Shown here one piece after another: positions 1-64,000 of a DNA stretch of 64,000 bases. Origin of the DNA: an uncultured Prevotellaceae bacterium (lineage in GTDB: Bacteria; Bacteroidota; Bacteroidia; Bacteroidales; Bacteroidaceae); the NCBI GenBank assembly GCA_902767775.1, contig CACXIP010000004.1, positions 1-64,000 of the forward strand, read 5' to 3'. How positions within the stretch are numbered: the first letter of the stretch is position 1; every line of letters begins with the position of its first letter. A program made the translations under genes and the position numbers. Under the pieces are notes generated by a model, which worked only from the letters and a program-made list of their open reading frames with translations, was not told the origin of the DNA and ran no database searches.

Positions 1-343
<343 letters not shown>

Positions 344-501
344 CTTGGCCGTGCCTTCAGCTGCATGTGTGCAGGGAAAGCTTTTCGCGCGCGCCCTCGG
401 GCGCTGCGGTCTATGGTTCTTGCCCCATCATGTCCCCCATACGCGGGCATCCCGGAGAGTTCCGGGAGAGGACTGGCATCCAATCCTTACCGCGGAGACA
501 T
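344..501 (+). other. 23S-5S spacer
   Basis: This spacer is about 155 bases with no gene. It contains a short hairpin of the form TCCCGGAgagTTCCGGGA around 449-467, which could be an rRNA processing stem. No tRNA is present in the spacer. Confidence 0.7.
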
Positions 502-612
502 TCAGGTGGTTATTGCGGCGGGGTCCCACCTCTTCCCATCCCGAACAGAGAAGTTAAGCCCGCCAGCGCCGATGGTACTGCAATGCAATGCGGGAGAGTA
601 GGTCGCCGCCTC
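502..612 (+). rRNA. 5S ribosomal RNA
   Basis: About 111 nt with the typical 5S core CCCACCTCTTCCCATCCCGA, then AACAGAGAAGTTAAGC and GATGGTACTGC, and a GGGAGAGTAGGTCGCCGCC end. It follows the 23S gene in the same direction as the last gene of the rRNA operon. Ends are set by complementarity of the terminal helix (GGTGG..., ...CCGCC) and may be off by a few bases. Confidence 0.95.
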
Positions 613-616
613 CTTT

Positions 617-690
617 TTCCGGAATATCCGGATATTCCGGTTTTTCCGGATATTCCGGGTTATTCCGGTTTCTCCGGACTTTCCGGCTGT
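617..690 (+). repeat. 9-bp tandem repeat array, CCGG family
   Basis: Eight CCGG cores occur at 619, 628, 637, 646, 655, 665, 674 and 683, so spacing is 9 bp with a single 10. The consensus unit is roughly TTCCGGATA. The array starts right after the 5S gene, where the rRNA operon should terminate, and several units are mutually complementary, so it could fold into hairpins. A second array of the same family lies inside prmC at 30737-30767. Confidence 0.85.
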
Positions 691-745
691 CTATCCATAT
701 TTTATATTTTTAATCCTCAATTTTCAGTTTTTGCAAAAAAAATAG

Positions 746-753
746 TATTTTTG
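746..753 (+). promoter_or_regulatory. Putative -7 promoter box (TATTTTTG)
   Basis: TATTTTTG fits the Bacteroidota -7 consensus TAnnTTTG. It lies 14 bases before the ATG at 767. No well-spaced -33 TTTG was found. Confidence 0.5.
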
Positions 754-766
754 CAGAAAAGCTTCA

Positions 767-1360
767 ATGCAACGTCTGAAGAGAGCCATCATCTGGTTGA
801 GCAGGATACGCCATTGCCGGGGATTTGGGATACAGTCGCCCACCGACTACCGTTTTGTCAGGTATGTCATCAATGAGCATTATCCTTATTACCGCTATGC
901 CAGTCTCGCCCAGCAGGTGGGTGGCATCAGCACCACACAGCGGAGGCTTTGCGAACTCTATTTCCGTCTTGCCAACTACTGTCAGGCGGATTGGTTCATT
1001 GATATTTGGCCACCCACGGACGCTTACGCCACCTATGTCACGGCGGGATGCAAAAAAACGGAGGTGTGCCGTGTCAGTCAGGAGGGCGCGGCGCTTCAGC
1101 TCGCCGACCCGAAGAAACTGTGTCTGGTGAGGGCGAGTTATCACGATGGTGTGGAGGCGATGCTCCGTGGTCTGCTACATGGCTGTGCCCCAGGAACTGT
1201 GGTGGTGGTCGAGGGCATCAAGAAGGGCAGGGCAGAGCGAAGGCTTTGGAAGGCGCTGAAACAACTACCTGAGGTGGGCGCCAGTTACGATTTATATTAC
1301 TGTGGTATAATAATTGCAGACAATCGACGTTATAAGACAAACTATATCATCAACTTTTAG
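767..1360 (+). CDS. Putative class I SAM-dependent methyltransferase-like protein
   Basis: This is a 197-residue cytoplasmic protein. The N-terminal segment RHCRGFGIQSPTDYRFVRYV and the C-terminal YDLYYCGIIIADNRRYKTNYIINF-like end resemble a Bacteroidota-restricted group usually annotated as SAM-dependent or O-methyltransferase-like. A clear glycine-rich SAM motif I (usually E/DxGxGxG) is not visible: the corresponding region reads WFIDIWPPTDAYATYV, so the enzyme may be degenerate or inactive. The ATG at 767 is preceded by a TATTTTTG box only 14 bases upstream, supporting this start. It is followed by the cobalamin adenosyltransferase after 12 bp and is probably co-transcribed. Substrate unknown. 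Confidence 0.6.
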   Translation: MQRLKRAIIWLSRIRHCRGFGIQSPTDYRFVRYVINEHYPYYRYASLAQQVGGISTTQRRLCELYFRLANYCQADWFIDIWPPTDAYATYVTAGCKKTEVCRVSQEGAALQLADPKKLCLVRASYHDGVEAMLRGLLHGCAPGTVVVVEGIKKGRAERRLWKALKQLPEVGASYDLYYCGIIIADNRRYKTNYIINF

Positions 1361-1372
1361 AAACCCATAACT

Positions 1373-1936
1373 ATGAAAATTACGAAAGTTTACACAAAGA
1401 CGGGTGACTTGGGTAAGACCTCCTTGGTAGGTGGCTACCGTGTGAGCAAGACCAATGCCAGGATAGAGGCATACGGAACGGTCGATGAGCTGAGTGCCCA
1501 ACTGGGACTCCTCGCCTCGTTTATGAAGGATGGTGACGACAAGACCCTGATTATCCGCACGCAGCGCAACCTCTTCACCATCGGTTCCAACCTGGCGACC
1601 GACAAGTCGAAGATGGAGGTGGCTACATCCTACACCCTCGACCCAGGGGAGGTGCAACTCCTTGAGGAAGAGATAGATGCCATCCTCTCCAATATCCCGC
1701 CGCAGGTGGCATTCATCCTGCCTGGCGGTTCCCATGAGGCAGCTCTCGCCCATGTCTGCCGCACGGTCTGCCGTCGTGCTGAGCGCAGGATTTTCTTCAT
1801 GAATGAGTCGACTCCTGTCGATGCAGAAATCTTGCAATATATGAACCGTCTGTCCGACTATCTTTTCGTTCTTGCCCGCAAATTAAATTTTATTGACGGT
1901 GTGAGGGAAAAAATATGGAAGAAACCTTTGAAATAA
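1373..1936 (+). CDS. pduO: Cob(I)alamin adenosyltransferase, PduO type
   Basis: This 187-residue protein matches the PduO-type ATP:cob(I)alamin adenosyltransferase, which moves the 5'-deoxyadenosyl group of ATP to reduced corrinoid to make coenzyme B12. The N-terminal ATP-binding signature VYTKTGDLGKTSL and the YGTVDELSAQLG segment are present, as is the C-terminal helix with AHVCRTVCRRAERR and NRLSDYLFVLAR. Length is normal for the family. No cobalamin riboswitch was recognised upstream, and the gene sits 12 bp after the methyltransferase-like gene, suggesting constitutive co-expression. Confidence 0.93.
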   Translation: MKITKVYTKTGDLGKTSLVGGYRVSKTNARIEAYGTVDELSAQLGLLASFMKDGDDKTLIIRTQRNLFTIGSNLATDKSKMEVATSYTLDPGEVQLLEEEIDAILSNIPPQVAFILPGGSHEAALAHVCRTVCRRAERRIFFMNESTPVDAEILQYMNRLSDYLFVLARKLNFIDGVREKIWKKPLK

Positions 1937-1956
1937 GAAAAAATATATTACTTTTG
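1927..1956 (+). promoter_or_regulatory. Promoter, -33 TTTG / -7 TACTTTTG
   Basis: TTTG at 1927-1930 and TACTTTTG at 1949-1956 are separated by 18 bp, close to the Bacteroidota consensus TTTG-N19-21-TAnnTTTG. The next gene starts at 2023, giving a leader of about 60 nt. Confidence 0.65.
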
Positions 1957-2022
1957 CGCACGATTTGAACTAATGGTGGTTTTTACCGCCTATTATCATT
2001 AATTGTGTAAATTTTTAAGACT

Positions 2023-2244
2023 ATGTATTGGACACTCGAACTGGCCTCCAAACTGGAGGATGCACCCTGGCCTGCAACCAAAGAAGAATTGATTGACTAC
2101 GCCATCCGGTCGGGAGCACCCCTTGAGGTGCTGGAGAATCTTCAGGAAATTGAAGACGAAGGAGATGTCTATGAGAATATCGAGGACATCTGGCCGGACT
2201 ATCCCACAAAAGAGGATTTCCTCTTCGACGAGGAGGAGTATTAA
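2023..2244 (+). CDS. DUF2795-type small acidic protein
   Basis: This 73-residue protein is very acidic and starts MYWTLELASKLEDAPWPATK, then ELIDYAIRSGAPLEVLENL. This matches a protein that is strongly conserved across Bacteroidales and carries the DUF2795 name. It has no signal peptide or membrane segment. It has its own promoter and a terminator hairpin right after it, so it is a monocistronic unit. The function is not established; conservation and small acidic nature suggest a partner-binding role, which is inference. Confidence 0.85.
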   Translation: MYWTLELASKLEDAPWPATKEELIDYAIRSGAPLEVLENLQEIEDEGDVYENIEDIWPDYPTKEDFLFDEEEY

Positions 2245-2263
2245 GCGATAATTCCTCATCCAT

Positions 2264-2312
2264 ACGCGGACATGCATGATTTCAAGTCATGTGTGTCCGT
2301 GTTGCTTTTTTT
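2264..2312 (+). terminator. Rho-independent terminator after DUF2795 gene
   Basis: The arms CGGACATGCATGA and TCATGTGTGTCCG pair with G-U/A-C wobble positions around a short loop and are followed by a run of T at 2305-2311. It lies 20 bases after the stop codon. Confidence 0.75.
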
Positions 2313-2341
2313 AGGAGTTTAGGAGTCTAGGAGTTTAGACA
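2311..2341 (+). repeat. 8-bp tandem repeat, AGGAGTYT family
   Basis: The units AGGAGTTT, AGGAGTCT, AGGAGTTT and a partial AGAC follow each other with an exact 8-bp period. The same family is found at 6917-6952 (opposite strand) and 29104-29135. Confidence 0.8.
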
Positions 2342-2366
2342 ATACTCCTAGAAGGATGGGTAATTT

Positions 2367-2394
2367 CGTGAAGATTCGAGCTTTTCGTGGTTTG
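2367..2394 (-). repeat. 9-bp degenerate repeat, TTTCGTG family
   Basis: On the plus strand TTCGTGAAG, ATTCGAGCT, TTTCGTGGT follow each other at 9-bp spacing. A similar element, in the opposite orientation, is at 6957-6986. Both lie beside an AGGAGTYT array. Confidence 0.55.
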
Positions 2395-2562
2395 AGAAAG
2401 GAAAAGCTCACTTCTGTAACTTTTATTTATAATAAGTGATTTTTTTGTGGGTCAAAAACATAAAATTAAACTTTTTGTTGTCGATTTAGGTAAAAATTGA
2501 TTTTTTTTTGAGAGTTTTCTCATTTTTTTATTAAAAAGTATACGACTTATTAAAAAAAAATG

Positions 2563-2570
2563 TAACTTTG
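2563..2570 (+). promoter_or_regulatory. Putative -7 promoter box (TAACTTTG)
   Basis: TAACTTTG matches TAnnTTTG and lies about 185 bp before the large secreted protein at 2756. No convincing -33 element was seen at the expected distance. Confidence 0.5.
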
Positions 2571-2580
2571 TACCAAATTT

Positions 2581-2597
2581 AGTGGACAATGTCCACT
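2581..2597. promoter_or_regulatory. Perfect inverted repeat, possible operator
   Basis: AGTGGACAATGTCCACT is a 17-bp palindrome with an 8-bp arm. It begins about 10 bases after the TAACTTTG box, at or just after the predicted transcription start, where a repressor site or a 5' mRNA hairpin would act. Confidence 0.45.
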
Positions 2598-2755
2598 TTG
2601 AGCTATTAACATTTATTGAGCGATTTAAATAATTGAATAACCACAAGCAAAAAAATACCTTGGTAACTGTAATACCTTCTCTCGTGATTCACCTTGTGTG
2701 ATGACTGTATCAAGTAAATGTCGAGTTGATGAAGATATTATTAATCAATACATAT

Positions 2756-5700
2756 ATGAGAATGAGAAATTATACCAAATTATTAATGTTATTTGTTCTC
2801 TGCCTGGTAGGCATGCAGGGCAATGCGCAGAACGTGACCATCAGAGGTAACAACGGCAATTTGATACCTGCCGTTAAGGACTATGGCACGGGCGACTCTT
2901 TTTATGCCGCTGGAGGTTATGCCACATGGCAGCATGAGCAGCTGTGTATGGTGATGACAGTATCCGACAACACCAACCTGACACCTAATGGCCAGTTGGA
3001 CAACCCAGCCAACAACATTTTCAAAGATGGAGACAACATCCAGATAGCCCATGGTTTGGCAAGTGATGCTAATGTTTGCTATGTGTCAATCAGTTTGCCA
3101 AGTGGATATCGTTTCACGGGATATAGTATAACTTTCTCTAAGCCTAGACAGTTGAGTAAGGGTAGACTTGTATTCAATGATGCAGATGCCTCGTCAACTT
3201 TTGGAGAGACTGTCAGAAGCTTTGCTTCCTATATTCCAGATACGCACCAAGATTCAGACCCAGAGAAAGCGATTGTCTCAAGTGCTGATGTGTCTCGGGG
3301 TGGGGCTTCAAGGACAATCAAACGCGAAGGAACTGAAGAAAACATGAGTAATGTGCTGTATTTCAAATTGCAAAATCCAAGTTCCACTCGTGCTTTAATT
3401 AATATTGAGCATGCAGAATTTTGGTTCACAGCAGAAGAGAATTACACGCCTCTGACTCCTGCCAGCCCAGTTTCATCAGTTAGTGCTGTGAAAGTGCCTT
3501 TCTCCACCAGTAAGGTGGATTTTGGTAGGTTGGAAAGCAATACTTATCAAAATGCAACACGTATCAGTTATAGTTCTGCCAACGTCACGGACTTGGAAGC
3601 CAATTTCGATTTGTACGAGGCTGAGTCAATTACGGATGGTGCTGGTGTTGATGGCATTACAGGTCAAGTGGTTGACTACAAGGAAGGAAGCATCTCTTCT
3701 GTTGGCGGCTATTTCAAGTTTGACAGTCCCGACCAGGAGCAGGTTTATTTCATCGAGACCCCGACGTATGTAGAGGTTTCTGATGGAAGCGAGAATCCTG
3801 TGGGATATCGTATTGTTGGTGCAGAGTTTGATTATGCCACAAGTATTACTGCATCAAGGACATTCTACATTACTTACACGTATACAGGTTCTGAGTACCC
3901 TTTAAGTAACGGTACTAAGTTCTATCTGGGTACCAATGGTCGATTTGACGATACCCCAGTGATATGGGAAATGGATGGTGAGGGCTTTATTTCTACAGGT
4001 AGTGGTAATAATAAAAGATACCTTTATTTTAATAATGGTCGAATTGCAACACAAACAGCCAAACCCAGTAACAGTGAGAGATTTGCCATAGATGAGAACA
4101 ACAATATCTATCAGACAGGTTGGCCCACCTATTTTATTCGAACTGGTCAAATTACGACTTATCAAACTGGTAGTATATGGAACAGAAGAACTTATGTAGA
4201 CTATATAGAAGGCCTCATCAATCCTGATGATTATCCAAAGGCGATGTATGAGCAAATCGAAACTTCCTCTTCAAGCGTTGGCAACTTTACCCTTAAGGTT
4301 TACGACAAGGAGGGAGCCAATCCCGAAACCATCAATGTCACAGGCAATGGAACATATGAGCTTACTGGTCTGAACAACGACGCTGTGAAGTTTGGCATTA
4401 TTGGCACAGGCCTTGTCCGTGCTACCCTTACCCTTCAGGCACTTGACCCCTATCTCGACCAGATGCAGGTGGTGTGCCAGGATGAGGTGCAAACTGTCAT
4501 CCGTATGGAAGAGGGCTTCACTGCTTCCGACTTCAGCGTGAGCGGCGGTGAGTTCCACTTCTACCTGCCTACTGACTGTAACGGGCATCAGGTTGCCATC
4601 ACCTTCGAGGATTTGAATAGCAAATATTTCGATGAAACCTATCCAGATGGACATGCCGCCAATAAATCACGCCTTAACTTTGTGAAATCTCTTCACTACG
4701 ATGCCTTTGGAGCATCCAACAATAATGTCTATACCAATGTTGGTGAGGCAAAGAATGCTACATTGGAGAGACTGAAGGTTGGCGTCGTGGGAACCACCCC
4801 ATTCAAGTTCAACAATGCTGCCGACATTGGCACTCAAGGCGGAACTTATAGGGAGTATCCCTTCTCCTTGGAGAAATATGCTGATTCACCCAACTCGGGT
4901 AGTTTCAGTGAATTCAAGTTCACTGTGTCCAGCACACCTTCAACTCAGACACGCTATGTGTTCACCACAGATGAGACGCGCTACAACATTGCCCCGACCA
5001 CTGCCACACAGCACCGCGCATATGCTTTCTATACGATGAAAGTAACCGTGGAAACAGGTACTTATGAGCCGAAGGTGACCTTCGAGCCGATTTATGCCTA
5101 TACCAACTACGACAACAGTGCAGAAAGTGGCGGTAGCACTGATGAGAACAAGGCGTTCTATGGTGCAAAGGTGACTGCCTCAGACGGTAATGGTAAAGCA
5201 GGGTATTCTTCGATTAACGAAATTTACGAGGTTATTACAAATGCTGTAGGTAAGACAAATGCTCCTGAGACCACCAAGCAAATCCTCTATATAGACATGA
5301 CTGAAATGGCCGGTATCTATGAGGGCAGTACTGTGGCTTATCCCACTGCAATGTCTGTTAGTGATTTCTTGAGCAATCATGCAAAGAACAGCCTTGTGTT
5401 CCTGCCTGTGGGCGTTTCTGCTTCTGGCGACAACGTGGTTTACCAGTTGTCAGATAAATCATTCAAGGCAGCCAACAACATCGTGCTGACCGACAAGCAG
5501 CCGTTCTACTCACCTTATAACATCCAGGTAGACCAGGCCAAATATGCTAAGTATACCCGTGTGCTCACTTATGCCGACTACGGCAAGGACGTGAAGGCCA
5601 TGGTGATGCTGCCTTATGCCCTGACCGTTGCGAATGGCAAGCACACCAACCCTGCAGTTGCAGAGCAACAAGAAGGCAAGAACTCGTTCTGGGTGAAGGA

Positions 5701-6442
5701 GATGAAGGCAGCCAGCCTGGTGGAGCAGACACGCAGCCACGACTACGGCATCGCCTATTTCGAGAACGTCAATGGCGCAAAGACTGCCGCCAACAGGCCT
5801 TACATGGTGCTGGTGGATGAGGCTTCCGTTGAGGGAGACGTTTCATTCGTCGCCATTGAGAAGGGTGCCCTTATCCAGGCCACCTCTGGCATGTCGCCAA
5901 GAAACGGCACAGGTGAGAATGGTGCTTACAAATACGATTACCTTTACACAGGCGAGACAGTGTCTGGCTCATTGGATACTCCGGGAATGAACGTGACCCT
6001 TACAAGCGAGGGCAGCTACTCCGGCCAGAAGTATGACCGTGCCGACAGCGAGAAAATCTTCTACTTCGCCAACAACAGCTTCTACAACCTCTACAAGCTG
6101 ATGAAGACCAAGAGGTATCTCTATATTTACCCGTTCCACCCAGTCTACTCCTTCACAGGCAACGCCAGCAGCGTGAACAAGCTCGGTGGCATTGATGTCA
6201 CCTTCGAGCCGCTTGACCTGGATGGCATCCGTGACATGGCAAAGGTCTATGCTCCCGACCTGGCAGTGAAGTCTGGCAAGGGCTACATCCAGTTCACTTC
6301 TGACAAGGACCAGACGGTGAACATCCTCTCTCTCAACGGCACTTCATACAGCAAGGTGACGATGAATGCTGGCGACAGCAAGACCATCAACCTCCCCGCT
6401 GGCGTATATGTTGTGAACAATGTCAAGATTATCGTCAAGTAA
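2756..6442 (+). CDS. Large secreted protein with T9SS-type C-terminal domain
   Basis: This is a roughly 1228-residue protein. It begins with a signal peptide (MRMRNYTKLLMLFVLCLVGM, cleaved after GNAQ). The body is rich in Thr, Ser, Asn and beta-strand patterns with no enzyme motif that I recognise. The last 80 residues look like a T9SS type A sorting domain: a hydrophobic beta-sandwich with YIQFTSDKDQTVNILSLNG, then GVYVVNNVKIIVK at the very end. ATG 2756 is preferred because it gives a compact signal peptide; ATG 2729 and ATG 2762 are alternatives. It is followed 41 bp later by a small peptide gene. The T9SS core genes lie just downstream, so this is a likely cargo. Specific function unknown. 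Confidence 0.8.
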   Translation: MRMRNYTKLLMLFVLCLVGMQGNAQNVTIRGNNGNLIPAVKDYGTGDSFYAAGGYATWQHEQLCMVMTVSDNTNLTPNGQLDNPANNIFKDGDNIQIAHGLASDANVCYVSISLPSGYRFTGYSITFSKPRQLSKGRLVFNDADASSTFGETVRSFASYIPDTHQDSDPEKAIVSSADVSRGGASRTIKREGTEENMSNVLYFKLQNPSSTRALINIEHAEFWFTAEENYTPLTPASPVSSVSAVKVPFSTSKVDFGRLESNTYQNATRISYSSANVTDLEANFDLYEAESITDGAGVDGITGQVVDYKEGSISSVGGYFKFDSPDQEQVYFIETPTYVEVSDGSENPVGYRIVGAEFDYATSITASRTFYITYTYTGSEYPLSNGTKFYLGTNGRFDDTPVIWEMDGEGFISTGSGNNKRYLYFNNGRIATQTAKPSNSERFAIDENNNIYQTGWPTYFIRTGQITTYQTGSIWNRRTYVDYIEGLINPDDYPKAMYEQIETSSSSVGNFTLKVYDKEGANPETINVTGNGTYELTGLNNDAVKFGIIGTGLVRATLTLQALDPYLDQMQVVCQDEVQTVIRMEEGFTASDFSVSGGEFHFYLPTDCNGHQVAITFEDLNSKYFDETYPDGHAANKSRLNFVKSLHYDAFGASNNNVYTNVGEAKNATLERLKVGVVGTTPFKFNNAADIGTQGGTYREYPFSLEKYADSPNSGSFSEFKFTVSSTPSTQTRYVFTTDETRYNIAPTTATQHRAYAFYTMKVTVETGTYEPKVTFEPIYAYTNYDNSAESGGSTDENKAFYGAKVTASDGNGKAGYSSINEIYEVITNAVGKTNAPETTKQILYIDMTEMAGIYEGSTVAYPTAMSVSDFLSNHAKNSLVFLPVGVSASGDNVVYQLSDKSFKAANNIVLTDKQPFYSPYNIQVDQAKYAKYTRVLTYADYGKDVKAMVMLPYALTVANGKHTNPAVAEQQEGKNSFWVKEMKAASLVEQTRSHDYGIAYFENVNGAKTAANRPYMVLVDEASVEGDVSFVAIEKGALIQATSGMSPRNGTGENGAYKYDYLYTGETVSGSLDTPGMNVTLTSEGSYSGQKYDRADSEKIFYFANNSFYNLYKLMKTKRYLYIYPFHPVYSFTGNASSVNKLGGIDVTFEPLDLDGIRDMAKVYAPDLAVKSGKGYIQFTSDKDQTVNILSLNGTSYSKVTMNAGDSKTINLPAGVYVVNNVKIIVK

Positions 6443-6483
6443 GACCATAAAACGTCAAATAAGACCATTAAACAGTAAAGGAT

Positions 6484-6657
6484 ATGAAAGCAATATATAT
6501 CAAGCCCATTACGGAGAAAGTGAACCTCAATTTGAAGAAAGCCATCAACTGGGGTGATGATGCCACCAGCCAATGGCCTGACCATGGTGCTAACGAAGGT
6601 GAATTCTTCGAAGAGGAGGGCGTTGACGACGAGTACGATCCGTTCTTCGACGAGTAA
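6484..6657 (+). CDS. Small acidic YIKP peptide
   Basis: A 57-residue reading frame beginning MKAIYIKPITEKVNLNLKKA and ending in a very acidic tail (EEEGVDDEYDPFFDE). It starts 41 bp after the large secreted protein and before the terminator, so it should be on the same transcript. Its N-terminus aligns with the peptide at 20963-21133 (MREYIKPQTEIVAS): M-x(1-2)-YIKP-x-TE-x-V. There is no signal peptide or membrane segment. The product could be a ribosomally made peptide precursor, a chaperone-like partner of the upstream cargo or a regulator; none can be chosen from sequence. Confidence 0.75.
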   Translation: MKAIYIKPITEKVNLNLKKAINWGDDATSQWPDHGANEGEFFEEEGVDDEYDPFFDE

Positions 6658-6679
6658 ATGATAACATACCGATGGTGGC

Positions 6680-6699
6680 GGACGCGACATGTCGCGTCC
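6680..6699. repeat. REP-like palindrome, copy 1
   Basis: GGACGCGACATGTCGCGTCC is a perfect 20-bp palindrome followed by CT. A near copy with the same arms is at 6861-6880. The type resembles dispersed extragenic palindromes. Confidence 0.7.
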
Positions 6700-6725
6700 C
6701 TGCCTGAGGTAGCACATAACACTGA

Positions 6726-6757
6726 CGGCACCGATGGGCTCAACCCCATCGGTGCCG
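6726..6757 (+). terminator. Terminator-type hairpin after secreted protein operon
   Basis: CGGCACCGATGGG (6726-6738) and CCCATCGGTGCCG (6745-6757) form a perfect 13-bp stem with a 6-nt loop. Only a weak T stretch (CTGTGTTT) follows. It lies about 70 bp after the small peptide gene. Confidence 0.65.
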
Positions 6758-6860
6758 CTGTGTTTAAAGTGGGGAGCGCGAATGCATTCATGATTCATTA
6801 TATGGGAATTATATGTTTTTCTTTCACATGAATTGCCACGAGTTGGCCATGATTTTTTTC

Positions 6861-6880
6861 GGACGCGATACATCGCGTCC
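6861..6880. repeat. REP-like palindrome, copy 2
   Basis: GGACGCGATACATCGCGTCC has 9-bp arms (GGACGCGAT/ATCGCGTCC) around AC and, like copy 1 at 6680-6699, is followed by CCT/CT. Both copies are on the flanks of the terminator hairpin and short repeats. Confidence 0.65.
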
Positions 6881-6916
6881 CTACGCTGAACCACCGAATT
6901 AATTGGGGCATATGTC

Positions 6917-6952
6917 TAAACTCCTACACTTCTAGACTCCTAAACTCCTTAA
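6917..6952 (-). repeat. 8-bp tandem repeat, AGGAGTYT family (reverse)
   Basis: Read on the minus strand the units are AGGAGTTT, AGGAGTCT, AGAAGTGT, AGGAGTTT with an 8-bp period. The third unit equals the third unit of the array at 29104-29135. Confidence 0.75.
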
Positions 6953-6956
6953 TATT

Positions 6957-6986
6957 TAAACCACGAAAGGCACGAAACTTCACGGA
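6957..6986 (+). repeat. 9-bp degenerate repeat, TTTCGTG family
   Basis: AAACCACGAAAGGCACGAAA followed by CTTCACGG; read on the minus strand it is CGTGAAGTT, TCGTGCCTT, TCGTGGTTT at 9-bp spacing. It matches the element at 2367-2394. Confidence 0.55.
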
Positions 6987-7070
6987 TGCCAGACCTTCTG
7001 TTTGGGCACCGCTGGTCTCAAAAACTGACTTGCTCAAATAATAAATTGGCTATTATCACGTTATTTAAAC

Positions 7071-8009
7071 GTGTTAATACGAAAAATCCTGTTTCTCGTG
7101 GTATTGGCAGTCGCTCCGCTCGTTGCCAAAGCCCAGTATGATGTGCCTTTTGGCCATTACTGGGTCATGGAGCCGTATTTCAACCCCGGGTCGGTGGGAA
7201 AGGAGTCGAAACTCAACATCGGCGCCGCATACGCCATGAACTTCGTCGGCTTCGAGCACAGTCCCAAAACCATGTACATCAGCGGCGACATGCCCTTCCT
7301 CCTCGGCAACTCCACCCACGGCGTGGGACTCCAGCTCGTCAACGACCAACTCGGACTCTTCACCCACCAGCGCCTGTCGGGACAGTACGCCTTCAAGGCC
7401 AAACTCTTCGGAGGCATGTTCAGCGTGGGTATCCAGGCCGGACTGCTCATGGAGAACATGGACGGCAGCAAGCTCGATCTCGATGTCACCAACGACCCCG
7501 CATTCTCCACCTCGGAAGTCAAGGGACAGGCCCTCGACCTCGGCGCCGGACTCTACTATGTACACAAGACATGGTATGTGGGCGTCTCCGCCCAGCACCT
7601 CACGGCACCCAAAGTCGAACTCGGCGAGACCAACGAGTTGCAAATCGACCGAACCTATTATTTGACAGGTGGATACAATATTCGGCTGAGAAATCCGTTT
7701 CTTACTATACATCCCACCTTTCTCGTGAGGACCGACGGCGTAGGATATAGGGGCGACATCACCGCACGGCTCGCCTACCATCACGACGAGAAGCATTTCT
7801 ATGCCGGCGTGGGATACAGTCCCACCAACTCAGTCACTGCGATGATAGGAGGTGTCGTACACGGCATCCACATCGGATACAGCTATGAGTTTTACACCAC
7901 CGGCATCAGCATCGGAAATGGCAGTCATGAGCTGTTCGTAGGCTTTCAGACCGACCTCAACATGGAGAAGAAAGGAAAGAACAAGCACAAAAGCGTGCGT
8001 ATATTATAA
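7071..8009 (+). CDS. porP: PorP/SprF-family T9SS outer-membrane protein
   Basis: This 312-residue protein has a signal peptide (LIRKILFLVVLAVAPLVAKA, cleaved before QYDVPF). The mature part follows the PorP/SprF pattern: FNPGSVGKESKLNIGAAY near the N-terminus, then alternating amphipathic strands of an outer-membrane barrel. In the T9SS, PorP-type proteins associate with the PorK/N ring and the PorE anchor. The reading frame opens at a GTG at 7071; no in-frame ATG precedes the signal peptide. It is the first gene of the porP-gldK-gldL-gldM-gldN block and ends 43 bp before gldK. Confidence 0.9.
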   Translation: MLIRKILFLVVLAVAPLVAKAQYDVPFGHYWVMEPYFNPGSVGKESKLNIGAAYAMNFVGFEHSPKTMYISGDMPFLLGNSTHGVGLQLVNDQLGLFTHQRLSGQYAFKAKLFGGMFSVGIQAGLLMENMDGSKLDLDVTNDPAFSTSEVKGQALDLGAGLYYVHKTWYVGVSAQHLTAPKVELGETNELQIDRTYYLTGGYNIRLRNPFLTIHPTFLVRTDGVGYRGDITARLAYHHDEKHFYAGVGYSPTNSVTAMIGGVVHGIHIGYSYEFYTTGISIGNGSHELFVGFQTDLNMEKKGKNKHKSVRIL

Positions 8010-8052
8010 TGTCGAGCATAGACAAAACTTGAAAAATAGGTAATCTGTGAAT

Positions 8053-9501
8053 ATGAGAATGAGAAACATCGTTGCTGCCCTCTGTGTCGTCACCCTCGTG
8101 GCGCTCACAGGATGCATGGGCGGCAAGTCGGCCACCTCATCGGGAAGGGGTGGCGAGGTCACCGGCGTGGGCGGAGGAAGATCCTTCAAGGAGCCTGCGC
8201 CATATGGCATGACCATGGTCAAGAGAGGATTCCTCAAGATGGGCATCGACCAGCAGGACACACTGTGGGGCAAGCAGACCCCCGTCAAGGAAATTTCCGT
8301 CGACGGGTTCTGGATGGACGAGACCGAGGTGACCAACTCCAAATACAAGCAGTTTGTCTTCTGGGTGCGCGACTCCATCATCCGCGAGCGCCTCGCCGAC
8401 CCCGCCTATGGTGGCGACGAGACCTACAAAATCACAGAGGACAAGAACGGCGACCCCGTGACACCCCACCTCGACTGGAAGAAGTCGCTGCCGCGCAAGC
8501 CCAACGAGGATGAGTTGCGTGCCATCGAGAGCCTCTACATCACCAACCCCGTCACCGGTGAGAAGTCGCTCGACGCCAGTCAGCTCAACTACCGCTATGA
8601 AATCTACGACTACACCACGGCGGCGCTGAGGCGCAACAGGCTGCGCCCTGAGGAGCGCAACCTCAACACCGATATCGTCGTCGACCCCAACGAGGAGGTG
8701 ATGATATCCAAGGACACCGCATACATCGACGACGAGGGACGCATCGTCAGAGAGACCATCAACCGGCCGCTCTCCGGACCGTGGGACTTCCTCAACACCT
8801 ATATCGTCAACATCTACCCCGACACCACATGTTGGGTCAACGACTTCCGCAACTCCGACAACGAGATGTATCTGCGCAACTATTTCAGCAACCCCACCTA
8901 CAACGACTATCCCGTGGTGGGCGTGACATGGGAACAGGCCAACGCCTTCTGCGCATGGCGCACCGACTACCTGCTCAAGGGCCTCGGACCAGAGGCTCGC
9001 TATGTGCAGCGCTACCGTCTGCCCACAGAGGCAGAGTGGGAGTATGCCGCCCGTGGCAAGGACGGTGCGGAGTTCCCTTGGGAGAATGAGGATGTGAAGA
9101 ATGGCGACGGGTGCTTCTACGCCAACTTCAAGCCCGACAAGGGCAACTACACCAAGGACGGCAACCTCATCACCAGCAAGGTGGGCATCTATTCCGCCAA
9201 CACCAACGGCCTCTTCGATATGGCGGGCAACGTGGCGGAATGGACCAGTACCATCTTTACCGAGGCGGGTGTCGACGCCATGAACGACCTCAACCCGCAG
9301 TTGGAATACAAGGCTGCCAAGGAAGACCCCTACAGGCTCAAGAAAAAGAGCGTCCGCGGCGGTTCGTGGAAAGACCCCGAGTCGTATATCCGCTCCGCAT
9401 GGCGCTCATGGGAATACCAAAACCAGCCGCGCTCTTACATCGGCTTCCGCTGCGTACGCAGCATCGCCTCATCATCAAGCGTAAAACAGAAGAAAAGATA
9501 G
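8053..9501 (+). CDS. gldK: T9SS ring lipoprotein GldK/PorK
   Basis: This 482-residue lipoprotein has the lipobox LTGC with Cys21. The rest is an FGE-sulfatase (SUMF1-like) fold, with MTMVKRGFLKMG near residue 55, EWEYAARGK in the middle, and RGGSWKDP...YIGFRCVRS at the end. In the T9SS, GldK/PorK forms the periplasmic ring with GldN/PorN under the outer membrane. The ATG at 8053 is preferred over a GTG six bases upstream. It lies between porP and gldL; the gap to gldL (about 90 bp) is filled with two short-repeat arrays. Confidence 0.93.
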   Translation: MRMRNIVAALCVVTLVALTGCMGGKSATSSGRGGEVTGVGGGRSFKEPAPYGMTMVKRGFLKMGIDQQDTLWGKQTPVKEISVDGFWMDETEVTNSKYKQFVFWVRDSIIRERLADPAYGGDETYKITEDKNGDPVTPHLDWKKSLPRKPNEDELRAIESLYITNPVTGEKSLDASQLNYRYEIYDYTTAALRRNRLRPEERNLNTDIVVDPNEEVMISKDTAYIDDEGRIVRETINRPLSGPWDFLNTYIVNIYPDTTCWVNDFRNSDNEMYLRNYFSNPTYNDYPVVGVTWEQANAFCAWRTDYLLKGLGPEARYVQRYRLPTEAEWEYAARGKDGAEFPWENEDVKNGDGCFYANFKPDKGNYTKDGNLITSKVGIYSANTNGLFDMAGNVAEWTSTIFTEAGVDAMNDLNPQLEYKAAKEDPYRLKKKSVRGGSWKDPESYIRSAWRSWEYQNQPRSYIGFRCVRSIASSSSVKQKKR

Positions 9502-9544
9502 TTAGACAGGTCCGACAAGTCCGACAAGTCCGACAGGTCCGACG
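9502..9544 (+). repeat. 9-bp tandem repeat, TCYGACRRG family
   Basis: Starting at the gldK stop codon, one degenerate (TTAGACAGG) and four good units (TCCGACAAG/TCCGACAGG) follow at 9-bp spacing. The array fills the intercistronic gap together with the next repeat. Confidence 0.85.
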
Positions 9545-9548
9545 AAAA

Positions 9549-9585
9549 ATCTCAAATCTCAAATCTCAAACCTCAAACCTCAAGC
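9549..9585 (+). repeat. 7-bp tandem repeat, CTCAAAY family
   Basis: Five heptads (CTCAAAT, CTCAAAT, CTCAAAC, CTCAAAC, CTCAAGC) lie between the 9-bp array and the gldL start at 9592. Confidence 0.8.
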
Positions 9586-9591
9586 ATCCCC

Positions 9592-10611
9592 ATGACCAGA
9601 TATAGTAAATTCAATGTCATCTACCTGCTCCAGAAATGGATGGACAGCGTGCCAGGACAGACCTTCCTCAACTACGCATACAGTTGGGGTGCGTCAATCG
9701 TGATCCTGGGAACCCTTTTCAAACTGACCCATATCCCGGGCGCCAACCTCATGCTGTTCATCGGTATGGGCACCGAGGTGTTCGTGTTCTTCATCTCTGC
9801 CTTCGATCGGCCTTTCGACAAGACGACCGACGGTATGGACCTCCAGACACATTATGGGGAAAACCTCTCCCCAGCCATCTCCGAAGGAGAGGGAGTGTCT
9901 GACGGGTCTGACGAGTCTGACAAGTCCGACGTTGCTGGAGTGGCTGCCGCATATGGCAGTGGCGGCGGCGTTGTCGGCGGCAGCGGTGGTGTTGTCGGTG
10001 GCAGTGGCGGCGTTGTCGGCGGCAGTGGCGGCGTTGTCGGTGGCAGTGGCGGCGTTGTCGGTGGCAGTGGCGGCACTATCATTATCGGCGGCATCCCCGG
10101 TCAGTCCGACCAGTCCGACCAGTCCGACATGTCCGACGTGTCCGACGGTGTTGCTGGTGTTGCTGGTGCTGGTGTTGCCGGTGTGGCTGTGGCAGGCGCT
10201 GGCGGCGCTGGCGGTCCTGGCGGTGTCTCCACTACATGGCTCGGACAGCAGCAACAAGTGTCGCCTGAGATGGCTGAGGCCACTGAGAACTATGTAGAGG
10301 AACTTAAGAAGCTCACTGAGATGCTTGGAAAGGTCAACGAACAGAGCATACGCCTGACCCGCGACTCCGAGGAGATGGAGAATCTCAACCGCACGCTCAC
10401 CGGCATCTGCAAGGTGTATGAGATGCAGCTCAAGAGCGCCAGTCAGCAGATTGGCACCATCGACCAAATCAACGACCAGACGAAGCACATGGCACAGCAG
10501 ATAGAGCAACTCAACCAAATCTACGCACGCATGATAGAGGCCATGACGGTCAATATGAGGGGCGCTGCTCCCTCGCAGCCCGGTGCACAACCCATCAACC
10601 TCAATCCATAG
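9592..10611 (+). CDS. gldL: T9SS inner-membrane motor subunit GldL with repeat-encoded insert
   Basis: This 339-residue protein begins with two transmembrane helices (about residues 30-50 and 53-70; YSWGASIVILGTLFKLTHIP, MLFIGMGTEVFVFFIS) that mark GldL/PorL, the inner-membrane partner of GldM in the proton-driven T9SS motor. The C-terminal third (from about residue 222) is the expected coiled coil (ENYVEELKKLTEMLGKVNEQ...). Between them, about residues 95-220, is an unusual low-complexity insert: Ser-Asp repeats (SDGSDESDKSD), five or more GGSGGVV heptapeptides, a second Ser-Asp block (SDQSDQSDMSDVSD) and an Ala-Gly-Val stretch. The Ser-Asp blocks are encoded by the same 9-bp DNA repeat found between genes. 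The protein is longer than I expect for the family. It is followed 18 bp later by gldM. Confidence 0.92.
   Translation: MTRYSKFNVIYLLQKWMDSVPGQTFLNYAYSWGASIVILGTLFKLTHIPGANLMLFIGMGTEVFVFFISAFDRPFDKTTDGMDLQTHYGENLSPAISEGEGVSDGSDESDKSDVAGVAAAYGSGGGVVGGSGGVVGGSGGVVGGSGGVVGGSGGVVGGSGGTIIIGGIPGQSDQSDQSDMSDVSDGVAGVAGAGVAGVAVAGAGGAGGPGGVSTTWLGQQQQVSPEMAEATENYVEELKKLTEMLGKVNEQSIRLTRDSEEMENLNRTLTGICKVYEMQLKSASQQIGTIDQINDQTKHMAQQIEQLNQIYARMIEAMTVNMRGAAPSQPGAQPINLNP
9898..9930 (+). repeat. 9-bp TCYGACRRG repeat inside gldL (first block)
   Basis: Four units (TCTGACGGG, TCTGACGAG, TCTGACAAG, TCCGAC) in frame with gldL, encoding SDGSDESDKSD. Confidence 0.85.
9958..10080 (+). repeat. 21-bp tandem repeat inside gldL (GGSGGVV)
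   Basis: A 21-bp unit, about GGCAGTGGCGGCGTTGTCGGT, is repeated five to six times and encodes Gly-Gly-Ser-Gly-Gly-Val-Val. The copies are nearly identical, so the block is prone to length change by slippage. Confidence 0.85.
10105..10146 (+). repeat. 9-bp TCYGACRRG repeat inside gldL (second block)
   Basis: Five TCCGAC units at exact 9-bp spacing (spacers CAG, CAG, ATG, GTG), in frame, encoding SDQSDQSDMSDVSD. Confidence 0.85.
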
Positions 10612-10629
10612 TACAACAACTCCACGACA

Positions 10630-12186
10630 ATGGCTATCAAGAAAAGACCGGTCTCGCCGCGCCAGAAGATGATCAACCTCATGTATGTCGTCCTCATGGC
10701 CATGCTTGCCCTCAACATCTCCACAGAGGTGCTCGATGGCTTCTCCATCGTGGAGGAAAGCCTCAAGCGCACCACTGCCAACTCGTCGAAGGAGAACCTC
10801 GCCATGATGGCTGACCTCGACGAGCAGATGAAGGCCAACCCCGTGAAGGTGAAGGAGTGGTTTGAGAAAGCTCAAGGCGTCAAGTCCATGACCGACTCGC
10901 TCTATGACTTCGCCCAGCAACTCAAGGAGGCGATTGTCAAAGAGGCTGACGGCAAGGACGGAGACCTCAACAATATCCGCAACAAGGAAGATCTGGAGGC
11001 TGCCACACAGGTGATGCTCGCCCCTGGCACCGGCAAAGGAAAAAAACTCTTCCAGGCCATCAACTCCTACCGCGAGCGCATCCTTAAGATGGTGGATGAC
11101 CCCAGACAGAAAGAAATCATCACCAGCAACCTCTCCACCGAAGTGCCCAAAGGAGCCAACACACTGGGGAAGAACTGGCAGGAATATATGTTCGAGGACA
11201 TGCCCGTGGCGGCTGCCGTCACCCTGCTTACCAAACTGCAGAGCGACATCCGCTATGCGGAGGGAGAGGTGCTCCACTCCCTCGTCGCCAACATCGGACT
11301 GAAGGACATCAGGGTCAACAAACTCGAGGCGTTTGTCGTGCCCGACAAGACGACGCTCTATCCGGGCGAGCGCCTCACCGCCAACATCATCATGGCGGCG
11401 GTGGACACCACGCAGCAGCCCGAGATATTCATCAACGGCACACGCATCAACTCGCCCAACGGCACCTATTCGTTCAGCGCAGGAGGGGTGGGAGAGCACA
11501 CCTTTGGCGGCTATATCCTCATGAAGAATGCCGATGGCGAAATCGTGAGGCGCGACTTCAAGCAGAAGTACAACGTCATCTCACCGCCATCGGGAGCCAC
11601 CGTGGCTGCCGACCTCATGAACGTGCTCTACGCAGGATTCCACAACCCCATCAGCGTGAGCAGTTCGGGCATCCCGCAGAACGCCGTGTCGCTCTCCATG
11701 ACAGGCGGTACGCTCACCTCGCAGGGCAACGGACACTACATCGCCGTGCCGGCAGCCGTGGGACAGGATGTCACCTTCACCGTCACCGGTACCGACCGGG
11801 GGACCTCACGCACCATGGGGCAGGCCACTTTCCACGTGCGCAAACTGCCTGACCCAACGGCCTATATCGCCCTCGGCACCGACCGCTTCAAAGGCGGACG
11901 CCTTGCCAAGGCCTCGCTCATGAACCTCAACAGCCTCAGAGCCGCCATCGACGACGGACTCCTCGACATCGAGTTCAAGGTGGGCAGTTTCGAGACTGTC
12001 TTCTACGACAATATGGGCAACGCAGTGCCTATGGCTTCCAACGGCGCCGCCTTCTCCGAGCGGCAGAAGGATGCTTTCAGAAAACTCTCACGCAACAAGC
12101 GATTCTATATCACCAACGTGACGGCCACCGGACCCGACGGCATCACCCGCAAACTGCCGCAGGCGATGGAGGTCATCGTGAACTAA
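10630..12186 (+). CDS. gldM: T9SS motor protein GldM/PorM
   Basis: This 518-residue protein has one N-terminal transmembrane helix (MINLMYVVLMAMLALNIS, about residues 16-33) and a long periplasmic part. The start MAIKKRPVSPRQKMINLMYV is typical of GldM. The family forms the rotor shaft of the T9SS, joining the GldL inner-membrane motor to the GldK/GldN ring through four periplasmic domains. Length is normal. It lies 18 bp after gldL and 9 bp before gldN, so the three are translationally close. Confidence 0.95.
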   Translation: MAIKKRPVSPRQKMINLMYVVLMAMLALNISTEVLDGFSIVEESLKRTTANSSKENLAMMADLDEQMKANPVKVKEWFEKAQGVKSMTDSLYDFAQQLKEAIVKEADGKDGDLNNIRNKEDLEAATQVMLAPGTGKGKKLFQAINSYRERILKMVDDPRQKEIITSNLSTEVPKGANTLGKNWQEYMFEDMPVAAAVTLLTKLQSDIRYAEGEVLHSLVANIGLKDIRVNKLEAFVVPDKTTLYPGERLTANIIMAAVDTTQQPEIFINGTRINSPNGTYSFSAGGVGEHTFGGYILMKNADGEIVRRDFKQKYNVISPPSGATVAADLMNVLYAGFHNPISVSSSGIPQNAVSLSMTGGTLTSQGNGHYIAVPAAVGQDVTFTVTGTDRGTSRTMGQATFHVRKLPDPTAYIALGTDRFKGGRLAKASLMNLNSLRAAIDDGLLDIEFKVGSFETVFYDNMGNAVPMASNGAAFSERQKDAFRKLSRNKRFYITNVTATGPDGITRKLPQAMEVIVN

Positions 12187-12195
12187 CAACCATTT

Positions 12196-13248
12196 ATGCC
12201 AATGAGACGCTTCATAACCATACTGCTCTTTGCCTGTCTCGCCGGCGGCGTGATGGCGCAGCCGCAGGCCCGTCGCAACAAGCAGCAACAGGCCAACAAG
12301 TCGAACAGCAACACCATCACCACCCGCGCGCGCATCGGGTTCCCCACCACCGCCACCATGTCCGACGACGTGGTGTGGCGCCGAGATATCTACCGCGAGA
12401 TGAGTCTCGAGGATGACGCCAATGCCGGACTCTACTATCCCGTGGAGCCGATGGGCACGCAGATGAACCTTTTCACCTACCTCTTCAAACTCATGATGTC
12501 GGGATATATCAAGGCATACGAGTATAGGCTCGACGGCAACGAGGTGTTTGATGAGTCGGCGAAAGTCAAACTGCTCGACTTCCTCGACAACTACCACATC
12601 TACTATGAGCGCAAGGACGGAAAGGTGAGGCTCGACAACAGCGACATCCCCTCGCGTGAGGTAAAGGGCTATTACATCAAGGAGAGCGCCTACTACGACC
12701 AGGGCACTTCCACCTTCCACCGCAAGGTGCTTGCCCTCTGTCCCATCATGATGCGTGAGGACGACTTCGGCGACGGAGCAACCAAATATCCGCTCTTCTG
12801 GGTGAAATACGACGATGTGGCTCCCTATCTGAGCAAGCAGACCATCATGACGAGCAACATCAACAATGCTGCCACCATGAGCATCGACGACTTCTTCACA
12901 CTCAACCGCTACAAGGGAAAAATCTACAAGACCACCAATATGCTGGGGCGCACCCTGGCACAGTATTGCCCTGACGACTCCACCATGGCGTTGGAGCAGA
13001 AGCGCATTGAGCAGGAACTGCTTGACTTTGAGAAAAACCTCTTTGGCGACCAGGCAAAGAAGGACTCACTCGACAGCATCGCCAAGTTGCAGGCCGACAC
13101 CAAGACCAAGGTGAAGAAGCGCAACCGCCGCTCTGGTTCCGATGCTGGCGAGGAGAAAACGACGAAGGTGAAGAAGACACGCCGCTCGTCGCCATCTTCG
13201 GCTGCCACCACCGGCACCCGCGTCTCCGTCAGGAGAGAGAGGCACTGA
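12196..13248 (+). CDS. gldN: T9SS ring protein GldN/PorN
   Basis: This 350-residue periplasmic protein has a signal peptide (about residues 1-22, ending GGVMAQ). The core with DVVWRRDIYREMSLEDDANAGLYYPVEP is typical of GldN/PorN, which forms the ring with GldK and contacts GldM. The C-terminal 50 residues are Lys/Arg-rich and repetitive (KVKKRNRRSG, KVKKTRRSS). ATG 12196 or ATG 12202 could be the start. It ends the T9SS block; a 12-unit repeat array follows at once. Confidence 0.93.
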   Translation: MPMRRFITILLFACLAGGVMAQPQARRNKQQQANKSNSNTITTRARIGFPTTATMSDDVVWRRDIYREMSLEDDANAGLYYPVEPMGTQMNLFTYLFKLMMSGYIKAYEYRLDGNEVFDESAKVKLLDFLDNYHIYYERKDGKVRLDNSDIPSREVKGYYIKESAYYDQGTSTFHRKVLALCPIMMREDDFGDGATKYPLFWVKYDDVAPYLSKQTIMTSNINNAATMSIDDFFTLNRYKGKIYKTTNMLGRTLAQYCPDDSTMALEQKRIEQELLDFEKNLFGDQAKKDSLDSIAKLQADTKTKVKKRNRRSGSDAGEEKTTKVKKTRRSSPSSAATTGTRVSVRRERH

Positions 13249-13259
13249 TGGCTGTCTGG

Positions 13260-13370
13260 CAGGTCCGACAGGTCCGACAGGTCCGACAAGTCTGACAAGT
13301 CCGACAAGTCTGACAAGCCTGACAAGTCCGACAGGTCTGACAGGTCCGACAAGTCTGACAGGTCCGACAA
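13260..13370 (+). repeat. 9-bp tandem repeat, TCYGACRRG family, 12 units
   Basis: Twelve units of (T/C)CYGACARG with exact 9-bp spacing, from 12 bp after the gldN stop to just before the next gene. It is one of the two longest arrays of the family in the window. A mixture of CCGAC and CTGAC units is seen, so units diverge by C/T transitions. Confidence 0.9.
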
Positions 13371-13469
13371 AAATTAAAACGAGAAAAAACTATGTCACAG
13401 GATTTTTTGCCACATCATGGAGGCTATAAAAAACTGCGTGTCTATAAGGTCACGGAGATAATCTATGAC

Positions 13470-14102
13470 ATGACTTATTGTCCGACAAGTCCGACAGGCA
13501 AGAAGGGGTCTGTTGTTCTCTTGATTCTGCTCTTTTTATTGCCTTTGGCGGCAAAGGCTCAACTCAGTCTTGGTGTGAGGGGAGGATATAATCTTACGCA
13601 TCTCTCCCTTACCAGCGATGACATCAAGACCAACCGCTATGGGTTTTTCGTCGGACCGGCGCTATGCATCAACCTGCCCATAGTGGGATTGGGGCTCGAT
13701 GCCGCTGCGCTCTACGACCAGCGCGAGGCACGTATTGGCGATGACCCTGTGACTGACATTAAGCAGAAGACCGTGAACATTCCAATCAACCTGAGGTATA
13801 ATTTCGCTCCCGATGCCCCGCTGTCGCTCTTCATCTTCGCCGGACCGCAGTTCAGTTTCAACCTCAACGAAGACAAGAAGATGCTAGACACGATGAGGGA
13901 GTGGCGCTTCAACAAGTCGGTGATGAGTGTGAACGTAGGTGCGGGAGCTGCCATAGTCAGAAACCTGCAGCTGTCGCTCAACTACAACATCGTGTGCGGC
14001 GAGACCGCCACCATCACCTCTTTGCAGGATGTCGTCGATGGAGTGAAGGAACACAAGGCCAAGGCCCACGCCTGGCAATTGGCGCTGTCCCTCTATTTTT
14101 GA
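13470..14102 (+). CDS. Outer-membrane beta-barrel protein (PorT-like family)
   Basis: Taken from ATG 13470 this is a 210-residue protein; an upstream in-frame ATG at 13392 would add 26 residues that do not look like a signal peptide. The signal peptide is KKGSVVLLILLFLLPLAAKA, cleaved before QLSLGVRGGYN. The mature part is a small barrel of the outer_membrane_beta-brl_2 type, with GGYNLTHL, YGFFVGPALCINLPI, GLDAAALYDQ, NIPINLRYNF and a terminal Phe (LALSLYF). Two units of the 9-bp DNA repeat lie inside the coding region just before the signal peptide (encoding CPTSPTG). It lies after gldN but is not a known T9SS part. Function unknown. Confidence 0.75.
   Translation: MTYCPTSPTGKKGSVVLLILLFLLPLAAKAQLSLGVRGGYNLTHLSLTSDDIKTNRYGFFVGPALCINLPIVGLGLDAAALYDQREARIGDDPVTDIKQKTVNIPINLRYNFAPDAPLSLFIFAGPQFSFNLNEDKKMLDTMREWRFNKSVMSVNVGAGAAIVRNLQLSLNYNIVCGETATITSLQDVVDGVKEHKAKAHAWQLALSLYF
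13480..13498 (+). repeat. 9-bp TCYGACRRG repeat at start of barrel gene
   Basis: Two units (TCCGACAAG, TCCGACAGG) within the first codons of the gene at 13470, read in the frame CCG-ACA-AGT (Pro-Thr-Ser), a different frame from that used in gldL. Confidence 0.7.
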
Positions 14103-14154
14103 TACGAAAGGGATAAAGGATTTGCGGTAGTGGGCCGACGTGAAATATGAATGT

Positions 14155-14312
14155 AATAGAGTGCCCTGCGGGCAGAAATGGTAAAAAAATGAATAAGAAA
14201 ATGATAAAAGAAAGAATAAGCAAAGGGAATATTATTATCTTACCATTTTCTTAGTGATTTTGTAATAATTTCTCGCCTTTGGCGACTTTATTCATAGAAA
14301 AAGAGTGCCTTA
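14155..14312 (+). repeat. Direct repeat flanking the GxxExxY gene, left copy
   Basis: Contains GAGTGCCCTGCGGGCAGAAA, then TGGTAAAAAAATGAATAAGA, AAATGATAAAAGAAAGAATA, a divergent middle with ATTATCTTACC, then TAATTTCTCGCCTTTGGCGA and CTTTATTCAT. The same order of blocks recurs at 14859-15010. TTACCATTTT near 14240 is complementary to AAATGGTAA near 14176, so the unit may fold back. Confidence 0.8.
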
Positions 14313-14378
14313 CTGGGCAGAAGAAACAGCTATGCAGAAAGCCAATAATTTATAATTGGAACTAATGATTTCTTGATT

Positions 14379-14804
14379 ATGGACTTGATCAAAGAGCATA
14401 ATAGGAAGTATAATTTCTTCCGAGAGATAACGGGTGAAGCCATGAGGGTACATAACAAATACTCGTCTGGTTTGTTAGAGTCTGCTTATGAAGCCGCACT
14501 TGCATATCTTTTGGGACAAAAAGGATATAAAGTAGATCGACAGGTGTATTTGCCTATTTTTTGGGATGATGTGCAATTGGATCAATGCTATCGTATTGAT
14601 ATTATAGTAAATGATGATGTCATTTTAGAGTTGAAGGCATTGCCACATATAGATTTACCGCATCGCAAACAGTTATGGAACTACATGCATTTGACACATA
14701 AACAGTATGGTATGTTGATTAACTTTGGTGCCGACCGTCTCTATAGTGAATGGTATGAACGTAATTCAGAGACAGGAATGATTGATCAGATACGACTTCT
14801 TTAG
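14379..14804 (+). CDS. GxxExxY family protein (PD-(D/E)XK nuclease-like)
   Basis: This 141-residue protein carries the motif that names the family, GLLESAY (residues about 33-39), and downstream RIDIIVNDDVILELKAL, which fits the D...ExK core of PD-(D/E)XK nucleases. No signal peptide or membrane segment. ATG 14379 is preferred to a TTG six bases earlier. The gene is clearly AT-richer than the T9SS and priA genes on either side and lies between two copies of a roughly 150-bp direct repeat, which suggests acquisition as a cassette. The biological role of the family is not settled; nuclease activity is inferred from the fold-type motif only. Confidence 0.88.
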   Translation: MDLIKEHNRKYNFFREITGEAMRVHNKYSSGLLESAYEAALAYLLGQKGYKVDRQVYLPIFWDDVQLDQCYRIDIIVNDDVILELKALPHIDLPHRKQLWNYMHLTHKQYGMLINFGADRLYSEWYERNSETGMIDQIRLL

Positions 14805-14827
14805 ACTTTTGTTTTGCATTTCGATCA

Positions 14828-15010
14828 TTGATTTTCGCCTAGGCGACTTTATTTAAAAAGAGTGCCCTATGGGCAGAAATGGTAAAAAAATGAATAAGAA
14901 AATGATAAAAGAAAGAATAACAGGAAAAGGAAATGATATTATCTTACCTTTTTTTTTAATTATTTTCTTATAATTTCTCGCCATAGGCGACTTAATTCAT
15001 TGAAAAGAGA
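14828..15010 (+). repeat. Direct repeat flanking the GxxExxY gene, right copy
   Basis: Starts with ATTGATTTTCGCCTAGGCGA then CTTTATTTAAAAAGAGTGCC, continues with the near-identical CAGAAATGGTAAAAAAATGA block up to about 14920, then ATTATCTTACC and TAATTTCTCGCCATAGGCGA again near 14970-14990. A TTTCGCC-n-GGCGACTT block therefore occurs three times around the gene (about 14270, 14832, 14976). Confidence 0.8.
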
Positions 15011-15048
15011 ACGTTGCGATTCAATCCTTTAAATCTATCCATTTTTCA

Positions 15049-15090
15049 ATATTAATTTTTTATCTTTCATCTTTAATCTTTCATTTCTTT
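15049..15090 (+). repeat. 7-bp tandem repeat, TTTMATC family
   Basis: Heptads TTTTATC, TTTCATC, TTTAATC, TTTCATT run right up to the priA start. A closely similar array is at 34525-34558. Confidence 0.7.
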
Positions 15091-15091
15091 C

Positions 15092-17353
15092 GTGTTTGCC
15101 GATGTGATTCTTCCCCTTCCTTTGGAGGGCCTTTTCACCTACGAGGTGCCCGACAGCCTTGCGCAGGACGTGAGGGAAGGCATGCGCGTTGTCGTGCCTC
15201 TGGGGAGGAGCAAGACCTATATCGGCATCGTGGCAGAGGTGCACGACAGGAAGCCCGACTTCACCACACGCAGCATCATATCCCTTGACAGCAACCCCGT
15301 GCTGCTGCCCACCCAACTGGAACTGTGGCGGTGGATAGCCGATTACTATATGTCGCCCATTGGCGAGGTGATGAATGCCGCCCTGCCCGCCGGACTGCGT
15401 GACGACGACTACCATCCGCGCTACGAGACATGTGTCACGCTCACCCCCACCTACCGCAATGAGCAGGCCATGCATGTGGCGCTCAACATCCTGGCGCGCT
15501 CTCCCATGCAGCAGAAGGTGCTCATCGATTTCCTCACCCTGTCGCACTATGATATGATGGAGGGGGAGACATGCCGCGAGGAAATCGTGGAGGTGTCGCG
15601 CGACGAACTCATCAACTACTCACACTGCAAGACCCAGCATGTGCGGGCACTTGTCGACCGCAACATGCTCATGCTCTACCAGCGTGAGGTGGGACGGCTC
15701 AACCAGGGAGGAGAGCCGCATCCCGAACACATCAAGAAACTCAACGTACCGCAGACAGAGGCATACAACGGCATCCTCTTCGCCATGCTCCGCAAGAACG
15801 TGGTGCTTCTCCACGGTGTCACATCGAGCGGGAAAACGGAAATCTACATCCACCTCATCCAAAAGATGCTCGACGAGCACAAACAGGTGCTCTACCTCCT
15901 GCCCGAGATAGCCCTCACCGTGCAGATGACGCAGCGCCTGCGCAGGGTTTTCGGACGGCGGTTGGGCATCTACCATTCGAAATACAGCGATGATGAGCGG
16001 GTGGAGATATGGCGCAAGCAGATGTCGGACAACCCCTACGACGTGGTGCTGGGGGCGAGGAGCGCCGTCTTTCTGCCGTTTCAGCGCCTCGGACTGGTCA
16101 TCGTAGACGAGGAGCATGAGACCTCCTTCAAGCAGCAGGACCCCGCACCGCGCTATCATGCCCGCTCGGTGGCGATAATGATGGCGGCGAAGGCAGGCGC
16201 CAAGACCGTGCTCGGTACGGCGACCCCATCGATAGAGAGTTACCACAACGCCGTGACGGGTAAATACGGCCATGTCACCCTCACCACCCGTTTTTCAGAG
16301 ATACAGTTGCCGAAAATCGAAGTGGTGGACATAGCCGACCTGCAGCGGCGGAAGATGATGAGCGGTCCCTTCTCACCGCCATTGCTCGCCGCCGTCCGCG
16401 AGGCGTTGGAGGCAGGCGGACAGGCCATCCTCTTCCAAAACCGGCGTGGTTTTGCACCGATGGTGGAGTGCAAGGTATGCGGATGGGTGCCCCGTTGCCA
16501 GAACTGCGACGTGTCGCTCACCCTCCACAAGACGATGAACGTGCTCACCTGCCACTACTGCGGATATACCTACACCGTGCCCTCGCAGTGCCCATGCTGT
16601 GAGAGCAAGGAGGTGATTGGACGGGGCTTTGGCACCGAACGGGTAGAGGACGACATCAGCGCCATCTTCCCTGAGGCACGCATCGCCCGCATGGACCTCG
16701 ACACCACCCACAGCCGTTCCGCCTACTCGCGTATCATCAACGACTTCTCGGAGCAGCGCACCAACCTGCTTATCGGTACGCAGATGGTGACCAAGGGGCT
16801 TGACTTCGACCATGTCAGTGTGGTGGGCATCCTCAATGCCGACAGCATGCTCCACTATCCCGACTTCCGGGCTGCCGAGCATGCCTTCATGATGATGGCG
16901 CAGGTGAGCGGCAGGGCAGGGCGCAAAGGCAAGCAAGGGCGTGTCATCCTGCAGACGAAATCGCCCGACCACCCGATTATCCGTCAGGTGGTGGACAACG
17001 ACTATGAGGGGATGTATCATGATGTGATGGAAGAGCGGGAGACGTTTTGCTACCCGCCCTACTGCCATGTCGTATATGTCTATGTGAAGCACCGCAATGA
17101 GGCAACGGCGGATTCGGCAGCCATCCTCCTTGGCAGTTATCTGCGCCAGGTGTTCGCCCACCGTGTGCTGGGACCTGACCGGCCTGCGGTGGCACGTGTG
17201 AAAACCCTTTCCATCCGCAAACTTGTCGTCAAGTTGGAGACGGGCGTCAGCCTCCGTCAGGCAAAGGCAGCTCTCCGCCATGCGCAATCGCTTGTCATGG
17301 CCGATAAGCGCTATGCCTCCCTCCAGATTTATTTCGATGTCGACCCGCTGTAG
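15092..17353 (+). CDS. priA: Primosomal protein N' (replication restart helicase PriA)
   Basis: This 753-residue protein matches PriA, the 3'-5' helicase that reloads the replisome at stalled forks. The N-terminal DNA-binding domain (FADVILPLPLEGLFTYEVP) is followed by the helicase core: Walker A GVTSSGKTEIY near residue 242, DEEH box with EHETSFKQQD, and GTATPS. The zinc-binding insert near residues 459-500 has CKVCGW, CQNCD, CHYCG and CPCC. The C-terminal domain is complete. The reading frame opens at a GTG (15092), without a visible upstream ATG; a heptad repeat abuts it. Length is normal. Confidence 0.96.
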   Translation: MFADVILPLPLEGLFTYEVPDSLAQDVREGMRVVVPLGRSKTYIGIVAEVHDRKPDFTTRSIISLDSNPVLLPTQLELWRWIADYYMSPIGEVMNAALPAGLRDDDYHPRYETCVTLTPTYRNEQAMHVALNILARSPMQQKVLIDFLTLSHYDMMEGETCREEIVEVSRDELINYSHCKTQHVRALVDRNMLMLYQREVGRLNQGGEPHPEHIKKLNVPQTEAYNGILFAMLRKNVVLLHGVTSSGKTEIYIHLIQKMLDEHKQVLYLLPEIALTVQMTQRLRRVFGRRLGIYHSKYSDDERVEIWRKQMSDNPYDVVLGARSAVFLPFQRLGLVIVDEEHETSFKQQDPAPRYHARSVAIMMAAKAGAKTVLGTATPSIESYHNAVTGKYGHVTLTTRFSEIQLPKIEVVDIADLQRRKMMSGPFSPPLLAAVREALEAGGQAILFQNRRGFAPMVECKVCGWVPRCQNCDVSLTLHKTMNVLTCHYCGYTYTVPSQCPCCESKEVIGRGFGTERVEDDISAIFPEARIARMDLDTTHSRSAYSRIINDFSEQRTNLLIGTQMVTKGLDFDHVSVVGILNADSMLHYPDFRAAEHAFMMMAQVSGRAGRKGKQGRVILQTKSPDHPIIRQVVDNDYEGMYHDVMEERETFCYPPYCHVVYVYVKHRNEATADSAAILLGSYLRQVFAHRVLGPDRPAVARVKTLSIRKLVVKLETGVSLRQAKAALRHAQSLVMADKRYASLQIYFDVDPL

Positions 17354-17487
17354 TTTTTGTTCGACAAGTCTGACTACTTTTTGACATAAAATTCATAATC
17401 TGTTCCCTAAAAGTTTACGTATTTGCTTTTTTTTCAGCGTTTTTGAATATTTTTGTGAAATTTTATGCACGGTATGAAAAAAAATAT
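17354..17487. other. AT-rich spacer after priA
   Basis: Includes a degenerate two-unit TCGACAAG/TCTGAC repeat at 17361-17375 and AT-rich DNA, then the first -7-like box at 17488. No gene was seen. Confidence 0.5.
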
Positions 17488-17720
17488 TATCTTTGCTGCG
17501 CGAAGATAGGCTGCACCTCAGGAAAGCAAGCAAATGGCTTTGCTTCCATTTCCGTTCGGTTTGCACTATTTTTGCCTCGGCGAAGATAGGCTGCACCTCA
17601 GGAAAGTAAGCAAATGGCTTTGCTTCTATTTCCATTCGGTTTGCACTATTTTTGCTGCGCGAAGATAGGCTTCACCTCAGGAAAGCAAGCAAATGGCTTT
17701 GCTTCCATTTCCTCTTGTAA
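17488..17720 (+). repeat. Three tandem 80-bp promoter-like repeats
   Basis: The segment CGAAGATAGGCTGCACCTCA begins at 17501, 17581 and 17660 (third with TTCACC), so the period is 79-80 bp. Each unit has AAGCAAA-TGGC-TTTGCTT, a perfect 7-bp hairpin. Just before each unit is a -7-type box: TATCTTTG (17488-17495), TATTTTTG (17567-17574), TATTTTTG (17647-17654). This gives three promoter-like boxes in tandem upstream of the large gene at 17819; the last would yield a leader of about 160 nt. Confidence 0.85.
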
Positions 17721-17818
17721 TGCGCTGTCTTGGCACCAAAAAAGGTCATAACGACGCTGTGAAAGCGTCCCCCCTGTTTTTACCTGAGTAAAAATTATTA
17801 ACTAAATATCTGAGAATT

Positions 17819-20800
17819 ATGAATCAAAAATTACGTTTTTTCTTCACGATGCTACTATTGTCGGTAGTAAGCGTGGGGTTTGCTGGGTCTATTACCTTTG
17901 GTGAATTAGGCTTGGAAAATGATGTGCAATACTCTGATCCATTTGATGGTGGAGACTTCACTGTGACATTCGCAGGAGGTGCAAATGATGGCAAGTATTA
18001 CAATACAGGTAGTGGTATTCGTGTATATGGTAATGGAACAATGACCATAGCAGCAAAGGAAGGTAACGTTACTAGTATTACAATTACTTATGATGGAAAT
18101 AATAAACCCAGTTCAGACAATGTGGTAAATGTTGGAACATACTCATCGAGTACAGGTATGTGGACCGGGGGAGCAAGTTCTGTTGTATTCACTCGTCCAT
18201 CAGGTAGTGGCCATTGGAGAGTACAAAAAATTGAGGTGACAGTTTCGACAGGATCAGTCAAGCAAGATGCTGGTTTATCCTTCGGCTCAAATACCTCATT
18301 TACAGTTGAAGTTGGAGCAGACTTTACAGCACCAACATTAACAAACCCCAATAACCTTGAGGTAACCTATTCCTCATCTGATGAAGATATCGCTCTCGTT
18401 GACGAGACCACAGGTGAAGTGGTTCTTGGAGAAAAATTAGGAACTGCAACCATCACAGCTTCTTCAGCAGAAACAGATGACTTTTATGCAGGAAGAGCCT
18501 CTTATACAATTACCCTGAAGGCTGCTCCTGTTACAAAATCATTCCCCTGGTCAGAGGATTTCAGCAGCAACAGCCTAGAGGGATATGATATTAATGGTAA
18601 TACAAGTATACAAAATGAAAAACTTGCAGATGGCGAAGTTCCTGAATTGATGATTGGTAAGAGCGGTGGCTCATTCTCCGTTATCATAAACATGAATGGC
18701 AATCATGGAGATATGATGTTGACATTTAAAGCCAATGCCAAGAGAGTCACTGTTGATGTTGAAGGTGGAGAAAGAGGCACACTTAATTATGATACCGAAA
18801 CCAAGTTGTATTCCACCCGCATCACCGTGACAGAAGGAACACAAAAACTGACATTGACCTTCTCCAATTCACAGTCAAGTAATGTCCGTGTAGATGATTT
18901 CTTGCTAGAAAAGGCAAAAATCACCCCGAAACTATCTTTCGATGAAACAGTATTCAATGCTGAACCAGGTGCTACTTTTGAAGCTCCTCAATTGGTTAAC
19001 TTAAATGAAGTAAGCCCAGTGACTTATTCGTCAAGTGACGAAAGCCTCGCTACTGTGAATGCTTCAACAGGTGAAGTGACTATTGGTAGTAATGAAGGTT
19101 CTGTGACCATCACCGCCTCCTTCGCAGGTAATGAGACTTATTATGCTGCCAGCGCTTCCTATACAATTCAAATCGGTACTCCTCATGGCACAGCAGAGAA
19201 TCCCTACACCGTGGCAGAAGCTCGTGCCGCCATTGATGCAGGTACTGGTGTAGAAGGTGTTTATGCTACTGGTATCGTATCTGAGATTGTCACTGCTTAT
19301 AGCTCTGAATATGGAAATATATCCTATAATATTTCAGATGACGGCACCACTACTGCAGTTCAGCTCCAAGCTTTCCGTGGAAAGAGCTATAATGGAGTAG
19401 ACTTCACTTCTGAAGATGATATCAAGGTGGGTGACGTGGTTGTGATATATGGTAATTTGAAAAAATATAACACAACATACGAGTTTGATGCCAATAATCA
19501 ACTTGTCTCGCTTGAGCGTCCAGTAGTTCCAACTATCTCAGTTGAAGAAGAATTGGAGTTGGCTTATGACGCAACCTCTGGTGAGATAGAGTACACCATC
19601 GAAAATCCTGTGGAAGGCAAGTCTCTGACTGCTGAGACAACAGCCGAATGGATTTCTGACATCACTGTGGGTGCTGAATCGGTGACATTTACGACCACAG
19701 TTAATGAAAGCGATGCAGACCGCACAGCCACCATCACCTTGGCTTATGATGGTGCTGTCTCAAAGACCGTGACTGTTACACAAAAACGTTATGTTGCACC
19801 TGTCGAAACAAAGACTTATGCAAAGGTGACCAGTACAGCTGACATTACTGATGGCAACTACCTCATAGTTTATGAGGAAGGAAGTGTGGCATTCGACGGC
19901 GGTCTTGAAACATTGGATGCTGTTGGCAATACAATTGAAGTGATTTTAAATAATGGAAAGACAGAAGCACCTGAAAATGCCGCATTTACAATAGATGTAA
20001 CTAATGGAACAATTAAGAGTGCGTCAGGTTATTATATTGGATGGGATAAAGAGAAAAATGGTTTGTCTGCCAGTGCTACTGAACCATTTACAAACACCAT
20101 ATCCTATGATGCTGACAAAAAGATAGCAGTAATACAATCATCTACCAGTGCCTATTTGCAATACAATAATGATAACGGTCAGAAACGTTTCCGTTATTTT
20201 GCCTCAGGCAGCCAGAAAGCCATCCAGCTTTACAAGGAAGTGAAAGATGAACCCTACACTCTCCCCATCTCCTCTGCTGCTACTGACGGCACTTCCTTCT
20301 TTGCCACTATGGCGAATATCGGTAAGGGTAACTTTATCGTGCCTGATGGTGTGAAAGTGTCCACCGTGGAAGTCAATGATAAGGGTAAAATTATTATGAG
20401 TGAAGTAGGTCCTGTGATTCCAGGAAGCAAGGCATATCTTGTGGAGGCTTCCGAAGCCAAAGAATATACATTCGCCGTTACCACCGAAGAGCCTTCTGAC
20501 GTAACACTTGGTCTTCTTGAAGATAACATGCTCTATCCCTCAGTGAAGGGTGCTCAGACCTCAATAGTGCCTTACGGCATTGGTGAAGATAGTGATTACA
20601 CCTTCTACAAACTTGCCAATGGCAAGAAGGCCAACAGCGTAGGCTTCTATTACGGAAAAGAATATGGCGAACCCTTCGAGTCGACGAAAGAGAACGGTGC
20701 ATTCCTCGCAGTGCCAAAGGACACCTATGACCCCAGCGCAAGTGCTAATCCGGGAGTTATCCTCATTAATCCAGACGATGATGTTGACGGCATCCAGGGC

Positions 20801-20917
20801 ATCAGCACCTCTGAACTGAAGAATGCTGAGGTTTACACCCTCACCGGCGTGCGTGTACAGGGCAACCTGCAGAAGGGCATCTACATCGTCAACGGACGCA
20901 AGCAGGTGATTAAGTAG
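17819..20917 (+). CDS. Large multidomain secreted protein, putative T9SS cargo
   Basis: This 1032-residue protein has a signal peptide (about residues 1-22, ...SVVSVGFAGS). Two Ig-like segments with SSSDE(D/S)IALVDETTGEVVLG and SSSDESLATVNASTGEVTIG are visible (about 150-235 and 375-455). Residues about 460-575 (GTAENPYTVAEARAAID...GDVVVIYGNLKKYN) look like an OB-fold DUF6359 domain. Next is a BACON-like domain (about 578-660, VEEELELAYDATSGEIEYTI...VTVTQKR). A further beta domain follows, and the end (VYTLTGVRVQGNLQKGIYIV, then NGRKQVIK) is a T9SS type A sorting domain. No catalytic domain was recognised; a surface adhesin or glycan-binding role is inference. It is followed by a small YIKP peptide gene. 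Confidence 0.85.
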   Translation: MNQKLRFFFTMLLLSVVSVGFAGSITFGELGLENDVQYSDPFDGGDFTVTFAGGANDGKYYNTGSGIRVYGNGTMTIAAKEGNVTSITITYDGNNKPSSDNVVNVGTYSSSTGMWTGGASSVVFTRPSGSGHWRVQKIEVTVSTGSVKQDAGLSFGSNTSFTVEVGADFTAPTLTNPNNLEVTYSSSDEDIALVDETTGEVVLGEKLGTATITASSAETDDFYAGRASYTITLKAAPVTKSFPWSEDFSSNSLEGYDINGNTSIQNEKLADGEVPELMIGKSGGSFSVIINMNGNHGDMMLTFKANAKRVTVDVEGGERGTLNYDTETKLYSTRITVTEGTQKLTLTFSNSQSSNVRVDDFLLEKAKITPKLSFDETVFNAEPGATFEAPQLVNLNEVSPVTYSSSDESLATVNASTGEVTIGSNEGSVTITASFAGNETYYAASASYTIQIGTPHGTAENPYTVAEARAAIDAGTGVEGVYATGIVSEIVTAYSSEYGNISYNISDDGTTTAVQLQAFRGKSYNGVDFTSEDDIKVGDVVVIYGNLKKYNTTYEFDANNQLVSLERPVVPTISVEEELELAYDATSGEIEYTIENPVEGKSLTAETTAEWISDITVGAESVTFTTTVNESDADRTATITLAYDGAVSKTVTVTQKRYVAPVETKTYAKVTSTADITDGNYLIVYEEGSVAFDGGLETLDAVGNTIEVILNNGKTEAPENAAFTIDVTNGTIKSASGYYIGWDKEKNGLSASATEPFTNTISYDADKKIAVIQSSTSAYLQYNNDNGQKRFRYFASGSQKAIQLYKEVKDEPYTLPISSAATDGTSFFATMANIGKGNFIVPDGVKVSTVEVNDKGKIIMSEVGPVIPGSKAYLVEASEAKEYTFAVTTEEPSDVTLGLLEDNMLYPSVKGAQTSIVPYGIGEDSDYTFYKLANGKKANSVGFYYGKEYGEPFESTKENGAFLAVPKDTYDPSASANPGVILINPDDDVDGIQGISTSELKNAEVYTLTGVRVQGNLQKGIYIVNGRKQVIK

Positions 20918-20962
20918 GGTTAAGAAAATTCAAAACAAAAGGTCACATAACTATTGAACATT

Positions 20963-21133
20963 ATGAGAGAATACATCAAACCACAGACAGAGATCGTAGC
21001 ATCGGATATGCCTATTATGGCTGCCGGAATGTCTGGACTCAACACTGAGGTGGGTACCGGTGAGTTCGCCAACACCACCGATTTCGAGAGCGATCTCCAA
21101 CAAGTTGAGAAAAAATCTCTTTGGGAGGACTAA
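20963..21133 (+). CDS. Small YIKP peptide, second copy
   Basis: A 56-residue frame beginning MREYIKPQTEIVASDMPIMA, with a small Ala-Gly-Met-Ser-Gly segment and an acidic C-terminal half (ending KKSLWED). It starts 45 bp after the second large secreted protein and ends before a strong terminator, so it belongs to that transcript. The first 13 residues align with the peptide at 6484-6657. The M-A-A-G-M-S-G segment is reminiscent of double-Gly-type leader ends in peptide precursors, but no processing enzyme is nearby. Function unknown. Confidence 0.75.
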   Translation: MREYIKPQTEIVASDMPIMAAGMSGLNTEVGTGEFANTTDFESDLQQVEKKSLWED

Positions 21134-21173
21134 CATCCCTTCATCCCTCTTGGTGAAGAGGGCCTGACAATAA

Positions 21174-21213
21174 CGGGGCGAGCACCACAGCGGTGACTCG
21201 CCCCGATTATTTT
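21174..21213 (+). terminator. Rho-independent terminator after YIKP peptide
   Basis: CGGGGCGAG(C)ACC and GGTGACTCGCCCCG form a long GC stem around ACAGC, followed by ATTATTTT. It ends the transcript of the large secreted protein and its peptide. Confidence 0.85.
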
Positions 21214-21215
21214 GT

Positions 21216-21243
21216 AGGACAAGTCGGACGGGTCGGGCAACCG
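21216..21243 (-). repeat. 9-bp repeat, TCYGACRRG family (reverse, degenerate)
   Basis: AGGACAAGTCGGACGGGTCG is three 9-bp units read on the opposite strand. It is almost identical to the array at 45178-45200. Confidence 0.65.
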
Positions 21244-21267
21244 ACAATGTTAAAAATGGTGAAAATG

Positions 21268-21298
21268 TTGCTTGTTCGTGCAAAACGGATTACCTTTG
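21268..21298 (+). promoter_or_regulatory. tRNA-Leu promoter
   Basis: TTGC at 21268-21271 and TACCTTTG at 21291-21298 are 19 bp apart, close to the Bacteroidota consensus, and lie about 70 bp before the tRNA. Confidence 0.6.
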
Positions 21299-21365
21299 CA
21301 CAACTATGCGGATACCGCTGGCTGTCATGGGCATCCTCCCATTGATTGGCCAGTCCGCCACACCA

Positions 21366-21451
21366 GCCGCAATGGTGGAATTGGTAGACACGAGGGACTT
21401 AAAATCCCTTGGCCAGGAATGGCCGTGCGGGTTCGAGTCCCGCTCGCGGCA
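21366..21451 (+). tRNA. tRNA-Leu (UAA)
   Basis: An 86-nt class II tRNA: D arm with TGGTGGAATTGGTAGACAC, anticodon loop CTTAAAA (anticodon UAA), long variable arm, T arm GGGTTCGAGTCCC, and acceptor arms GCCGC/GCGGC. One A-C mismatch is present in the acceptor stem. CCA is not encoded. Confidence 0.95.
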
Positions 21452-21470
21452 CTTTTTATTACCTCCCCCT

Positions 21471-22466
21471 ATGAGACACTTTCCCTACATATTGTTCATG
21501 GCGATGCTGTGTGTGGCATGCGGCGTGGACAGCGGTCATTTTAAACTTTCCGGACGGTTTCTCAACATGAATCAGGGCGAGTTTTACATCTATAGTCCTG
21601 ATGGAAAGATTGATGGCATCGACACCATCAAAGTGGTGGGCGGCCGTTTCACTTTTGAAAGGCCTTGTGAGCGTCCCGCCTTGATGATGCTCGTCTTCCC
21701 CAATTTCTCTGAGCAGCCCATCTTTGCCGAACCCGGTAAGAGCGTGGATATCAAGGCAGATGCATCGCACATGAAGGAGATGGAGGTGAAGGGCACCAAA
21801 GCCAACGAGCAGATGACGGCATTCAGGCGACAGGCTGCATCGGCATCGCCTCCGGAAATCATCAAGATGGCGGAGGAGTTCATCAATGAGCACCCAGATT
21901 CGCCTGTGGGTATGTATCTCCTGAGAAAATATTTCGTGCAGGGCATAACGCCTGATTACAAGCGTGCCGCCATCCTGGCGGAGAAAATGCTGGAGAAGCA
22001 ACCCAAAAACGGAGAGCTTATCATCCTTGCGAGACAGTTGGAGCAGTTGAAAAACGGCATGGTGGGCACGAAAGCGCCCCGTTTCAGCGGTTCACGCTTA
22101 GGAGGCGGTTCGGTGACGGAGGCCGACCTGGGCGACGACATCGCCGTGGTCAGCACCTGGAGCAGTTGGAGCTACGAGAGCATGGAGATGCAGCGGCAGT
22201 TGCGCCGCAAGGCTAAGGCATCAGGAGGGCGTATCCGACTGGTGGGCATCTGTCTTGATGCCGACAAGAAGGCATGTGAGCGGGTAGTGGAGCGCGACAC
22301 GCTCGACACCTATCCCATCATCTTCGACGGTCAACTTTTCGAGTGTCCCGCCATGAAGCAGATGGGACTTTCCACCGTACCCGACAATGTGGTGTATCAC
22401 CATGGCAAAATAGTGGCGAAGGGCCTGAACCTCAATGAACTCAAGCAGAAACTGGATGAGTTGTGA
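21471..22466 (+). CDS. DUF4369/TlpA-like lipoprotein without CXXC
   Basis: This 331-residue lipoprotein starts MRHFPYILFMAMLCVACGVD, with the lipobox VACG. Residues about 20-120 fit a DUF4369 domain (FKLSGRFLNMNQGEFYIYSP...). The C-terminal half has a thioredoxin-like layout: VGTKAPRFSG, then VVSTWSSWSYESMEMQ where TlpA proteins have WCxxC, and TVPDNVV as the cis-Pro loop. Both active-site cysteines are missing, so it cannot be a normal thiol reductase. An open frame extends upstream to 21306, but that part is the translated tRNA-Leu (MVELVDTRDLKSLG), so ATG 21471 is the true start. Confidence 0.85.
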   Translation: MRHFPYILFMAMLCVACGVDSGHFKLSGRFLNMNQGEFYIYSPDGKIDGIDTIKVVGGRFTFERPCERPALMMLVFPNFSEQPIFAEPGKSVDIKADASHMKEMEVKGTKANEQMTAFRRQAASASPPEIIKMAEEFINEHPDSPVGMYLLRKYFVQGITPDYKRAAILAEKMLEKQPKNGELIILARQLEQLKNGMVGTKAPRFSGSRLGGGSVTEADLGDDIAVVSTWSSWSYESMEMQRQLRRKAKASGGRIRLVGICLDADKKACERVVERDTLDTYPIIFDGQLFECPAMKQMGLSTVPDNVVYHHGKIVAKGLNLNELKQKLDEL

Positions 22467-22505
22467 GAGGTGAGAGGTGAGAAGTGAGAGGTAAGAGGTG
22501 AGAGG
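22463..22505 (+). repeat. 7-bp tandem repeat, GTGAGAG family
   Basis: Six heptads: GTGAGAG, GTGAGAG, GTGAGAA, GTGAGAG, GTAAGAG, GTGAGAG. They begin at the stop codon of the preceding lipoprotein gene. Confidence 0.85.
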
Positions 22506-22540
22506 GCGGACGTGTCGGACGAGTCGGACATGTCGGACAA
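22506..22540 (-). repeat. 9-bp repeat, TCYGACRRG family (reverse)
   Basis: GCGGACGTG, TCGGACGAG, TCGGACATG, TCGGAC: four units at 9-bp spacing, opposite orientation to the arrays in gldL. It lies 20 bp before the yifB start. Confidence 0.8.
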
Positions 22541-22560
22541 AATACATAAAAGAATAAAAG

Positions 22561-24147
22561 ATGCTTGCGAAAACCTATTGTGCGGCAGTGGTGGGCCTTG
22601 AGGCAACCACCATTACCATTGAGGTGAACATGACGCGGGGCGTGATGTTCAATCTCTCTGGTCTGGCTGATGCTGCCGTGAGGGAAAGTTACTCGCGCAT
22701 CACCGCCGCGCTGCCCAATGTGGGATACAAACTGCCGCTGTCGTGCCTCACCATCAACTTGTCGCCGGCGGATATCAAGAAGGAGGGAAGCAGTTACGAC
22801 CTCTCCATCGCCATCGGCATCCTTGCCGCCCATGGCAAGATACCTGTTGCCAACCTCGACAAATACATGCTGGTGGGGGAACTGGGGCTTGACGGTAAGC
22901 TCAAGCCCATACGCGCCGCATTGCCCATCGCCATCAGGGCGAGGAAGGAGCATTTCAAAGGTCTCATCGTGCCGCGAGACAACGTAAGGGAGGCTGCGGT
23001 GGTCAACAACCTGGAGGTGTATGGCATGGACGACATCACGCAGGTGGTGGCGCTGCTCACAGGTGCTGAGCACCCCGAACCCACCGTGGTGGACACCCGC
23101 AAGGAGTTTTATGAGCAGCAATATAATTTTGAACTCGACTATGCCGATGTGCGCGGACAGGAGAATGTGAAGCGCGCCTTAGAGGTGGCTGCTGCGGGAG
23201 GACACAATATCATCATGATTGGTCCCCCAGGTAGTGGGAAGTCGATGATGGCGAAACGCCTGCCCAGTATCCTGCCGCCGCTGTCGCTCGCCGAGAGTCT
23301 GGAGACCACGCAGGTACACTCCGTGGCGGGCAAACTGAGCCGCGACACGTCGCTCATCTCACAACGGCCTTTTCGTGCGCCCCATCACACCATCTCACAG
23401 GTTGGACTGTGTGGCGGTTCGCTCAGCGCACAACCCGGTGAGGTGTCTTTAGCACACAATGGGGTACTCTTCCTTGACGAACTCACTGAATTTTCAAAGC
23501 AGACGCTTGAAGTCTTACGCCAACCCTTGGAGGATCGCAAAATCACCATCGCACGGGCGAAATACACGGTGGAGTACCCCTGTTCGTTTATGTTTGTGGC
23601 ATCGATGAACCCCTGTCCGTGTGGTTACTATGGCGACCCCACCCATACCTGTGTGTGTACACCGGGACAGATACAGCGGTATATGAGCAAGATATCGGGT
23701 CCGCTGCTTGACCGCATCGACATCCAATGTGAAATCTCCGCCCTGAGTTTTGAGGACATCTCAAAAGCAGCACCCGGTGAACCGTCGTCGGCTATCCGTG
23801 AGCGGGTCATCAAGGCTCGTGCCATCCAGGAGGCGCGCTTCAGCTCCCTCCCCAAACGACAAAACGACCAATCTTCCAACTCCCCAGGTTCCCGCATCCA
23901 CTGCAACGCGCAGATGACGGAGCGGATGATACACCAATATGCCGAACCTGATGCCAAGAGCCTCGAACTCCTACGTCTCGGCATGGAGCGCCTCAAACTC
24001 TCGGCACGCGCCTACAACCGCATCCTCAAGGTGGCACGCACCATCGCCGACCTTGACAACTCGGAGCGCGTGCAGAGCCACCATATCGCCGAGGCCATCG
24101 GCTATCGCAACCTTGACCGCGGTGACTGGGCTGAGCGTGGGATGTAG
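22561..24147 (+). CDS. comM: YifB/ComM-family Mg-chelatase-like AAA+ ATPase
   Basis: This 528-residue protein has the ComM/YifB layout: an N-terminal Lon-S5-like (ChlI) domain (VEVNMTRGVMFNLSGLADAAV...LPLSCLTINLSPADIKKEGS), a central AAA+ domain with Walker A GPPGSGKSMMAKRLPS and Walker B VLFLDEL, the four-cysteine segment CPCGYYGDPTHTCVC, and the C-terminal Mg_chelatase_C helices (RAYNRILKVARTIADL). In other bacteria ComM is a hexameric helicase that drives branch migration during integration of foreign DNA in natural transformation. comF, also competence-linked by name, is nearby. Length is normal. Confidence 0.93.
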   Translation: MLAKTYCAAVVGLEATTITIEVNMTRGVMFNLSGLADAAVRESYSRITAALPNVGYKLPLSCLTINLSPADIKKEGSSYDLSIAIGILAAHGKIPVANLDKYMLVGELGLDGKLKPIRAALPIAIRARKEHFKGLIVPRDNVREAAVVNNLEVYGMDDITQVVALLTGAEHPEPTVVDTRKEFYEQQYNFELDYADVRGQENVKRALEVAAAGGHNIIMIGPPGSGKSMMAKRLPSILPPLSLAESLETTQVHSVAGKLSRDTSLISQRPFRAPHHTISQVGLCGGSLSAQPGEVSLAHNGVLFLDELTEFSKQTLEVLRQPLEDRKITIARAKYTVEYPCSFMFVASMNPCPCGYYGDPTHTCVCTPGQIQRYMSKISGPLLDRIDIQCEISALSFEDISKAAPGEPSSAIRERVIKARAIQEARFSSLPKRQNDQSSNSPGSRIHCNAQMTERMIHQYAEPDAKSLELLRLGMERLKLSARAYNRILKVARTIADLDNSERVQSHHIAEAIGYRNLDRGDWAERGM

Positions 24148-24149
24148 CC

Positions 24150-24187
24150 GGACGATTCTGACGATTCTGACGATTCTGACAAGTCGG
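24150..24187 (+). repeat. 9-bp repeat, TCTGACGAT variant
   Basis: CGGACGATT, CTGACGATT, CTGACGATT, CTGACAAGT: four units at 9-bp spacing between the comM stop and the next gene. Confidence 0.8.
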
Positions 24188-24223
24188 AGAATTTATTATC
24201 AACTAATCAATAATTTAAAAACA

Positions 24224-25147
24224 ATGAAAACGAGTCAATTGTTACGCAGAGCTATGGCCACGGCTGCAATGGTGGCCTTTTGCCTGACAGGCATGTGCAT
24301 CACCACCGACGACACACCCGCCTCAAGGGTGGTGGAGGAGGGCGGTACAGGTCCTTATAAGGCTATCATGAAGGAAGACCCGACCCTCAAGGCCCATACA
24401 TTGTTTGTTCCGCAGGACCTCTCCAAATTCGGTCCCAAGAACCTCCTTCCCGTTTTGGTGTGGGGCAATGGGGCATGTGCCAACTCTCCCTTTGAGCACT
24501 ACAAGTTTCTCAATGAGATTGCCTCATACGGCTATGTCGTGCTTGCCACAGGTTTCTTCCCCGAGGAAGGACAGCGCTATCGCGGTCCGATGTCGACCAC
24601 AGAACAGCAGATAGAGTCGATGGACTGGATTATTGCGCAGAATTCAGACAAGAATTCGCCTTATTACAACAAGATTGACGTGAAGAACATCGCCGTAGCC
24701 GGTATGTCGTGCGGTGGACTGCAGACCTTATTCAACTGCGCCGACAGCCGCATCAAGACGCTGATGATTTGCAACAGCGGACTGTTCAACCAAGAGAATG
24801 CCGGCAGCGCAGTAGGTGGCATGCCCATGCCTCCCAAGTCAAAACTGAAGGAAATCCACTCCTCCATCATCTATATCCTTGGTGGGGAGAAGGACATCGC
24901 TTATGCCAATGGTATGGACGACTTCCACCGCATCGACCATGTGCCGGCCTGCGCCGCGAATTTACCTGTGGGACATGGCGGAACCTACGCACAGCCACAT
25001 GGTGGTGAGTTCTCCGTGGTGGCTCTGGCATGGCTCAACTGGCAACTCAAGGGTGACTCCCAGGCTGCCAAGATGTTCAAGGGCACCGATAACGAACTCT
25101 CCAAACGAGAGGGATGGACGTTGGAGAAAAATGCCTTGATGGAATAA
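24224..25147 (+). CDS. Secreted alpha/beta hydrolase
   Basis: This 307-residue protein has an N-terminal signal sequence (MKTSQLLRRAMATAAMVAFC, cleaved near GMCITTDD). The fold is alpha/beta hydrolase: VLVWGNGACAN as the oxyanion loop, ASYGYVVLATGF, the nucleophile elbow VAGMSCGG (Ser in G-M-S-C-G), and GHGGTY with the likely catalytic His. It resembles poly-esterase or platelet-activating-factor-type lipases seen in Bacteroidota. ATG 24224 is chosen because it begins the signal peptide; the frame extends upstream over the comM end without sense. Substrate unknown. Confidence 0.8.
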   Translation: MKTSQLLRRAMATAAMVAFCLTGMCITTDDTPASRVVEEGGTGPYKAIMKEDPTLKAHTLFVPQDLSKFGPKNLLPVLVWGNGACANSPFEHYKFLNEIASYGYVVLATGFFPEEGQRYRGPMSTTEQQIESMDWIIAQNSDKNSPYYNKIDVKNIAVAGMSCGGLQTLFNCADSRIKTLMICNSGLFNQENAGSAVGGMPMPPKSKLKEIHSSIIYILGGEKDIAYANGMDDFHRIDHVPACAANLPVGHGGTYAQPHGGEFSVVALAWLNWQLKGDSQAAKMFKGTDNELSKREGWTLEKNALME

Positions 25148-25173
25148 GGTCTTGAGGTTGTAGAGAAAACACT

Positions 25174-25695
25174 TTACTTCAGTTTCACCACTTCAAGGAG
25201 TTTCACCTTGAAAATCAGTGCGGAGTAGGGGGGTATGTTTTTTGACCCTTCTGCTCCGTATCCTAATTGCCAGGGGATATAAATCTCCCAGGTTGAGCCT
25301 TCGGGCATGAGTGTGAGCGCGTTCTGAAGGCCGGGAATGACATTAGCCACGGGGAGTTCCATGACATCCTTGCCCCAGTGTGACTCCACCAACTTGCCGT
25401 TGGTCAGCCTCACCTCGAAATTCATCTTCACACGCTTGCGCTTGTTGGGCTTGTTGCCGGTGCCTTCCTGCAGCACCTTGTATTGGATGCCGTTCTCCTC
25501 CACCACACCATCTTTCTGCTTGTTCTCCTCCATCCAGCGGTCGGCGGGGAAGGTGTCGCGCACCACGGCGACAGCGGCTGCGGTGTCTTTCTCTTCGGAA
25601 GCGGCTTGCTGTGCTGCCTCCTTGTTGTTGCTGCCTCCACATGAGGCGATAATCATCATGCCTGCTGCAGCCATGAAAAATAAGGTCTTTCTCAT
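25174..25695 (-). CDS. FKBP-type peptidyl-prolyl isomerase lipoprotein
   Basis: This 173-residue protein starts MRKTLFFMAAAGMMIIASCG, a lipoprotein signal with the lipobox IASC. After a short acidic-Ala linker, residues about 70-170 form one FKBP domain: GIQYKVLQEGTGNKP, VKMNFEVRLTNGKLVESHWG, VIPGLQNALTLMPEGSTWEI, LGYGAEGSKNIPPYSALIF. Family members speed cis-trans proline isomerisation during folding of envelope proteins. The gene converges with the hydrolase at 24224. Its predicted leader is almost entirely a 9-bp repeat array. Confidence 0.93.
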   Translation of the reverse strand: MRKTLFFMAAAGMMIIASCGGSNNKEAAQQAASEEKDTAAAVAVVRDTFPADRWMEENKQKDGVVEENGIQYKVLQEGTGNKPNKRKRVKMNFEVRLTNGKLVESHWGKDVMELPVANVIPGLQNALTLMPEGSTWEIYIPWQLGYGAEGSKNIPPYSALIFKVKLLEVVKLK

Positions 25696-25711
25696 AGTTG
25701 ATTGTTTTTAG

Positions 25712-25766
25712 TGTCTGACAAGTCCGACAAGTCTGACGGGTCTGATGGGTCTGACGAGTCCGACAA
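25712..25766 (+). repeat. 9-bp repeat in leader of the FKBP gene
   Basis: Six units (TCTGACAAG, TCCGACAAG, TCTGACGGG, TCTGATGGG, TCTGACGAG, TCCGAC) lie between the predicted promoter (25777-25784, minus strand) and the start codon at 25695. In the mRNA they appear as the reverse complement. Confidence 0.85.
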
Positions 25767-25776
25767 AATGATAGTG

Positions 25777-25784
25777 CAAAAATA
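25777..25784 (-). promoter_or_regulatory. -7 promoter box of the FKBP gene
   Basis: CAAAAATA on the plus strand is TATTTTTG on the minus strand, a TAnnTTTG match. It lies about 80 bp before the FKBP start. Confidence 0.6.
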
Positions 25785-25831
25785 CACTTTTCTCTTAAAT
25801 AGACAAGTGTTTTTGAGAAATAATTATCTTT

Positions 25832-25930
25832 TCCGACAAGTCCGACAAGTCCGACAGGTCTGACAAGTCCGACAAGTCCGACAGGTCTGACAGGTCCGAC
25901 AAGTCTGACAGGTCTGACAAGTCCGACGGA
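25832..25930 (+). repeat. 9-bp tandem repeat, TCYGACRRG family, 11 units
   Basis: Eleven units with exact 9-bp spacing, a mixture of TCCGAC and TCTGAC with AAG or AGG spacers. It lies in the divergent region between the FKBP gene and pyrE, upstream of the pyrE promoter. Confidence 0.9.
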
Positions 25931-25975
25931 TTAGGCAAGTGATTAGACTATAGCAAATACTATTTGATGCCTCTT

Positions 25976-26007
25976 TTTGGGAGTTTGCGAAATAATGTGT
26001 AATTTTG
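25976..26007 (+). promoter_or_regulatory. pyrE promoter, TTTG-N20-TAATTTTG
   Basis: TTTG at 25976-25979 and TAATTTTG at 26000-26007, 20 bp apart, match the Bacteroidota primary-sigma consensus well. The start codon chosen for pyrE (26081) lies about 70 bp downstream. Confidence 0.75.
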
Positions 26008-26080
26008 CACAACAGATACGGCAGAAGTCAGTGAGGACAAGGACATGAGCCGCATCACATACCTTTATCATAGAAAGAAT

Positions 26081-26710
26081 ATGAACAACCTCAAGAACGA
26101 ATTCGCCAAGAAACTGCTGGCCATCAAAGCCATCAAATTGCAACCCAACGCCCCCTTCACATGGGCATCGGGATGGAAGTCACCCTTCTACTGCGACAAC
26201 CGCAAGACTCTCTCCTTCCCCGAACTGAGGACATTTGTCAAACTTGAACTCACCCATGCTGTGCTCGAGCATTTTCCCGAGGCAGAGGCCGTGACTGGAG
26301 TAGCCACGGGCGCCATCGCCCAGGGCGCTTTCGTCGCCGATGCCCTCAACCTGCCGTTTGCTTACGTCAGGAGCAAACCCAAGGACCACGGTCTGGAAAA
26401 CCTTATCGAGGGAGAGCTGAGAAAAGGGATGAAAGTCGTGGTCGTGGAGGACCTCATCTCCACTGGCGGTAGCAGTCTCAAGGCTGTCGAGGCCATCCGC
26501 AAATATGGTTGCGAGGTGGTGGGCATGGTAGCCTCTTATACCTATGGTTTTGACGTGGCAGAGAAAGCCTTCGCCGATGCAGGTGTCAAGTTGGTAACCC
26601 TCACCGATTATGACCATGTCGTCGCCACAGCGCTTGAGACAGGCTATATCGCCGACAGTGATATCCAATTGCTCAACGATTGGCGCAAAGACCCGGCAGG
26701 TTGGAAATAA
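26081..26710 (+). CDS. pyrE: Orotate phosphoribosyltransferase
   Basis: This 209-residue cytoplasmic enzyme converts orotate and PRPP to OMP in pyrimidine synthesis. Visible marks are FTWASGWKSPFYCDNRKTLS (substrate-binding N-terminal part), the flexible loop YVRSKPKDHGLEN, and the PRPP motif VVVVEDLISTGGSS. ATG 26081 (MNNLKNEFAKKLLAIKAIKL) is preferred over the ATG at 26045, whose extra 12 residues are not family-like. Followed by an SRPBCC gene after 10 bp, in the same transcript. Confidence 0.96.
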   Translation: MNNLKNEFAKKLLAIKAIKLQPNAPFTWASGWKSPFYCDNRKTLSFPELRTFVKLELTHAVLEHFPEAEAVTGVATGAIAQGAFVADALNLPFAYVRSKPKDHGLENLIEGELRKGMKVVVVEDLISTGGSSLKAVEAIRKYGCEVVGMVASYTYGFDVAEKAFADAGVKLVTLTDYDHVVATALETGYIADSDIQLLNDWRKDPAGWK

Positions 26711-26720
26711 AGAGAAGATT

Positions 26721-27137
26721 ATGGAAACAAAATTTGAAAGCAGCATCAGAGAAATTCCCTACTCACAGGAAGCCGTCTACCACCGACTCAGCGACTTGCA
26801 GTTGAGTGAGGAGGTGCGCGACCGTCTGCCTGAGGAGCAGCGAGATGAGATTATTTTCTCCAGCGACTCCATCACCATGAGCGTCCCGCCTGTGGGCAGC
26901 ATCTCCATCCGCATCTGCGACAGGGAAGAGCCCAAGACCATCAAATATGAGACGGTGAGTTCACCCCTGCCCTTCAACCTTTGGGTGCAGTTGCTGCCCC
27001 TCACCGAGACGACATGCAAGATGAAACTCACCATCAAGTCCGACCTCAACCCCTTTGTCAAGGGCATGATATCCAAACCCCTGCAGGCTGGTTTGGAAAA
27101 ATTGGCAGACGCCATCGCAGCCGGACAGTATGAGTAG
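26721..27137 (+). CDS. SRPBCC-fold protein
   Basis: This 138-residue protein begins METKFESSIREIPYSQEAVY and ends with a long helix (PLQAGLEKLADAIAAGQYE). The alternation of strands and the closing amphipathic helix fit the START/polyketide-cyclase (SRPBCC) fold, and such proteins are often found beside pyrE in Bacteroidales. No catalytic motif is defined. It lies 10 bp after pyrE and is probably co-transcribed with it and argH. The role may be binding of a small hydrophobic ligand (inference). Confidence 0.75.
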   Translation: METKFESSIREIPYSQEAVYHRLSDLQLSEEVRDRLPEEQRDEIIFSSDSITMSVPPVGSISIRICDREEPKTIKYETVSSPLPFNLWVQLLPLTETTCKMKLTIKSDLNPFVKGMISKPLQAGLEKLADAIAAGQYE

Positions 27138-27190
27138 TTTTTAGTTCATAGTTCATAGTTATTAGTTCATAATTGTAGTTCATAGTTGTT
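27138..27190 (+). repeat. 7-bp tandem repeat, AGTTCAT family
   Basis: AGTTCAT, AGTTCAT, AGTTATT, AGTTCAT, a slipped AATTGT, AGTTCAT, AGTTGTT: heptads fill the whole gap between the SRPBCC gene and argH. Confidence 0.8.
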
Positions 27191-27196
27191 GTGTCA

Positions 27197-28528
27197 ATGA
27201 AACTTTGGGAGAAAGACTTTTCCATCAACAGTGAGATAGAGCGCTTCACCGTGGGGCGCGACCGTGAGATGGACCTTTACCTGGCACCTTATGATGTGCT
27301 TGGGTCGATGGCGCACATCACCATGCTGGAGTCCATCGGACTCCTGGAAAGTGATGAGCTGCGGCAGTTGCTCGCCGCCCTCCGCGACATCCATGCCCTG
27401 TGCATGAAGGGAGAGTTTGTCATCGAGGAAGGTGTGGAGGACGTGCATTCACAGGTGGAACTGATGCTCACCAGGAAACTGGGTGACATGGGCAAGAAGA
27501 TACACAGCGGACGGTCGCGCAACGACCAGGTGCTCGTCGACCTGAAACTCTTCACCCGCCAACAGCTGAAGGACATTGCCGAGGCCGTCAAGGTGCTCTT
27601 CGATGAACTTATTGCCAAGAGCGAGCAATACAAGGATGTGCTTATGCCGGGATATACCCATCTCCAGGTGGCGATGCCCAGTTCGTTCGGACTGTGGTTT
27701 GGCGCCTACGCCGAGAGTCTTGCCGACGATATGCTGTTTCTGCAAGCCGCCTACCGCATGACCAACCGCAACCCCTTGGGCAGTGCCGCCGGATATGGCA
27801 GTTCGTTCCCCCTCGACCGCACGATGACCACACGTTTGCTGGGTTTTGACTCGATGGACTACAACGTAGTATATGCCCAGATGGGAAGAGGGAAGATGGA
27901 GCGCAATGTGGCATTTGCCATGGCGACTATCGCCGGAACGGTGGCAAAACTTGCTTTTGATGCCTGCCTCTTCAACAGCCAGAACTTCTCCTTCGTCCGT
28001 CTGCCAAAGGAGTGTACCACGGGAAGCAGCATCATGCCGCATAAGAAAAACCCCGACGTGTTTGAACTGATACGTGCCAAGTGCAACAAGTTGCAGGCTC
28101 TGCCACAGCAGGTGACACTCATTATGAACAACCTGCCAAGCGGTTATTTCCGCGATCTGCAGATTATCAAGGAGGTATTCCTCCCGGCATTTGGCGAACT
28201 GTTGGACTGTCTGCAGATGGCCGCCTATATCATCAACAAAATCGAGGTCAATGAGCATATCCTCGACAATCCGCTCTATGACCCAATCTTCTCTGTCGAG
28301 GAAGTCAACCGTCTCGCTGCTGCCGGTATGCCGTTCCGCGATGCCTACAAGAAGGTGGGACTGGACATCGAGGCGGGTCGTTTTGTGCCCGACAAACAAA
28401 TTCACCATACCCATGAGGGAAGTATCGGCAACCTATGCAATGACCGCATCAGCGATCTGATGCAGCAGACATACGACGGCTTCCATTTCGAGCGGATGAC
28501 TGAGGCGGAAAAAGCATTGCTGTCATGA
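27197..28528 (+). CDS. argH: Argininosuccinate lyase
   Basis: This 443-residue enzyme cleaves argininosuccinate to arginine and fumarate, the last step of arginine synthesis. It shows the fumarase/aspartase superfamily signature GSSIMPHKKNPD, plus VEDVHSQVELMLTRKLGD and KIHSGRSRNDQVLVDLKLF. ATG 27197 (MKLWEKDFS) is preferred to the GTG two codons before. The next gene overlaps its stop by 4 bp (ATGA), so they are translationally coupled. Confidence 0.96.
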   Translation: MKLWEKDFSINSEIERFTVGRDREMDLYLAPYDVLGSMAHITMLESIGLLESDELRQLLAALRDIHALCMKGEFVIEEGVEDVHSQVELMLTRKLGDMGKKIHSGRSRNDQVLVDLKLFTRQQLKDIAEAVKVLFDELIAKSEQYKDVLMPGYTHLQVAMPSSFGLWFGAYAESLADDMLFLQAAYRMTNRNPLGSAAGYGSSFPLDRTMTTRLLGFDSMDYNVVYAQMGRGKMERNVAFAMATIAGTVAKLAFDACLFNSQNFSFVRLPKECTTGSSIMPHKKNPDVFELIRAKCNKLQALPQQVTLIMNNLPSGYFRDLQIIKEVFLPAFGELLDCLQMAAYIINKIEVNEHILDNPLYDPIFSVEEVNRLAAAGMPFRDAYKKVGLDIEAGRFVPDKQIHHTHEGSIGNLCNDRISDLMQQTYDGFHFERMTEAEKALLS

Positions 28529-29091
28529 GAAAACTCCTTGTGTTGCTTGCCTTCTGCGCCCTGTTGCCCACAGCTTGTGGCGATGCTGAGAATGAGTTTA
28601 CTGTTGGTGCCTGCTATTTCATTTTCGACAACAGCGTCCATCAGGATGCCACGTTGGCAAGTGCGATGAACGTGATGGCACCAGGCACATTCTGCACCAT
28701 CACCAAGACGATGAGGGGCGGTGCCCAATGTTTCGACTTCGTCAACAGTGCGGGACAGACGAGCAGCAAGAATCTTAATGCTATTGACACCAAGCGCACC
28801 CTTATCCTGGGCTACAACGACGGTATCATCGTGGGGTTTGGTACGCTTAACAACCCAGCCGTCTTCTACGCTTTCGATCGTGAGTGTCCCAACTGTTTCA
28901 GCCCCAACGACATACCCATTCGCAGCAAACCTCTTAAGGTGAGCACCAATGGTCTGGCCTCCTGTGCCGTCTGTCACAGGCAATATGACCTCAACAATGA
29001 TGGGTTTATCTCTTCGGGTGATTCTGGGAAACGCCTCACCCGATACCGTGCCGCCACCACAGGACCCTTTGGAGTGCTGTCGGTGAATTAA
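28525..29091 (+). CDS. Lipoprotein with degenerate Rieske-like cysteine pairs
   Basis: This 188-residue lipoprotein starts MRKLLVLLAFCALLPTACGD (lipobox PTAC). It contains two cysteine pairs, ECPNCF near residue 115 and SCAVCHRQYDLNNDG near 150, followed by SGKRLTRYRA. The spacing of CxxCHRxYDxxNxG...G...LxRY recalls the second half of Rieske [2Fe-2S] domains, but the first CxH pair is CPNC here, so a zinc-ribbon-like or lost cluster site is more likely. It overlaps argH by 4 bp, an odd partner for an envelope protein. Function unknown. Confidence 0.65.
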   Translation: MRKLLVLLAFCALLPTACGDAENEFTVGACYFIFDNSVHQDATLASAMNVMAPGTFCTITKTMRGGAQCFDFVNSAGQTSSKNLNAIDTKRTLILGYNDGIIVGFGTLNNPAVFYAFDRECPNCFSPNDIPIRSKPLKVSTNGLASCAVCHRQYDLNNDGFISSGDSGKRLTRYRAATTGPFGVLSVN

Positions 29092-29103
29092 AGTTGAAAG
29101 GAG

Positions 29104-29135
29104 TGTAGGAGTATAGAAGTGTAAACTCCCAAGAT
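29104..29135 (+). repeat. 8-bp tandem repeat, AGGAGTYT family
   Basis: AGGAGTGT, AGGAGTAT, AGAAGTGT, AAACTCCC at 8-bp spacing, between two convergent genes. It starts near 29099 and matches the arrays at 2311 and 6917. Confidence 0.65.
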
Positions 29136-29145
29136 TAAACTTGTA

Positions 29146-29838
29146 TTATTTTACCACGCCCAATGACATGACGCTGACGCGAAGACCGCCTGCCGCCAGC
29201 ATGGGTTTCACACAAGAACAGATGGTGGCTCCAGAGGTGACGATGTCGTCAACCATCAGCACATGACAGTCCTGCAGACTGGTTTTTCCTGTCAGTCGAA
29301 ACGCATTCTCCACATTCTCCATTCGCTCACGCAGGCTTTTATGGGTCTGGCTCTCCTTGAAACTGATTCTCTCCACTGCGTTGCAGACGATGGGCAGTCC
29401 TGTCACCGCAGCCACACCGCGGGCAACAGCCTCACTTTGGTTGTAGCCACGTTGTCGTTGTCGCTTCCTTGCCAGCGGAACGGGTATGATGAGGTCGATG
29501 CCCTCAAAAAATCCGTCAGCTGCAAATTCCTCCGCTGCCATGTGCCCCATGAACTCGCCAATCTCGGGACGGTCGTTGTATTTCAGCTGATGGATGATGC
29601 GGCTCACCTCCGACCCTGCCTCATAGTAGAACAGTGCTGCGGCACGCTCGATGGGTATGCGTCCCCAGAAACGGCGCGCCATCGGATTGTCTGTGCCCTG
29701 AGCGGCAAAAAAAGTGCGGGGCAGGTGAAGGTTGCATGAAGTGCAGAGCACCTCCTCCTCGATGCCCAGGCGGGCACCGCACACCACACAGGCATCGGGT
29801 GAGATGAGGTTGAGCAGCCTATGCCAGAAACTAATCAT
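29146..29838 (-). CDS. comF: ComF-family phosphoribosyltransferase-like protein
   Basis: This 230-residue protein has the ComF layout: an N-terminal zinc finger (CVVCGARLG...LCTSC), a middle IIHQLKYNDRPEIG segment, PVPLARKRQRQRGYNQSEAV, and the PRPP-binding motif HVLMVDDIVTSGATICSC. ComF proteins assist DNA uptake in competent bacteria, though the reaction is not defined. ATG at 29838 (MISFWHRLLNLISP) is preferred over an upstream start. The gene overlaps the end of recX by 8 bp. Confidence 0.9.
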   Translation of the reverse strand: MISFWHRLLNLISPDACVVCGARLGIEEEVLCTSCNLHLPRTFFAAQGTDNPMARRFWGRIPIERAAALFYYEAGSEVSRIIHQLKYNDRPEIGEFMGHMAAEEFAADGFFEGIDLIIPVPLARKRQRQRGYNQSEAVARGVAAVTGLPIVCNAVERISFKESQTHKSLRERMENVENAFRLTGKTSLQDCHVLMVDDIVTSGATICSCVKPMLAAGGLRVSVMSLGVVK

Positions 29839-30325
29839 CGTTGTCGTCTCCTTCCTCCACCTCAAGGTCGTCGACATCCAGGCATTGGCGGATGATGTCG
29901 AAGGTGAAGCCGCGGCTCATGGCAAAACGCATCAGTCGGCCGCGCAGTTCATAGTCGCTCATGCTGCCCAACTGTCGGCGGCGTGCCTTCAGCAGCGGAC
30001 GAAGCACCTCGAGGTAATCGGCATCCTCGGTCTCGTTGAGCACGGGCAGATATATGTCGCGGCTGATGCGCTTTGCCATCAGTGCCTGTTCCACCTTTCG
30101 GCGTCCCCATTTGTTGTGTCTGATTTTATCGCGGATGAATGCTCGGCAGTAGCGTGTCTCGTCGATGTAGCCCTCACTTACCAGATATGCCATGATACGC
30201 GCCTGAGCCTCGGCGCTGAGTTCCCAGCGCCGCATCTTCTCGGTCATCTCCCATGAGCAATGCTCAGCCTGGGAACATAGTGTGGTGAGGCGAAAGAGCG
30301 CCTCTTGTTCGGTGAGTTCTTTCAT
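29831..30325 (-). CDS. recX: Regulatory protein RecX
   Basis: This 164-residue helical protein fits RecX, which binds RecA filaments and limits recombination. Marks are ALFRLTTLCSQAEHCSWEM, GYIDETRYCRAFIRDKIRHNKWGRRKV (the conserved central helix set), and DYELRGRLMRFAMSRGFTFDII at the end. The tail is very acidic (DDLEVEEGDDNDD). It lies 14 bp after prmC and overlaps comF, forming a prmC-recX-comF operon. Confidence 0.9.
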   Translation of the reverse strand: MKELTEQEALFRLTTLCSQAEHCSWEMTEKMRRWELSAEAQARIMAYLVSEGYIDETRYCRAFIRDKIRHNKWGRRKVEQALMAKRISRDIYLPVLNETEDADYLEVLRPLLKARRRQLGSMSDYELRGRLMRFAMSRGFTFDIIRQCLDVDDLEVEEGDDNDD

Positions 30326-30339
30326 TGTGTCTTTTTATT

Positions 30340-31341
30340 TTAGTCTGACAAGTCTGACAAGTCTGACAAGTCCGACGAGTCCGACAGGTCCGACAGGTCC
30401 GACGGACCTTTTATTTTGGGGGGATTATGGGCTCTGACAAATCTTGTCTTTCCAAAATCATCGTCGTGGGTGGCGACATCTCGGTATCCCCCTTCGGTGA
30501 GCAGACGTGCCACATCCTCCGTATAGGCGGCATTGCATTCGAAGAAAAGCAAGCCATCAGGACTCAGATGGGTGGCAGCATAGTGTGCGATGGCATCATA
30601 GAAGCATAGCGGGTCGGTATCAGGGACAAAAAGAGCCTCGTGTGGCTCATGGCGCAGCACATTGGGGTGCATGTCGACCGCCTCGTGGCGGCAGATATAT
30701 GGAGGATTGCTGACAATGATGTCGTATGGGGGTGTGCCGGAGTTTCCGGATAATCCGGAGTTTCCGGGGAGAGCGGCAAGCTTTCCTGAGGCGGAAAGAA
30801 TATTACATTGCTCGGTGATGATGTGGGCACCGAGACTGTCGGCATTGCGCCGCGTCACCTCAAGGGCTTTGGGGGAGATGTCCCATGCTGTCACCTGAGC
30901 ACCCTCTATCTCCAAAGCAAGGGTGACAGCGATACAGCCGCTGCCACAGCCGATGTCGAGGATGCGGGGAGCTTTTCCACTCTCCTCCTTTGGCGGCAGC
31001 GGGGTAGATGCTGGGGCAGTGCTTTCCACTATCCACCGGCACAGCACCTCAGTCTCGGGACGTGGAATGAGCACACCCGGACTGACGTGAAATGTCCTTC
31101 CATAAAACTGCGCCTCGCCCAACACATATTGTATGGGTTCGGATGCCTGGAGGCGGGATATCATCTTGTCCAGCCGCTCCTGTTGCTCTTCATCCAATTG
31201 GCTGGTGCCGTAGCATAGCAAATCGGACATGCTGATGCCAAACCGTGTTTCCATCAGCATACGTATCAGTGCACGTGCCTCGCCCGCTTCATAGAGCGGA
31301 ACAAGTTGCTGCCATAGTTGCTGATAACTGAATCCTTCCAT
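30340..31341 (-). CDS. prmC: Peptide chain release factor N5-glutamine methyltransferase PrmC with repeat inserts
   Basis: This 333-residue enzyme methylates the GGQ glutamine of release factors. It shows motif I ILDIGCGSGCIAVTLA and the catalytic VSNPPYI. Two features are unusual. Between the SAM-binding part and NPPY is AALPGNSGLSGNSGTPPYD, encoded by a 9-bp CCGG repeat. The last 19 residues are SDLSDSSDLSDLSDLSD, encoded by the other 9-bp repeat that continues as the intergenic DNA. ATG 31341 is chosen because a promoter (31364-31394) lies just upstream; a longer frame to 31407 is not supported. Confidence 0.92.
   Translation of the reverse strand: MEGFSYQQLWQQLVPLYEAGEARALIRMLMETRFGISMSDLLCYGTSQLDEEQQERLDKMISRLQASEPIQYVLGEAQFYGRTFHVSPGVLIPRPETEVLCRWIVESTAPASTPLPPKEESGKAPRILDIGCGSGCIAVTLALEIEGAQVTAWDISPKALEVTRRNADSLGAHIITEQCNILSASGKLAALPGNSGLSGNSGTPPYDIIVSNPPYICRHEAVDMHPNVLRHEPHEALFVPDTDPLCFYDAIAHYAATHLSPDGLLFFECNAAYTEDVARLLTEGGYRDVATHDDDFGKTRFVRAHNPPKIKGPSDLSDLSDSSDLSDLSDLSD
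30342..30406 (+). repeat. 9-bp TCYGACRRG repeat forming the prmC C-terminus
   Basis: Seven units (three TCTGACAAG, then TCCGACGAG, TCCGACAGG, TCCGACAGG, TCCGACGGA). The reverse strand is read as prmC codons Leu-Ser-Asp, and the stop codon lies at the very end of the array. Confidence 0.88.
30737..30767 (+). repeat. 9-bp CCGG repeat inside prmC
   Basis: CCGG at 30737, 30746, 30755 and 30764, exactly 9 bp apart, in frame, encoding PGNSGLSGNSG on the minus strand. It belongs to the same family as the array after the 5S gene. Confidence 0.85.
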
Positions 31342-31363
31342 CTGATGATGACAATTGTATTGG

Positions 31364-31394
31364 CAAAGATAGTGAAAGCCGAATGCAATGCAAA
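31364..31394 (-). promoter_or_regulatory. prmC-recX-comF promoter
   Basis: On the minus strand TTTG (31391-31394) and TATCTTTG (31364-31371) are 19 bp apart, a full match to the consensus. The prmC start codon is about 22 bases downstream of the -7 box. Confidence 0.75.
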
Positions 31395-31528
31395 ACAAAA
31401 AAGACATTTTTTTGTTTTTGCATTGCTGAGCAGCATCCTATCTTCGACGTTAGTCAAAGCAGTGCGATTCAATTGAAAAGCAAAAGCAAAATCTTTGCTT
31501 TTTGCTCGCTTACTCGGATTTTTTATGC

Positions 31529-31536
31529 TATCTTTG
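31529..31536 (+). promoter_or_regulatory. ribD -7 promoter box (TATCTTTG)
   Basis: TATCTTTG just before the chosen ribD start (31549). A TTTG at 31501 is farther away than usual (24 bp). Confidence 0.55.
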
Positions 31537-31548
31537 CGTTTGCAAATC

Positions 31549-32511
31549 ATGAGTGACATGTATGAGATGACGGAGATGCAGCAAGCAGCCATCGATGAAC
31601 AATATATGCGGCGCTGCCTGCAACTCGCTGAATGCGGACTACTCACAACACGTCCCAACCCGATGGTGGGGGCGGTGATTGTGGCGCAAGGCCGCATCAT
31701 CGGCGAGGGATTTCATGTGCGCTGCGGTGAGGGACATGCCGAAGTGAATGCCTTCGCATCGGTGAGTGAGACCGATGAACCGCTGCTTCATGAAGCCACC
31801 ATATATGTCAGTTTGGAACCATGTGCCCATTATGGGAAGACACCACCCTGTGCCGACCTGATTGTCAGCAAGGGCGTAAGAAGGGTTGTCGTGGGATGTG
31901 TAGACCCCTTTGCCCGTGTACAGGGCAAGGGCATACAACGTATCCGTGAGGCAGGCATTGAGGTGAAAGTGGGGGTGCTTGAGGAAGAGTGCCGGTGGCT
32001 CAACCGACGCTTCTTCACCTTCCATCAGCACCACAGGCCCTATATCACCCTGAAATGGGCACAGACAGCAGACGGATTTCTGGATGACCATTTCCATTCT
32101 ACAGCCATCTCGACTCCCTATACCAAAATGTTGGTACATCAGTTGAGGGCGGAGCACGACGCCATTCTCGTGGGAAAGGTCACGGAAGAGCGTGAGCATC
32201 CTCAGCTCAATGTGCGTCATTGGAGCGGTCCCGACCCCGTGAAGATGGTGCTCTCCTCCGACCATGGCATAGACAAGGTCTTTGAGGAATGTCAAGACAA
32301 ACAACTGCTGTCGCTGCTTGTGGAGGGAGGTCGTGCTACCCTGCAGTCATTCATCAGTGCCGGTCTGTGGGATGAAATCAGGGTGGAGACAGGTACTGCC
32401 GTCGTGGGAGATGGCACACCGGCTCCATCTGTTCCTGCGACAGCCGTTCTGCGACAGCATGAGATGGCTGACGGCAATGTAATCACACACTATAATAAAG
32501 CATCAACCTAA
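31549..32511 (+). CDS. ribD: Bifunctional riboflavin deaminase/reductase RibD
   Basis: This 320-residue enzyme performs the second and third steps of riboflavin synthesis. The N-terminal cytidine-deaminase-like domain has the zinc site HAEVNA with PCAHYGKTPPCAD. The C-terminal reductase domain (YITLKWAQTADGFLDD, then LLVEGGRATLQSFI) is present but shorter than usual, and the DGRI-like substrate loop is reduced. Several Met codons lie close together (31549, 31558, 31567, 31576); because the promoter box ends at 31536 the transcript would have almost no leader if 31549 is used, so a later Met is possible. Confidence 0.92.
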   Translation: MSDMYEMTEMQQAAIDEQYMRRCLQLAECGLLTTRPNPMVGAVIVAQGRIIGEGFHVRCGEGHAEVNAFASVSETDEPLLHEATIYVSLEPCAHYGKTPPCADLIVSKGVRRVVVGCVDPFARVQGKGIQRIREAGIEVKVGVLEEECRWLNRRFFTFHQHHRPYITLKWAQTADGFLDDHFHSTAISTPYTKMLVHQLRAEHDAILVGKVTEEREHPQLNVRHWSGPDPVKMVLSSDHGIDKVFEECQDKQLLSLLVEGGRATLQSFISAGLWDEIRVETGTAVVGDGTPAPSVPATAVLRQHEMADGNVITHYNKAST

Positions 32512-32517
32512 AAAACA

Positions 32518-33360
32518 ATGAGAATAATCAAGAACCAATCCTTTGGCGGTGAGCGCCCTCTCTTTGAGTCGCATGAGCTGCGCCTCGAAAATGTCACCAT
32601 CACCGAGGGAGAGTCGGGCATCAAGGAATGCAGCGACATCGAATGTGACCACTGTCATTTTGAGGGGAAATATCCACTTTGGCATGTGGACAGGAGTCGG
32701 ATTACCAATTGCTATTTCGCACCAGGCTCAAGGTCAGCCATCTGGTATTCCAATGACATGGAGATGGCCGACTGCGTGATTGACGGACCGAAATTTTTCC
32801 GTGAGATGCGCAACCTCAAGTTGCGTAACGTCACCATCAACGATGCTGATGAGACGTTTTGGAACATCGACGGACTGGATATCGACAACGTGGTGCTGCA
32901 TGAGGGCACCTATCCGTTTATGGGCAGCCGAAACATCGTGGTCAACAACCTGAGGAGCGACAGCAAATATGTATTCCAATATGTGCGCAACGTGGTGATA
33001 CACAATGCCCACATCGTCACCAAGGACTCATTCTGGGAGGTGGAGAATGTCACCGTATACGACTCCTATCTTGATGGTGAATATCTGGGATGGCATTCAA
33101 AAAACCTCAGGCTCGTCAATTGCCACATCGGGGGTGAGCAGCCTCTGTGCTACGCCCAAGACCTGGTGCTTGAGAACTGCACCTTCGACCCCGAATGTGA
33201 CCGCGCCTTTGAGTATTCTACCCTGAAGGCCGACATACGAGGCACCATCAAGAGTGTGAAGAATCCTGCCAGCGGCATTATCGTTGCCGACGGATATGGG
33301 GAAATCATCCTTGATGAGAACATCAAACAACCCGCCAACTGCCAAATACTGACCAGATGA
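32518..33360 (+). CDS. DUF3737 family right-handed beta-helix protein
   Basis: This 280-residue protein begins MRIIKNQSFGGERPLFESHE and consists of repeated short strands (for example ITNCYFAPGSRSAIWYS, LKLRNVTINDADETFWNIDG), which is the pattern of a right-handed beta helix. It matches the family known as DUF3737. No signal peptide. It starts 6 bp after ribD and its stop overlaps the ATGA start of the next gene, so ribD-DUF3737-patB read as one operon. DUF3737 is often a neighbour of PatB-type genes; its function is not known. Confidence 0.85.
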   Translation: MRIIKNQSFGGERPLFESHELRLENVTITEGESGIKECSDIECDHCHFEGKYPLWHVDRSRITNCYFAPGSRSAIWYSNDMEMADCVIDGPKFFREMRNLKLRNVTINDADETFWNIDGLDIDNVVLHEGTYPFMGSRNIVVNNLRSDSKYVFQYVRNVVIHNAHIVTKDSFWEVENVTVYDSYLDGEYLGWHSKNLRLVNCHIGGEQPLCYAQDLVLENCTFDPECDRAFEYSTLKADIRGTIKSVKNPASGIIVADGYGEIILDENIKQPANCQILTR

Positions 33361-34526
33361 TGAGACAACACGATTTTGACACACCCGTTGAGCGCCGCAA
33401 CACCAACTGTGTGAAATGGGACTGTGAGGAGGCGCAAGGTGCCATTCCCATGTGGGTGGCAGACATGGACTTCCGCGTTGCACAGCCCATCATCGATGCC
33501 CTCATGAGACGAGTGGAGCATGGCGTGTTTGGATACACACAGGTGCCGCAAGCCTATTATGACGCCGTCGTCAGGTGGTTTGAGACCAGACACAGATGGC
33601 ATATCGACAGCGAGTGGATGATTTACACCACCGGCGTGGTGCCGGCACTCTCTGCCGTCATCAAAGCCCTTACTCTGCCGGGAGACAAGGTGCTCATCCA
33701 GACCCCTGTCTACAACTGTTTCTTCTCCTCAGTGCGCAACAACGGATGTCAGGTGGAGGAGAATCCGCTCATCTATGAGGACGGCACCTACCACATCGAC
33801 TTCAATGACCTGGAGTGCAAGGCAGCCGACTCAAAGACACGGTTGCTTGTGCTCTGCAACCCACACAACCCAGCCGGGAGGGTGTGGACATCGGAGGAAT
33901 TGCAGCGCGTCAATGACATCTGCCAGAGAAACGGCGTGAAGGTTGTGTCAGATGAAATCCACTGTGAACTGGTCATGCCGGGCTACAGATTCACACCTTT
34001 CGCCTCTGTATCGCAGGAATGCCTCGACAACTCGATAACACTCAACTCCCCCTCCAAGTCGTTCAATATTGCCGGCCTGCAGACAGCCAACATCATCTGC
34101 AACGACAGCAGGGTGCGTGAGCGCATCGACCGCGCCATCAACATCAATGAGATATGCGACATCAACCCGTTTGGAGTGGAGGCGCTGATGGCGGCATACA
34201 ATGAGAGCGGGTGGTGGATTGACCAGTTGTGCGCCTATCTCAAGGACAATTACGAAGCACTGAAGACATACATGGCCGACCATTTGCCCGAGGTGCGGGT
34301 CACCACGCTTGAGGGCACCTATCTCGTATGGTTGGATATACGTTCGTTGGGCATCACCAGTGATGAGGCCACCGAACAGTTGCTCAAGGAGGGGAAGGTG
34401 CTGGTCAACAGCGGCACCATGTATGGTGAGCGGGCAGGTGAAGGCTTTATCCGCGTCAACATCGCTTGTCCGCGCCAGCAGCTGATGCTTGCCCTTGAAA
34501 GCATGTGCAAAGTACTCAGCCAATAA
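33357..34526 (+). CDS. patB: MalY/PatB-type cystathionine beta-lyase/aminotransferase
   Basis: This 389-residue PLP enzyme of the class I/II aminotransferase fold fits the MalY/PatB subgroup of C-S lyases. Marks are WDCEEAQGAIPMWVADMDF, GVVPALSAVIKALT, NPHNPAGRVWT, and the PLP-lysine segment ITLNSPSKSFNIAGLQ. These enzymes cleave cystathionine or cysteine conjugates, giving homocysteine or thiols, pyruvate and ammonia. Its ATG overlaps the stop of the DUF3737 gene. A Cys-Ser distinction or substrate cannot be read from sequence. Confidence 0.9.
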   Translation: MMRQHDFDTPVERRNTNCVKWDCEEAQGAIPMWVADMDFRVAQPIIDALMRRVEHGVFGYTQVPQAYYDAVVRWFETRHRWHIDSEWMIYTTGVVPALSAVIKALTLPGDKVLIQTPVYNCFFSSVRNNGCQVEENPLIYEDGTYHIDFNDLECKAADSKTRLLVLCNPHNPAGRVWTSEELQRVNDICQRNGVKVVSDEIHCELVMPGYRFTPFASVSQECLDNSITLNSPSKSFNIAGLQTANIICNDSRVRERIDRAININEICDINPFGVEALMAAYNESGWWIDQLCAYLKDNYEALKTYMADHLPEVRVTTLEGTYLVWLDIRSLGITSDEATEQLLKEGKVLVNSGTMYGERAGEGFIRVNIACPRQQLMLALESMCKVLSQ

Positions 34527-34558
34527 TTTTTAATCTTTAATTTTTAATCTTTAATCTT
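34525..34558 (+). repeat. 7-bp tandem repeat, TTTAATC family
   Basis: TTTTTAATC, then TTTAATT, TTTAATC, TTTAATC: heptads fill the gap between patB and the next gene. Similar to the array before priA at 15049-15090. Confidence 0.75.
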
Positions 34559-34574
34559 TTTCTATCTTCCAGGC

Positions 34575-35096
34575 ATGGCTCTTATCAAATCCGTGAAAGG
34601 TCTGACACCAAAATGGGGAAAAGACTGCTATTTCAGTGAGAACGCCACCATTGTGGGCGAAGTGGAGATGGGCGACGAATGCTCCATCTGGTTTAATGCC
34701 GTCGTACGTGGCGACGTGGCTTACATCCGCATGGGAAACCGTGTGAACGTGCAGGATGGGGCATGCGTGCATGTCACCTATGAGGTAGGGCCCACCATCA
34801 TTGAGGACGACGTCTCCATAGGCCACAACGCCACTGTGCATGCCTGCACCATCCGCAGGGGAGCACTCATTGGTATGGGCGCCACCGTGCTTGACAACGC
34901 TGAGGTGGGCGAGGGTGCCATTGTGGCAGCCGGTGCCTTGGTGTTGCAAGGCACGAAGATTGGTGAGCATGAGATATGGGGCGGTGTGCCGGCAAAATTT
35001 ATCAAAAAGACAAAACCCGATCAGGCAGAGAGTTTTGCGGCTCACTATGTGGGATACTCCAAATGGTATTTGGAGGAGGATGGAAAAGGTCTATGA
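34575..35096 (+). CDS. Gamma-class carbonic anhydrase family protein
   Basis: This 173-residue left-handed beta-helix (hexapeptide repeat) protein matches the gamma-CA/YrdA family. The three metal-binding histidines expected are found: CVHVTYE, IGHNATVHAC. Further marks are CSIWFNAVVRGDV and GGVPAKFIKKT. Members hydrate CO2 or serve as scaffold proteins. No signal peptide. Its last 6 bp overlap the stop end of waaA on the other strand. It is transcribed separately from patB by sequence context, though no promoter was found. Confidence 0.9.
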   Translation: MALIKSVKGLTPKWGKDCYFSENATIVGEVEMGDECSIWFNAVVRGDVAYIRMGNRVNVQDGACVHVTYEVGPTIIEDDVSIGHNATVHACTIRRGALIGMGATVLDNAEVGEGAIVAAGALVLQGTKIGEHEIWGGVPAKFIKKTKPDQAESFAAHYVGYSKWYLEEDGKGL

Positions 35097-36308
35097 CCGA
35101 ATAGCGCTTAGTACCTTGGCGGTGGCACCCGCCTGTCCTTTGACGAAAGTGCCGGCAGTCTGGCTTGACTGACGAAGGAAATCGGCATCTGTGTCGAAAC
35201 GCGACATCAGTTCCTCAAACATCTCGTAGTCGTCAATCTCAAAACCGCCTCCGCACTCAAGGAGACCCTGTGCTTCTTGGAAACGCTTGTTGTTGGGACC
35301 GAAGATGACAGGCATGTCCCATACCGCGGCTTCCAGCACATTATGTATACCCACGCCGAAGCCACCGCCTACGTATGCCACCTGTCCATATTGATAGATA
35401 CTTGACAGCAAACCAAAGCAGTTGATAATCAGGCACCGTGCCTCGGAAGCTTCCTCGGGCGTGGTGTCGGTGTAGTGAACTGTGGGCATGTTGAGCAATG
35501 CGTGGATTTGTCGGAGATGGTCGTTGCCAATCACATGGGGAGCGATGATGAGACGCCAGTCGGGATGATTGTTGAAGAAGCGGATAAACACTTCCTCGTC
35601 GGGAGGCCAACTCGAACCAGCCACAAACACCTTGTGCCCTTTGCTGAATGCCTCTGCGATAGGCAATTGGCGAGCGGCTGCCTTGATTTGCAGCACCCGG
35701 TCGAAACGGGTGTCGCCCACCACGGTAGCATTGTGCAGCCCTAAGTCCTCAAGCAGACGACGGCTCTCCTCGTTCTGCACGAAGAAATGGGTGATGCAGC
35801 GCAGCACATGGGCGTATTCATGGCCATACCAACGGAAAAACACCTGACTGGGTCTGAAAATGCTCGACACACTATAGACCGGCACACCACGGTGGCGGAG
35901 AATATGAAGGTAGTTGTACCAAAACTCATACTTGATGAAAAAAGCCTTCACAGGACGCACCAGACGGAGGAAACGGATGGCATTGACCGGTGTGTCGAGT
36001 GGAAGATAGCAGATGATGTCGGCACCTTCGTAATTCTTGCGCACCTCATAGCCTGAGGGGGAGAAAAAGGTGAGCAGAATCTTGTATTCCGGGTTGGTTT
36101 TGCGAAAAGCCTCTATCAGCGGACGACCCTGTTCAAACTCCCCCAACGAGGCAGCATGAAACCAGATGTATTCTGCTCCAGGGATAACCGATTTGCGCAA
36201 CACATCGAAAGCGGCGCGCTCTCCACGCCACATCTTGCGCACCTTCTCGTCGAAAAGACTGTAGATGGCGACGCCTGCCAGATAGAGATATATCAGGATG
36301 TTGTACAA
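35091..36308 (-). CDS. waaA: 3-deoxy-D-manno-octulosonic acid (Kdo) transferase
   Basis: This 405-residue GT30-family enzyme adds Kdo to lipid A. It has an N-terminal membrane anchor (YNILIYLYLAGVAIYSLF), the acceptor-side motif WFHAASLGEFEQGRPL, KYEFWYNY, and the nucleotide-sugar part with AGSSWPPDEEV and AYVGGGFGVGIHNVLEAAVW. Length is usual. It follows gltX by 42 bp on the minus strand and so is probably co-transcribed, and it converges on the carbonic anhydrase gene. Confidence 0.95.
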   Translation of the reverse strand: MYNILIYLYLAGVAIYSLFDEKVRKMWRGERAAFDVLRKSVIPGAEYIWFHAASLGEFEQGRPLIEAFRKTNPEYKILLTFFSPSGYEVRKNYEGADIICYLPLDTPVNAIRFLRLVRPVKAFFIKYEFWYNYLHILRHRGVPVYSVSSIFRPSQVFFRWYGHEYAHVLRCITHFFVQNEESRRLLEDLGLHNATVVGDTRFDRVLQIKAAARQLPIAEAFSKGHKVFVAGSSWPPDEEVFIRFFNNHPDWRLIIAPHVIGNDHLRQIHALLNMPTVHYTDTTPEEASEARCLIINCFGLLSSIYQYGQVAYVGGGFGVGIHNVLEAAVWDMPVIFGPNNKRFQEAQGLLECGGGFEIDDYEMFEELMSRFDTDADFLRQSSQTAGTFVKGQAGATAKVLSAIRS

Positions 36309-36350
36309 TGCCTTCCCTGTTTTCTGAGTTGGGGGATGCAGCCTATCGGA

Positions 36351-37868
36351 TTAACCGAGCACTTTAATAGCTCGGCGGAGGCGGCGGACTGTCTCCTCGC
36401 GGCCGAGGAATGCAGAGATGTCGAACATACCAGGTCCCTTGCCAATGCCTACCAGTGCCAAGCGGAACGCATTCATCACATCACCCAACTTGTAACCCTT
36501 GGTTTCAATCCACGCCCGAACCACACGCTCCTGGTTCTCCAGAGAGAAGTCGTCGAGTGACTCAAGCAAGGAAGCCAACTCTTCCATCACCTGGGCAGAG
36601 TCCTCTTTCCAGCGCTTGCGCACCGTCTTCTCATCGTAGCTGGTGGGGGCGACAAAGAAGAACGAGCACAGCGGCCACAGTTCCTTCACGAAGTTGACGC
36701 GGTCTTTCATCATCGCCACCACCTGGATGATGCGCGACATGGGCTCCTCCACGCCATTGCCAGCAACTATGGGTGCAAACAGTTTGGCCACCTCCTCGTC
36801 GCTCTTGTTGAGCATGTACTCATGGTTGAACCAGATGCATTTCTGATAGTCGAAGCGGGCGCCCGACTTGGAGCATTTCGACAGGTCGAACAGTCCCACC
36901 AGTTTGTCCAAAGAATACACTTCCTGCTCAGTGCCGGGATTCCATCCAAGCAGCGCGAGGAAGTTGATGATGGCCTCAGGGAAATATCCGTCCTCTCGGT
37001 ATCCGCTTGATATGTCGCCGGTCTTCGGGTCGTGCCATTCCAATGGGAACACGGGGAAGCCGAGACGGTCGCCATCGCGTTTCGACAGTTTTCCCTTGCC
37101 CTCGGGTTTGAGCAGCAGGGGCAGGTGTGCAAAGCGTGGCATTGTGCTCTCCCATCCCAGTGCGCGGTAGAGCAACACATGAAGGGGTGAACTGGGAAGC
37201 CATTCCTCACCTCGGATGACATGGGTGATTTCCATCAGATGGTCGTCGACAATATTGGCGAGATGGTAAGTAGGCAGTTCATCGGCGCTTTTGTATATCA
37301 CCTTGTCATCAACCACATCGCTCATGATGCGTACATCACCTCGGATGATGTCGTCGATATGGACAGCCTCGCCTGGGGTGACCTTGAAGCGCACCACATA
37401 CTGGGTGCCGTCGTCGATGAGCGCATCGACTTCCTCACGGGACATGGTGAGTGAATTGCGCATCATGCCTCGGGTGCGGGCATCGTATTGGAAATTGGGT
37501 ATCTCCGCGCGCTTTGCTTCCAACTCCTCAGGGGTGTCGAATGCGATGTAGGCCTTGCCGTCCTCAAGCAGTTGGTCGACGTAGCGGCGGTAGATTTTGC
37601 GGCGCTCGCTCTGGCGGTAGGGGCCATAGTTGCCACCGATTGACACTCCCTCGTCGAACTTGATGCCGAGCCACATGAAAGACTCAAGGATATATTCCTC
37701 GGCTCCCGGAACGAGACGGGTGGAGTCGGTGTCCTCGATGCGGAGCACCAGGCTGCCTCCGTGTTGCTTGGCAAAAAGATAATTGTACAAGGCTGTGCGC
37801 ACACCGCCGATATGTAATGGTCCTGTAGGACTGGGTGCAAAACGCACCCTCACTTTTCTCTCATTCAT
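36351..37868 (-). CDS. gltX: Glutamate-tRNA ligase
   Basis: This 505-residue class I aminoacyl-tRNA synthetase attaches glutamate to tRNA-Glu. The HIGH-like motif is in [20 protein letters not shown] and the KMSKS-like motif is KLSKRDGD. The body has [24 protein letters not shown] and [15 protein letters not shown]. Full length. Its promoter (37891-37898, minus strand) is 25 bp upstream of the start, in a short divergent region shared with the gene at 37976. Confidence 0.97.
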
Positions 37869-37890
37869 GACTGTTGAACTTATTTTCGTG

Positions 37891-37898
37891 CAAAATTA
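37891..37898 (-). promoter_or_regulatory. gltX -7 promoter box
   Basis: CAAAATTA is TAATTTTG on the minus strand, a TAnnTTTG match just upstream of the gltX start. Confidence 0.6.
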
Positions 37899-37940
37899 GT
37901 GCTTTTTTTCCGTAAAAGAAGAAATATCAGATTTTTTTCG

Positions 37941-37948
37941 TATTTTCG
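37941..37948 (+). promoter_or_regulatory. -7-like box (TATTTTCG) before the 7TM-HD gene
   Basis: TATTTTCG differs from the consensus in one base and lies 28 bp before the start codon at 37976. Confidence 0.45.
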
Positions 37949-37975
37949 CCACATCAAACGCCAAAGAACAGCAAA

Positions 37976-40063
37976 ATGAAGTTTCTAAGTATAGATAATC
38001 AATCAAGCATAGATGATAAGCCATCTCTCCTGTCGCGGATTACTATTGCCGTCCTCGTCGTGGCAACCACTTTATTAATCGTATACGCGCTGCCACGAAA
38101 GGTTGCTGAGAAGTATGCTTTTGGCGAGGAAATTATAAACAAGCCATGGGCGAACGAGAGAATTATTTCGGATGAGGATTTCCCGGTGTTCAAAAGTGAC
38201 GAGAAGTTGAGGAGGGACAGTGCAGAACTTCGCAAGATCTACAAATGCGCCTACCAAAAGAACATGAATATAGGTGAAACTGCGATAAAAGATTTCAATA
38301 CTGCTGTGGAGAATGACACTACGGGTGTGCTCAAGGTCTATCAGTCTTCGATAGTCAGAATACTTCATTCCATCTACGACAGGGGTATTATGAGCATGGA
38401 GGAGCGCGACAAGGTGCTGCGCGATTTTTCCGACTCCATCATTATCTATACCGACAAATATGGTGTCCCTGAGAATATCAATGACCTGCCCAAGGTGACA
38501 GAATTGTATGACAGGTTGTTTCTTGATGATGAACTGACACAGCACAAGGACGAATTGGAGAAATTCAACCTGAACAATTATGTGAGGCCCAATCTCATTT
38601 ATGAGGAAACGACCAATGAGTCGCGCCTTCGCGACCTCTACAGCGGTATTGCTCCGACTACGGGAAGCGTAAGTGTGAATGAGAAAATCGTTGACCGTGG
38701 AGAGATTGTCAGCGAGGATATTTATCAGAAGATTGACTCATATTACAAGAAAAAAGGTGAGAAAGAAAAAGATGATGATGCCAGTATGCAAAACACGCTT
38801 ATCGGACAGAGTCTTTTTGTCTTACTTTTCGTACTCCTTTATACCTACTACTTGAAGATTTATCGCAATGACTACTTCCAGAAGCCACGCAAACTACTCA
38901 TGCTCTACCTGATGATTGTGGTCTTCTCTCTGATTGTCTCTTTCATGGTGAGAAGGATTCTGCTAAGTGTCTATATCATCCCATTTGCCATTGTGCCTAT
39001 GATAACTCGCGTCTTCCTTGACGCAAGGACTGCGATTATGACGCATGCCACTACAATCATTATAGCCTCGGTGGCAGTCAGCGGACAATATGATTTTGTC
39101 ATTATTGAGATGGCGGCTGGAATAGCAGCCATCTATAAACTTGGCGATATGTCGAAAAGGTCGAATCTGTTCCATGCGGCCATGGCAGCCACTGTATGTG
39201 CATTTGTAGTTTATTATGCATTGGAGGTGATGCAGACAAAGCAGCTTCGTGTAGCCGATGACAGCAGGTTCTTCCATCTCGCCGTCAGCGGCATTTGTCT
39301 GCTGTTGGCTTATCCGCTGATGTATGTTATAGAGAATGCCTTCGGATTCTTGTCGAAAATCACTTTTTACGAACTTTCCGACACCAATCAGCCGTTACTG
39401 AGGGCGCTGAGCGAGAAGGCACCCGGCACCTTTGCCCATTCCACCACGGTGGGAAACCTTGCTGCTGAGATAGCAAAGCGTATCGGAGCTGACCCATTGC
39501 TTGTCAGGACGGGGGCACTCTACCATGATGTCGGTAAAATGGAGAATCCGGCATTCTTTGTGGAGAATCAGGCTGGATTCAGTCCGCACAGCAGGCTCAC
39601 AGAAAAGGAAAGCGCGAAAGTCATCATCGGACATGTGGAAAAAGGTCTGAAGCTTGCAGAAAAAAGTGGTTTGCCCGATGTCATCAAGGGATTCATCGTC
39701 TCTCATCACGGAAAAGGTATGACTAATTATTTCTATGTGAAATACAAGAATGCGCATCCGAAAGAGGAGGTGGATCCAGCTTTATTCTCTTATCCGGGTC
39801 CCAATCCAGAGACCAAGGAGCAAGCTATCCTTATGATGGCAGACACTGTTGAGGCTGCTTCAAAATCGCTTGATGAATATACCGATGAAACTATCAGTAA
39901 GTTGGTCAATGAACTGATAGATAGGCAGGTGAATGAAGGGTTCTACCATGACTGCCCCATTACCTTCCATGATATTGCTGTGGCGAAGCAGGTGCTCATT
40001 GAACGGCTCAAGAGCATCTACCATACCCGTGTCAAATACCCTGAAGAGCAAAAACCGCAATAA
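37976..40063 (+). CDS. pgpH: 7TM-HD family membrane protein, putative cyclic-di-AMP phosphodiesterase
   Basis: This 695-residue protein has an N-terminal transmembrane helix (about residues 20-42), a long extracytoplasmic part to about 260, a block of some seven transmembrane helices (about 270-460), and a C-terminal HD domain (HSTTVGNLAAEIAKRI, GALYHDVGKMENPAFF, HHGKGMTNYFY). This is the layout of the 7TMR-HDED/PgpH family, which in Listeria degrades cyclic di-AMP. The HD metal-binding residues are intact. Substrate here is inferred from the family. Confidence 0.88.
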   Translation: MKFLSIDNQSSIDDKPSLLSRITIAVLVVATTLLIVYALPRKVAEKYAFGEEIINKPWANERIISDEDFPVFKSDEKLRRDSAELRKIYKCAYQKNMNIGETAIKDFNTAVENDTTGVLKVYQSSIVRILHSIYDRGIMSMEERDKVLRDFSDSIIIYTDKYGVPENINDLPKVTELYDRLFLDDELTQHKDELEKFNLNNYVRPNLIYEETTNESRLRDLYSGIAPTTGSVSVNEKIVDRGEIVSEDIYQKIDSYYKKKGEKEKDDDASMQNTLIGQSLFVLLFVLLYTYYLKIYRNDYFQKPRKLLMLYLMIVVFSLIVSFMVRRILLSVYIIPFAIVPMITRVFLDARTAIMTHATTIIIASVAVSGQYDFVIIEMAAGIAAIYKLGDMSKRSNLFHAAMAATVCAFVVYYALEVMQTKQLRVADDSRFFHLAVSGICLLLAYPLMYVIENAFGFLSKITFYELSDTNQPLLRALSEKAPGTFAHSTTVGNLAAEIAKRIGADPLLVRTGALYHDVGKMENPAFFVENQAGFSPHSRLTEKESAKVIIGHVEKGLKLAEKSGLPDVIKGFIVSHHGKGMTNYFYVKYKNAHPKEEVDPALFSYPGPNPETKEQAILMMADTVEAASKSLDEYTDETISKLVNELIDRQVNEGFYHDCPITFHDIAVAKQVLIERLKSIYHTRVKYPEEQKPQ

Positions 40064-40080
40064 GTTTGTAGCGTAAGCAT

Positions 40081-41109
40081 ATGAGCATTTTTATCATCTT
40101 GGACAGACCTTCACATGCTAATGACAAGAAATGGCTTGTCGATGCCATGGAGAAGGCGATGATTCGTGAGGATACCCCAACCATACCCATCTATTCCTCG
40201 TTTGTCACCTCTGTTGCTTATAGGAGAGGATTGTGGGGAAAACTCAGGGTAGTATGTGAGTATTTGCGTATGAGTGTGAGGTTCCTCAGACAGTCACGCA
40301 AGGGAGATGTGGCGATATGCTGGACACCATTGATGACATACATCTTGTATTTGCTGATGCGCTGTAGCATGGCAAATAGGAAAATCGTGTCTCTGAATTG
40401 GTTGCATCCGTCACCAGGCAGGCTGATAAAATGGGTGGAGCGGAAAATCGTATCCGACCCCAGGGTACGGGCAGTTGTCAACACGCCTGCGACCATCGAT
40501 TTGTTTGTGTCTGCTTTGGGTGTCAGCAGGCCTGATGCCTTCCGTTGCATCCCTGATGTCTACGACACCAGGATACCTTTTAATAAAAATGTCAGTCCGC
40601 ATTTCGGCAGCCATTTCTTCACCGGAGGGATGAACAACAGGGACTGGGGGTTGGTCGTCGGTCTGGCAAAGGCCTTCCCACACCAGTCTTTCGTATGCTG
40701 TGCCCTAAAGGAAGATTTCTTTTCCTGTGTGGGTGATATTCCCGACAATATGAAGGTGATGTTTGACGTACCGTCTACGGAGTATTATCGTCTGCTGTCG
40801 GAGGCTTTTGCTGTTTTGCTGCCATTGCGGAGCAAACGGGCAAGCGGACTGATCAACATCATCCGGGCAGCACAGGAGGGCGTTTTGTGCCTGACTACCT
40901 CAATACCTGCTACGGAACAGTATTATGGTGAGGAGGTGAGGGATTTGCTCATGCCTTTCGATGCGTCTTCATGGGAAGAAAAGCTAAGGCAGATTTTGGC
41001 TTTTTCTGAAGATGCTTATATCAGCAAATGCCGCAGTTATTCCTCGTATATAGAGAAGGAATTCTCTCCCGAAAATGCTGTTGTGAAGATAATTGATGCT
41101 ATACCATAG
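40081..41109 (+). CDS. Glycosyltransferase-like protein
   Basis: This 342-residue protein has a GT-B-type layout: an N-terminal part with ISRVEF-independent segments such as CWTPLMTYILYLLMRC, and a C-terminal half with PDVYDTRIPFNK, FFTGGMNNRDWGLVVGLAKAF, and LLPLRSKRASGLINIIRAAQ, the place where GT4 enzymes bind the sugar nucleotide. It begins 17 bp after the 7TM-HD gene and should share its transcript. It is separate from the polysaccharide cluster at 48-64 kb. Donor and acceptor unknown. Confidence 0.7.
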   Translation: MSIFIILDRPSHANDKKWLVDAMEKAMIREDTPTIPIYSSFVTSVAYRRGLWGKLRVVCEYLRMSVRFLRQSRKGDVAICWTPLMTYILYLLMRCSMANRKIVSLNWLHPSPGRLIKWVERKIVSDPRVRAVVNTPATIDLFVSALGVSRPDAFRCIPDVYDTRIPFNKNVSPHFGSHFFTGGMNNRDWGLVVGLAKAFPHQSFVCCALKEDFFSCVGDIPDNMKVMFDVPSTEYYRLLSEAFAVLLPLRSKRASGLINIIRAAQEGVLCLTTSIPATEQYYGEEVRDLLMPFDASSWEEKLRQILAFSEDAYISKCRSYSSYIEKEFSPENAVVKIIDAIP

Positions 41110-41166
41110 ATGTTAATTAATGCTAAATAATAGGTGATAGTATAGGGAAAATTTGAACAATTTATT

Positions 41167-41174
41167 TACCTTTG
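41167..41174 (+). promoter_or_regulatory. -7 promoter box (TACCTTTG) of the FadL-like gene
   Basis: TACCTTTG lies 30 bp before the ATG at 41204 and matches TAnnTTTG. Confidence 0.6.
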
Positions 41175-41203
41175 CAAACAATTTTCAACCAACAATAATT
41201 AAA

Positions 41204-42850
41204 ATGTGTAAAAAAAGATGGTTTGGAATGGCTTTGGCCATTCTTGTTTTCAGGACATCATTCGCAGGTGGTATTCTCACCAACACCAATCAAAGTGTTT
41301 ATTTTCTTCGCAATCCGGCGCGTGATGCGGCTATCGGACTTGACGGCGTTTATTCCAATCCGGCAGGTGTGGCGTTCCTCAATGACGGTTTTCACCTGGG
41401 ATTCAACTGGCAGTATGCCCATCAAACCCGCACCATCCGTTCGGTAAGTCCATTGTATACTATCGGATATAAGAACAACGGACTTGATACCAAGACCTTT
41501 GAAGGAGTGGCAAATGCTCCTTTCATCCCTTCGCTGCAGGCAGCATACAACAAAAATAATTGGAGTTTCCAATTCAATTTCTCGGTGCCTGGTGGTGGTG
41601 GCCAGTGTGAGTTTGACAAAGGACTGGGTTCGTTTGAAACTGTTGTCGGCGCCATAGCCAACCGTCTGATGTTTGTGTCCAACTCCCTTAACTCGCAGAT
41701 TTCATCGTTGGGGGTCAGTGTTCCTTCGGTGACGGGATATGATGTCGACGGCTATATGCGCGGAAAGCAATATTATTTTGGAGTTCAGTTGGGTACCGCC
41801 TATAAGTTTAATGAGCATCTCTCGGTATATGGCGGATTGCGTCTGCTCTACGGAAGCGCATCGTATGAGGCACGTCTCAACAATATAAGGGTGATGAATG
41901 GCGACACAGGCCTTTCTCTGCCCGAGTATTTTGAGGGAGTGATTAAGGGCGTGACAGCTGCCAAGTCGGCATTGGCAGGTCTCAGTACACAAGTACAGGA
42001 TGGCATCACGCAGTATGTAAACGGTTATATGGCTGCCGGAATGACTCGTGAGCAGGCCATGCAGACCCCAGAAGTGCAGGCACTCACTCAGAAAGGACAA
42101 CAGCTGCAGGCTGCAGGACAACGACTGCAGGGGGTCAGCGATGAGGTGACTGCCAATGCGGAAACCCTTGCTCCCTATTCAAATGGAGTCAATTTGATGT
42201 CTGACCAGACTGGTTGGGGCATTGCTCCCATCATCGGTATTGACTACAAGACCGAAAAATTCAATCTTGCCGCCAAATATGAGTTCAGAACCCGTATGCG
42301 CATGAAGAACAAATCGTCGCTGAAGGAAGCTACGGTCATTGCTGCCACCAACAAGTTTGTGGATGGAACGGAGGTGCCCGAGGACGCGCCTGCCCAACTT
42401 TCTGTCGGAGCACAATGGTCGGTCACTCCCGATGTGAGGCTCAACCTTGGCTATCATCATTTCTACGATACTCATGCTCATTGGTATGAGCATACAGAGA
42501 AACTGCTTGATGGAGGCACCAACGAATATTTGGCTGGTGCTGAGTGGGACATCACCAAGAAATTGCAGGTTAGCGGTGGTGCGCAGATTACCCGATATCA
42601 GTTGACGGATGACTATATGAACGACATGTCGTTTGTTGTCAATTCCTGGTCGTTTGGCGTAGGCTTGGGTTATCAGGTCAGCGACAAGGTGAAACTCAAT
42701 GCCGCTTATTTCCAGACTAACTACAGCGACTACGACAAGGTCACGCCCGAACGTACCATGGCAGGCCTGGGACTCACCATGCCTGAGCAGAAAGAGACAT
42801 TCACCCGTACCAACCGCGTGTTGGGAGTTGGTGTGGAAGTGAATTTTTAG
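41204..42850 (+). CDS. OMPP1/FadL/TodX-family outer-membrane transporter
   Basis: This 548-residue protein has a signal peptide (MCKKRWFGMALAILVFRTSF, cleaved after FAG). The mature protein begins GILTNTNQSVYFLRNPARDAA, and has GLDGVYSNPAGVAFL, the NPAG motif typical of FadL-like long-chain fatty-acid or hydrophobe channels. A predicted beta-barrel with many aromatic strands and a helical insert (VQDGITQYVNGYMAAGMTRE, about residues 265-320) follow, ending in Phe (VEVNF). ATG 41204 is favoured since the longer frame from 41153 overlaps the promoter box. Confidence 0.88.
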   Translation: MCKKRWFGMALAILVFRTSFAGGILTNTNQSVYFLRNPARDAAIGLDGVYSNPAGVAFLNDGFHLGFNWQYAHQTRTIRSVSPLYTIGYKNNGLDTKTFEGVANAPFIPSLQAAYNKNNWSFQFNFSVPGGGGQCEFDKGLGSFETVVGAIANRLMFVSNSLNSQISSLGVSVPSVTGYDVDGYMRGKQYYFGVQLGTAYKFNEHLSVYGGLRLLYGSASYEARLNNIRVMNGDTGLSLPEYFEGVIKGVTAAKSALAGLSTQVQDGITQYVNGYMAAGMTREQAMQTPEVQALTQKGQQLQAAGQRLQGVSDEVTANAETLAPYSNGVNLMSDQTGWGIAPIIGIDYKTEKFNLAAKYEFRTRMRMKNKSSLKEATVIAATNKFVDGTEVPEDAPAQLSVGAQWSVTPDVRLNLGYHHFYDTHAHWYEHTEKLLDGGTNEYLAGAEWDITKKLQVSGGAQITRYQLTDDYMNDMSFVVNSWSFGVGLGYQVSDKVKLNAAYFQTNYSDYDKVTPERTMAGLGLTMPEQKETFTRTNRVLGVGVEVNF

Positions 42851-42862
42851 GAATTGGTGATT

Positions 42863-43264
42863 TTACTCATCAGAGGGATTGATGCGGCGTTGGATACTTC
42901 TGATTTTGTCGGCACGCGCCAGTGAGAAGATGCCGCTGTTGTGGTCGATGATTTCGAAAAGTGTCAGGGCGCGCTGCAGCAATCCCATATTGATGGGGTA
43001 GGTGCGCCATTCCGCCTCAGCATAATACAGTTCGGCAAGCATCTCCAGCCGTTGGTAGCGCTGCTCTTCAGGATAGTGCTGTAGGATATGCTCGATGGCA
43101 TCTTCTGGTGTCGCATTCTGGTAGAATTCATACGAACCGAGGTATTGTTCATACATCTCGTGTATGGCCTTGCTTCGGTCTTCGATTTCCTTTTTCTCAA
43201 GTGCCCTTGCCAATGCAGCGAAGAATTCGCGGATGACGCGGATGAAATAGTCTTGTTGTATCAT
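42863..43264 (-). CDS. Conserved helical protein of unknown function
   Basis: This 133-residue protein begins MIQQDYFIRVIREFFAALAR and is all-helical with TPR-like character (YQRLEMLAELYYAEAEWRTY, GLLQRALTLFEIIDHNSG). It resembles small DUF6483-like proteins, but I am not sure of that. It lies 10 bp after the SF1 helicase and could be co-transcribed. It converges on the FadL-like gene with 12 bp between the stops. No catalytic motif is seen. Confidence 0.6.
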   Translation of the reverse strand: MIQQDYFIRVIREFFAALARALEKKEIEDRSKAIHEMYEQYLGSYEFYQNATPEDAIEHILQHYPEEQRYQRLEMLAELYYAEAEWRTYPINMGLLQRALTLFEIIDHNSGIFSLARADKIRSIQRRINPSDE

Positions 43265-43274
43265 GTCTGATGGT

Positions 43275-45161
43275 TTATTCTGAGGATGATGCCGACTCCA
43301 CGTATTGGTATAGTTGTCGATAGAAAGGATGGTGCCCCATTGTGGACGAGTCGCCGATGATGATGAGTTTCATTCGTGCACGGGTGATGGCCACGTTCAT
43401 GCGACGCAGGTCTCGCAGAAAGCCTATCTGCCCCTCCTTGTTGGACCTGACGAGCGAGATGATGATGATATCGCGCTCCTGTCCCTGAAATCCATCAACG
43501 GTATTGATGCTGATGAGGTGGCGGTAGGGCTTGAAGAATGCATGTTGTCCGACGAGTCGGCGCAGCAACTGTACTTGTGCCCGATAAGGTGAGATGATGC
43601 CCACGTCGATGTGTTCATCGAGGATGCGCTGTCGCCCAATTTTGCTGAAGTAACTCTCAAGGGTGCTGACGGTGAGTGCCGCCTCTTCGCGGTTGATGCG
43701 CCCAAAAGACTCTCCGATAAACTCCTCTTGGCTGTCCATGTCCGATGTGTCAATCCATGTCATCGGGTGGTCATAGTCAAGGATGCCTCGATATTTGATT
43801 TGCGGTGCGCTCTCCACTTTCCCGCCATAGAAATAGTCGGATGAGAAACGCATGATTTGTTCGTTCATGCGATATTGCACCCGCAGCATAGCCACTACTT
43901 CAGGCTTGTTCTCCACAATGCGCTCCATGAGCGTTTTGGCCAACCCTCCCTTGAGGGCAGCCAGACTTTTGACAGTGGGTGGCAGTTGACAATGGTCGCC
44001 GGCAAAAATCACTCGGTTGGCCTTGCGTATGGCTATCCAACAGGCTGCCTCAAGTGCTTGAGCCGCCTCGTCAATGAACAGGGTGGAGTAGTGCTGTCCG
44101 TCGAGCAAACGGTTGGCTGCCCCAGCAAGTGTGGAGGCGATGACATGTGCCTCGTTGAAAAGCTGGCTCTGGATGCGGAGTTCCAGTTCTGTGGCACGTG
44201 ACTGCAGACGGTCCATCGCTTGATGATAGTTGTGCTTTTTCGGACGCTGTTTTCGCAGTTCCCGGATGGCACAACGTACTGCCCATAGGTCTGGATAGTC
44301 GGGGTGTGACTCAAAGCGTCGCTCATAGGTGAACGACAGCATTTTGTCGTTGACACGTGTGGGGTTGCCGATGCGAAGCACATGAATGCCGCGGTCGGTC
44401 AGCTGTTCGGAAATCCAGTCAACAGCCATGTTGCTTTGTGCGCATACCAAAACCTGGCTCTCACGACGCAGTGTTTCATTGATAGCCTCCACGAGTGTGG
44501 TGGTCTTGCCTGTGCCGGGAGGGCCATGAACTACCATGACATCTTTTGCCCTCAGCACATTGTTGACCGCCTTTTCCTGTGTGGGGTTGAGCCAAGGGAG
44601 CCGAACGGTGGAAAAAGAGAATGCAGATGCTGGTGTGCGTGAGTAGAAAAGGTTGCGCAGATAGGCGAGGCGGTTGTCTCGGGCGTTCATCACCCTGTCA
44701 AGTGCTTCGAACATCAGACGGTAGGTGGTCTCGTCGAAGAACAGTTGCACACCGATATGTTCGCCATGCTGTACCTCAGTAGCGGTCGCCGTGTCGCCAA
44801 CAATCACCACCATGCGGTTGCCGTCGGCATAGTTCACCATGCAGGTCTGCTTGAAATAGTTGATTTTTGTTTCTCCCTGTCCGTTCTCTGTCATGCGGAA
44901 GAAGCAAACAGGCCTTCCGTATTCGAAATTGTGCTCAATGTCAGTGTCCTGGGTGCGGTAGATTTCCATCACCAACTGATTGAGTGAGTTGTAGTAGGTC
45001 ACGCCACCCCTGATGGGATACCATGCGTCGCCTCGCTTCACTTTGCGCTGAAGGCCTATCGCTTCCGTCTGTCGGCGGTAGGCTTCACGCTCGGTGGCGT
45101 ATTCTATCTCGAGCAACAGCCGTTGCTGGCGAAGTGAAAGGAGGGCTTGGCTGTCAGGCAT
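43275..45161 (-). CDS. SF1B helicase, UPF1/IGHMBP2-like
   Basis: This 628-residue protein has Walker A HGPPGTGKTTTLVEAI (about residue 210), motif II FIDEAAQALEAA, GDHCQLPPTV (motif III), and at the C-terminus QGQERDIIIISLVRSN and MNVAITRARMKLIIIGD. That fits the SF1B DNA/RNA helicase group of IGHMBP2/Upf1 type. The N-terminal part is an OB/barrel-like domain (YYNSLNQLVMEIYRTQD). ATG 45161 (MPDSQALLSLRQQRLL) is preferred because the upstream frame (to 45263) lies over the neighbour gene's end and a 9-bp repeat. Confidence 0.88.
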   Translation of the reverse strand: MPDSQALLSLRQQRLLLEIEYATEREAYRRQTEAIGLQRKVKRGDAWYPIRGGVTYYNSLNQLVMEIYRTQDTDIEHNFEYGRPVCFFRMTENGQGETKINYFKQTCMVNYADGNRMVVIVGDTATATEVQHGEHIGVQLFFDETTYRLMFEALDRVMNARDNRLAYLRNLFYSRTPASAFSFSTVRLPWLNPTQEKAVNNVLRAKDVMVVHGPPGTGKTTTLVEAINETLRRESQVLVCAQSNMAVDWISEQLTDRGIHVLRIGNPTRVNDKMLSFTYERRFESHPDYPDLWAVRCAIRELRKQRPKKHNYHQAMDRLQSRATELELRIQSQLFNEAHVIASTLAGAANRLLDGQHYSTLFIDEAAQALEAACWIAIRKANRVIFAGDHCQLPPTVKSLAALKGGLAKTLMERIVENKPEVVAMLRVQYRMNEQIMRFSSDYFYGGKVESAPQIKYRGILDYDHPMTWIDTSDMDSQEEFIGESFGRINREEAALTVSTLESYFSKIGRQRILDEHIDVGIISPYRAQVQLLRRLVGQHAFFKPYRHLISINTVDGFQGQERDIIIISLVRSNKEGQIGFLRDLRRMNVAITRARMKLIIIGDSSTMGHHPFYRQLYQYVESASSSE

Positions 45162-45177
45162 TAGTGGCGTTTTTTGT

Positions 45178-45200
45178 TGGACAAGTCGGACGGGTTGGAC
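45178..45200 (-). repeat. 9-bp repeat, TCYGACRRG family (reverse)
   Basis: TGGACAAG, TCGGACGGG, TTGGAC at 9-bp spacing, in the gap between the YiiX-like gene and the helicase gene. Nearly identical to the array at 21216-21243. Confidence 0.7.
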
Positions 45201-45823
45201 TATTTGAATTCGTAGATGGGTTGGACGTATGGTGAATGATAGATGTCGGAAGGCAACCAGCATGTGCAGCCCATGCCAGGCAGGTTGAAAGTATGTGCCG
45301 GGGGACCGGTGAGTTCTATCCCAGCCTTACGGTAGCATTCCATCACCAGTTGGGTGCAGTACATACGGGTGGTGTCGCTGTCGTCGTATTGATGGTCGAA
45401 GAGAACCTTTCTGTGGTAGATGGCCATGGCTGCATCAGCCGCTGTGCGAGCAGCAACGGAGTCGGTGGGGCGGCACACCTCGCCTAATGAGGCATTGATT
45501 GTGGAGAAAAATTTTGCTGCGGGCTCCATCTTTACGCGGTCTGGGTCTCCCTCGTAATCGGGCTCTCCAGGAACAGCATGCACCACCATAATATATCCAG
45601 CAGAATCAGTCACTATTCCGATATGTGAGAAACGGCCTCCATGGTCGGCTACCAGTACGGCATGACTGGTCAATCCTGTTCCCCTGCGGAATACGAGGTC
45701 TCCGGCGCGCAGATGGCAACTGTCGGGGAGCAGGGTGTGCTCTTCCTCGACCGTCTTGTCGGTGCACGTTGCCATCGGGAAGACAAGAGCTAACAGTGTC
45801 AGATATGGCAGCAATCGTCTCAT
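45200..45823 (-). CDS. YiiX/YebB-like permuted papain-fold lipoprotein hydrolase
   Basis: This 207-residue lipoprotein starts MRRLLPYLTLLALVFPMATC (lipobox MATC). The rest fits the DUF830/YiiX group of permuted NlpC/P60 enzymes: RAGDLVFRRGTGLTSHAVLV, FSHIGIV (His), VHAVPGEPDYEGD, and YCTQLVMECYRKAG (Cys). In this family His and Cys form the active site on amide or ester substrates. The gene overlaps the stop of the glycosidase by 4 bp. Confidence 0.82.
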   Translation of the reverse strand: MRRLLPYLTLLALVFPMATCTDKTVEEEHTLLPDSCHLRAGDLVFRRGTGLTSHAVLVADHGGRFSHIGIVTDSAGYIMVVHAVPGEPDYEGDPDRVKMEPAAKFFSTINASLGEVCRPTDSVAARTAADAAMAIYHRKVLFDHQYDDSDTTRMYCTQLVMECYRKAGIELTGPPAHTFNLPGMGCTCWLPSDIYHSPYVQPIYEFK

Positions 45824-47961
45824 GGCAGTGGGAGCAGTCCTTCCCAGCGGACATCCCATGAGCCGTCGTCGGGGAAGCCTGGATTGTGGCGTTCCTCACC
45901 ATCCCATCCGGCGCACATCATAGCCACGGCGGTGAGCAGACCACCATTGCCAGGCAGGTATATGCGCAGGCGACCGTCCTGGTAGTTGTGTCCGTTGGGC
46001 AGATAGGTGTTGGTGCGCTGAGGGGTAAGCAAGGCATCGACCGCATGCTGTGGCTCACCCATGCGGGCGGCATTCATGGCCGTCATGGGGAAGTCCCATC
46101 CCCAAGTTTTGTCCCAATTCCAGTTGTGCAGCACCCAGTGCAGGGTGTTGCGCATGATGTCGTTGTCGCACTGTGGTGTGGCAGGCAGGATGCCTACAGC
46201 CCCAAGGACAGCCATATGGTCGCTGGTGAATCGAATGTCCTCATAGGTCTCGGGTGCTGTCTCGGCAGCCAAATACAGACTGTCCTTGGCAGCAAGAGGT
46301 GAGAGCCTGTTGATGAGCTCATCGTATTCGCTGCTTCGGGGAATGCCTTGCCGCTCCCGCCACAGTTGGGCAAGTTGCATGGCAAAATGCCAATACGACA
46401 GTTCAAAAGGTGGGTTCACAGTCTCAGCGGCACGCAGTGTCTCCTGTGCGGGAATGCATCCCTTGAGCACGTAGCGGTCGCCTTGATAATCGTATGTGGC
46501 AAACGACTGCATGAACTCTGCTGTCTCGGAAACTATTTCACTGTATTTGTCGAGGATGCGTGCCCGGCCGAGAGAGTCGGCAGCACGGTAGAGCAGTTCG
46601 GCAAGATAGATGGGATGCGGCTGTTGCCAGATGAGGAAACTGCCTACCTTGGATGGTGCCTCTGTGCCCGACGGGTCGGTCATTTTCATCCACCTGACAC
46701 CTTTGAATCCTTGCCGATGGGCTATCTCACGTGCGATGGGGCGCACGTTGAAATACCAGTCGAGAGAATGCTCGAGAATCTCAGGATGTCCCCAGAGGGC
46801 AAACTGTGCCTGATGCCACCAGATCATTTCCAGATGGAACTTCCCGAACCATGAGTTGTAGGTGAGACCCGTTTCCTGTGGCGGTTGGTCGCCGCCATCG
46901 TTGACGGCAAGCAAATATTGGCTGAGCACCACACGTCGCTCCAGTTCGCTGGCACGTGGGTCGGTGCATTGTGAGAAGTCGATGATGCCCCCTTTGCGCC
47001 AATAGTTCTGCCAGTATTGTGCAGAAGCGGCGGCTACCTCGTCAAAGCCCAGCAGGCGTCTGTTGGGGTCTTTCTGCTTGTAGAACTCCACGGTGAGGGT
47101 GGTCAGTTGGTCGGGACAGCTGAAATGCTGGCTGTTCCACAAGGGATGGTCGCCTTGGCGGTTGACATAGTGATGCCGCCCTTTCTCCCAGTGGATGGTG
47201 ACGTAGTAGTCGGCATTGTCGAAACGAGATTGTCCGTCGAGGATGCGTTTGAGTGTGTCGGTGCGTGCAGCACCGCGTCCGTCGAAACTGGTGATATTGC
47301 GCTCCCACTCCTCCCAGTCGCAGGCATCATCGGTGTGTTTGCCGGTGGGGTAGGGGAAACGGAAAAGGAGTTGTTTGCTGGGGTCATCAGACTCCACGCG
47401 GGTAGCGATGAGGTCGCGTGTAGGGTGGCAGACAGTCTGTACATGATAGCGGTGCCCCCGGTAAGTGAAGCGGCTGTCGATGAGACCTGTCCAAAGGTCA
47501 AGTGTCTGGTCGATGTCATTGATTTCAGCGGCATCGAGAAGGAGTCCCACGGCACCCAGATGCATCCGATGGGGATTCTGGCGATACCACTCCGAGGCTT
47601 CTCGCTGTCGACCAGCCTCATTGAACTGGGTAGAATAGAACTCGGTGTGGCCATGTCCGAAATCGTAGGCCTTCAATGCCTCTTCAGGACGGTAGTTCTT
47701 GGGGTTGTCGAAACTGTGCCAGCCCCAGTCGCTCATCGTACCAAGCGGGACACCTTTTGAATACAACTCGGGGAATGACTGCAGGCCAGTGGCGTCCACC
47801 GTCATGGCAAAACCGCCATTTCCCACGGTAAGAGAGGCCAGTGTGTCAAGGTTTGTTACATGGGGGTTGTGTCGCCTTACCACCGCCTCACGGTCGATGG
47901 GTTGGGATAGTGCTGGTGTGGTGACACACAACAGCAAGGCGATGAGTAGTTTGCTTGTCAT
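45820..47961 (-). CDS. Secreted GH65-like (alpha/alpha)6-barrel glycoside hydrolase
   Basis: This 713-residue protein has a signal peptide (MTSKLLIALLLCVTTPALSQ). An N-terminal beta-sandwich (VGNGGFAMTVDATGLQSFPE) is followed by a helical part, with GLTYNSWFGKFHLEMIWWHQAQFALWG as the core. This pattern is that of GH65-type phosphorylase/hydrolases and related six-hairpin glycosidases. ATG 47961 is supported by a promoter box (47982-47989). The catalytic acid cannot be assigned with confidence. Its end overlaps the YiiX-like gene. Confidence 0.72.
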   Translation of the reverse strand: MTSKLLIALLLCVTTPALSQPIDREAVVRRHNPHVTNLDTLASLTVGNGGFAMTVDATGLQSFPELYSKGVPLGTMSDWGWHSFDNPKNYRPEEALKAYDFGHGHTEFYSTQFNEAGRQREASEWYRQNPHRMHLGAVGLLLDAAEINDIDQTLDLWTGLIDSRFTYRGHRYHVQTVCHPTRDLIATRVESDDPSKQLLFRFPYPTGKHTDDACDWEEWERNITSFDGRGAARTDTLKRILDGQSRFDNADYYVTIHWEKGRHHYVNRQGDHPLWNSQHFSCPDQLTTLTVEFYKQKDPNRRLLGFDEVAAASAQYWQNYWRKGGIIDFSQCTDPRASELERRVVLSQYLLAVNDGGDQPPQETGLTYNSWFGKFHLEMIWWHQAQFALWGHPEILEHSLDWYFNVRPIAREIAHRQGFKGVRWMKMTDPSGTEAPSKVGSFLIWQQPHPIYLAELLYRAADSLGRARILDKYSEIVSETAEFMQSFATYDYQGDRYVLKGCIPAQETLRAAETVNPPFELSYWHFAMQLAQLWRERQGIPRSSEYDELINRLSPLAAKDSLYLAAETAPETYEDIRFTSDHMAVLGAVGILPATPQCDNDIMRNTLHWVLHNWNWDKTWGWDFPMTAMNAARMGEPQHAVDALLTPQRTNTYLPNGHNYQDGRLRIYLPGNGGLLTAVAMMCAGWDGEERHNPGFPDDGSWDVRWEGLLPLP

Positions 47962-47981
47962 GATAGTTGTGATTGTGAATG

Positions 47982-47989
47982 CAAATTTA
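47982..47989 (-). promoter_or_regulatory. -7 promoter box of the glycosidase gene
   Basis: CAAATTTA is TAAATTTG on the minus strand and lies about 20 bp before the glycosidase start. Confidence 0.6.
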
Positions 47990-48051
47990 GCGAAAAAACT
48001 GCGCAGCATGCTCGTGTTGTCGTTAATGTGTGTTAAATCGGTTCTCATGAC

Positions 48052-48086
48052 TGCAAAATAAAAAATGCAGCCAAAATGGCTGCATT
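48052..48086 (-). terminator. Terminator of the polysaccharide cluster
   Basis: On the minus strand AATGCAGCC-n5-GGCTGCATT is a perfect 9-bp stem followed by TTTTTATTTTG. It lies about 30 bp after the glf stop, the last gene of the cluster. Confidence 0.85.
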
Positions 48087-48117
48087 AGTATTATTCTTAC
48101 AAAGTAAATCGGAAATG

Positions 48118-49248
48118 TCAGAATATCTGATGACGGCTTAGCACTGTCTCGATAATCGGTGCCATATCATAGTATTTGTACTCAGCCAACCTTCCTCCGA
48201 AAATGACATTGGGTGTGGAAGCAGCCAATTGACGGTATTGTTCAGCCAATTTGTTGTTTCGCTCGTCGTTGATGGGATAGTATGGTTCCATTCCCGGCTG
48301 CCATTCTGTGGAGTATTCCTTCGAGATGATGGTTTTCGGATGATTGTAGACTTCCTGCCCGAACATCTCGAAGTGTTTATGCTCAATGATGCGGGTGTAG
48401 GGAACAGATGCGTCGGTATAGTTGACGACAGCATTGCCTTGGTAATTGGGCTTGTCGATAATCTGCTGCTCAAAACTCACGGTACGGAAGTCGAGTTTTC
48501 CAAAGCGGTAGTCGAAAAATTCATCGAGCTGACCTGTAAATACTATCTTTTCAGCTACTGCCTCCCAGTGTGGGCGGTCGGCGAAGAAGTCTGTATTGGT
48601 GCGAGTCTCTATGCCTTCGAGCAGTCCGTTGATAAGTTTGTTGTAACCACCGATGGGAATGCCTTGATAACGGTCATTGAAATAGTTGTTGTCGAAGACA
48701 AACCTGACAGGCAGCCGCCTGATGATGAAAGCGGGCAAATCCGTGCATTTCCGTCCCCATTGTTTTTCGGTGTAGCCTTTGATGAGCCGTTCATAGATGT
48801 CGTGCCCAATGAGCAGTTGGGCTTGCTCTTCCAGGTTGCGTGGCTCGGTCACTCCTGCGGTTTGCATGGAGATTAGGGCTTCCTTTCGCTGGTTGTCGAT
48901 GATGGCTTTTGCTTCCTCAGGTGTGGTCACTCCCCACATCTGATGGAAAGTGTTCATGTTGAAGGGCAGGTTGTAGAGTTGGCCTTTATAGTTGGCTATG
49001 GGGGAATTGGTGTAGCGGTTGAACTCTACAATGTTGTTGACAAAATCCCATACCTCACGGTTGCTTGTGTGGAAGATATGGGCACCGTATTTGTGTACGT
49101 TGATGCCTTCCTGGTACTCACAATACACATTGCCGCCAAGATGAGGGCGCTTGTCGATGACAAGGCAGCGTTTGCCTTGTCGATGTGCCAGATAGGCAAA
49201 AGTGGCACCATAGAGTCCGGAGCCGATAATGAGATAGTCGTAATTCAT
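48118..49248 (-). CDS. glf: UDP-galactopyranose mutase
   Basis: This 376-residue flavoenzyme interconverts UDP-galactopyranose and UDP-galactofuranose. It begins MNYDYLIIGSGLYGATFAYL, the FAD-binding GxGxxG segment; GGNVYCEYQEGINVHKYGAHIFHT and EKQWGRKCTDLPAFIIRRLPVR are typical of Glf. Full length. It is the last gene of the minus-strand cluster, 13 bp after a GT4 glycosyltransferase, and implies a galactofuranose-containing polymer. Confidence 0.96.
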   Translation of the reverse strand: MNYDYLIIGSGLYGATFAYLAHRQGKRCLVIDKRPHLGGNVYCEYQEGINVHKYGAHIFHTSNREVWDFVNNIVEFNRYTNSPIANYKGQLYNLPFNMNTFHQMWGVTTPEEAKAIIDNQRKEALISMQTAGVTEPRNLEEQAQLLIGHDIYERLIKGYTEKQWGRKCTDLPAFIIRRLPVRFVFDNNYFNDRYQGIPIGGYNKLINGLLEGIETRTNTDFFADRPHWEAVAEKIVFTGQLDEFFDYRFGKLDFRTVSFEQQIIDKPNYQGNAVVNYTDASVPYTRIIEHKHFEMFGQEVYNHPKTIISKEYSTEWQPGMEPYYPINDERNNKLAEQYRQLAASTPNVIFGGRLAEYKYYDMAPIIETVLSRHQIF

Positions 49249-49260
49249 GGTGTTTCTTTT

Positions 49261-50316
49261 TTATTTGTTGTCTTCGTTTAGCAGATTCAGCTGTTTCAGC
49301 AACGATGGGGTGACGACATGGTCGGTGTCGTATTTCATGCACTGAGCCTGGCATGCCTGTCCCATCTCCCATGCCTGTTGTGGATTTCGGATGACTTGCT
49401 CCATGGCGTCTGCCAATGCTTCGATATTTCTGTTGGGGACAATCCACCCCGTCTTGCCATGATGGATGATTTCTCCGTTCAGGCTCCAGTCTGTAGCGAT
49501 GACGGGCAGTCCGGCTATGAAAGCGTCGATAAAAATACCGGCAAACCCCTCACCATAAAAAAATGTGGGGAACAGCATGGCGTCGTACTGAGACAGAGTG
49601 GCGTAGTTCTCTGTTTGAAGTAGGTTGAGGAAACCTTTGTAGGAGATGTTGGGAATCTGTGAGATTTCCTGATGAAACTTTTCTTTGTATTCATCAGCGA
49701 TGGAACCATAGAAGTCGACGGTGAACAAATGAGCCAGTCCTCTGCTGTTGAGTATCTCTGTAGCCTTGTTGATGTGGCTGCATCCTTTATCCTCAGTGAT
49801 TCTGGAGAGAAAAACGAACTTGACGGGAGCCTCGGCAGAACGCTGTTGCTTTTTGGGGACGGATGTGATATGCTTGAAATTGGGCAGCATCATCACATTG
49901 TCCAGTCCGCTGATGTTCAGAGATTCTTTCATCCTTTCTCCCTCAACGATGATGGTTTTGGCATTCTTGTATGGCCGCTTGTTGATAAAACCACAGTCCA
50001 TCATGTGGGGGACATCGCCTCCAATTACCCAGTAGATGATATCTTTAATCTTGAAAAAGCGTAGCAGTTGCAGGATAATGTAGGCACCTCTCGTACTGGC
50101 AGAGACAATATATTTGCTCTTGCGATGGGTGATGACTGAACACAAGGCTGATAGGGTTTTCCATACAGACTTGCGGCAGGCATTGGTGTCGATGATGTCG
50201 AGATGAACAGACAGTTTCTCCAACTGTCGGGTGAGGTGCAGGTTTTTCAAGGAATCACCGCTGACCATGCTGGCCTCAGCTCCAAGAGGTCCGATAAAGA
50301 AAATCTTTTTTGCCAT
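49261..50316 (-). CDS. Glycosyltransferase, GT4-like
   Basis: This 351-residue protein fits GT4: an N-terminal FFIGPLGAEASMVSGDSLKN, then FVFLSRITEDKGCSHI, and near residue 270 FPTFFYGEGFAGIFIDAFIAGLPV, the ExxxxxxxE-type donor site. No membrane segment is evident. Within the polysaccharide cluster, between a GT2 gene and glf. Donor and acceptor unknown. Confidence 0.88.
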   Translation of the reverse strand: MAKKIFFIGPLGAEASMVSGDSLKNLHLTRQLEKLSVHLDIIDTNACRKSVWKTLSALCSVITHRKSKYIVSASTRGAYIILQLLRFFKIKDIIYWVIGGDVPHMMDCGFINKRPYKNAKTIIVEGERMKESLNISGLDNVMMLPNFKHITSVPKKQQRSAEAPVKFVFLSRITEDKGCSHINKATEILNSRGLAHLFTVDFYGSIADEYKEKFHQEISQIPNISYKGFLNLLQTENYATLSQYDAMLFPTFFYGEGFAGIFIDAFIAGLPVIATDWSLNGEIIHHGKTGWIVPNRNIEALADAMEQVIRNPQQAWEMGQACQAQCMKYDTDHVVTPSLLKQLNLLNEDNK

Positions 50317-50344
50317 CTGATGCTGACTAACTGAATGATGTGGC

Positions 50345-51373
50345 CTACCGGTCGAGAGTATACCCCATTTTATCGCCTCTGAACCAGTTGCACAATCCCC
50401 AAAGATATCCTATGCCATAAGATACGTGCAGATAGAAAAAGGTGATGGGGATATAAAAGCAAAGTGAAGGTTTGGAATGTTTTATGGCCTGTCTGATGCC
50501 GACAAACAAAGTGATGAACAAGTATATCAGCAGGACGGAAATGTAGATTTTGAGAAAGAATGGGATGAACAGGCCCAGGATAAGTCCAAAAATCAATCCG
50601 AACACAAACAACGGAGGAGCAAACTGTCTCCAAGACACGGCATTTCCCACTTTCTTGTTGACAAGTGGTTTCCAAAGTCCATATTGGTAATACATCCTGA
50701 ACAGTTTGGCAAGGCTGTCTCTTGGGATGTATTTCATGGTTACTTCTGGAATGAGATAGATTTTTCCACCTGCCCTCCTGATTCTGCCGTTGATTTCCTC
50801 ATCCTCATTTCTGAGCATGGTCTCGTCGAAATAGCCTATTTTCTCGAAAATGCTTTTTTTGAAACATCCGAAGGGAACCGTGTCAGTTTCAACAATACTG
50901 CTGCTTCCTATTCTGAATAAAGATGACCCGACACCAAAAGGATGGCTGAGACAGATGGCGATAGCCGTGCATTTCGCTGTATCGTTGGCTGGAGTGGTTG
51001 TCAGGACTCCCCCTACATTCCACGCATCCAGTTCAACCATCTTCTTTATCAAGGTAGATATATAATGAGGTGTATATATGGAATGTGAGTCCATTCTCAC
51101 TATGATATCTCCTTTCGATGCTTTGATGCCAATGTTGAGTGCACAGGGAACGTTTCTCTTGGGATTGTCAAGCAGGACGATTCGCTCATCTTGAGATTTC
51201 ATTTGATTGATGATGTCGCGTGTCTTGTCTGTACTCATTCCATCGACCAACAATATTTCCATCAGTTCTTTCGGATAATCTTGTTTGAGAACTGAGCCAA
51301 GGCAACTCTCAATGATTTTTTCCTCATTGAGAATAGGTATAATAATGGAAACTAATTGATTGGGTGCGGACAT
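50345..51373 (-). CDS. Family 2 glycosyltransferase with C-terminal membrane helices
   Basis: This 342-residue protein has a GT-A fold: VSIIIPILNEEKIIESCLGS, DGMSTDKTRDI and IVRMDSHSIYTPHY (DxD-like). Two or three C-terminal transmembrane helices follow (FVFGLIFGLILGLFIPFFLK..., LCFYIPITFFYLHVSYGIGY). This is the layout of exopolysaccharide GT2 enzymes such as ExoA. It lies between a GT2 and a GT4 gene on the minus strand. Confidence 0.88.
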   Translation of the reverse strand: MSAPNQLVSIIIPILNEEKIIESCLGSVLKQDYPKELMEILLVDGMSTDKTRDIINQMKSQDERIVLLDNPKRNVPCALNIGIKASKGDIIVRMDSHSIYTPHYISTLIKKMVELDAWNVGGVLTTTPANDTAKCTAIAICLSHPFGVGSSLFRIGSSSIVETDTVPFGCFKKSIFEKIGYFDETMLRNEDEEINGRIRRAGGKIYLIPEVTMKYIPRDSLAKLFRMYYQYGLWKPLVNKKVGNAVSWRQFAPPLFVFGLIFGLILGLFIPFFLKIYISVLLIYLFITLFVGIRQAIKHSKPSLCFYIPITFFYLHVSYGIGYLWGLCNWFRGDKMGYTLDR

Positions 51374-51397
51374 ATGATGTGGTTGGGCTGATATTCT

Positions 51398-52138
51398 TTA
51401 TTGGACTTGTGGTTTTCCCATTGATTTCAGATTTCGGTTGATTCTCCAAAAATCACCCAATGCTTTCCATCCTATTTTAAATATACGGCGCATGTTGATG
51501 GAGTTGACTCCTCCTTGGCGGGGACGGAAGGTGATGGGATACCATGCGATATTCTCTTTCCATTTTACGGCAATGGCCGATACTGCTACATTGGCAAGCC
51601 CATAATCTTTGGGTATGGCTTCCATGATGTGTTTCAGCCGTTCGGCAAGCATCAGGCGGAAAGGCGTGTTGGCATCCTTTACCCAAACACCAAACATCAT
51701 CCACACGACAAGGCGCAATGTCTTGGTGACAAAAACACGGCTGCTGCCATCCTGTCTGCCACCTCGGGTACCAATATGAAAATCGTGTTTGTCGCGGTTG
51801 TCCCACATCTGCCAAAACTCATCGGGAAGCGTTTGCCCGTCACTGTCGGTTTGGAACACATAGTTGGCTCCAGCATCGATGGCATAACGGTAGAGATAAA
51901 GAACGGTGGCTCCATGTCCGGAATTAGGCTTGTCGAGTGCGATGAGATGAGGGTGGCTCAACTGAAGATGTTGAAGTTTTTCGTAGGTGTCGTCGCGGCT
52001 ACCGTCGTTGGCTATCACGACTTTGCACTCATGTCCTTTGCTGGTGATGAGTTCAGCAACAGGATGCCATTGATCTACCACAGACTCAATATTGGCAGAT
52101 TCATTGTAGGCCGGCATGACAATGTATAATTTATCCAT
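51398..52138 (-). CDS. Dolichol-phosphate-mannose-synthase-like GT2
   Basis: This 246-residue protein has a short GT2 domain: MDKLYIVMPAYNESANIESV, IANDGSRDDTYEKL, and FQTDSDGQTLP (DxD). It resembles polyprenyl-phosphate glycosyl transferases that usually act with a GtrA-type membrane protein; the next gene upstream encodes GtrA and the two overlap by 8 bp. Start is set at 52138, where the GT2 motif begins. Confidence 0.88.
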   Translation of the reverse strand: MDKLYIVMPAYNESANIESVVDQWHPVAELITSKGHECKVVIANDGSRDDTYEKLQHLQLSHPHLIALDKPNSGHGATVLYLYRYAIDAGANYVFQTDSDGQTLPDEFWQMWDNRDKHDFHIGTRGGRQDGSSRVFVTKTLRLVVWMMFGVWVKDANTPFRLMLAERLKHIMEAIPKDYGLANVAVSAIAVKWKENIAWYPITFRPRQGGVNSINMRRIFKIGWKALGDFWRINRNLKSMGKPQVQ

Positions 52139-52535
52139 TGTTGGTCTTTTTGAATGTGATGAACTTGTTGAGTAAAAACTGCAGCAGAGCTGCCACAAAG
52201 ATAGTAATGATTTTTGATAACCTATATTCCATTCCCATCCGTTCAGAGAGGATATAGATAAGAAGTTCGCTTACTGCCAATCCAGACAGTCCTATCAAGT
52301 AAAATAGTTTAAACCGTTTGGAGGTTTTGTCCTTGACTTTGAAATTGTATTGGCGGTTGAGAAAAAAACTTGTAAATATACCGCAGTGGACACTGATGAC
52401 ATTCGCCCATAAATATGGAATCACCATTCCCAACAGATTGTATACTACAAAATCGAGACCGGCACAAAAGCCTCCTATGATGCCATATAGGATTAGTTCC
52501 CGAAATTTGTTGTATAGCTCCTTTACGGATTTCAT
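52131..52535 (-). CDS. GtrA-like membrane protein
   Basis: This 134-residue protein has four transmembrane helices (LILYGIIGGFCAGLDFVVYN, YLWANVISVHCGIFTSFFLN, LFYLIGLSGLAVSELLIYIL, IITIFVAALLQFLLNKFITF). It fits GtrA, which flips or assists polyprenyl-phosphate-linked glucosyl units. ATG 52535 (MKSVKELYNKFRE) is favoured. It overlaps the downstream GT2 gene, the usual partner. Confidence 0.88.
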   Translation of the reverse strand: MKSVKELYNKFRELILYGIIGGFCAGLDFVVYNLLGMVIPYLWANVISVHCGIFTSFFLNRQYNFKVKDKTSKRFKLFYLIGLSGLAVSELLIYILSERMGMEYRLSKIITIFVAALLQFLLNKFITFKKTNNG

Positions 52536-52542
52536 GAATTGC

Positions 52543-54222
52543 TTATATTGCTGATTTGTAGTTTTCCTCGTCTGAATGAATGAGATACAGCCCATGCGCC
52601 ACTTGATGGCACAGTCCCTGTTTAGACAACTTCTCCAAAGTATATATGTATGAATCTGCTTGGGTTAGAATGTAGAGGGGACCATCATCGGGACGCCTTT
52701 TCGACAGAGCCTTTTTGATTTGGCTTACTATCAGGTCGCATTCATGTTCCGTTGTCATAGTATAAGCGGTAACTCTTCTGTTACCATCACTCAATTCAAA
52801 TGATTCCTTGTCAAGCCAGCGGAAATGATAACCTTCATCAAGAAGAAGGGAAGGGTATAGAGGAATGTCGCTCCATTCCACAAAAAGCATACCGTATTTC
52901 TGGTCTTCGGACTGGCCGAGATAATCCTTTGCTTTGTGAAGATATTGATGGTCTCTGTTTTTTATCCGGTGGATATAGTCTGTATAAAACAGACCGCCAG
53001 AGAGAAGCATCAGTTCGTCAGAGGTAGCTACGCCCAGACCTGCTCCGATGCCGATTTCCATGTGGTAAGGAGTACGATTCTCTTCAAATAATGGCAGATG
53101 AAATCCCGCTTGTGAGAAAGAGGTGGGAGAGTTGCGCCAAGGACGGTCGGGCACATGGAAGCGAATGGAAAGGGTATAGTACAGCAATAGAATTGCAAGC
53201 ATTGTCCAACCAGCCCATCGGTGCCGACGTCCTATTTTTCCAAGAAAGCAGAGTGCCTGACTGGAGAGGATGGCAATGAAAGAGAGCAGATAGAGGTAAT
53301 GTTTTGCTGCTCCACCATTGTTGCGGTAGATGTAGTGGAGCAGAATCATGGGAACGATGGCGACCAGCAAAAGCAGGAAATCGCGCTGCTTGGCTTTAAT
53401 CCAAATTCCGATAGGAATGAGTATCAGGTTGACTATATTATAAAATGTGAATAGAGAGATGCAAACAACGGTCATGATAAGGTGCGACTGATTGTTGCTT
53501 TCGGCGTTTGCCAGAACCCTTGAGGGATTAGCCTTCAGCAGCCAATATAACAAAGACATCACAGCAAGCACGACTATGGCGGCAAAAATAGAGCGTTTCA
53601 TGCTCTTCCACAGCCCTTCTCCAGCATGCATCCACAGAAAAAACACCACAGGGTAGATAATGATAATATCGATGCGGAACAATGGGGCGATGCAGAGCAA
53701 TGTCAAATAGGCGAATGGACTCCCCCCCCTGATGATTAATAAAAATGCGACTAATGCCAGAAAGTCAGCAAAGATAGCGGTGTTGGGATATGTGGATATG
53801 GCGTATGTCTCAGGGAGAAGAAAGAAAGCGAGTAAAACAATGTCGCGGCCAAATCCGGTAAGACGGTGAACAAACTCCACTCTGAGTGGGATGGCTGCCA
53901 AAGCAACCAATGCAGTCAGACCACAATAAATCTCAGAACATGTCAGAAAAGGTATTAGTTTGTGTAGGGCGGCAATAATCCAGATGATGGCTGGCTGCAT
54001 ACCATACTGATAAGAGATAACGGGAGGCAGTTGAAAACCATCGTTGCATAGGACGGAGGCACCTACTATGATGAACTGAGCGTCTCCTTCGTATGAGTTG
54101 AACAAAGGGAATATGCCCCAAAGCATCCAGAGGAAGAGCAAAGCCAGTCCGACAGCATAGCGTTTGTCGGACGACAGCGTTGATGTCGTCTTGGATGTTT
54201 GAAGGGCAAAGTATACAGACAT
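52543..54222 (-). CDS. Polytopic membrane protein, GT-C-type glycosyltransferase candidate
   Basis: This 559-residue protein has ten or more hydrophobic helices in its first 370 residues and a soluble C-terminal domain. The first helices (YAVGLALLFLWMLWGIFPLF, then YEGDAQFIIVGASVL with an acidic residue after helix 1) fit the PMT/ArnT-like GT-C layout in which a periplasmic Asp/Glu is catalytic. A donor such as polyprenyl-phosphate sugar, made by the GT2-GtrA pair downstream, would fit (inference). It lies 7 bp before GtrA. Confidence 0.65.
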   Translation of the reverse strand: MSVYFALQTSKTTSTLSSDKRYAVGLALLFLWMLWGIFPLFNSYEGDAQFIIVGASVLCNDGFQLPPVISYQYGMQPAIIWIIAALHKLIPFLTCSEIYCGLTALVALAAIPLRVEFVHRLTGFGRDIVLLAFFLLPETYAISTYPNTAIFADFLALVAFLLIIRGGSPFAYLTLLCIAPLFRIDIIIIYPVVFFLWMHAGEGLWKSMKRSIFAAIVVLAVMSLLYWLLKANPSRVLANAESNNQSHLIMTVVCISLFTFYNIVNLILIPIGIWIKAKQRDFLLLLVAIVPMILLHYIYRNNGGAAKHYLYLLSFIAILSSQALCFLGKIGRRHRWAGWTMLAILLLYYTLSIRFHVPDRPWRNSPTSFSQAGFHLPLFEENRTPYHMEIGIGAGLGVATSDELMLLSGGLFYTDYIHRIKNRDHQYLHKAKDYLGQSEDQKYGMLFVEWSDIPLYPSLLLDEGYHFRWLDKESFELSDGNRRVTAYTMTTEHECDLIVSQIKKALSKRRPDDGPLYILTQADSYIYTLEKLSKQGLCHQVAHGLYLIHSDEENYKSAI

Positions 54223-54226
54223 ATGT

Positions 54227-55321
54227 TTAGTCTTTTGGCACTGCTGGTTGGCAATACCATTCGTATAGGCGGTGAATACCCTCGTCGATGTCGATTTTGT
54301 GGTGCCATCCTAAACTATGGAGTTTGCTGACATCTGTCAGTTTGCGAGGTGTGCCGTCGGGTTTGGTGGCATCCCAAAGCAATGCGCCCTTGAAACCGAT
54401 TTCTGCCACAACCTTCTCCGCCAGTTCACGGATGCTGAGTTCTTTGCCTGTACCCACATTGATGTGGCAGTTGCGGATTTCCTTGGTGCCAGGTGCATAG
54501 GTGTCGGAAAAACTGACATTCAGCAACACATGGACACTGGCGTCAGCCATGTCTTCGCTCCAAAGAAACTCGCGCAGAGGAGAGCCTGTTCCCCATAAGG
54601 TGACGGATTTTGGAGTAATGCCATACTTGTTGAGCACAGCAAGTATCTCTTCTTTGGAATGGCTGCTGTCGACACCCTCCACGGGTCGGGCATCCAAATC
54701 TCTGCGTACAGCATCCCAGTCGCCTTCGTTGAGACATTTAGCCAGATGCACCTTTCGGATCATAGCTGGGAGCACATGGCTCCTCTCCAGATGAAAATTG
54801 TCGTTGGGTCCGTAAAGATTGGTGGGCATGACGGCCACATAGTCGCAACCATATTGCAAGGCAAAACTCTCACACATCTTCAGTCCTGCTATCTTAGCTA
54901 TTGCATAGGGCTCGTTGGTGTATTCCAGTGGCGAGGTGAGCAAGGCTTCCTCATGCATGGGCTGGGCAGCCATTCTGGGATAGATGCAAGTTGAGCCAAG
55001 GAAAAGGAGTTTTTTCACATGATGACGGAAACTCTCGCCGATAACATTCTGTTGGATCTGAAGATTCTGGTAAATGAAGTCGGCTCGGTATAGAGAGTTG
55101 GCCATGATGCCGCCCACATGTGCTGCGGCAAGAACAACGGCATCGGGCTGCTCCTCGTCGAAAAACTGGCGGACGGCTACAGGGTCAAGCAGGTCCAGTT
55201 CTTTGTGGGTACGGCCTATGAGATGGGTATAACCGCGCTGTATGAGGTTGGCCCAGATGGCAGACCCCACCAAACCACGGTGTCCTGCCACATATATTTT
55301 TGATTGTTTGCTGAGTGTCAT
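54227..55321 (-). CDS. fcl: GDP-L-fucose synthase
   Basis: This 364-residue SDR enzyme turns GDP-4-keto-6-deoxy-mannose into GDP-L-fucose. It has YVAGHRGLVGSAIW (NAD(P) site), LFLGSTCIYPR, and the catalytic YxxxK in EPYAIAKIAGLKM, plus PTNLYGPNDNFH. It is 3 bp from gmd, which makes its substrate. Residues 220-245 form a small insert not always present. Confidence 0.95.
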   Translation of the reverse strand: MTLSKQSKIYVAGHRGLVGSAIWANLIQRGYTHLIGRTHKELDLLDPVAVRQFFDEEQPDAVVLAAAHVGGIMANSLYRADFIYQNLQIQQNVIGESFRHHVKKLLFLGSTCIYPRMAAQPMHEEALLTSPLEYTNEPYAIAKIAGLKMCESFALQYGCDYVAVMPTNLYGPNDNFHLERSHVLPAMIRKVHLAKCLNEGDWDAVRRDLDARPVEGVDSSHSKEEILAVLNKYGITPKSVTLWGTGSPLREFLWSEDMADASVHVLLNVSFSDTYAPGTKEIRNCHINVGTGKELSIRELAEKVVAEIGFKGALLWDATKPDGTPRKLTDVSKLHSLGWHHKIDIDEGIHRLYEWYCQPAVPKD

Positions 55322-55324
55322 GGG

Positions 55325-56410
55325 CTATTCTGACATTTGTGCCTTGATATATAGTTTCCTGACAAATTTCATGTCATGCTCAATCATGATGTGAATCAAA
55401 TCGGTGAAAGGGGTCTTGCGTGGATTCCACCCCAATCGCTCACGGGCTTTGGTGGGGTCTCCAAGAAGTTGGTCAACTTCCGCAGGACGGAAATATTTGG
55501 GGTCGACCTCAACGATGATTCTGCCTGTAGCACGGTCGATACCTTGCTCGTTCACGCCTTCTCCCCGCCAATCAAGATGGATGCCTACTGCCTCGAAAGC
55601 CAAAGTGGCAAACTCTCTCACGGTGTGGTACTCGCCGGTGGCGATGACAAAGTCATCGGGCTCGGGTTGCTGGAGTATCAGCCACATACACTCTATGTAA
55701 TCTTTGGCATACCCCCAGTCACGAAGAGAGTTGAGGTTGCCCAGGTATAGTTTGTCTTGGAAACCTTGGGCAATGCGTGCGGCTGCCAATGTGATTTTCC
55801 GGGTGACGAAGTTCTCACCGCGTCGCTCACTCTCATGGTTGAAGAGAATGCCATTGCAGCAGTACATGCCATAGCTCTCACGATAGTTCTTCATAATCCA
55901 GAATCCGTAGAGTTTGGCTACAGCGTATGGGGAGCGGGGATAGAACGGTGTCGTCTCTTTCTGTGGCACTTCCTGAACTTTTCCATATAGTTCAGAGGTT
56001 GAGGCTTGGTAGATGCGGCATTGCTTTTCCAATCCGCAAATGCGCACTGCCTCAAGCAAACGGAGGACGCCCACAGCATCGGTATCGGCTGTATATTCAG
56101 GTACATCAAAAGATACCTTGACATGGCTTTGCGCAGCGAGATTGTAGATTTCTGTTGGCTTAACCTCCCCGATAATCCTGATAAGTGAGGAGGAGTCGGT
56201 CATGTCTGCCCAATGCAGGTTGACAAGACGCTTCTTTTTCATGTCACGCACCCACTCGTCAAGGTAAAGGTGCTCAATACGACCTGTGTTGAAGGATGAA
56301 GACCGACGGAGCAGACCATGTACTTCATATCCTTTGTCAATAAGAAATTCGGCGAGATATGAGCCGTCCTGGCCGGTGATGCCTGTTATGAGTGCAATTT
56401 TGTCTTTCAT
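55325..56410 (-). CDS. gmd: GDP-mannose 4,6-dehydratase
   Basis: This 361-residue SDR enzyme begins [20 protein letters not shown] and has [38 protein letters not shown], and [19 protein letters not shown] with the YxxxK pair. It makes GDP-4-keto-6-deoxymannose from GDP-mannose. Full length. Upstream is manC, which supplies GDP-mannose, and downstream is fcl. Confidence 0.96.
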
Positions 56411-56452
56411 TTGAAAGTATTGTTTGATTGATGAAGATATAAAGGAGGCACA

Positions 56453-57520
56453 TCAGCCTTCTCCAGAGAATTGCTTGATTTTCTGCTCTTCGCTGAGGCG
56501 GCAGATAAGCAGCGTGTTGTCTTTTTCTGCAATGATGTAACCATCAAGTCCTTGGATTACCACTTTCCGCTCCTCTGTGGTGTGAATGATGCAGTTGTGG
56601 GTGTCGAAAACAGAAATGTTGTTGCCTATCTTGCTGTTGCCGTAGAGGTCTTTGGGGGTTTGTACCATCAGTGAACCCCAAGTTCCGAGGTCGCTCCAGC
56701 CAAAGTCGGCAGGACATACGAAAATCTCAGAGGCCTTCTCCATGATGGCGTAGTCGACAGAGATACTCTCGCACTCAGGATAGCGCAGGTTGATGGCGGC
56801 CTGCTCTTCTGGAGTGCCGAGAATGGGAAACATGTTTTCGAACACCTTTGACATGGCCGGCTTATATACCCTAAATGCATTGACGATGGTGCTCACGCTC
56901 CAGATGAAGATGCCTGCATTCCAGAAATAGCTCTTGTTCTTGATGTATTTCTCAGCGGTGGCAGCATCGGGCTTCTCACGGAAAGAATCCACACGGAAAA
57001 TCTCCTTGTTGCGTAGCGAACTGGCAGTCAGGTCGGCCTGTATGTAGCCATAGCCAGTCTCGGGTCGGGTAGGTTTCATACCGAGAGTGACGATGGCATC
57101 AGTCTCACCTGTGAACTGCAGGCAAGAGGAAACCACTCGTCTGAACTCGCTGCTGTTGGTCACAATGTGGTCGCTGGGTGTCACCACCACATTGGCTTTC
57201 GGGTCTTCCTTCTTGATGCGCCAACTTACATATGCGATGCATGGTGCGGTATTGCGTCGGCAGGGTTCGCAAAGGATGTGCTCCAATGGGATTTGAGGCA
57301 GTTGCTCATGTACGATGTCAGCATACTTGGCATTGGTCACCACCCAAATGTGGTCAGGGTCACAGATGCCTTCAAAACGGTCGATGGTGAGTTGCAGCAA
57401 TGTGCGGCCCACTCCCAGTACGTCAATAAACTGTTTGGGCTTCTCTGCTGTACTCATAGGCCAGAAGCGGCTGCCAATGCCGCCAGCCATGATGACAAGA
57501 TGATTTCTGTTGTTTGCCAT
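56453..57520 (-). CDS. manC: Mannose-1-phosphate guanylyltransferase
   Basis: This 355-residue nucleotidyltransferase makes GDP-mannose. It has IMAGGIGSRFWPMSTAEKPKQ (pyrophosphorylase signature with the catalytic Arg and Lys) and VVTPSDHIV. It lacks the phosphomannose isomerase domain of bifunctional ManC/AlgA. With gmd and fcl it gives the GDP-L-fucose route in one block. Confidence 0.95.
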   Translation of the reverse strand: MANNRNHLVIMAGGIGSRFWPMSTAEKPKQFIDVLGVGRTLLQLTIDRFEGICDPDHIWVVTNAKYADIVHEQLPQIPLEHILCEPCRRNTAPCIAYVSWRIKKEDPKANVVVTPSDHIVTNSSEFRRVVSSCLQFTGETDAIVTLGMKPTRPETGYGYIQADLTASSLRNKEIFRVDSFREKPDAATAEKYIKNKSYFWNAGIFIWSVSTIVNAFRVYKPAMSKVFENMFPILGTPEEQAAINLRYPECESISVDYAIMEKASEIFVCPADFGWSDLGTWGSLMVQTPKDLYGNSKIGNNISVFDTHNCIIHTTEERKVVIQGLDGYIIAEKDNTLLICRLSEEQKIKQFSGEG

Positions 57521-57567
57521 ATCTTTGTTTTGTTGTTGAGGTGGCTCAGTTGATGGTTTTGGAATTC

Positions 57568-58698
57568 CTACTCGTCCTCTTCGCCTCTATGGTCGAAATG
57601 GTAGCGGAGGTCGCGTATGGGCATCCAGAAAGCTTCTGTGGGATAGTGTCGGAGCAATCTGTATTTATACTTGGTCAACACAAGGAAGCGTTTCACATGC
57701 CCTTTCACCCCTTCAAGCGAGTTGTCCAACCGCTGCTCATATTTGCCGAAATTGCCTGCATGGAGAATCTCGTTAAGCAGGAATTCTCCTTCAGCTTTGT
57801 GGGGCTTGATATAGAGGTATTTCTCCTCCAGTCCGAGAAACTCATGTAAGACATACATCATCGCTCTTGAAAATCTCTTGAGGTTGAATCGGTTGAGGAC
57901 AGAAATGAGCGCTTCATTGGCTCCCGGTGGTATGCCCTCATCATAGCGCTTGCGCAATAGGTAGAAATAGTCGATAATCTGTCGAAGTCCGATACCTTCG
58001 TTGATAAAATGCCGGAAAATGTGGTCGAGCTGGAAGAAAGCGTTGAACTCTGTGGTGGGTGTTGTGAATTTGTACTTGCCATCGGCTGAGGATGTCATAT
58101 GCTCAAACTGCTCACTGGCTACACTTTCACAGTAGGCCCAGATTTTCTTGTTCATCCGTGGGTTGAACATACGGGTGGGTTTAAAGTGTACCTCTACTGT
58201 AGTGTCTTTGAACATGGGGAAATCGACGTGCATCGAACCAGCGTGTCCGTTGTGATATTTTGAGGTGAAAGCCAATATTTCGTCTCTTGTGCCCTCGAGC
58301 CAGATGTCAATGTCGCCACAGGTGCGCAGCATGGGGTCGGGATACATGAGTGCGTTGCCCTGTCCCTTCAGAATGCAGTTGCGGAAACCCTGTTCCCGGA
58401 ACCATTCGGATGCCTTTTGGGTCTTCTCAAAAAGACCAGTGTTTATTTTCCGGAGTTTGTAGTCCTCAAGTACCCATTCCATGACATCGTCGTCGGTGGG
58501 TTTGTTGCCCATGAAGTCCTCCGGCTTCATCTTCCCGTCTTTCGTCAGAACCGTTCGGGCATACAATCCTGAAATGGTGTGCTTTTGGCTAAACTCAAGC
58601 AATTCATGCCAATTGATGTCCTTGATGCTGGGAGGAACCGGAAGATGGTCGTTGAGGCAGAATTTCAGAAATTCCAAATATATAGTATCTTTTTCCAT
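57568..58698 (-). CDS. Nucleotidyltransferase-family protein (NTP_transf_5-like)
   Basis: This 376-residue protein has a MYPDPMLRTCGDIDIWLEG segment (GDxDxW-type metal site) in a mixed alpha/beta domain, with EVHFKPTRMFNPRMN after it. This fits the nucleotidyltransferase-like family found in O-antigen and capsule loci. Its reaction is not known. It lies between manC and the initiating sugar transferase in the same direction. No signal peptide or membrane helix. Confidence 0.78.
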   Translation of the reverse strand: MEKDTIYLEFLKFCLNDHLPVPPSIKDINWHELLEFSQKHTISGLYARTVLTKDGKMKPEDFMGNKPTDDDVMEWVLEDYKLRKINTGLFEKTQKASEWFREQGFRNCILKGQGNALMYPDPMLRTCGDIDIWLEGTRDEILAFTSKYHNGHAGSMHVDFPMFKDTTVEVHFKPTRMFNPRMNKKIWAYCESVASEQFEHMTSSADGKYKFTTPTTEFNAFFQLDHIFRHFINEGIGLRQIIDYFYLLRKRYDEGIPPGANEALISVLNRFNLKRFSRAMMYVLHEFLGLEEKYLYIKPHKAEGEFLLNEILHAGNFGKYEQRLDNSLEGVKGHVKRFLVLTKYKYRLLRHYPTEAFWMPIRDLRYHFDHRGEEDE

Positions 58699-58710
58699 GT
58701 CTGATGAGGG

Positions 58711-59301
58711 CTAATGTTTGGATATTTTCGCAAATGTGAGGAATATGATTTTGAAATACTCTTTCAGTGTACGGTTGTTGATGTATCGGAGATTGTATTC
58801 TATTTTCTTGGGCATGATTTCTTCGACATACATGCGCTCTGGATTATCGCTTTTTCCAAGTAGTTCGTTCTCATTGGAAAATTCAATGGAGGCATAGTCG
58901 GTAATGCCTGGACGAACACTCAGTACTACACGCTGTGAGGGTGTGTACAGCCTAACATATTTTTCCACTTCAGGTCGGGGACCCACCAAACTCATCTCGC
59001 CGACGAACACGTTCCACAATTGTGGCAACTCGTCGAGCTTGTATTTGCGGATATAGTATCCTGCTTTTGTGATGCGTGTGTCTTTTCCGCCTACAGTGAT
59101 GAGCCGTGCTCGGTCGGAGTCTCTCCGCATGGTGCGGAATTTGTAGAGTCTGAAAGGAATGCCGTTTTTACCTATGCGTTTCTGTGAATAGAAACCCGGT
59201 CCGGAACTGCTGGTGCGGATGATGATGTAGATGGTCAGAAACACCGGCGACAGCAATATGAGGCCGATGGCAGAAAGCAGAATGTCGAAAAACCTAATCA
59301 T
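58711..59301 (-). CDS. Initiating sugar transferase (polyprenyl-phosphate phosphoglycosyl transferase)
   Basis: This 196-residue membrane protein fits the bacterial sugar transferase family (PglC/WcaJ catalytic part). It has an N-terminal membrane re-entrant helix (DILLSAIGLILLSPVFLTIY), then KRIGKNGIPFRLYKFRTM, KLDELPQLWNVFVGEMSLVGPRPE and VRPGITDYASIE. It lacks the extra N-terminal transmembrane domain of WcaJ-type proteins. It begins chain assembly by putting the first sugar-phosphate on undecaprenyl phosphate. It overlaps the aminotransferase gene by 4 bp. Confidence 0.94.
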   Translation of the reverse strand: MIRFFDILLSAIGLILLSPVFLTIYIIIRTSSSGPGFYSQKRIGKNGIPFRLYKFRTMRRDSDRARLITVGGKDTRITKAGYYIRKYKLDELPQLWNVFVGEMSLVGPRPEVEKYVRLYTPSQRVVLSVRPGITDYASIEFSNENELLGKSDNPERMYVEEIMPKKIEYNLRYINNRTLKEYFKIIFLTFAKISKH

Positions 59302-60521
59302 ATTTGGTGGCGTGCCACGATAGTGTCATGGGCATTGACAACCGTTTCTATCACTATTTGCACTTGCTCATCGGTGAGCTGAGGATAGACGGGCAGAGAA
59401 ACCTCATGTTCGTAGTGTCTGTGTGCGTTGGGATAGTTGGCTATGTCATAACCGAGTGAGCGATAATAGCTCAGCATAGGTAGTGGGACAAAATGCACAT
59501 TTACCGCCACTTCGTGCTGTGCTATCTCACTGATTAGTTCATCCCTCTGTTGTTCTGTGAACCCTTTGATGCGCAGCGTATAGACATGATATGATGTTAT
59601 GCTGTCGTCTTTGACGGATGGAGGTAGGATGGCCCAGTCGTATTGGCTTAGGGCCTCGTCGTATGCATTGTAAATGCGTTTGCGCTCAGCCAGCAGTTTA
59701 TCGTATTGTCGAATTTGAGCAAAACCGATGGCGGCATTGACATCTGCCATGTTCACCTTCATGCCCCTGCCCACGATATCATATCGCCATCCGCCAGCCT
59801 GGCTCTTGGTATAAGCATCTTTTGTTTGACAGTTGAGTGTCATCAGCCTCATGTCCTTGTAGAGTTGTGCATTGTCAAAAGGAGCTGGAAGATTGAAGCA
59901 GATGATGCCGCCTTCTGCTGTTGTGATGTTTTTCACAGCATGAAGGGAGAAAATGGTGATGTCGGTCTGAGGACCTGCAGCTTGACCGCGGTAACGGGCA
60001 CCCAGTGAATGGGCTGAGTCGTTGAGGACCAAGATTCTTCCCAGTTGTTCCTGCACAGGAGATGAGGGACGGAACATAGCCTGTATCTCTGGTTCATTGA
60101 CAAGCGACATGATGGCTTCATAGTCACAGGGGAAACCTGCTATGTCGACGGGAATGATGGCTTTGGTGTGGGGGGTGATGGCTTTTCTGATTTCATCCAC
60201 GGATATATTGAAATCTTGTCCAGAGTCGACCATCACCACTTTGGCTCCTGCCCACATTGCAGCCATGGCGGTGGCGCAATAAGTGTAGGCAGGAATGATG
60301 ACTTCGTCATCGCTGTTGAGTCCCAGCCAACGAAGCATCATGATGGCTCCCGATGTCCATGAGTTCACGGCCAGTGCAGCCTGACAATCTGTAAGTTTCA
60401 TGACTTCTGCCTCAAGAGCCTTGACCTTAGGTCCTGTGGTAATCCATCCGGAGCGAAGAGAGTCCACTACTTCATTGATGACACTTTCGTCAATGTAAGG
60501 GGGAGAAAAGGGTATCTTCAT
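59298..60521 (-). CDS. DegT/DnrJ/EryC1/StrS-type aminotransferase
   Basis: This 407-residue PLP enzyme has the sugar-aminotransferase layout: VNSWTSGAIMMLRWLGL (active-site loop), VIIPAYTYCATAMAAMWAGA, and the PLP lysine in FSLHAVKNITTAEGG (K in HAVKN). It makes amino sugars such as a 4-amino-4-deoxy sugar for polymer assembly. The stop overlaps the start of the sugar transferase gene, so the two products may act in succession on the first sugar. Confidence 0.92.
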   Translation of the reverse strand: MKIPFSPPYIDESVINEVVDSLRSGWITTGPKVKALEAEVMKLTDCQAALAVNSWTSGAIMMLRWLGLNSDDEVIIPAYTYCATAMAAMWAGAKVVMVDSGQDFNISVDEIRKAITPHTKAIIPVDIAGFPCDYEAIMSLVNEPEIQAMFRPSSPVQEQLGRILVLNDSAHSLGARYRGQAAGPQTDITIFSLHAVKNITTAEGGIICFNLPAPFDNAQLYKDMRLMTLNCQTKDAYTKSQAGGWRYDIVGRGMKVNMADVNAAIGFAQIRQYDKLLAERKRIYNAYDEALSQYDWAILPPSVKDDSITSYHVYTLRIKGFTEQQRDELISEIAQHEVAVNVHFVPLPMLSYYRSLGYDIANYPNAHRHYEHEVSLPVYPQLTDEQVQIVIETVVNAHDTIVARHQI

Positions 60522-60600
60522 ATATGTGTCGAAATTATTTTTATATTGGATTATCAGTAGAGTTGAATTCTTTCAATATGAGGAATTAATGTTATTGCAA

Positions 60601-61710
60601 TCATGCTTGAGCCATGGCTGCAGAATGCGTAGGTATGGGCTTGCTTTTTACAGGCAACTCCATCACCTGACAAAACTTTTGCTCATCGAAAAGACTGTAG
60701 GTGTTGTGGATATTGTTCAGTCGGGCTGCCTCTGCCATACATTGGGACAAAGCAGCAGTATCTTCTGGCTGGCAGGTGTGTCCGTTGACTCCCTCCTTCA
60801 CTATCTCGCTGATGATGGGAACGCACCTCGTGGCAGCAACGGGTTTGTCGAAGCACATGGCTTCGAGTACCACGTTGGGAAAACCCTCCATTCGGGATGG
60901 GAGTACAAACACATCACAGTAGCGCATATATGGATAGGGGTTGGGTGTGAACCCCATGAAACTGACACCATCTGATGGAGATACACCGTCTGCCATTTCC
61001 TTGGCATAGTCGGAGCCGATACGTCCGAGAATGGTGAGATGTGCTTCTGGCAACTGCTTCCTCACCATGGAAAAAGCATTGAGCAACACGTCGATTCCCT
61101 TGGAATAAGTGATGTTGCTTACCGTAAGGAACTGGATGCCTTCCTCGGTAAAAGGATTGGCGTGATTCTCTGATGCTGCTATGATGGCATCTTTGTCAAC
61201 GGGATTGTTGATGGTCACCACTTTGTTGCCCGGCAAACCATATCGTGCCATGGCCTCATCTCGCATGGCATCGGTCTGTGCGACAATGGTCTTTGCCCAA
61301 GGGAGCAAACGCTTGTTGAGCCAGCGAATGACATTCCATTTGAATTCGGTATAACCGCTGTACAAATGGTTGCTGGGCATATTGGGCAGGCGTACGATAA
61401 CAGGAATGCCCATTCTGCGACCAGCAATAAGAGCCAGTAAAGAGACATATTCGCAACTGGAAAACATGATGGTGTCGCGATGTTTCCGCAAGTATCTTGT
61501 CAGTTTGGGAAGGGCTGTGAGGATACGGCGTGCCCCAAGGATGTCGAGTTCAAACTCAGGCTTGATCCATTCGCTGATTTCGTCTTCTCCACCACACAAG
61601 CATACAAACCTGACCTGATGGCCATGCCGTTTCAGTACACGGGCCAAGAGAATGCTCACGCGTTCAGAGCCTCCCGTCCCAAGGTCGGCGAGAAGAAAAC
61701 TATAGGTCAT
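60601..61710 (-). CDS. Glycosyltransferase, GT4
   Basis: This 369-residue protein has DLGTGGSERVSILLARVLKR (donor-side N-terminus) and, near the C-terminus, VLPSRMEGFPNVVLEAMCFD, the ExxxxxxxE motif. FLTVSNITYSKGIDVLLNAF marks the second domain. It overlaps the polymerase gene by 4 bp. Donor and acceptor unknown. Confidence 0.92.
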   Translation of the reverse strand: MTYSFLLADLGTGGSERVSILLARVLKRHGHQVRFVCLCGGEDEISEWIKPEFELDILGARRILTALPKLTRYLRKHRDTIMFSSCEYVSLLALIAGRRMGIPVIVRLPNMPSNHLYSGYTEFKWNVIRWLNKRLLPWAKTIVAQTDAMRDEAMARYGLPGNKVVTINNPVDKDAIIAASENHANPFTEEGIQFLTVSNITYSKGIDVLLNAFSMVRKQLPEAHLTILGRIGSDYAKEMADGVSPSDGVSFMGFTPNPYPYMRYCDVFVLPSRMEGFPNVVLEAMCFDKPVAATRCVPIISEIVKEGVNGHTCQPEDTAALSQCMAEAARLNNIHNTYSLFDEQKFCQVMELPVKSKPIPTHSAAMAQA

Positions 61711-62909
61711 CTGACTTGTGGATATTTTCGTTTCATGTTATCCAGATGGATAAAGAACAACATCAAGTAGAAGTAATTCGTTAATGTATAATAAGTTACA
61801 GCACCCCAATCTGTCATTAGTCGAATGAGAAGCCATGTGACAATGAGCACAGCGCTGCTGTCTAATTTAATATATTTCAGTTCTTTAAACAAAAGATACA
61901 GATACATACTGTAATAGGAGATGAGTCCCACAATGCCTCCACATGCGGCAAGTTCGGCATAATTGCAATGGGTATAGGTACTCTTGCCGTATTCTTCATG
62001 AAGGAAAAGCAAAGAATTGTTGATGCCACAACCAAAGAAGGGTGTTTTGTGGAATTGCCTCCAAGCGGCTTCCCTGTAAATACGCCTCAGATAAGAAGAG
62101 GCGTCTTCTTTTCCTTCGCCTGTGATGGAAGCTATCAAACCATTCATTCGGTCTGCCAGACCTGAAAACATGCTGGTCTGACTCAAGATGATTAGAGTGA
62201 AGATACCTGTTATGGTAAAAGCTGCAATTTTCATGGAAGGCAGCAAGGAATCTCCTTTGGCGTTTCTTCTCTGTTTGAAGTAGTAGAGGAAAAAAATTCC
62301 AAGCACCAACATCACAAACGCTTTCCTAGATTGTGTGGCGCCAATGATGAACAGGCAGGGCAGCCATATTACGATTGTCCAATCTTTCTTTACAAACAAG
62401 AAAAAATAATAGTTGAGCATTAAGACGATGGCGGTCAGCATCGCTATCGTATTGACATTGTTGAAAGCATTTTGCATGCGTGCACCATCTTCTTCTGACG
62501 AAATAATATCCTCAACACCATAGTAAAAATAAGTATATACGACCACCACAAAGCCAGCCCACATGATTATCTTGAGCAAGATATTGATATCTTTGATGTT
62601 TTTCCAATACTCATAATAAATATACAAGGCAATCAGTGAGAAAAAGATGGTTTTGGAAATGCGAATGGTGTAGTAGCCGTTCATAGCCCAAAAAAGGGTG
62701 GCATAACAATAGAGGCAAAACTGCAGGGTAAAAAGGTGGTATTTGTTGATTGTTAATTTGAAGTTAGAGAACAACAGCATCAAAAGAGAGAATCCCACGA
62801 GAATAATGGGTTTTTCTCCAAAGATGTTGATGGAAACAAGAAACGCAAACGTGACAATCCATAGGAATTTGTCAGTCGACGTGAATTTTTGAGATGTATT
62901 TGAGCGCAT
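61707..62909 (-). CDS. O-antigen polymerase/ligase family membrane protein
   Basis: This 400-residue polytopic protein has about ten transmembrane segments and a periplasmic loop with AAWRQFHKTPFFGCGINNSL followed by STYTHCNYAELAACGG, the Wzy_C/O-antigen ligase motif. It should polymerise repeat units or ligate the chain. ATG 62909 (MRSNTSQKFTSTDKFLW) is favoured over ATG 63008, whose extra residues are not typical. Confidence 0.88.
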   Translation of the reverse strand: MRSNTSQKFTSTDKFLWIVTFAFLVSINIFGEKPIILVGFSLLMLLFSNFKLTINKYHLFTLQFCLYCYATLFWAMNGYYTIRISKTIFFSLIALYIYYEYWKNIKDINILLKIIMWAGFVVVVYTYFYYGVEDIISSEEDGARMQNAFNNVNTIAMLTAIVLMLNYYFFLFVKKDWTIVIWLPCLFIIGATQSRKAFVMLVLGIFFLYYFKQRRNAKGDSLLPSMKIAAFTITGIFTLIILSQTSMFSGLADRMNGLIASITGEGKEDASSYLRRIYREAAWRQFHKTPFFGCGINNSLLFLHEEYGKSTYTHCNYAELAACGGIVGLISYYSMYLYLLFKELKYIKLDSSAVLIVTWLLIRLMTDWGAVTYYTLTNYFYLMLFFIHLDNMKRKYPQVR

Positions 62910-63277
62910 GATGTTTTGAAAGAATGTTGACAGAAAAGCGTATAAACAATCAGATGGTAGGAATGTAAATGCATGGGCATATCTTACCCTCATCGCTGAT
63001 TTTGACAAAAGCGACGTATGGGCAAAGAATATAAAGCCAGAATGCTACACCACCTTAAAGGCCAGGACATACGAACATCACGCAATCATCTTTTGCAAGA
63101 ATTGCGCAAGACCATCAAAAATGATAGAAAAATCATACATCCCAATCTTGCAGTATCTGCAATCAACGCTTTCTTGTTTTCAAAGCACAAAGGTAATCAT
63201 TTTTTTTATAATAAGGGAGGAAAAGCTTTTTTTTTGCAGATAGGAATATAATTTTTGGTTGTTTTTGGAGTAATAAG
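62910..63277. other. Intergenic region before the polymerase gene
   Basis: About 370 bp with no gene that I accept. It contains a minus-strand -7 box (63188-63195) that would drive the polymerase and downstream genes, and AT-rich DNA. A plus-strand frame at 63018-63251 has no family features. Confidence 0.5.
63188..63195 (-). promoter_or_regulatory. -7 promoter box of the polysaccharide cluster
   Basis: CAAAGGTA is TACCTTTG on the minus strand, a TAnnTTTG match. It is about 280 bp before the polymerase start at 62909, so the leader would be long. Confidence 0.5.
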
Positions 63278-64000
63278 TTAATCATATAGAAGACCTTGGT
63301 CTTCCTTGTCGGTGTCATGGGATAGTTTCCATCCAGTAATCTTCATGAGGGTGTAGATGAAGTTCTTGGTGTTGTAGGGTTTGTTAAGCGACTTCCTTAA
63401 TTGTTCCACCTGTTGAGGAAATGTTTCCTGATAGCTGTCTGTAACGTAGATGAAAAAAGGAATTTGGCAGGAGATGTCCCAAGACTTTTGGCTTCTGTCA
63501 GCAGCATGTCCGATGTAGTTGGGAGCCGACTCATAAAGATCCAATCCGTGGTCGGGAAAATAGAAAACCATTGCACACTCATCTTTGTATAGATTCATAA
63601 TTGAGGACACCACATGATCGTTGTACCGTGTAGCGTTATCATATTGAGCCAGGCGCTCTTGTTGGTGAGCAGGGCATTCTTTATAGTCTTCTGATTTGAA
63701 ATATTCCCATGATGATGGGTACCGATTCGTGAAATCCTCATGCTGTCCCATAAGGTTGACAATGGTGATGGTGGGAAGGCTGTCACTTTTGAGGAAAGAA
63801 TCCAAAACTGGCACAACCACCTGATCGTATCGGCTTGCTGCCTCAGGATGTTGCTCTGCGTACCAGATGGTGTCGGAAAGATCGGCAAATGTAGCCTGTA
63901 CATTGTCAAACATACCATAAGAATTTTGGTTGGATACCCATCTGATAGTGTATTTTTGACTGAAAACATCGAAAAAGGTGGGATAGTCATACCAGTTGTC
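63278..64000 (-). CDS. Phosphoethanolamine-transferase-like sulfatase-fold protein (5' end beyond window)
   Basis: The reading frame is open to the window edge; 240 C-terminal residues are seen. It contains DNWYDYPTFFDVFSQKYTIR, WVSNQNSYGMFDN, ITIVNLMGQHEDFTNRYPSS, and VFYFPDHGLDLYES (metal-binding Asp-His). This is the pattern of the alkaline-phosphatase-fold domain of EptA/CptA-type enzymes, which place phosphoethanolamine on lipid A or other glycans. The membrane N-terminal part should lie outside the window. Frame and stop at 63278 are clear. Confidence 0.85.
   Translation of the reverse strand, partial: DNWYDYPTFFDVFSQKYTIRWVSNQNSYGMFDNVQATFADLSDTIWYAEQHPEAASRYDQVVVPVLDSFLKSDSLPTITIVNLMGQHEDFTNRYPSSWEYFKSEDYKECPAHQQERLAQYDNATRYNDHVVSSIMNLYKDECAMVFYFPDHGLDLYESAPNYIGHAADRSQKSWDISCQIPFFIYVTDSYQETFPQQVEQLRKSLNKPYNTKNFIYTLMKITGWKLSHDTDKEDQGLLYD

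Follow-up and report, generated by a model that had tools for sequence, protein, structure and literature searches.

The two small genes that follow large secreted-protein genes in the window, by which we mean the whole 64,000-nucleotide stretch analysed here, both belong to a conserved family of small proteins of about 55 residues. Its members are encoded next to genes whose products are exported: most follow T9SS-type cargo, and some precede lipoproteins. The sequence-only reading had singled out a small YIKP peptide paired with a T9SS-type cargo, and this pairing is real, recurrent, conserved and, like the peptide family itself, uncharacterised as far as we searched.

The window loci

The arrangement proposed for positions 2756-6657 and 17819-21133, a large cargo gene followed by a peptide gene, checks out in its coordinates, its lengths and its gaps of 41 and 45 bp. 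Its parts, with the T9SS core genes as context, are as follows.

2756..6442, + strand: cargo 1, a 1228-aa secreted protein with a signal peptide; its tail ends GVYVVNNVKIIVK
6484..6657, + strand: companion peptide 1, 57 aa, MKAIYIKPITEKV...DPFFDE; starts 41 bp past the cargo 1 stop
6726..6757, + strand: hairpin 3' of peptide 1, 13 pairs; folded region z -6.6
7071..13248, + strand: T9SS core genes; all five exceed curated cut-offs
7071-8009, + strand: porP, over curated cut-off
8047-9501, + strand: porK/gldK, over curated cut-off
9592-10611, + strand: porL, over curated cut-off
10630-12186, + strand: porM/gldM, over curated cut-off
12196-13248, + strand: porN, over curated cut-off
17819..20917, + strand: cargo 2, a 1032-aa secreted protein with Big_2 and BACON domains; tail GIYIVNGRKQVIK
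20963..21133, + strand: companion peptide 2, 56 aa counted from the ATG, MREYIKPQTEIV...KKSLWED; 45 bp past the cargo 2 stop
21174..21205, + strand: hairpin 3' of peptide 2, G+C-rich, then ATTATTTT; folded region z -4.9

The N-termini of cargo 1 and cargo 2 resemble Sec signal peptides, their hydropathy over 10 residues peaking at 3.46 and 2.58, respectively, and an OB-fold match in cargo 2 falls under the cut-off. As had been claimed, the two proteins are dissimilar outside their C-terminal part, BLASTP giving at best E 0.18 once the last 17 residues are set aside. The hairpins described after each peptide are borne out as strong folds, and the one at 6726-6757 is probably a transcript end, a call that comes from the fold and not from the terminator scan, which covered the first region only and found 1 terminator vs 0.7 in shuffles. 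A fixed site beside the porP operon was considered and rejected: the pair lies there in the window, G141 and G127, but was unseen in the other loci (19/20, several of them masked or short).

Taken by itself, the window does not lift the kinship of the two peptides above chance, since their direct comparison gives no significant similarity (E 3.6) and 13 small ORFs begin with [YW]xxP, vs 10 with the motif reversed. At the level of sequence, membership of both in one family is settled by the family profile, which was trained on other genomes and ranks peptide 2 first (E 8e-6) and peptide 1 second (E 4e-4) among 566 small window ORFs. Many of its training peptides were first found with model A4, others came from context-blind patterns, and models A3 and A4 include members from the window and its own genome. 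The homology claimed for the peptides therefore holds through the profile and not pairwise, and the YIKP signature, which does recur, is only one variant of a wider Y-x-x-P motif.

The peptide family

The N-terminus of the family reads M-x(1-5)-Y-[IV]-x-P...E-x-M-[LI]-A-A-S, in which Y and P never vary, members having been gathered by that very pattern; the middle is variable and the end aromatic. The consensus, the dN/dS values, the comparison of leader, middle and end, the hydropathy values and the ranking profile all draw on 143 of 176 ORFs, kept by a filter that required a net acidic sequence with an aromatic residue close to its end and that therefore itself accounts for part of the acidic and aromatic character; of the 30 printed rejects, about 15 seem to be genuine members. 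One member-search pattern also demands a WG[ND]LW end, and several of its loci share genomes. Across 35 independent pairs, aligned residues differ at 20% in the leader, 30% in the middle and 14% in the end, and the leader-like N-terminus ending in A-x-S is common to members whose C-termini differ. Selection on the peptide is purifying and acts at the protein level (median dN/dS 0.26, above 1 in 0/18). The family lacks a Sec signal, a hydropathy of 2.0 being reached by 4/143 peptides, compared with 2.58-3.46 in eight cargo signal peptides. A double-glycine (C39/PCAT) leader was looked for and the GG not found, the consensus there being [LI]-A-A-S with Gly frequencies of just 0.10 and 0.11 in its final two positions.

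Searches of Pfam/NCBIfam gave no match at E<=1 for the window peptides and insignificant matches only for other members, PHROGs held no family for the three peptides tested, there was no sign of a solved structure, and no description of such peptides was found within open-licence PMC articles. One narrow pattern used to look for a phage origin matched 0 viral contigs, and one peptide searched for plasmid spread gave no match. Pattern matches L008 and L011, and the MKAKYMKP matches adjoining porP in genus g22, were discarded as false members.

Gene neighbours and cargo proteins

In a pattern sample blind to context, a T9SS-type tail protein (tails by profile) lies directly upstream in 47/66 members and a lipoprotein gene directly downstream in 5/66; none has both neighbours and 9/66 have neither. 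Scored by profile with one upstream ORF per member, 43/56 upstream ORFs end in the tail, vs 11/183 other ORFs. All 28 readable best matches in other genomes of the family (11 of them search-model rows, 17 not) follow long ORFs when inspected by eye, with the usual tail in 25 and a variant tail in three. In two genomes of a second family of the order, 15/15 follow long ORFs, 14 with tails and one with a dockerin-type end (by eye). The association has its exceptions: 5/19 members in the window's own genome lack a tail, dockerin or lipoprotein directly upstream (by eye), and in genus g23 the YVKP peptides L070, L076 and L077 are preceded by tail-less proteins. Some of the lipoproteins next to family members are fimbrillin-like. 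Had the peptides lain at random positions or in non-conserved frames, the pairing would have failed a check that it survived (28/28, 43/56, 47/66, dN/dS 0.26 and the profile ranks); a chance origin is ruled out by the upstream-tail excess, the purifying selection and the profile ranking of window ORFs.

Peptide and cargo are probably co-transcribed. The gap between them is below 60 bp in 67/107 cases, and TAnnTTTG, a promoter motif, occurs in the 40 longer gaps 0 times in sense and 7 times in antisense.

The T9SS-like tails described for both cargos stand for cargo 2 and are weak for cargo 1, which reach 60 bits (cargo 2 being a training row) and 6.9 bits, respectively, with the local tail model. 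Against TIGR04183 (cut-off 23 bits), the cargo 1 tail scores 16.6 bits (E 0.0056) and tail L208 12.6 bits, with no match at E<=1 for the other 8/10 tails or for full-length cargo 2; cargo 1 also gives a match to DUF6383 under the cut-off (E 0.012). The TIGR04183 type A sorting domain likewise forms a short tail at the C-terminus of large secreted proteins and goes with the presence of T9SS genes, but the tails scanned here score under its curated cut-off. The local tail nevertheless tracks T9SS presence: at E<=1e-4 it is found in 14/14 GldM-positive vs 2/15 GldM-negative genomes among 29 hand-picked genomes of the family, the exceptions being G074 with one match and G048 with 18, the latter scored T9SS-negative by GldM alone, which may be absent from the assembly. 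The model found no tail in three T9SS-positive genomes of other orders.

The eight cargos scanned carry BNR (sialidase-like) domains in two, a BspA LRR in one, F5/8C in two and a ricin-type lectin in two, one of these last matches falling under the cut-off; the peptide is thus not bound to one cargo activity. SpeB-Spi is a protease-inhibitor pair in which a small gene directly follows a secreted-protein gene, as here, but the unrelated folds of the present cargos do not fit an activity-specific inhibitor, and a cargo-specific inhibitor or immunity role was rejected on this diversity.

Discussion

We tentatively interpret the peptide, by analogy, as a precursor or adaptor of leader-core type. 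Its N-terminal strand (YxxP...V-x-I-E-x-E-x-M-[LI]-A-A-S) would dock on a shared putative cytoplasmic receptor, similar to the binding of YxxP leaders by RiPP recognition elements (RREs), and the working or processed part would be the C-terminal one, which has an aromatic tip. Since both would be read from one mRNA, the amount of peptide would follow surface-protein synthesis, and the peptide could, in proportion to load, modify, signal or regulate the display of proteins at the surface. Genomes hold up to 26 matches, which is what a single trans-acting receptor for all of them would predict. We counted in favour of a precursor or adaptor the conservation at both ends, purifying selection, adjacency, co-transcription and the lack of a single cargo activity; counted against it were the 9/66 members without either neighbour, the 5/19 own-genome members, the tail-less g23 cases and the failure to recognise a modifying enzyme, protease or exporter beside standalone members (judged by eye from ORF ends, with profile scans of ten neighbouring lipoproteins).

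Among the closest parallels are lasso/LPP precursors with RRE-read leaders (PMC13381572), which likewise combine small size, a conserved N-terminus with YxxP near the start and a variable C-terminus; for the leaders of lasso precursors, PMC13381572 describes a [Y/W]xxPx[LVIFA] motif. However, no B1/B2, cyclase, kinase, signal-peptidase-like or transporter genes were recognised beside the members examined here, and the present family differs in its many scattered copies and its ties to surface-protein genes. The residue at P+2 is mainly M (0.23), T (0.19), I (0.17), V (0.15) or A (0.11), which makes the RRE resemblance loose.

A different account, which we regard as about equally likely, makes the peptide an unprocessed cytoplasmic accessory factor or regulator that would bind the nascent cargo or some component of translation, stability or signalling, and so tune surface-protein synthesis or export with no cleavage or modification. 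The absence of a Sec-like signal, the probable co-transcription, the conservation at both ends and the lack of recognised enzymes nearby all agree with it, but a generic trans-acting regulator would not call for as many as 26 copies in a genome, and the leader-like N-terminus shared by members with differing C-termini also speaks against it. The suggestion in the sequence-only reading of a secretion partner, here a T9SS-specific pilot or chaperone of its cargo, fits the adjacency to tail proteins and the co-occurrence in the family, where 92/113 T9SS-positive vs 6/38 T9SS-negative genomes have a peptide match (E<=0.01). It did not hold up well and we consider it unlikely: 21/113 T9SS-positive genomes of the family have no match at that threshold, nor do 69/70 T9SS-positive genomes of other orders at E<=0.001 (with a profile built from one family, which may miss distant members); only 10 genuine peptides stand behind the 70 tails examined of the 111 in the own genome, four of these pairs having supplied tail-model rows; the peptide has no export signal; and relatives lie upstream of lipoprotein genes in four T9SS-negative genomes. 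A core T9SS component was rejected on the other-order genomes and these lipoprotein-side relatives.

That the pair merely spreads by operon duplication, the peptide's role being unlinked to its neighbour, is improbable in our view, even if homologous cargo bodies become rarer as peptide identity falls (45/47 pairs at >=80% identity, 224/287 at 50-80% and 1111/4616 below 50%, with a few rows reflecting alternative starts or a cargo that has two peptides). Many neighbours show no relationship to one another, the window cargos included, the association recurs in the second family of the order, and selection is purifying. We give still less credence to a cis-acting element, in which the small ORF would serve translation or mRNA decay and not act as a protein; its place near the cargo and upstream of a hairpin would suit this, but selection acts on the protein, standalone copies exist, including a tandem 46-aa pair one residue apart, and one class follows cargo whereas the other precedes a lipoprotein.

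The pairing also recalls type B T9SS, in which, according to passages of PMC10202324, a cargo gene likewise clusters with a gene for its cognate PorP/SprF partner. That partner is an outer-membrane beta-barrel, whereas here it is a 55-aa protein without a signal peptide or a significant Pfam/NCBIfam match.

Extending the precursor or adaptor reading, one may picture a general surface-export companion system in Bacteroidia, a speculative proposal that we put forward with some doubt: leader-core peptides from many operons, with T9SS cargo and with fimbrillin-like lipoproteins, would be read by one shared YxxP-reading cytoplasmic machinery and processed or sensed to measure or decorate surface output in proportion.

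What is new is the gene family and its pairing with surface-protein genes, which reaches far beyond the window to many Prevotella-related gut bacteria. Much of what these bacteria accomplish at their surface, in adhesion and in the digestion of glycans and proteins, falls to T9SS cargo and fimbrillins, and a conserved gene beside many surface-protein genes, unnamed in Pfam, NCBIfam and PHROGs, points to a missing production step. That selection has preserved the sequence of so tiny a gene in this position suggests that the production or control of such proteins includes a step not yet recognised.

Two cargo–peptide pairs beside the T9SS core operon

The sequence-only reading described two genes for large T9SS-type cargos, each followed by a gene for a short YIKP peptide and a terminator hairpin. 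Positions, lengths and gaps agree with that description, the hairpins are strong at both sites, and the cargos show no relatedness except in their final residues. The surroundings are as follows.

2756-6442, cargo 1; 6484-6657, peptide 1
7071-13248, T9SS core operon porP-porK-porL-porM-porN, between the two pairs (porL has, by eye, a long Gly/Val-rich low-complexity insert)
13392-14102, outer-membrane beta-barrel gene directly 3' of porN, weak PorT/SprT match (E 1.6e-6, below cut-off)
17819-20917, cargo 2; 20963-21133, peptide 2
21370-21453, putative tRNA-Leu gene just behind the second pair, judged by eye

The proposed homology of the two peptides draws its support from other genomes. Their direct alignment is not significant, and the window contains 13 short ORFs with an initial [YW]xxP against 10 carrying the reversed motif, a similar frequency, so that on the window alone the resemblance could be coincidental. 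However, a profile of 105 non-redundant peptides, all from other genomes, singles out exactly these two (E 8e-6 and 4e-4) from the 566 small ORFs of the window, the next-best scoring E 0.16.

A family of companion peptides

The members scanned belong to no Pfam, NCBIfam or PHROGs family, we found no solved structure, and the literature searches made, including the accessible portions of PMC12636315 and PMC7324362, returned no description of such peptides; the family is new. The consensus of 143 collected and filtered members, part of which is imposed by the collection pattern and filter, is Y1, [IV]2, P4, V9, [IV]11, E12, M16, [LI]17, A18 and S20, and 133 of the 143 have a Trp within the last 14 residues. 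The coding sequence is under purifying selection, the middle being less conserved than both ends, and a Sec-like signal is absent (hydropathy 2.0 is reached by 4/143).

In the genome of the window, a DNA pattern encoding starts like M[KR]...Y-[IVM]-K-P matches nine times, and once when read backwards. In seven of the nine a small ORF follows a long one, and this long ORF has a clear T9SS-type C-terminal tail in five cases and a weak one in cargo 1 and at locus L006. At E<=10, a profile yields 19 matches; judged from coordinates and by eye, 12 lie behind a tail protein (two weak tails counted), one (L141) behind a dockerin-like protein, one (L145) behind a lipoprotein, and the remaining five (L143, L144, L146-L148) have a different partner or none. 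Two of these five are tandem copies, and a 53-nt repeat that resembles a Bacteroidetes promoter stands in front of each.

L150:7942-8082 and 8284-8424, tandem 46-aa peptide copies differing by one residue, without a surface-protein partner

Searched from the cargo side, the same genome yields 111 tails at E<=1. Under a loose rule a YxxP ORF follows 16 of the 70 examined (antisense-strand control, 5), and only 10 of these ORFs are genuine by sequence; most examined cargos thus have no companion peptide.

Distribution and genomic partners

GldM, our marker for the T9SS, is present in 113 of 151 Bacteroidaceae genomes. The DNA pattern gives 196 matches versus 50 controls in these 113 and 33 versus 26 in the 38 GldM-negative ones, and the profile at E<=0.01 matches 92/113 versus 6/38 (Fisher p 4.7e-13, the genomes not being phylogenetically independent), or 80/101 of the T9SS-positive genomes once those supplying model rows are left out. 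One GldM-negative genome, G048, accounts for 9 of the 15 matches on the negative side; because all seven readable ones lie behind tails and the tail model matches G048 18 times, its T9SS may simply be missing from the assembly. Among 29 best-hit loci, 28 are readable (11 are rows of the search model, 17 are not), and in every one of these the peptide gene comes -4 to 226 bp after a long ORF with the usual tail (25) or a variant (3; L218, L223, L226). Counting against the pairing, genus g23 has three YVKP peptides (L070, L076, L077) that follow large proteins without a T9SS tail. These three have no WGNLW-type end, and one preceding protein has a lipoprotein-like start.

Another family of the order has 15 matches in two genomes, 14 behind tails and one behind a dockerin-type end. 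At E<=0.001 the profile matches 5/295 genomes of the order, counted without regard to T9SS status, and 2/296 of the phylum. Just one (G152, weakly) of 70 genomes of other orders with GldM over cut-off matches. As far as a model built from one family can show, the peptide is lineage-restricted and dispensable for the T9SS as such.

Scanning 84,980 species genomes with one pattern gave 65 stretches, all titled as Bacteroidales groups and mostly ruminant MAGs; viral contigs scanned with the same pattern gave no match. A set rule found an upstream ORF for 56/66 peptides, with a tail (>=12 bits) on 43/56 versus 11/183 for the remaining ORFs of these loci (p 1.5e-25, with some genomes contributing more than one locus). 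Counting all upstream ORFs, 47/66 peptides lie behind a tail, 5/66 before a lipoprotein gene and none at both; five have too little upstream DNA and nine neither neighbour, three of these (L266, L286, L317) having tail-like ends below threshold. A subfamily (L268, L288, L294, L296, L301, L309, L313, L320) has middles rich in DSDD/TSGD and ends of the WG[ND]LW type; 5/8 precede a lipoprotein gene, and two others have <260 bp of sequence on that side.

The profile also matches relatives upstream of lipoprotein genes (gap 12-48 bp where measurable): four in as many T9SS-negative genomes (L230, L232, L233, L234), one in a T9SS-positive genome of the window's own genus (L083), one in such a genome of another order (L176) and three in a single genome (L184, L187, L190). 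Among ten adjoining lipoproteins scanned (these nine and L320), Mfa_like_1 (fimbrillin-like) matches L083 and L232 over cut-off and L233 below; the other seven are lipoproteins by eye alone. As relatives precede lipoprotein genes as well as follow T9SS-type tails, two export pathways that are unrelated to each other share companions with a similar N-terminal plan. Among other hits in T9SS-negative genomes, the one at L231 appears fortuitous, and the longer protein at L237 has no lipoprotein neighbour. In T9SS-negative G054, L079:2769 encodes a Cys-containing protein of 148 aa that begins YxxP...YVAAC, described from one copy; the contig has four occurrences of its DNA start. Peptides at L141, L192 and L254, in three genera, follow proteins ending by eye in dockerin-type repeats, which may mark the same export class as the T9SS tail. 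At L195 and L224, two differing peptides stand in tandem behind a single cargo gene.

Possible function

Peptides at least 80% identical mostly accompany cargo bodies that share 25-50% identity along part of the sequence, and BNR, BspA-LRR, F5/8C and lectin-type proteins are among eight cargos scanned, so the peptide does not track cargo activity. The cargo–peptide gap is <60 bp in 67/107, and the TAnnTTTG promoter motif occurs in sense in 0/40 longer gaps (antisense, 7); co-transcription is therefore likely.

The pairs do not match the known cargo-partner case of type B cargo with PorP/SprF, as the available part of PMC10202324 presents it, and the peptides lack the GG leader emphasised in the accessible text of a Bacteroidales RiPP survey (PMC10352776). 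Their anatomy resembles a leader-core precursor, with a conserved strand-like YxxP start, an A-x-S site, a variable middle and a conserved aromatic tip; in lasso and LPP precursors, leaders with YxxP are bound by recognition elements, according to the portion of PMC13381572 available. The data show a family, its adjacency to its neighbours, selection and the absence of a Sec-like signal; from these we infer a receptor, processing and a purpose. Most likely, a shared trans-acting receptor would read the N-terminus, and co-transcription would tie peptide dose to surface-protein synthesis. A plain cytoplasmic accessory factor is about equally likely.
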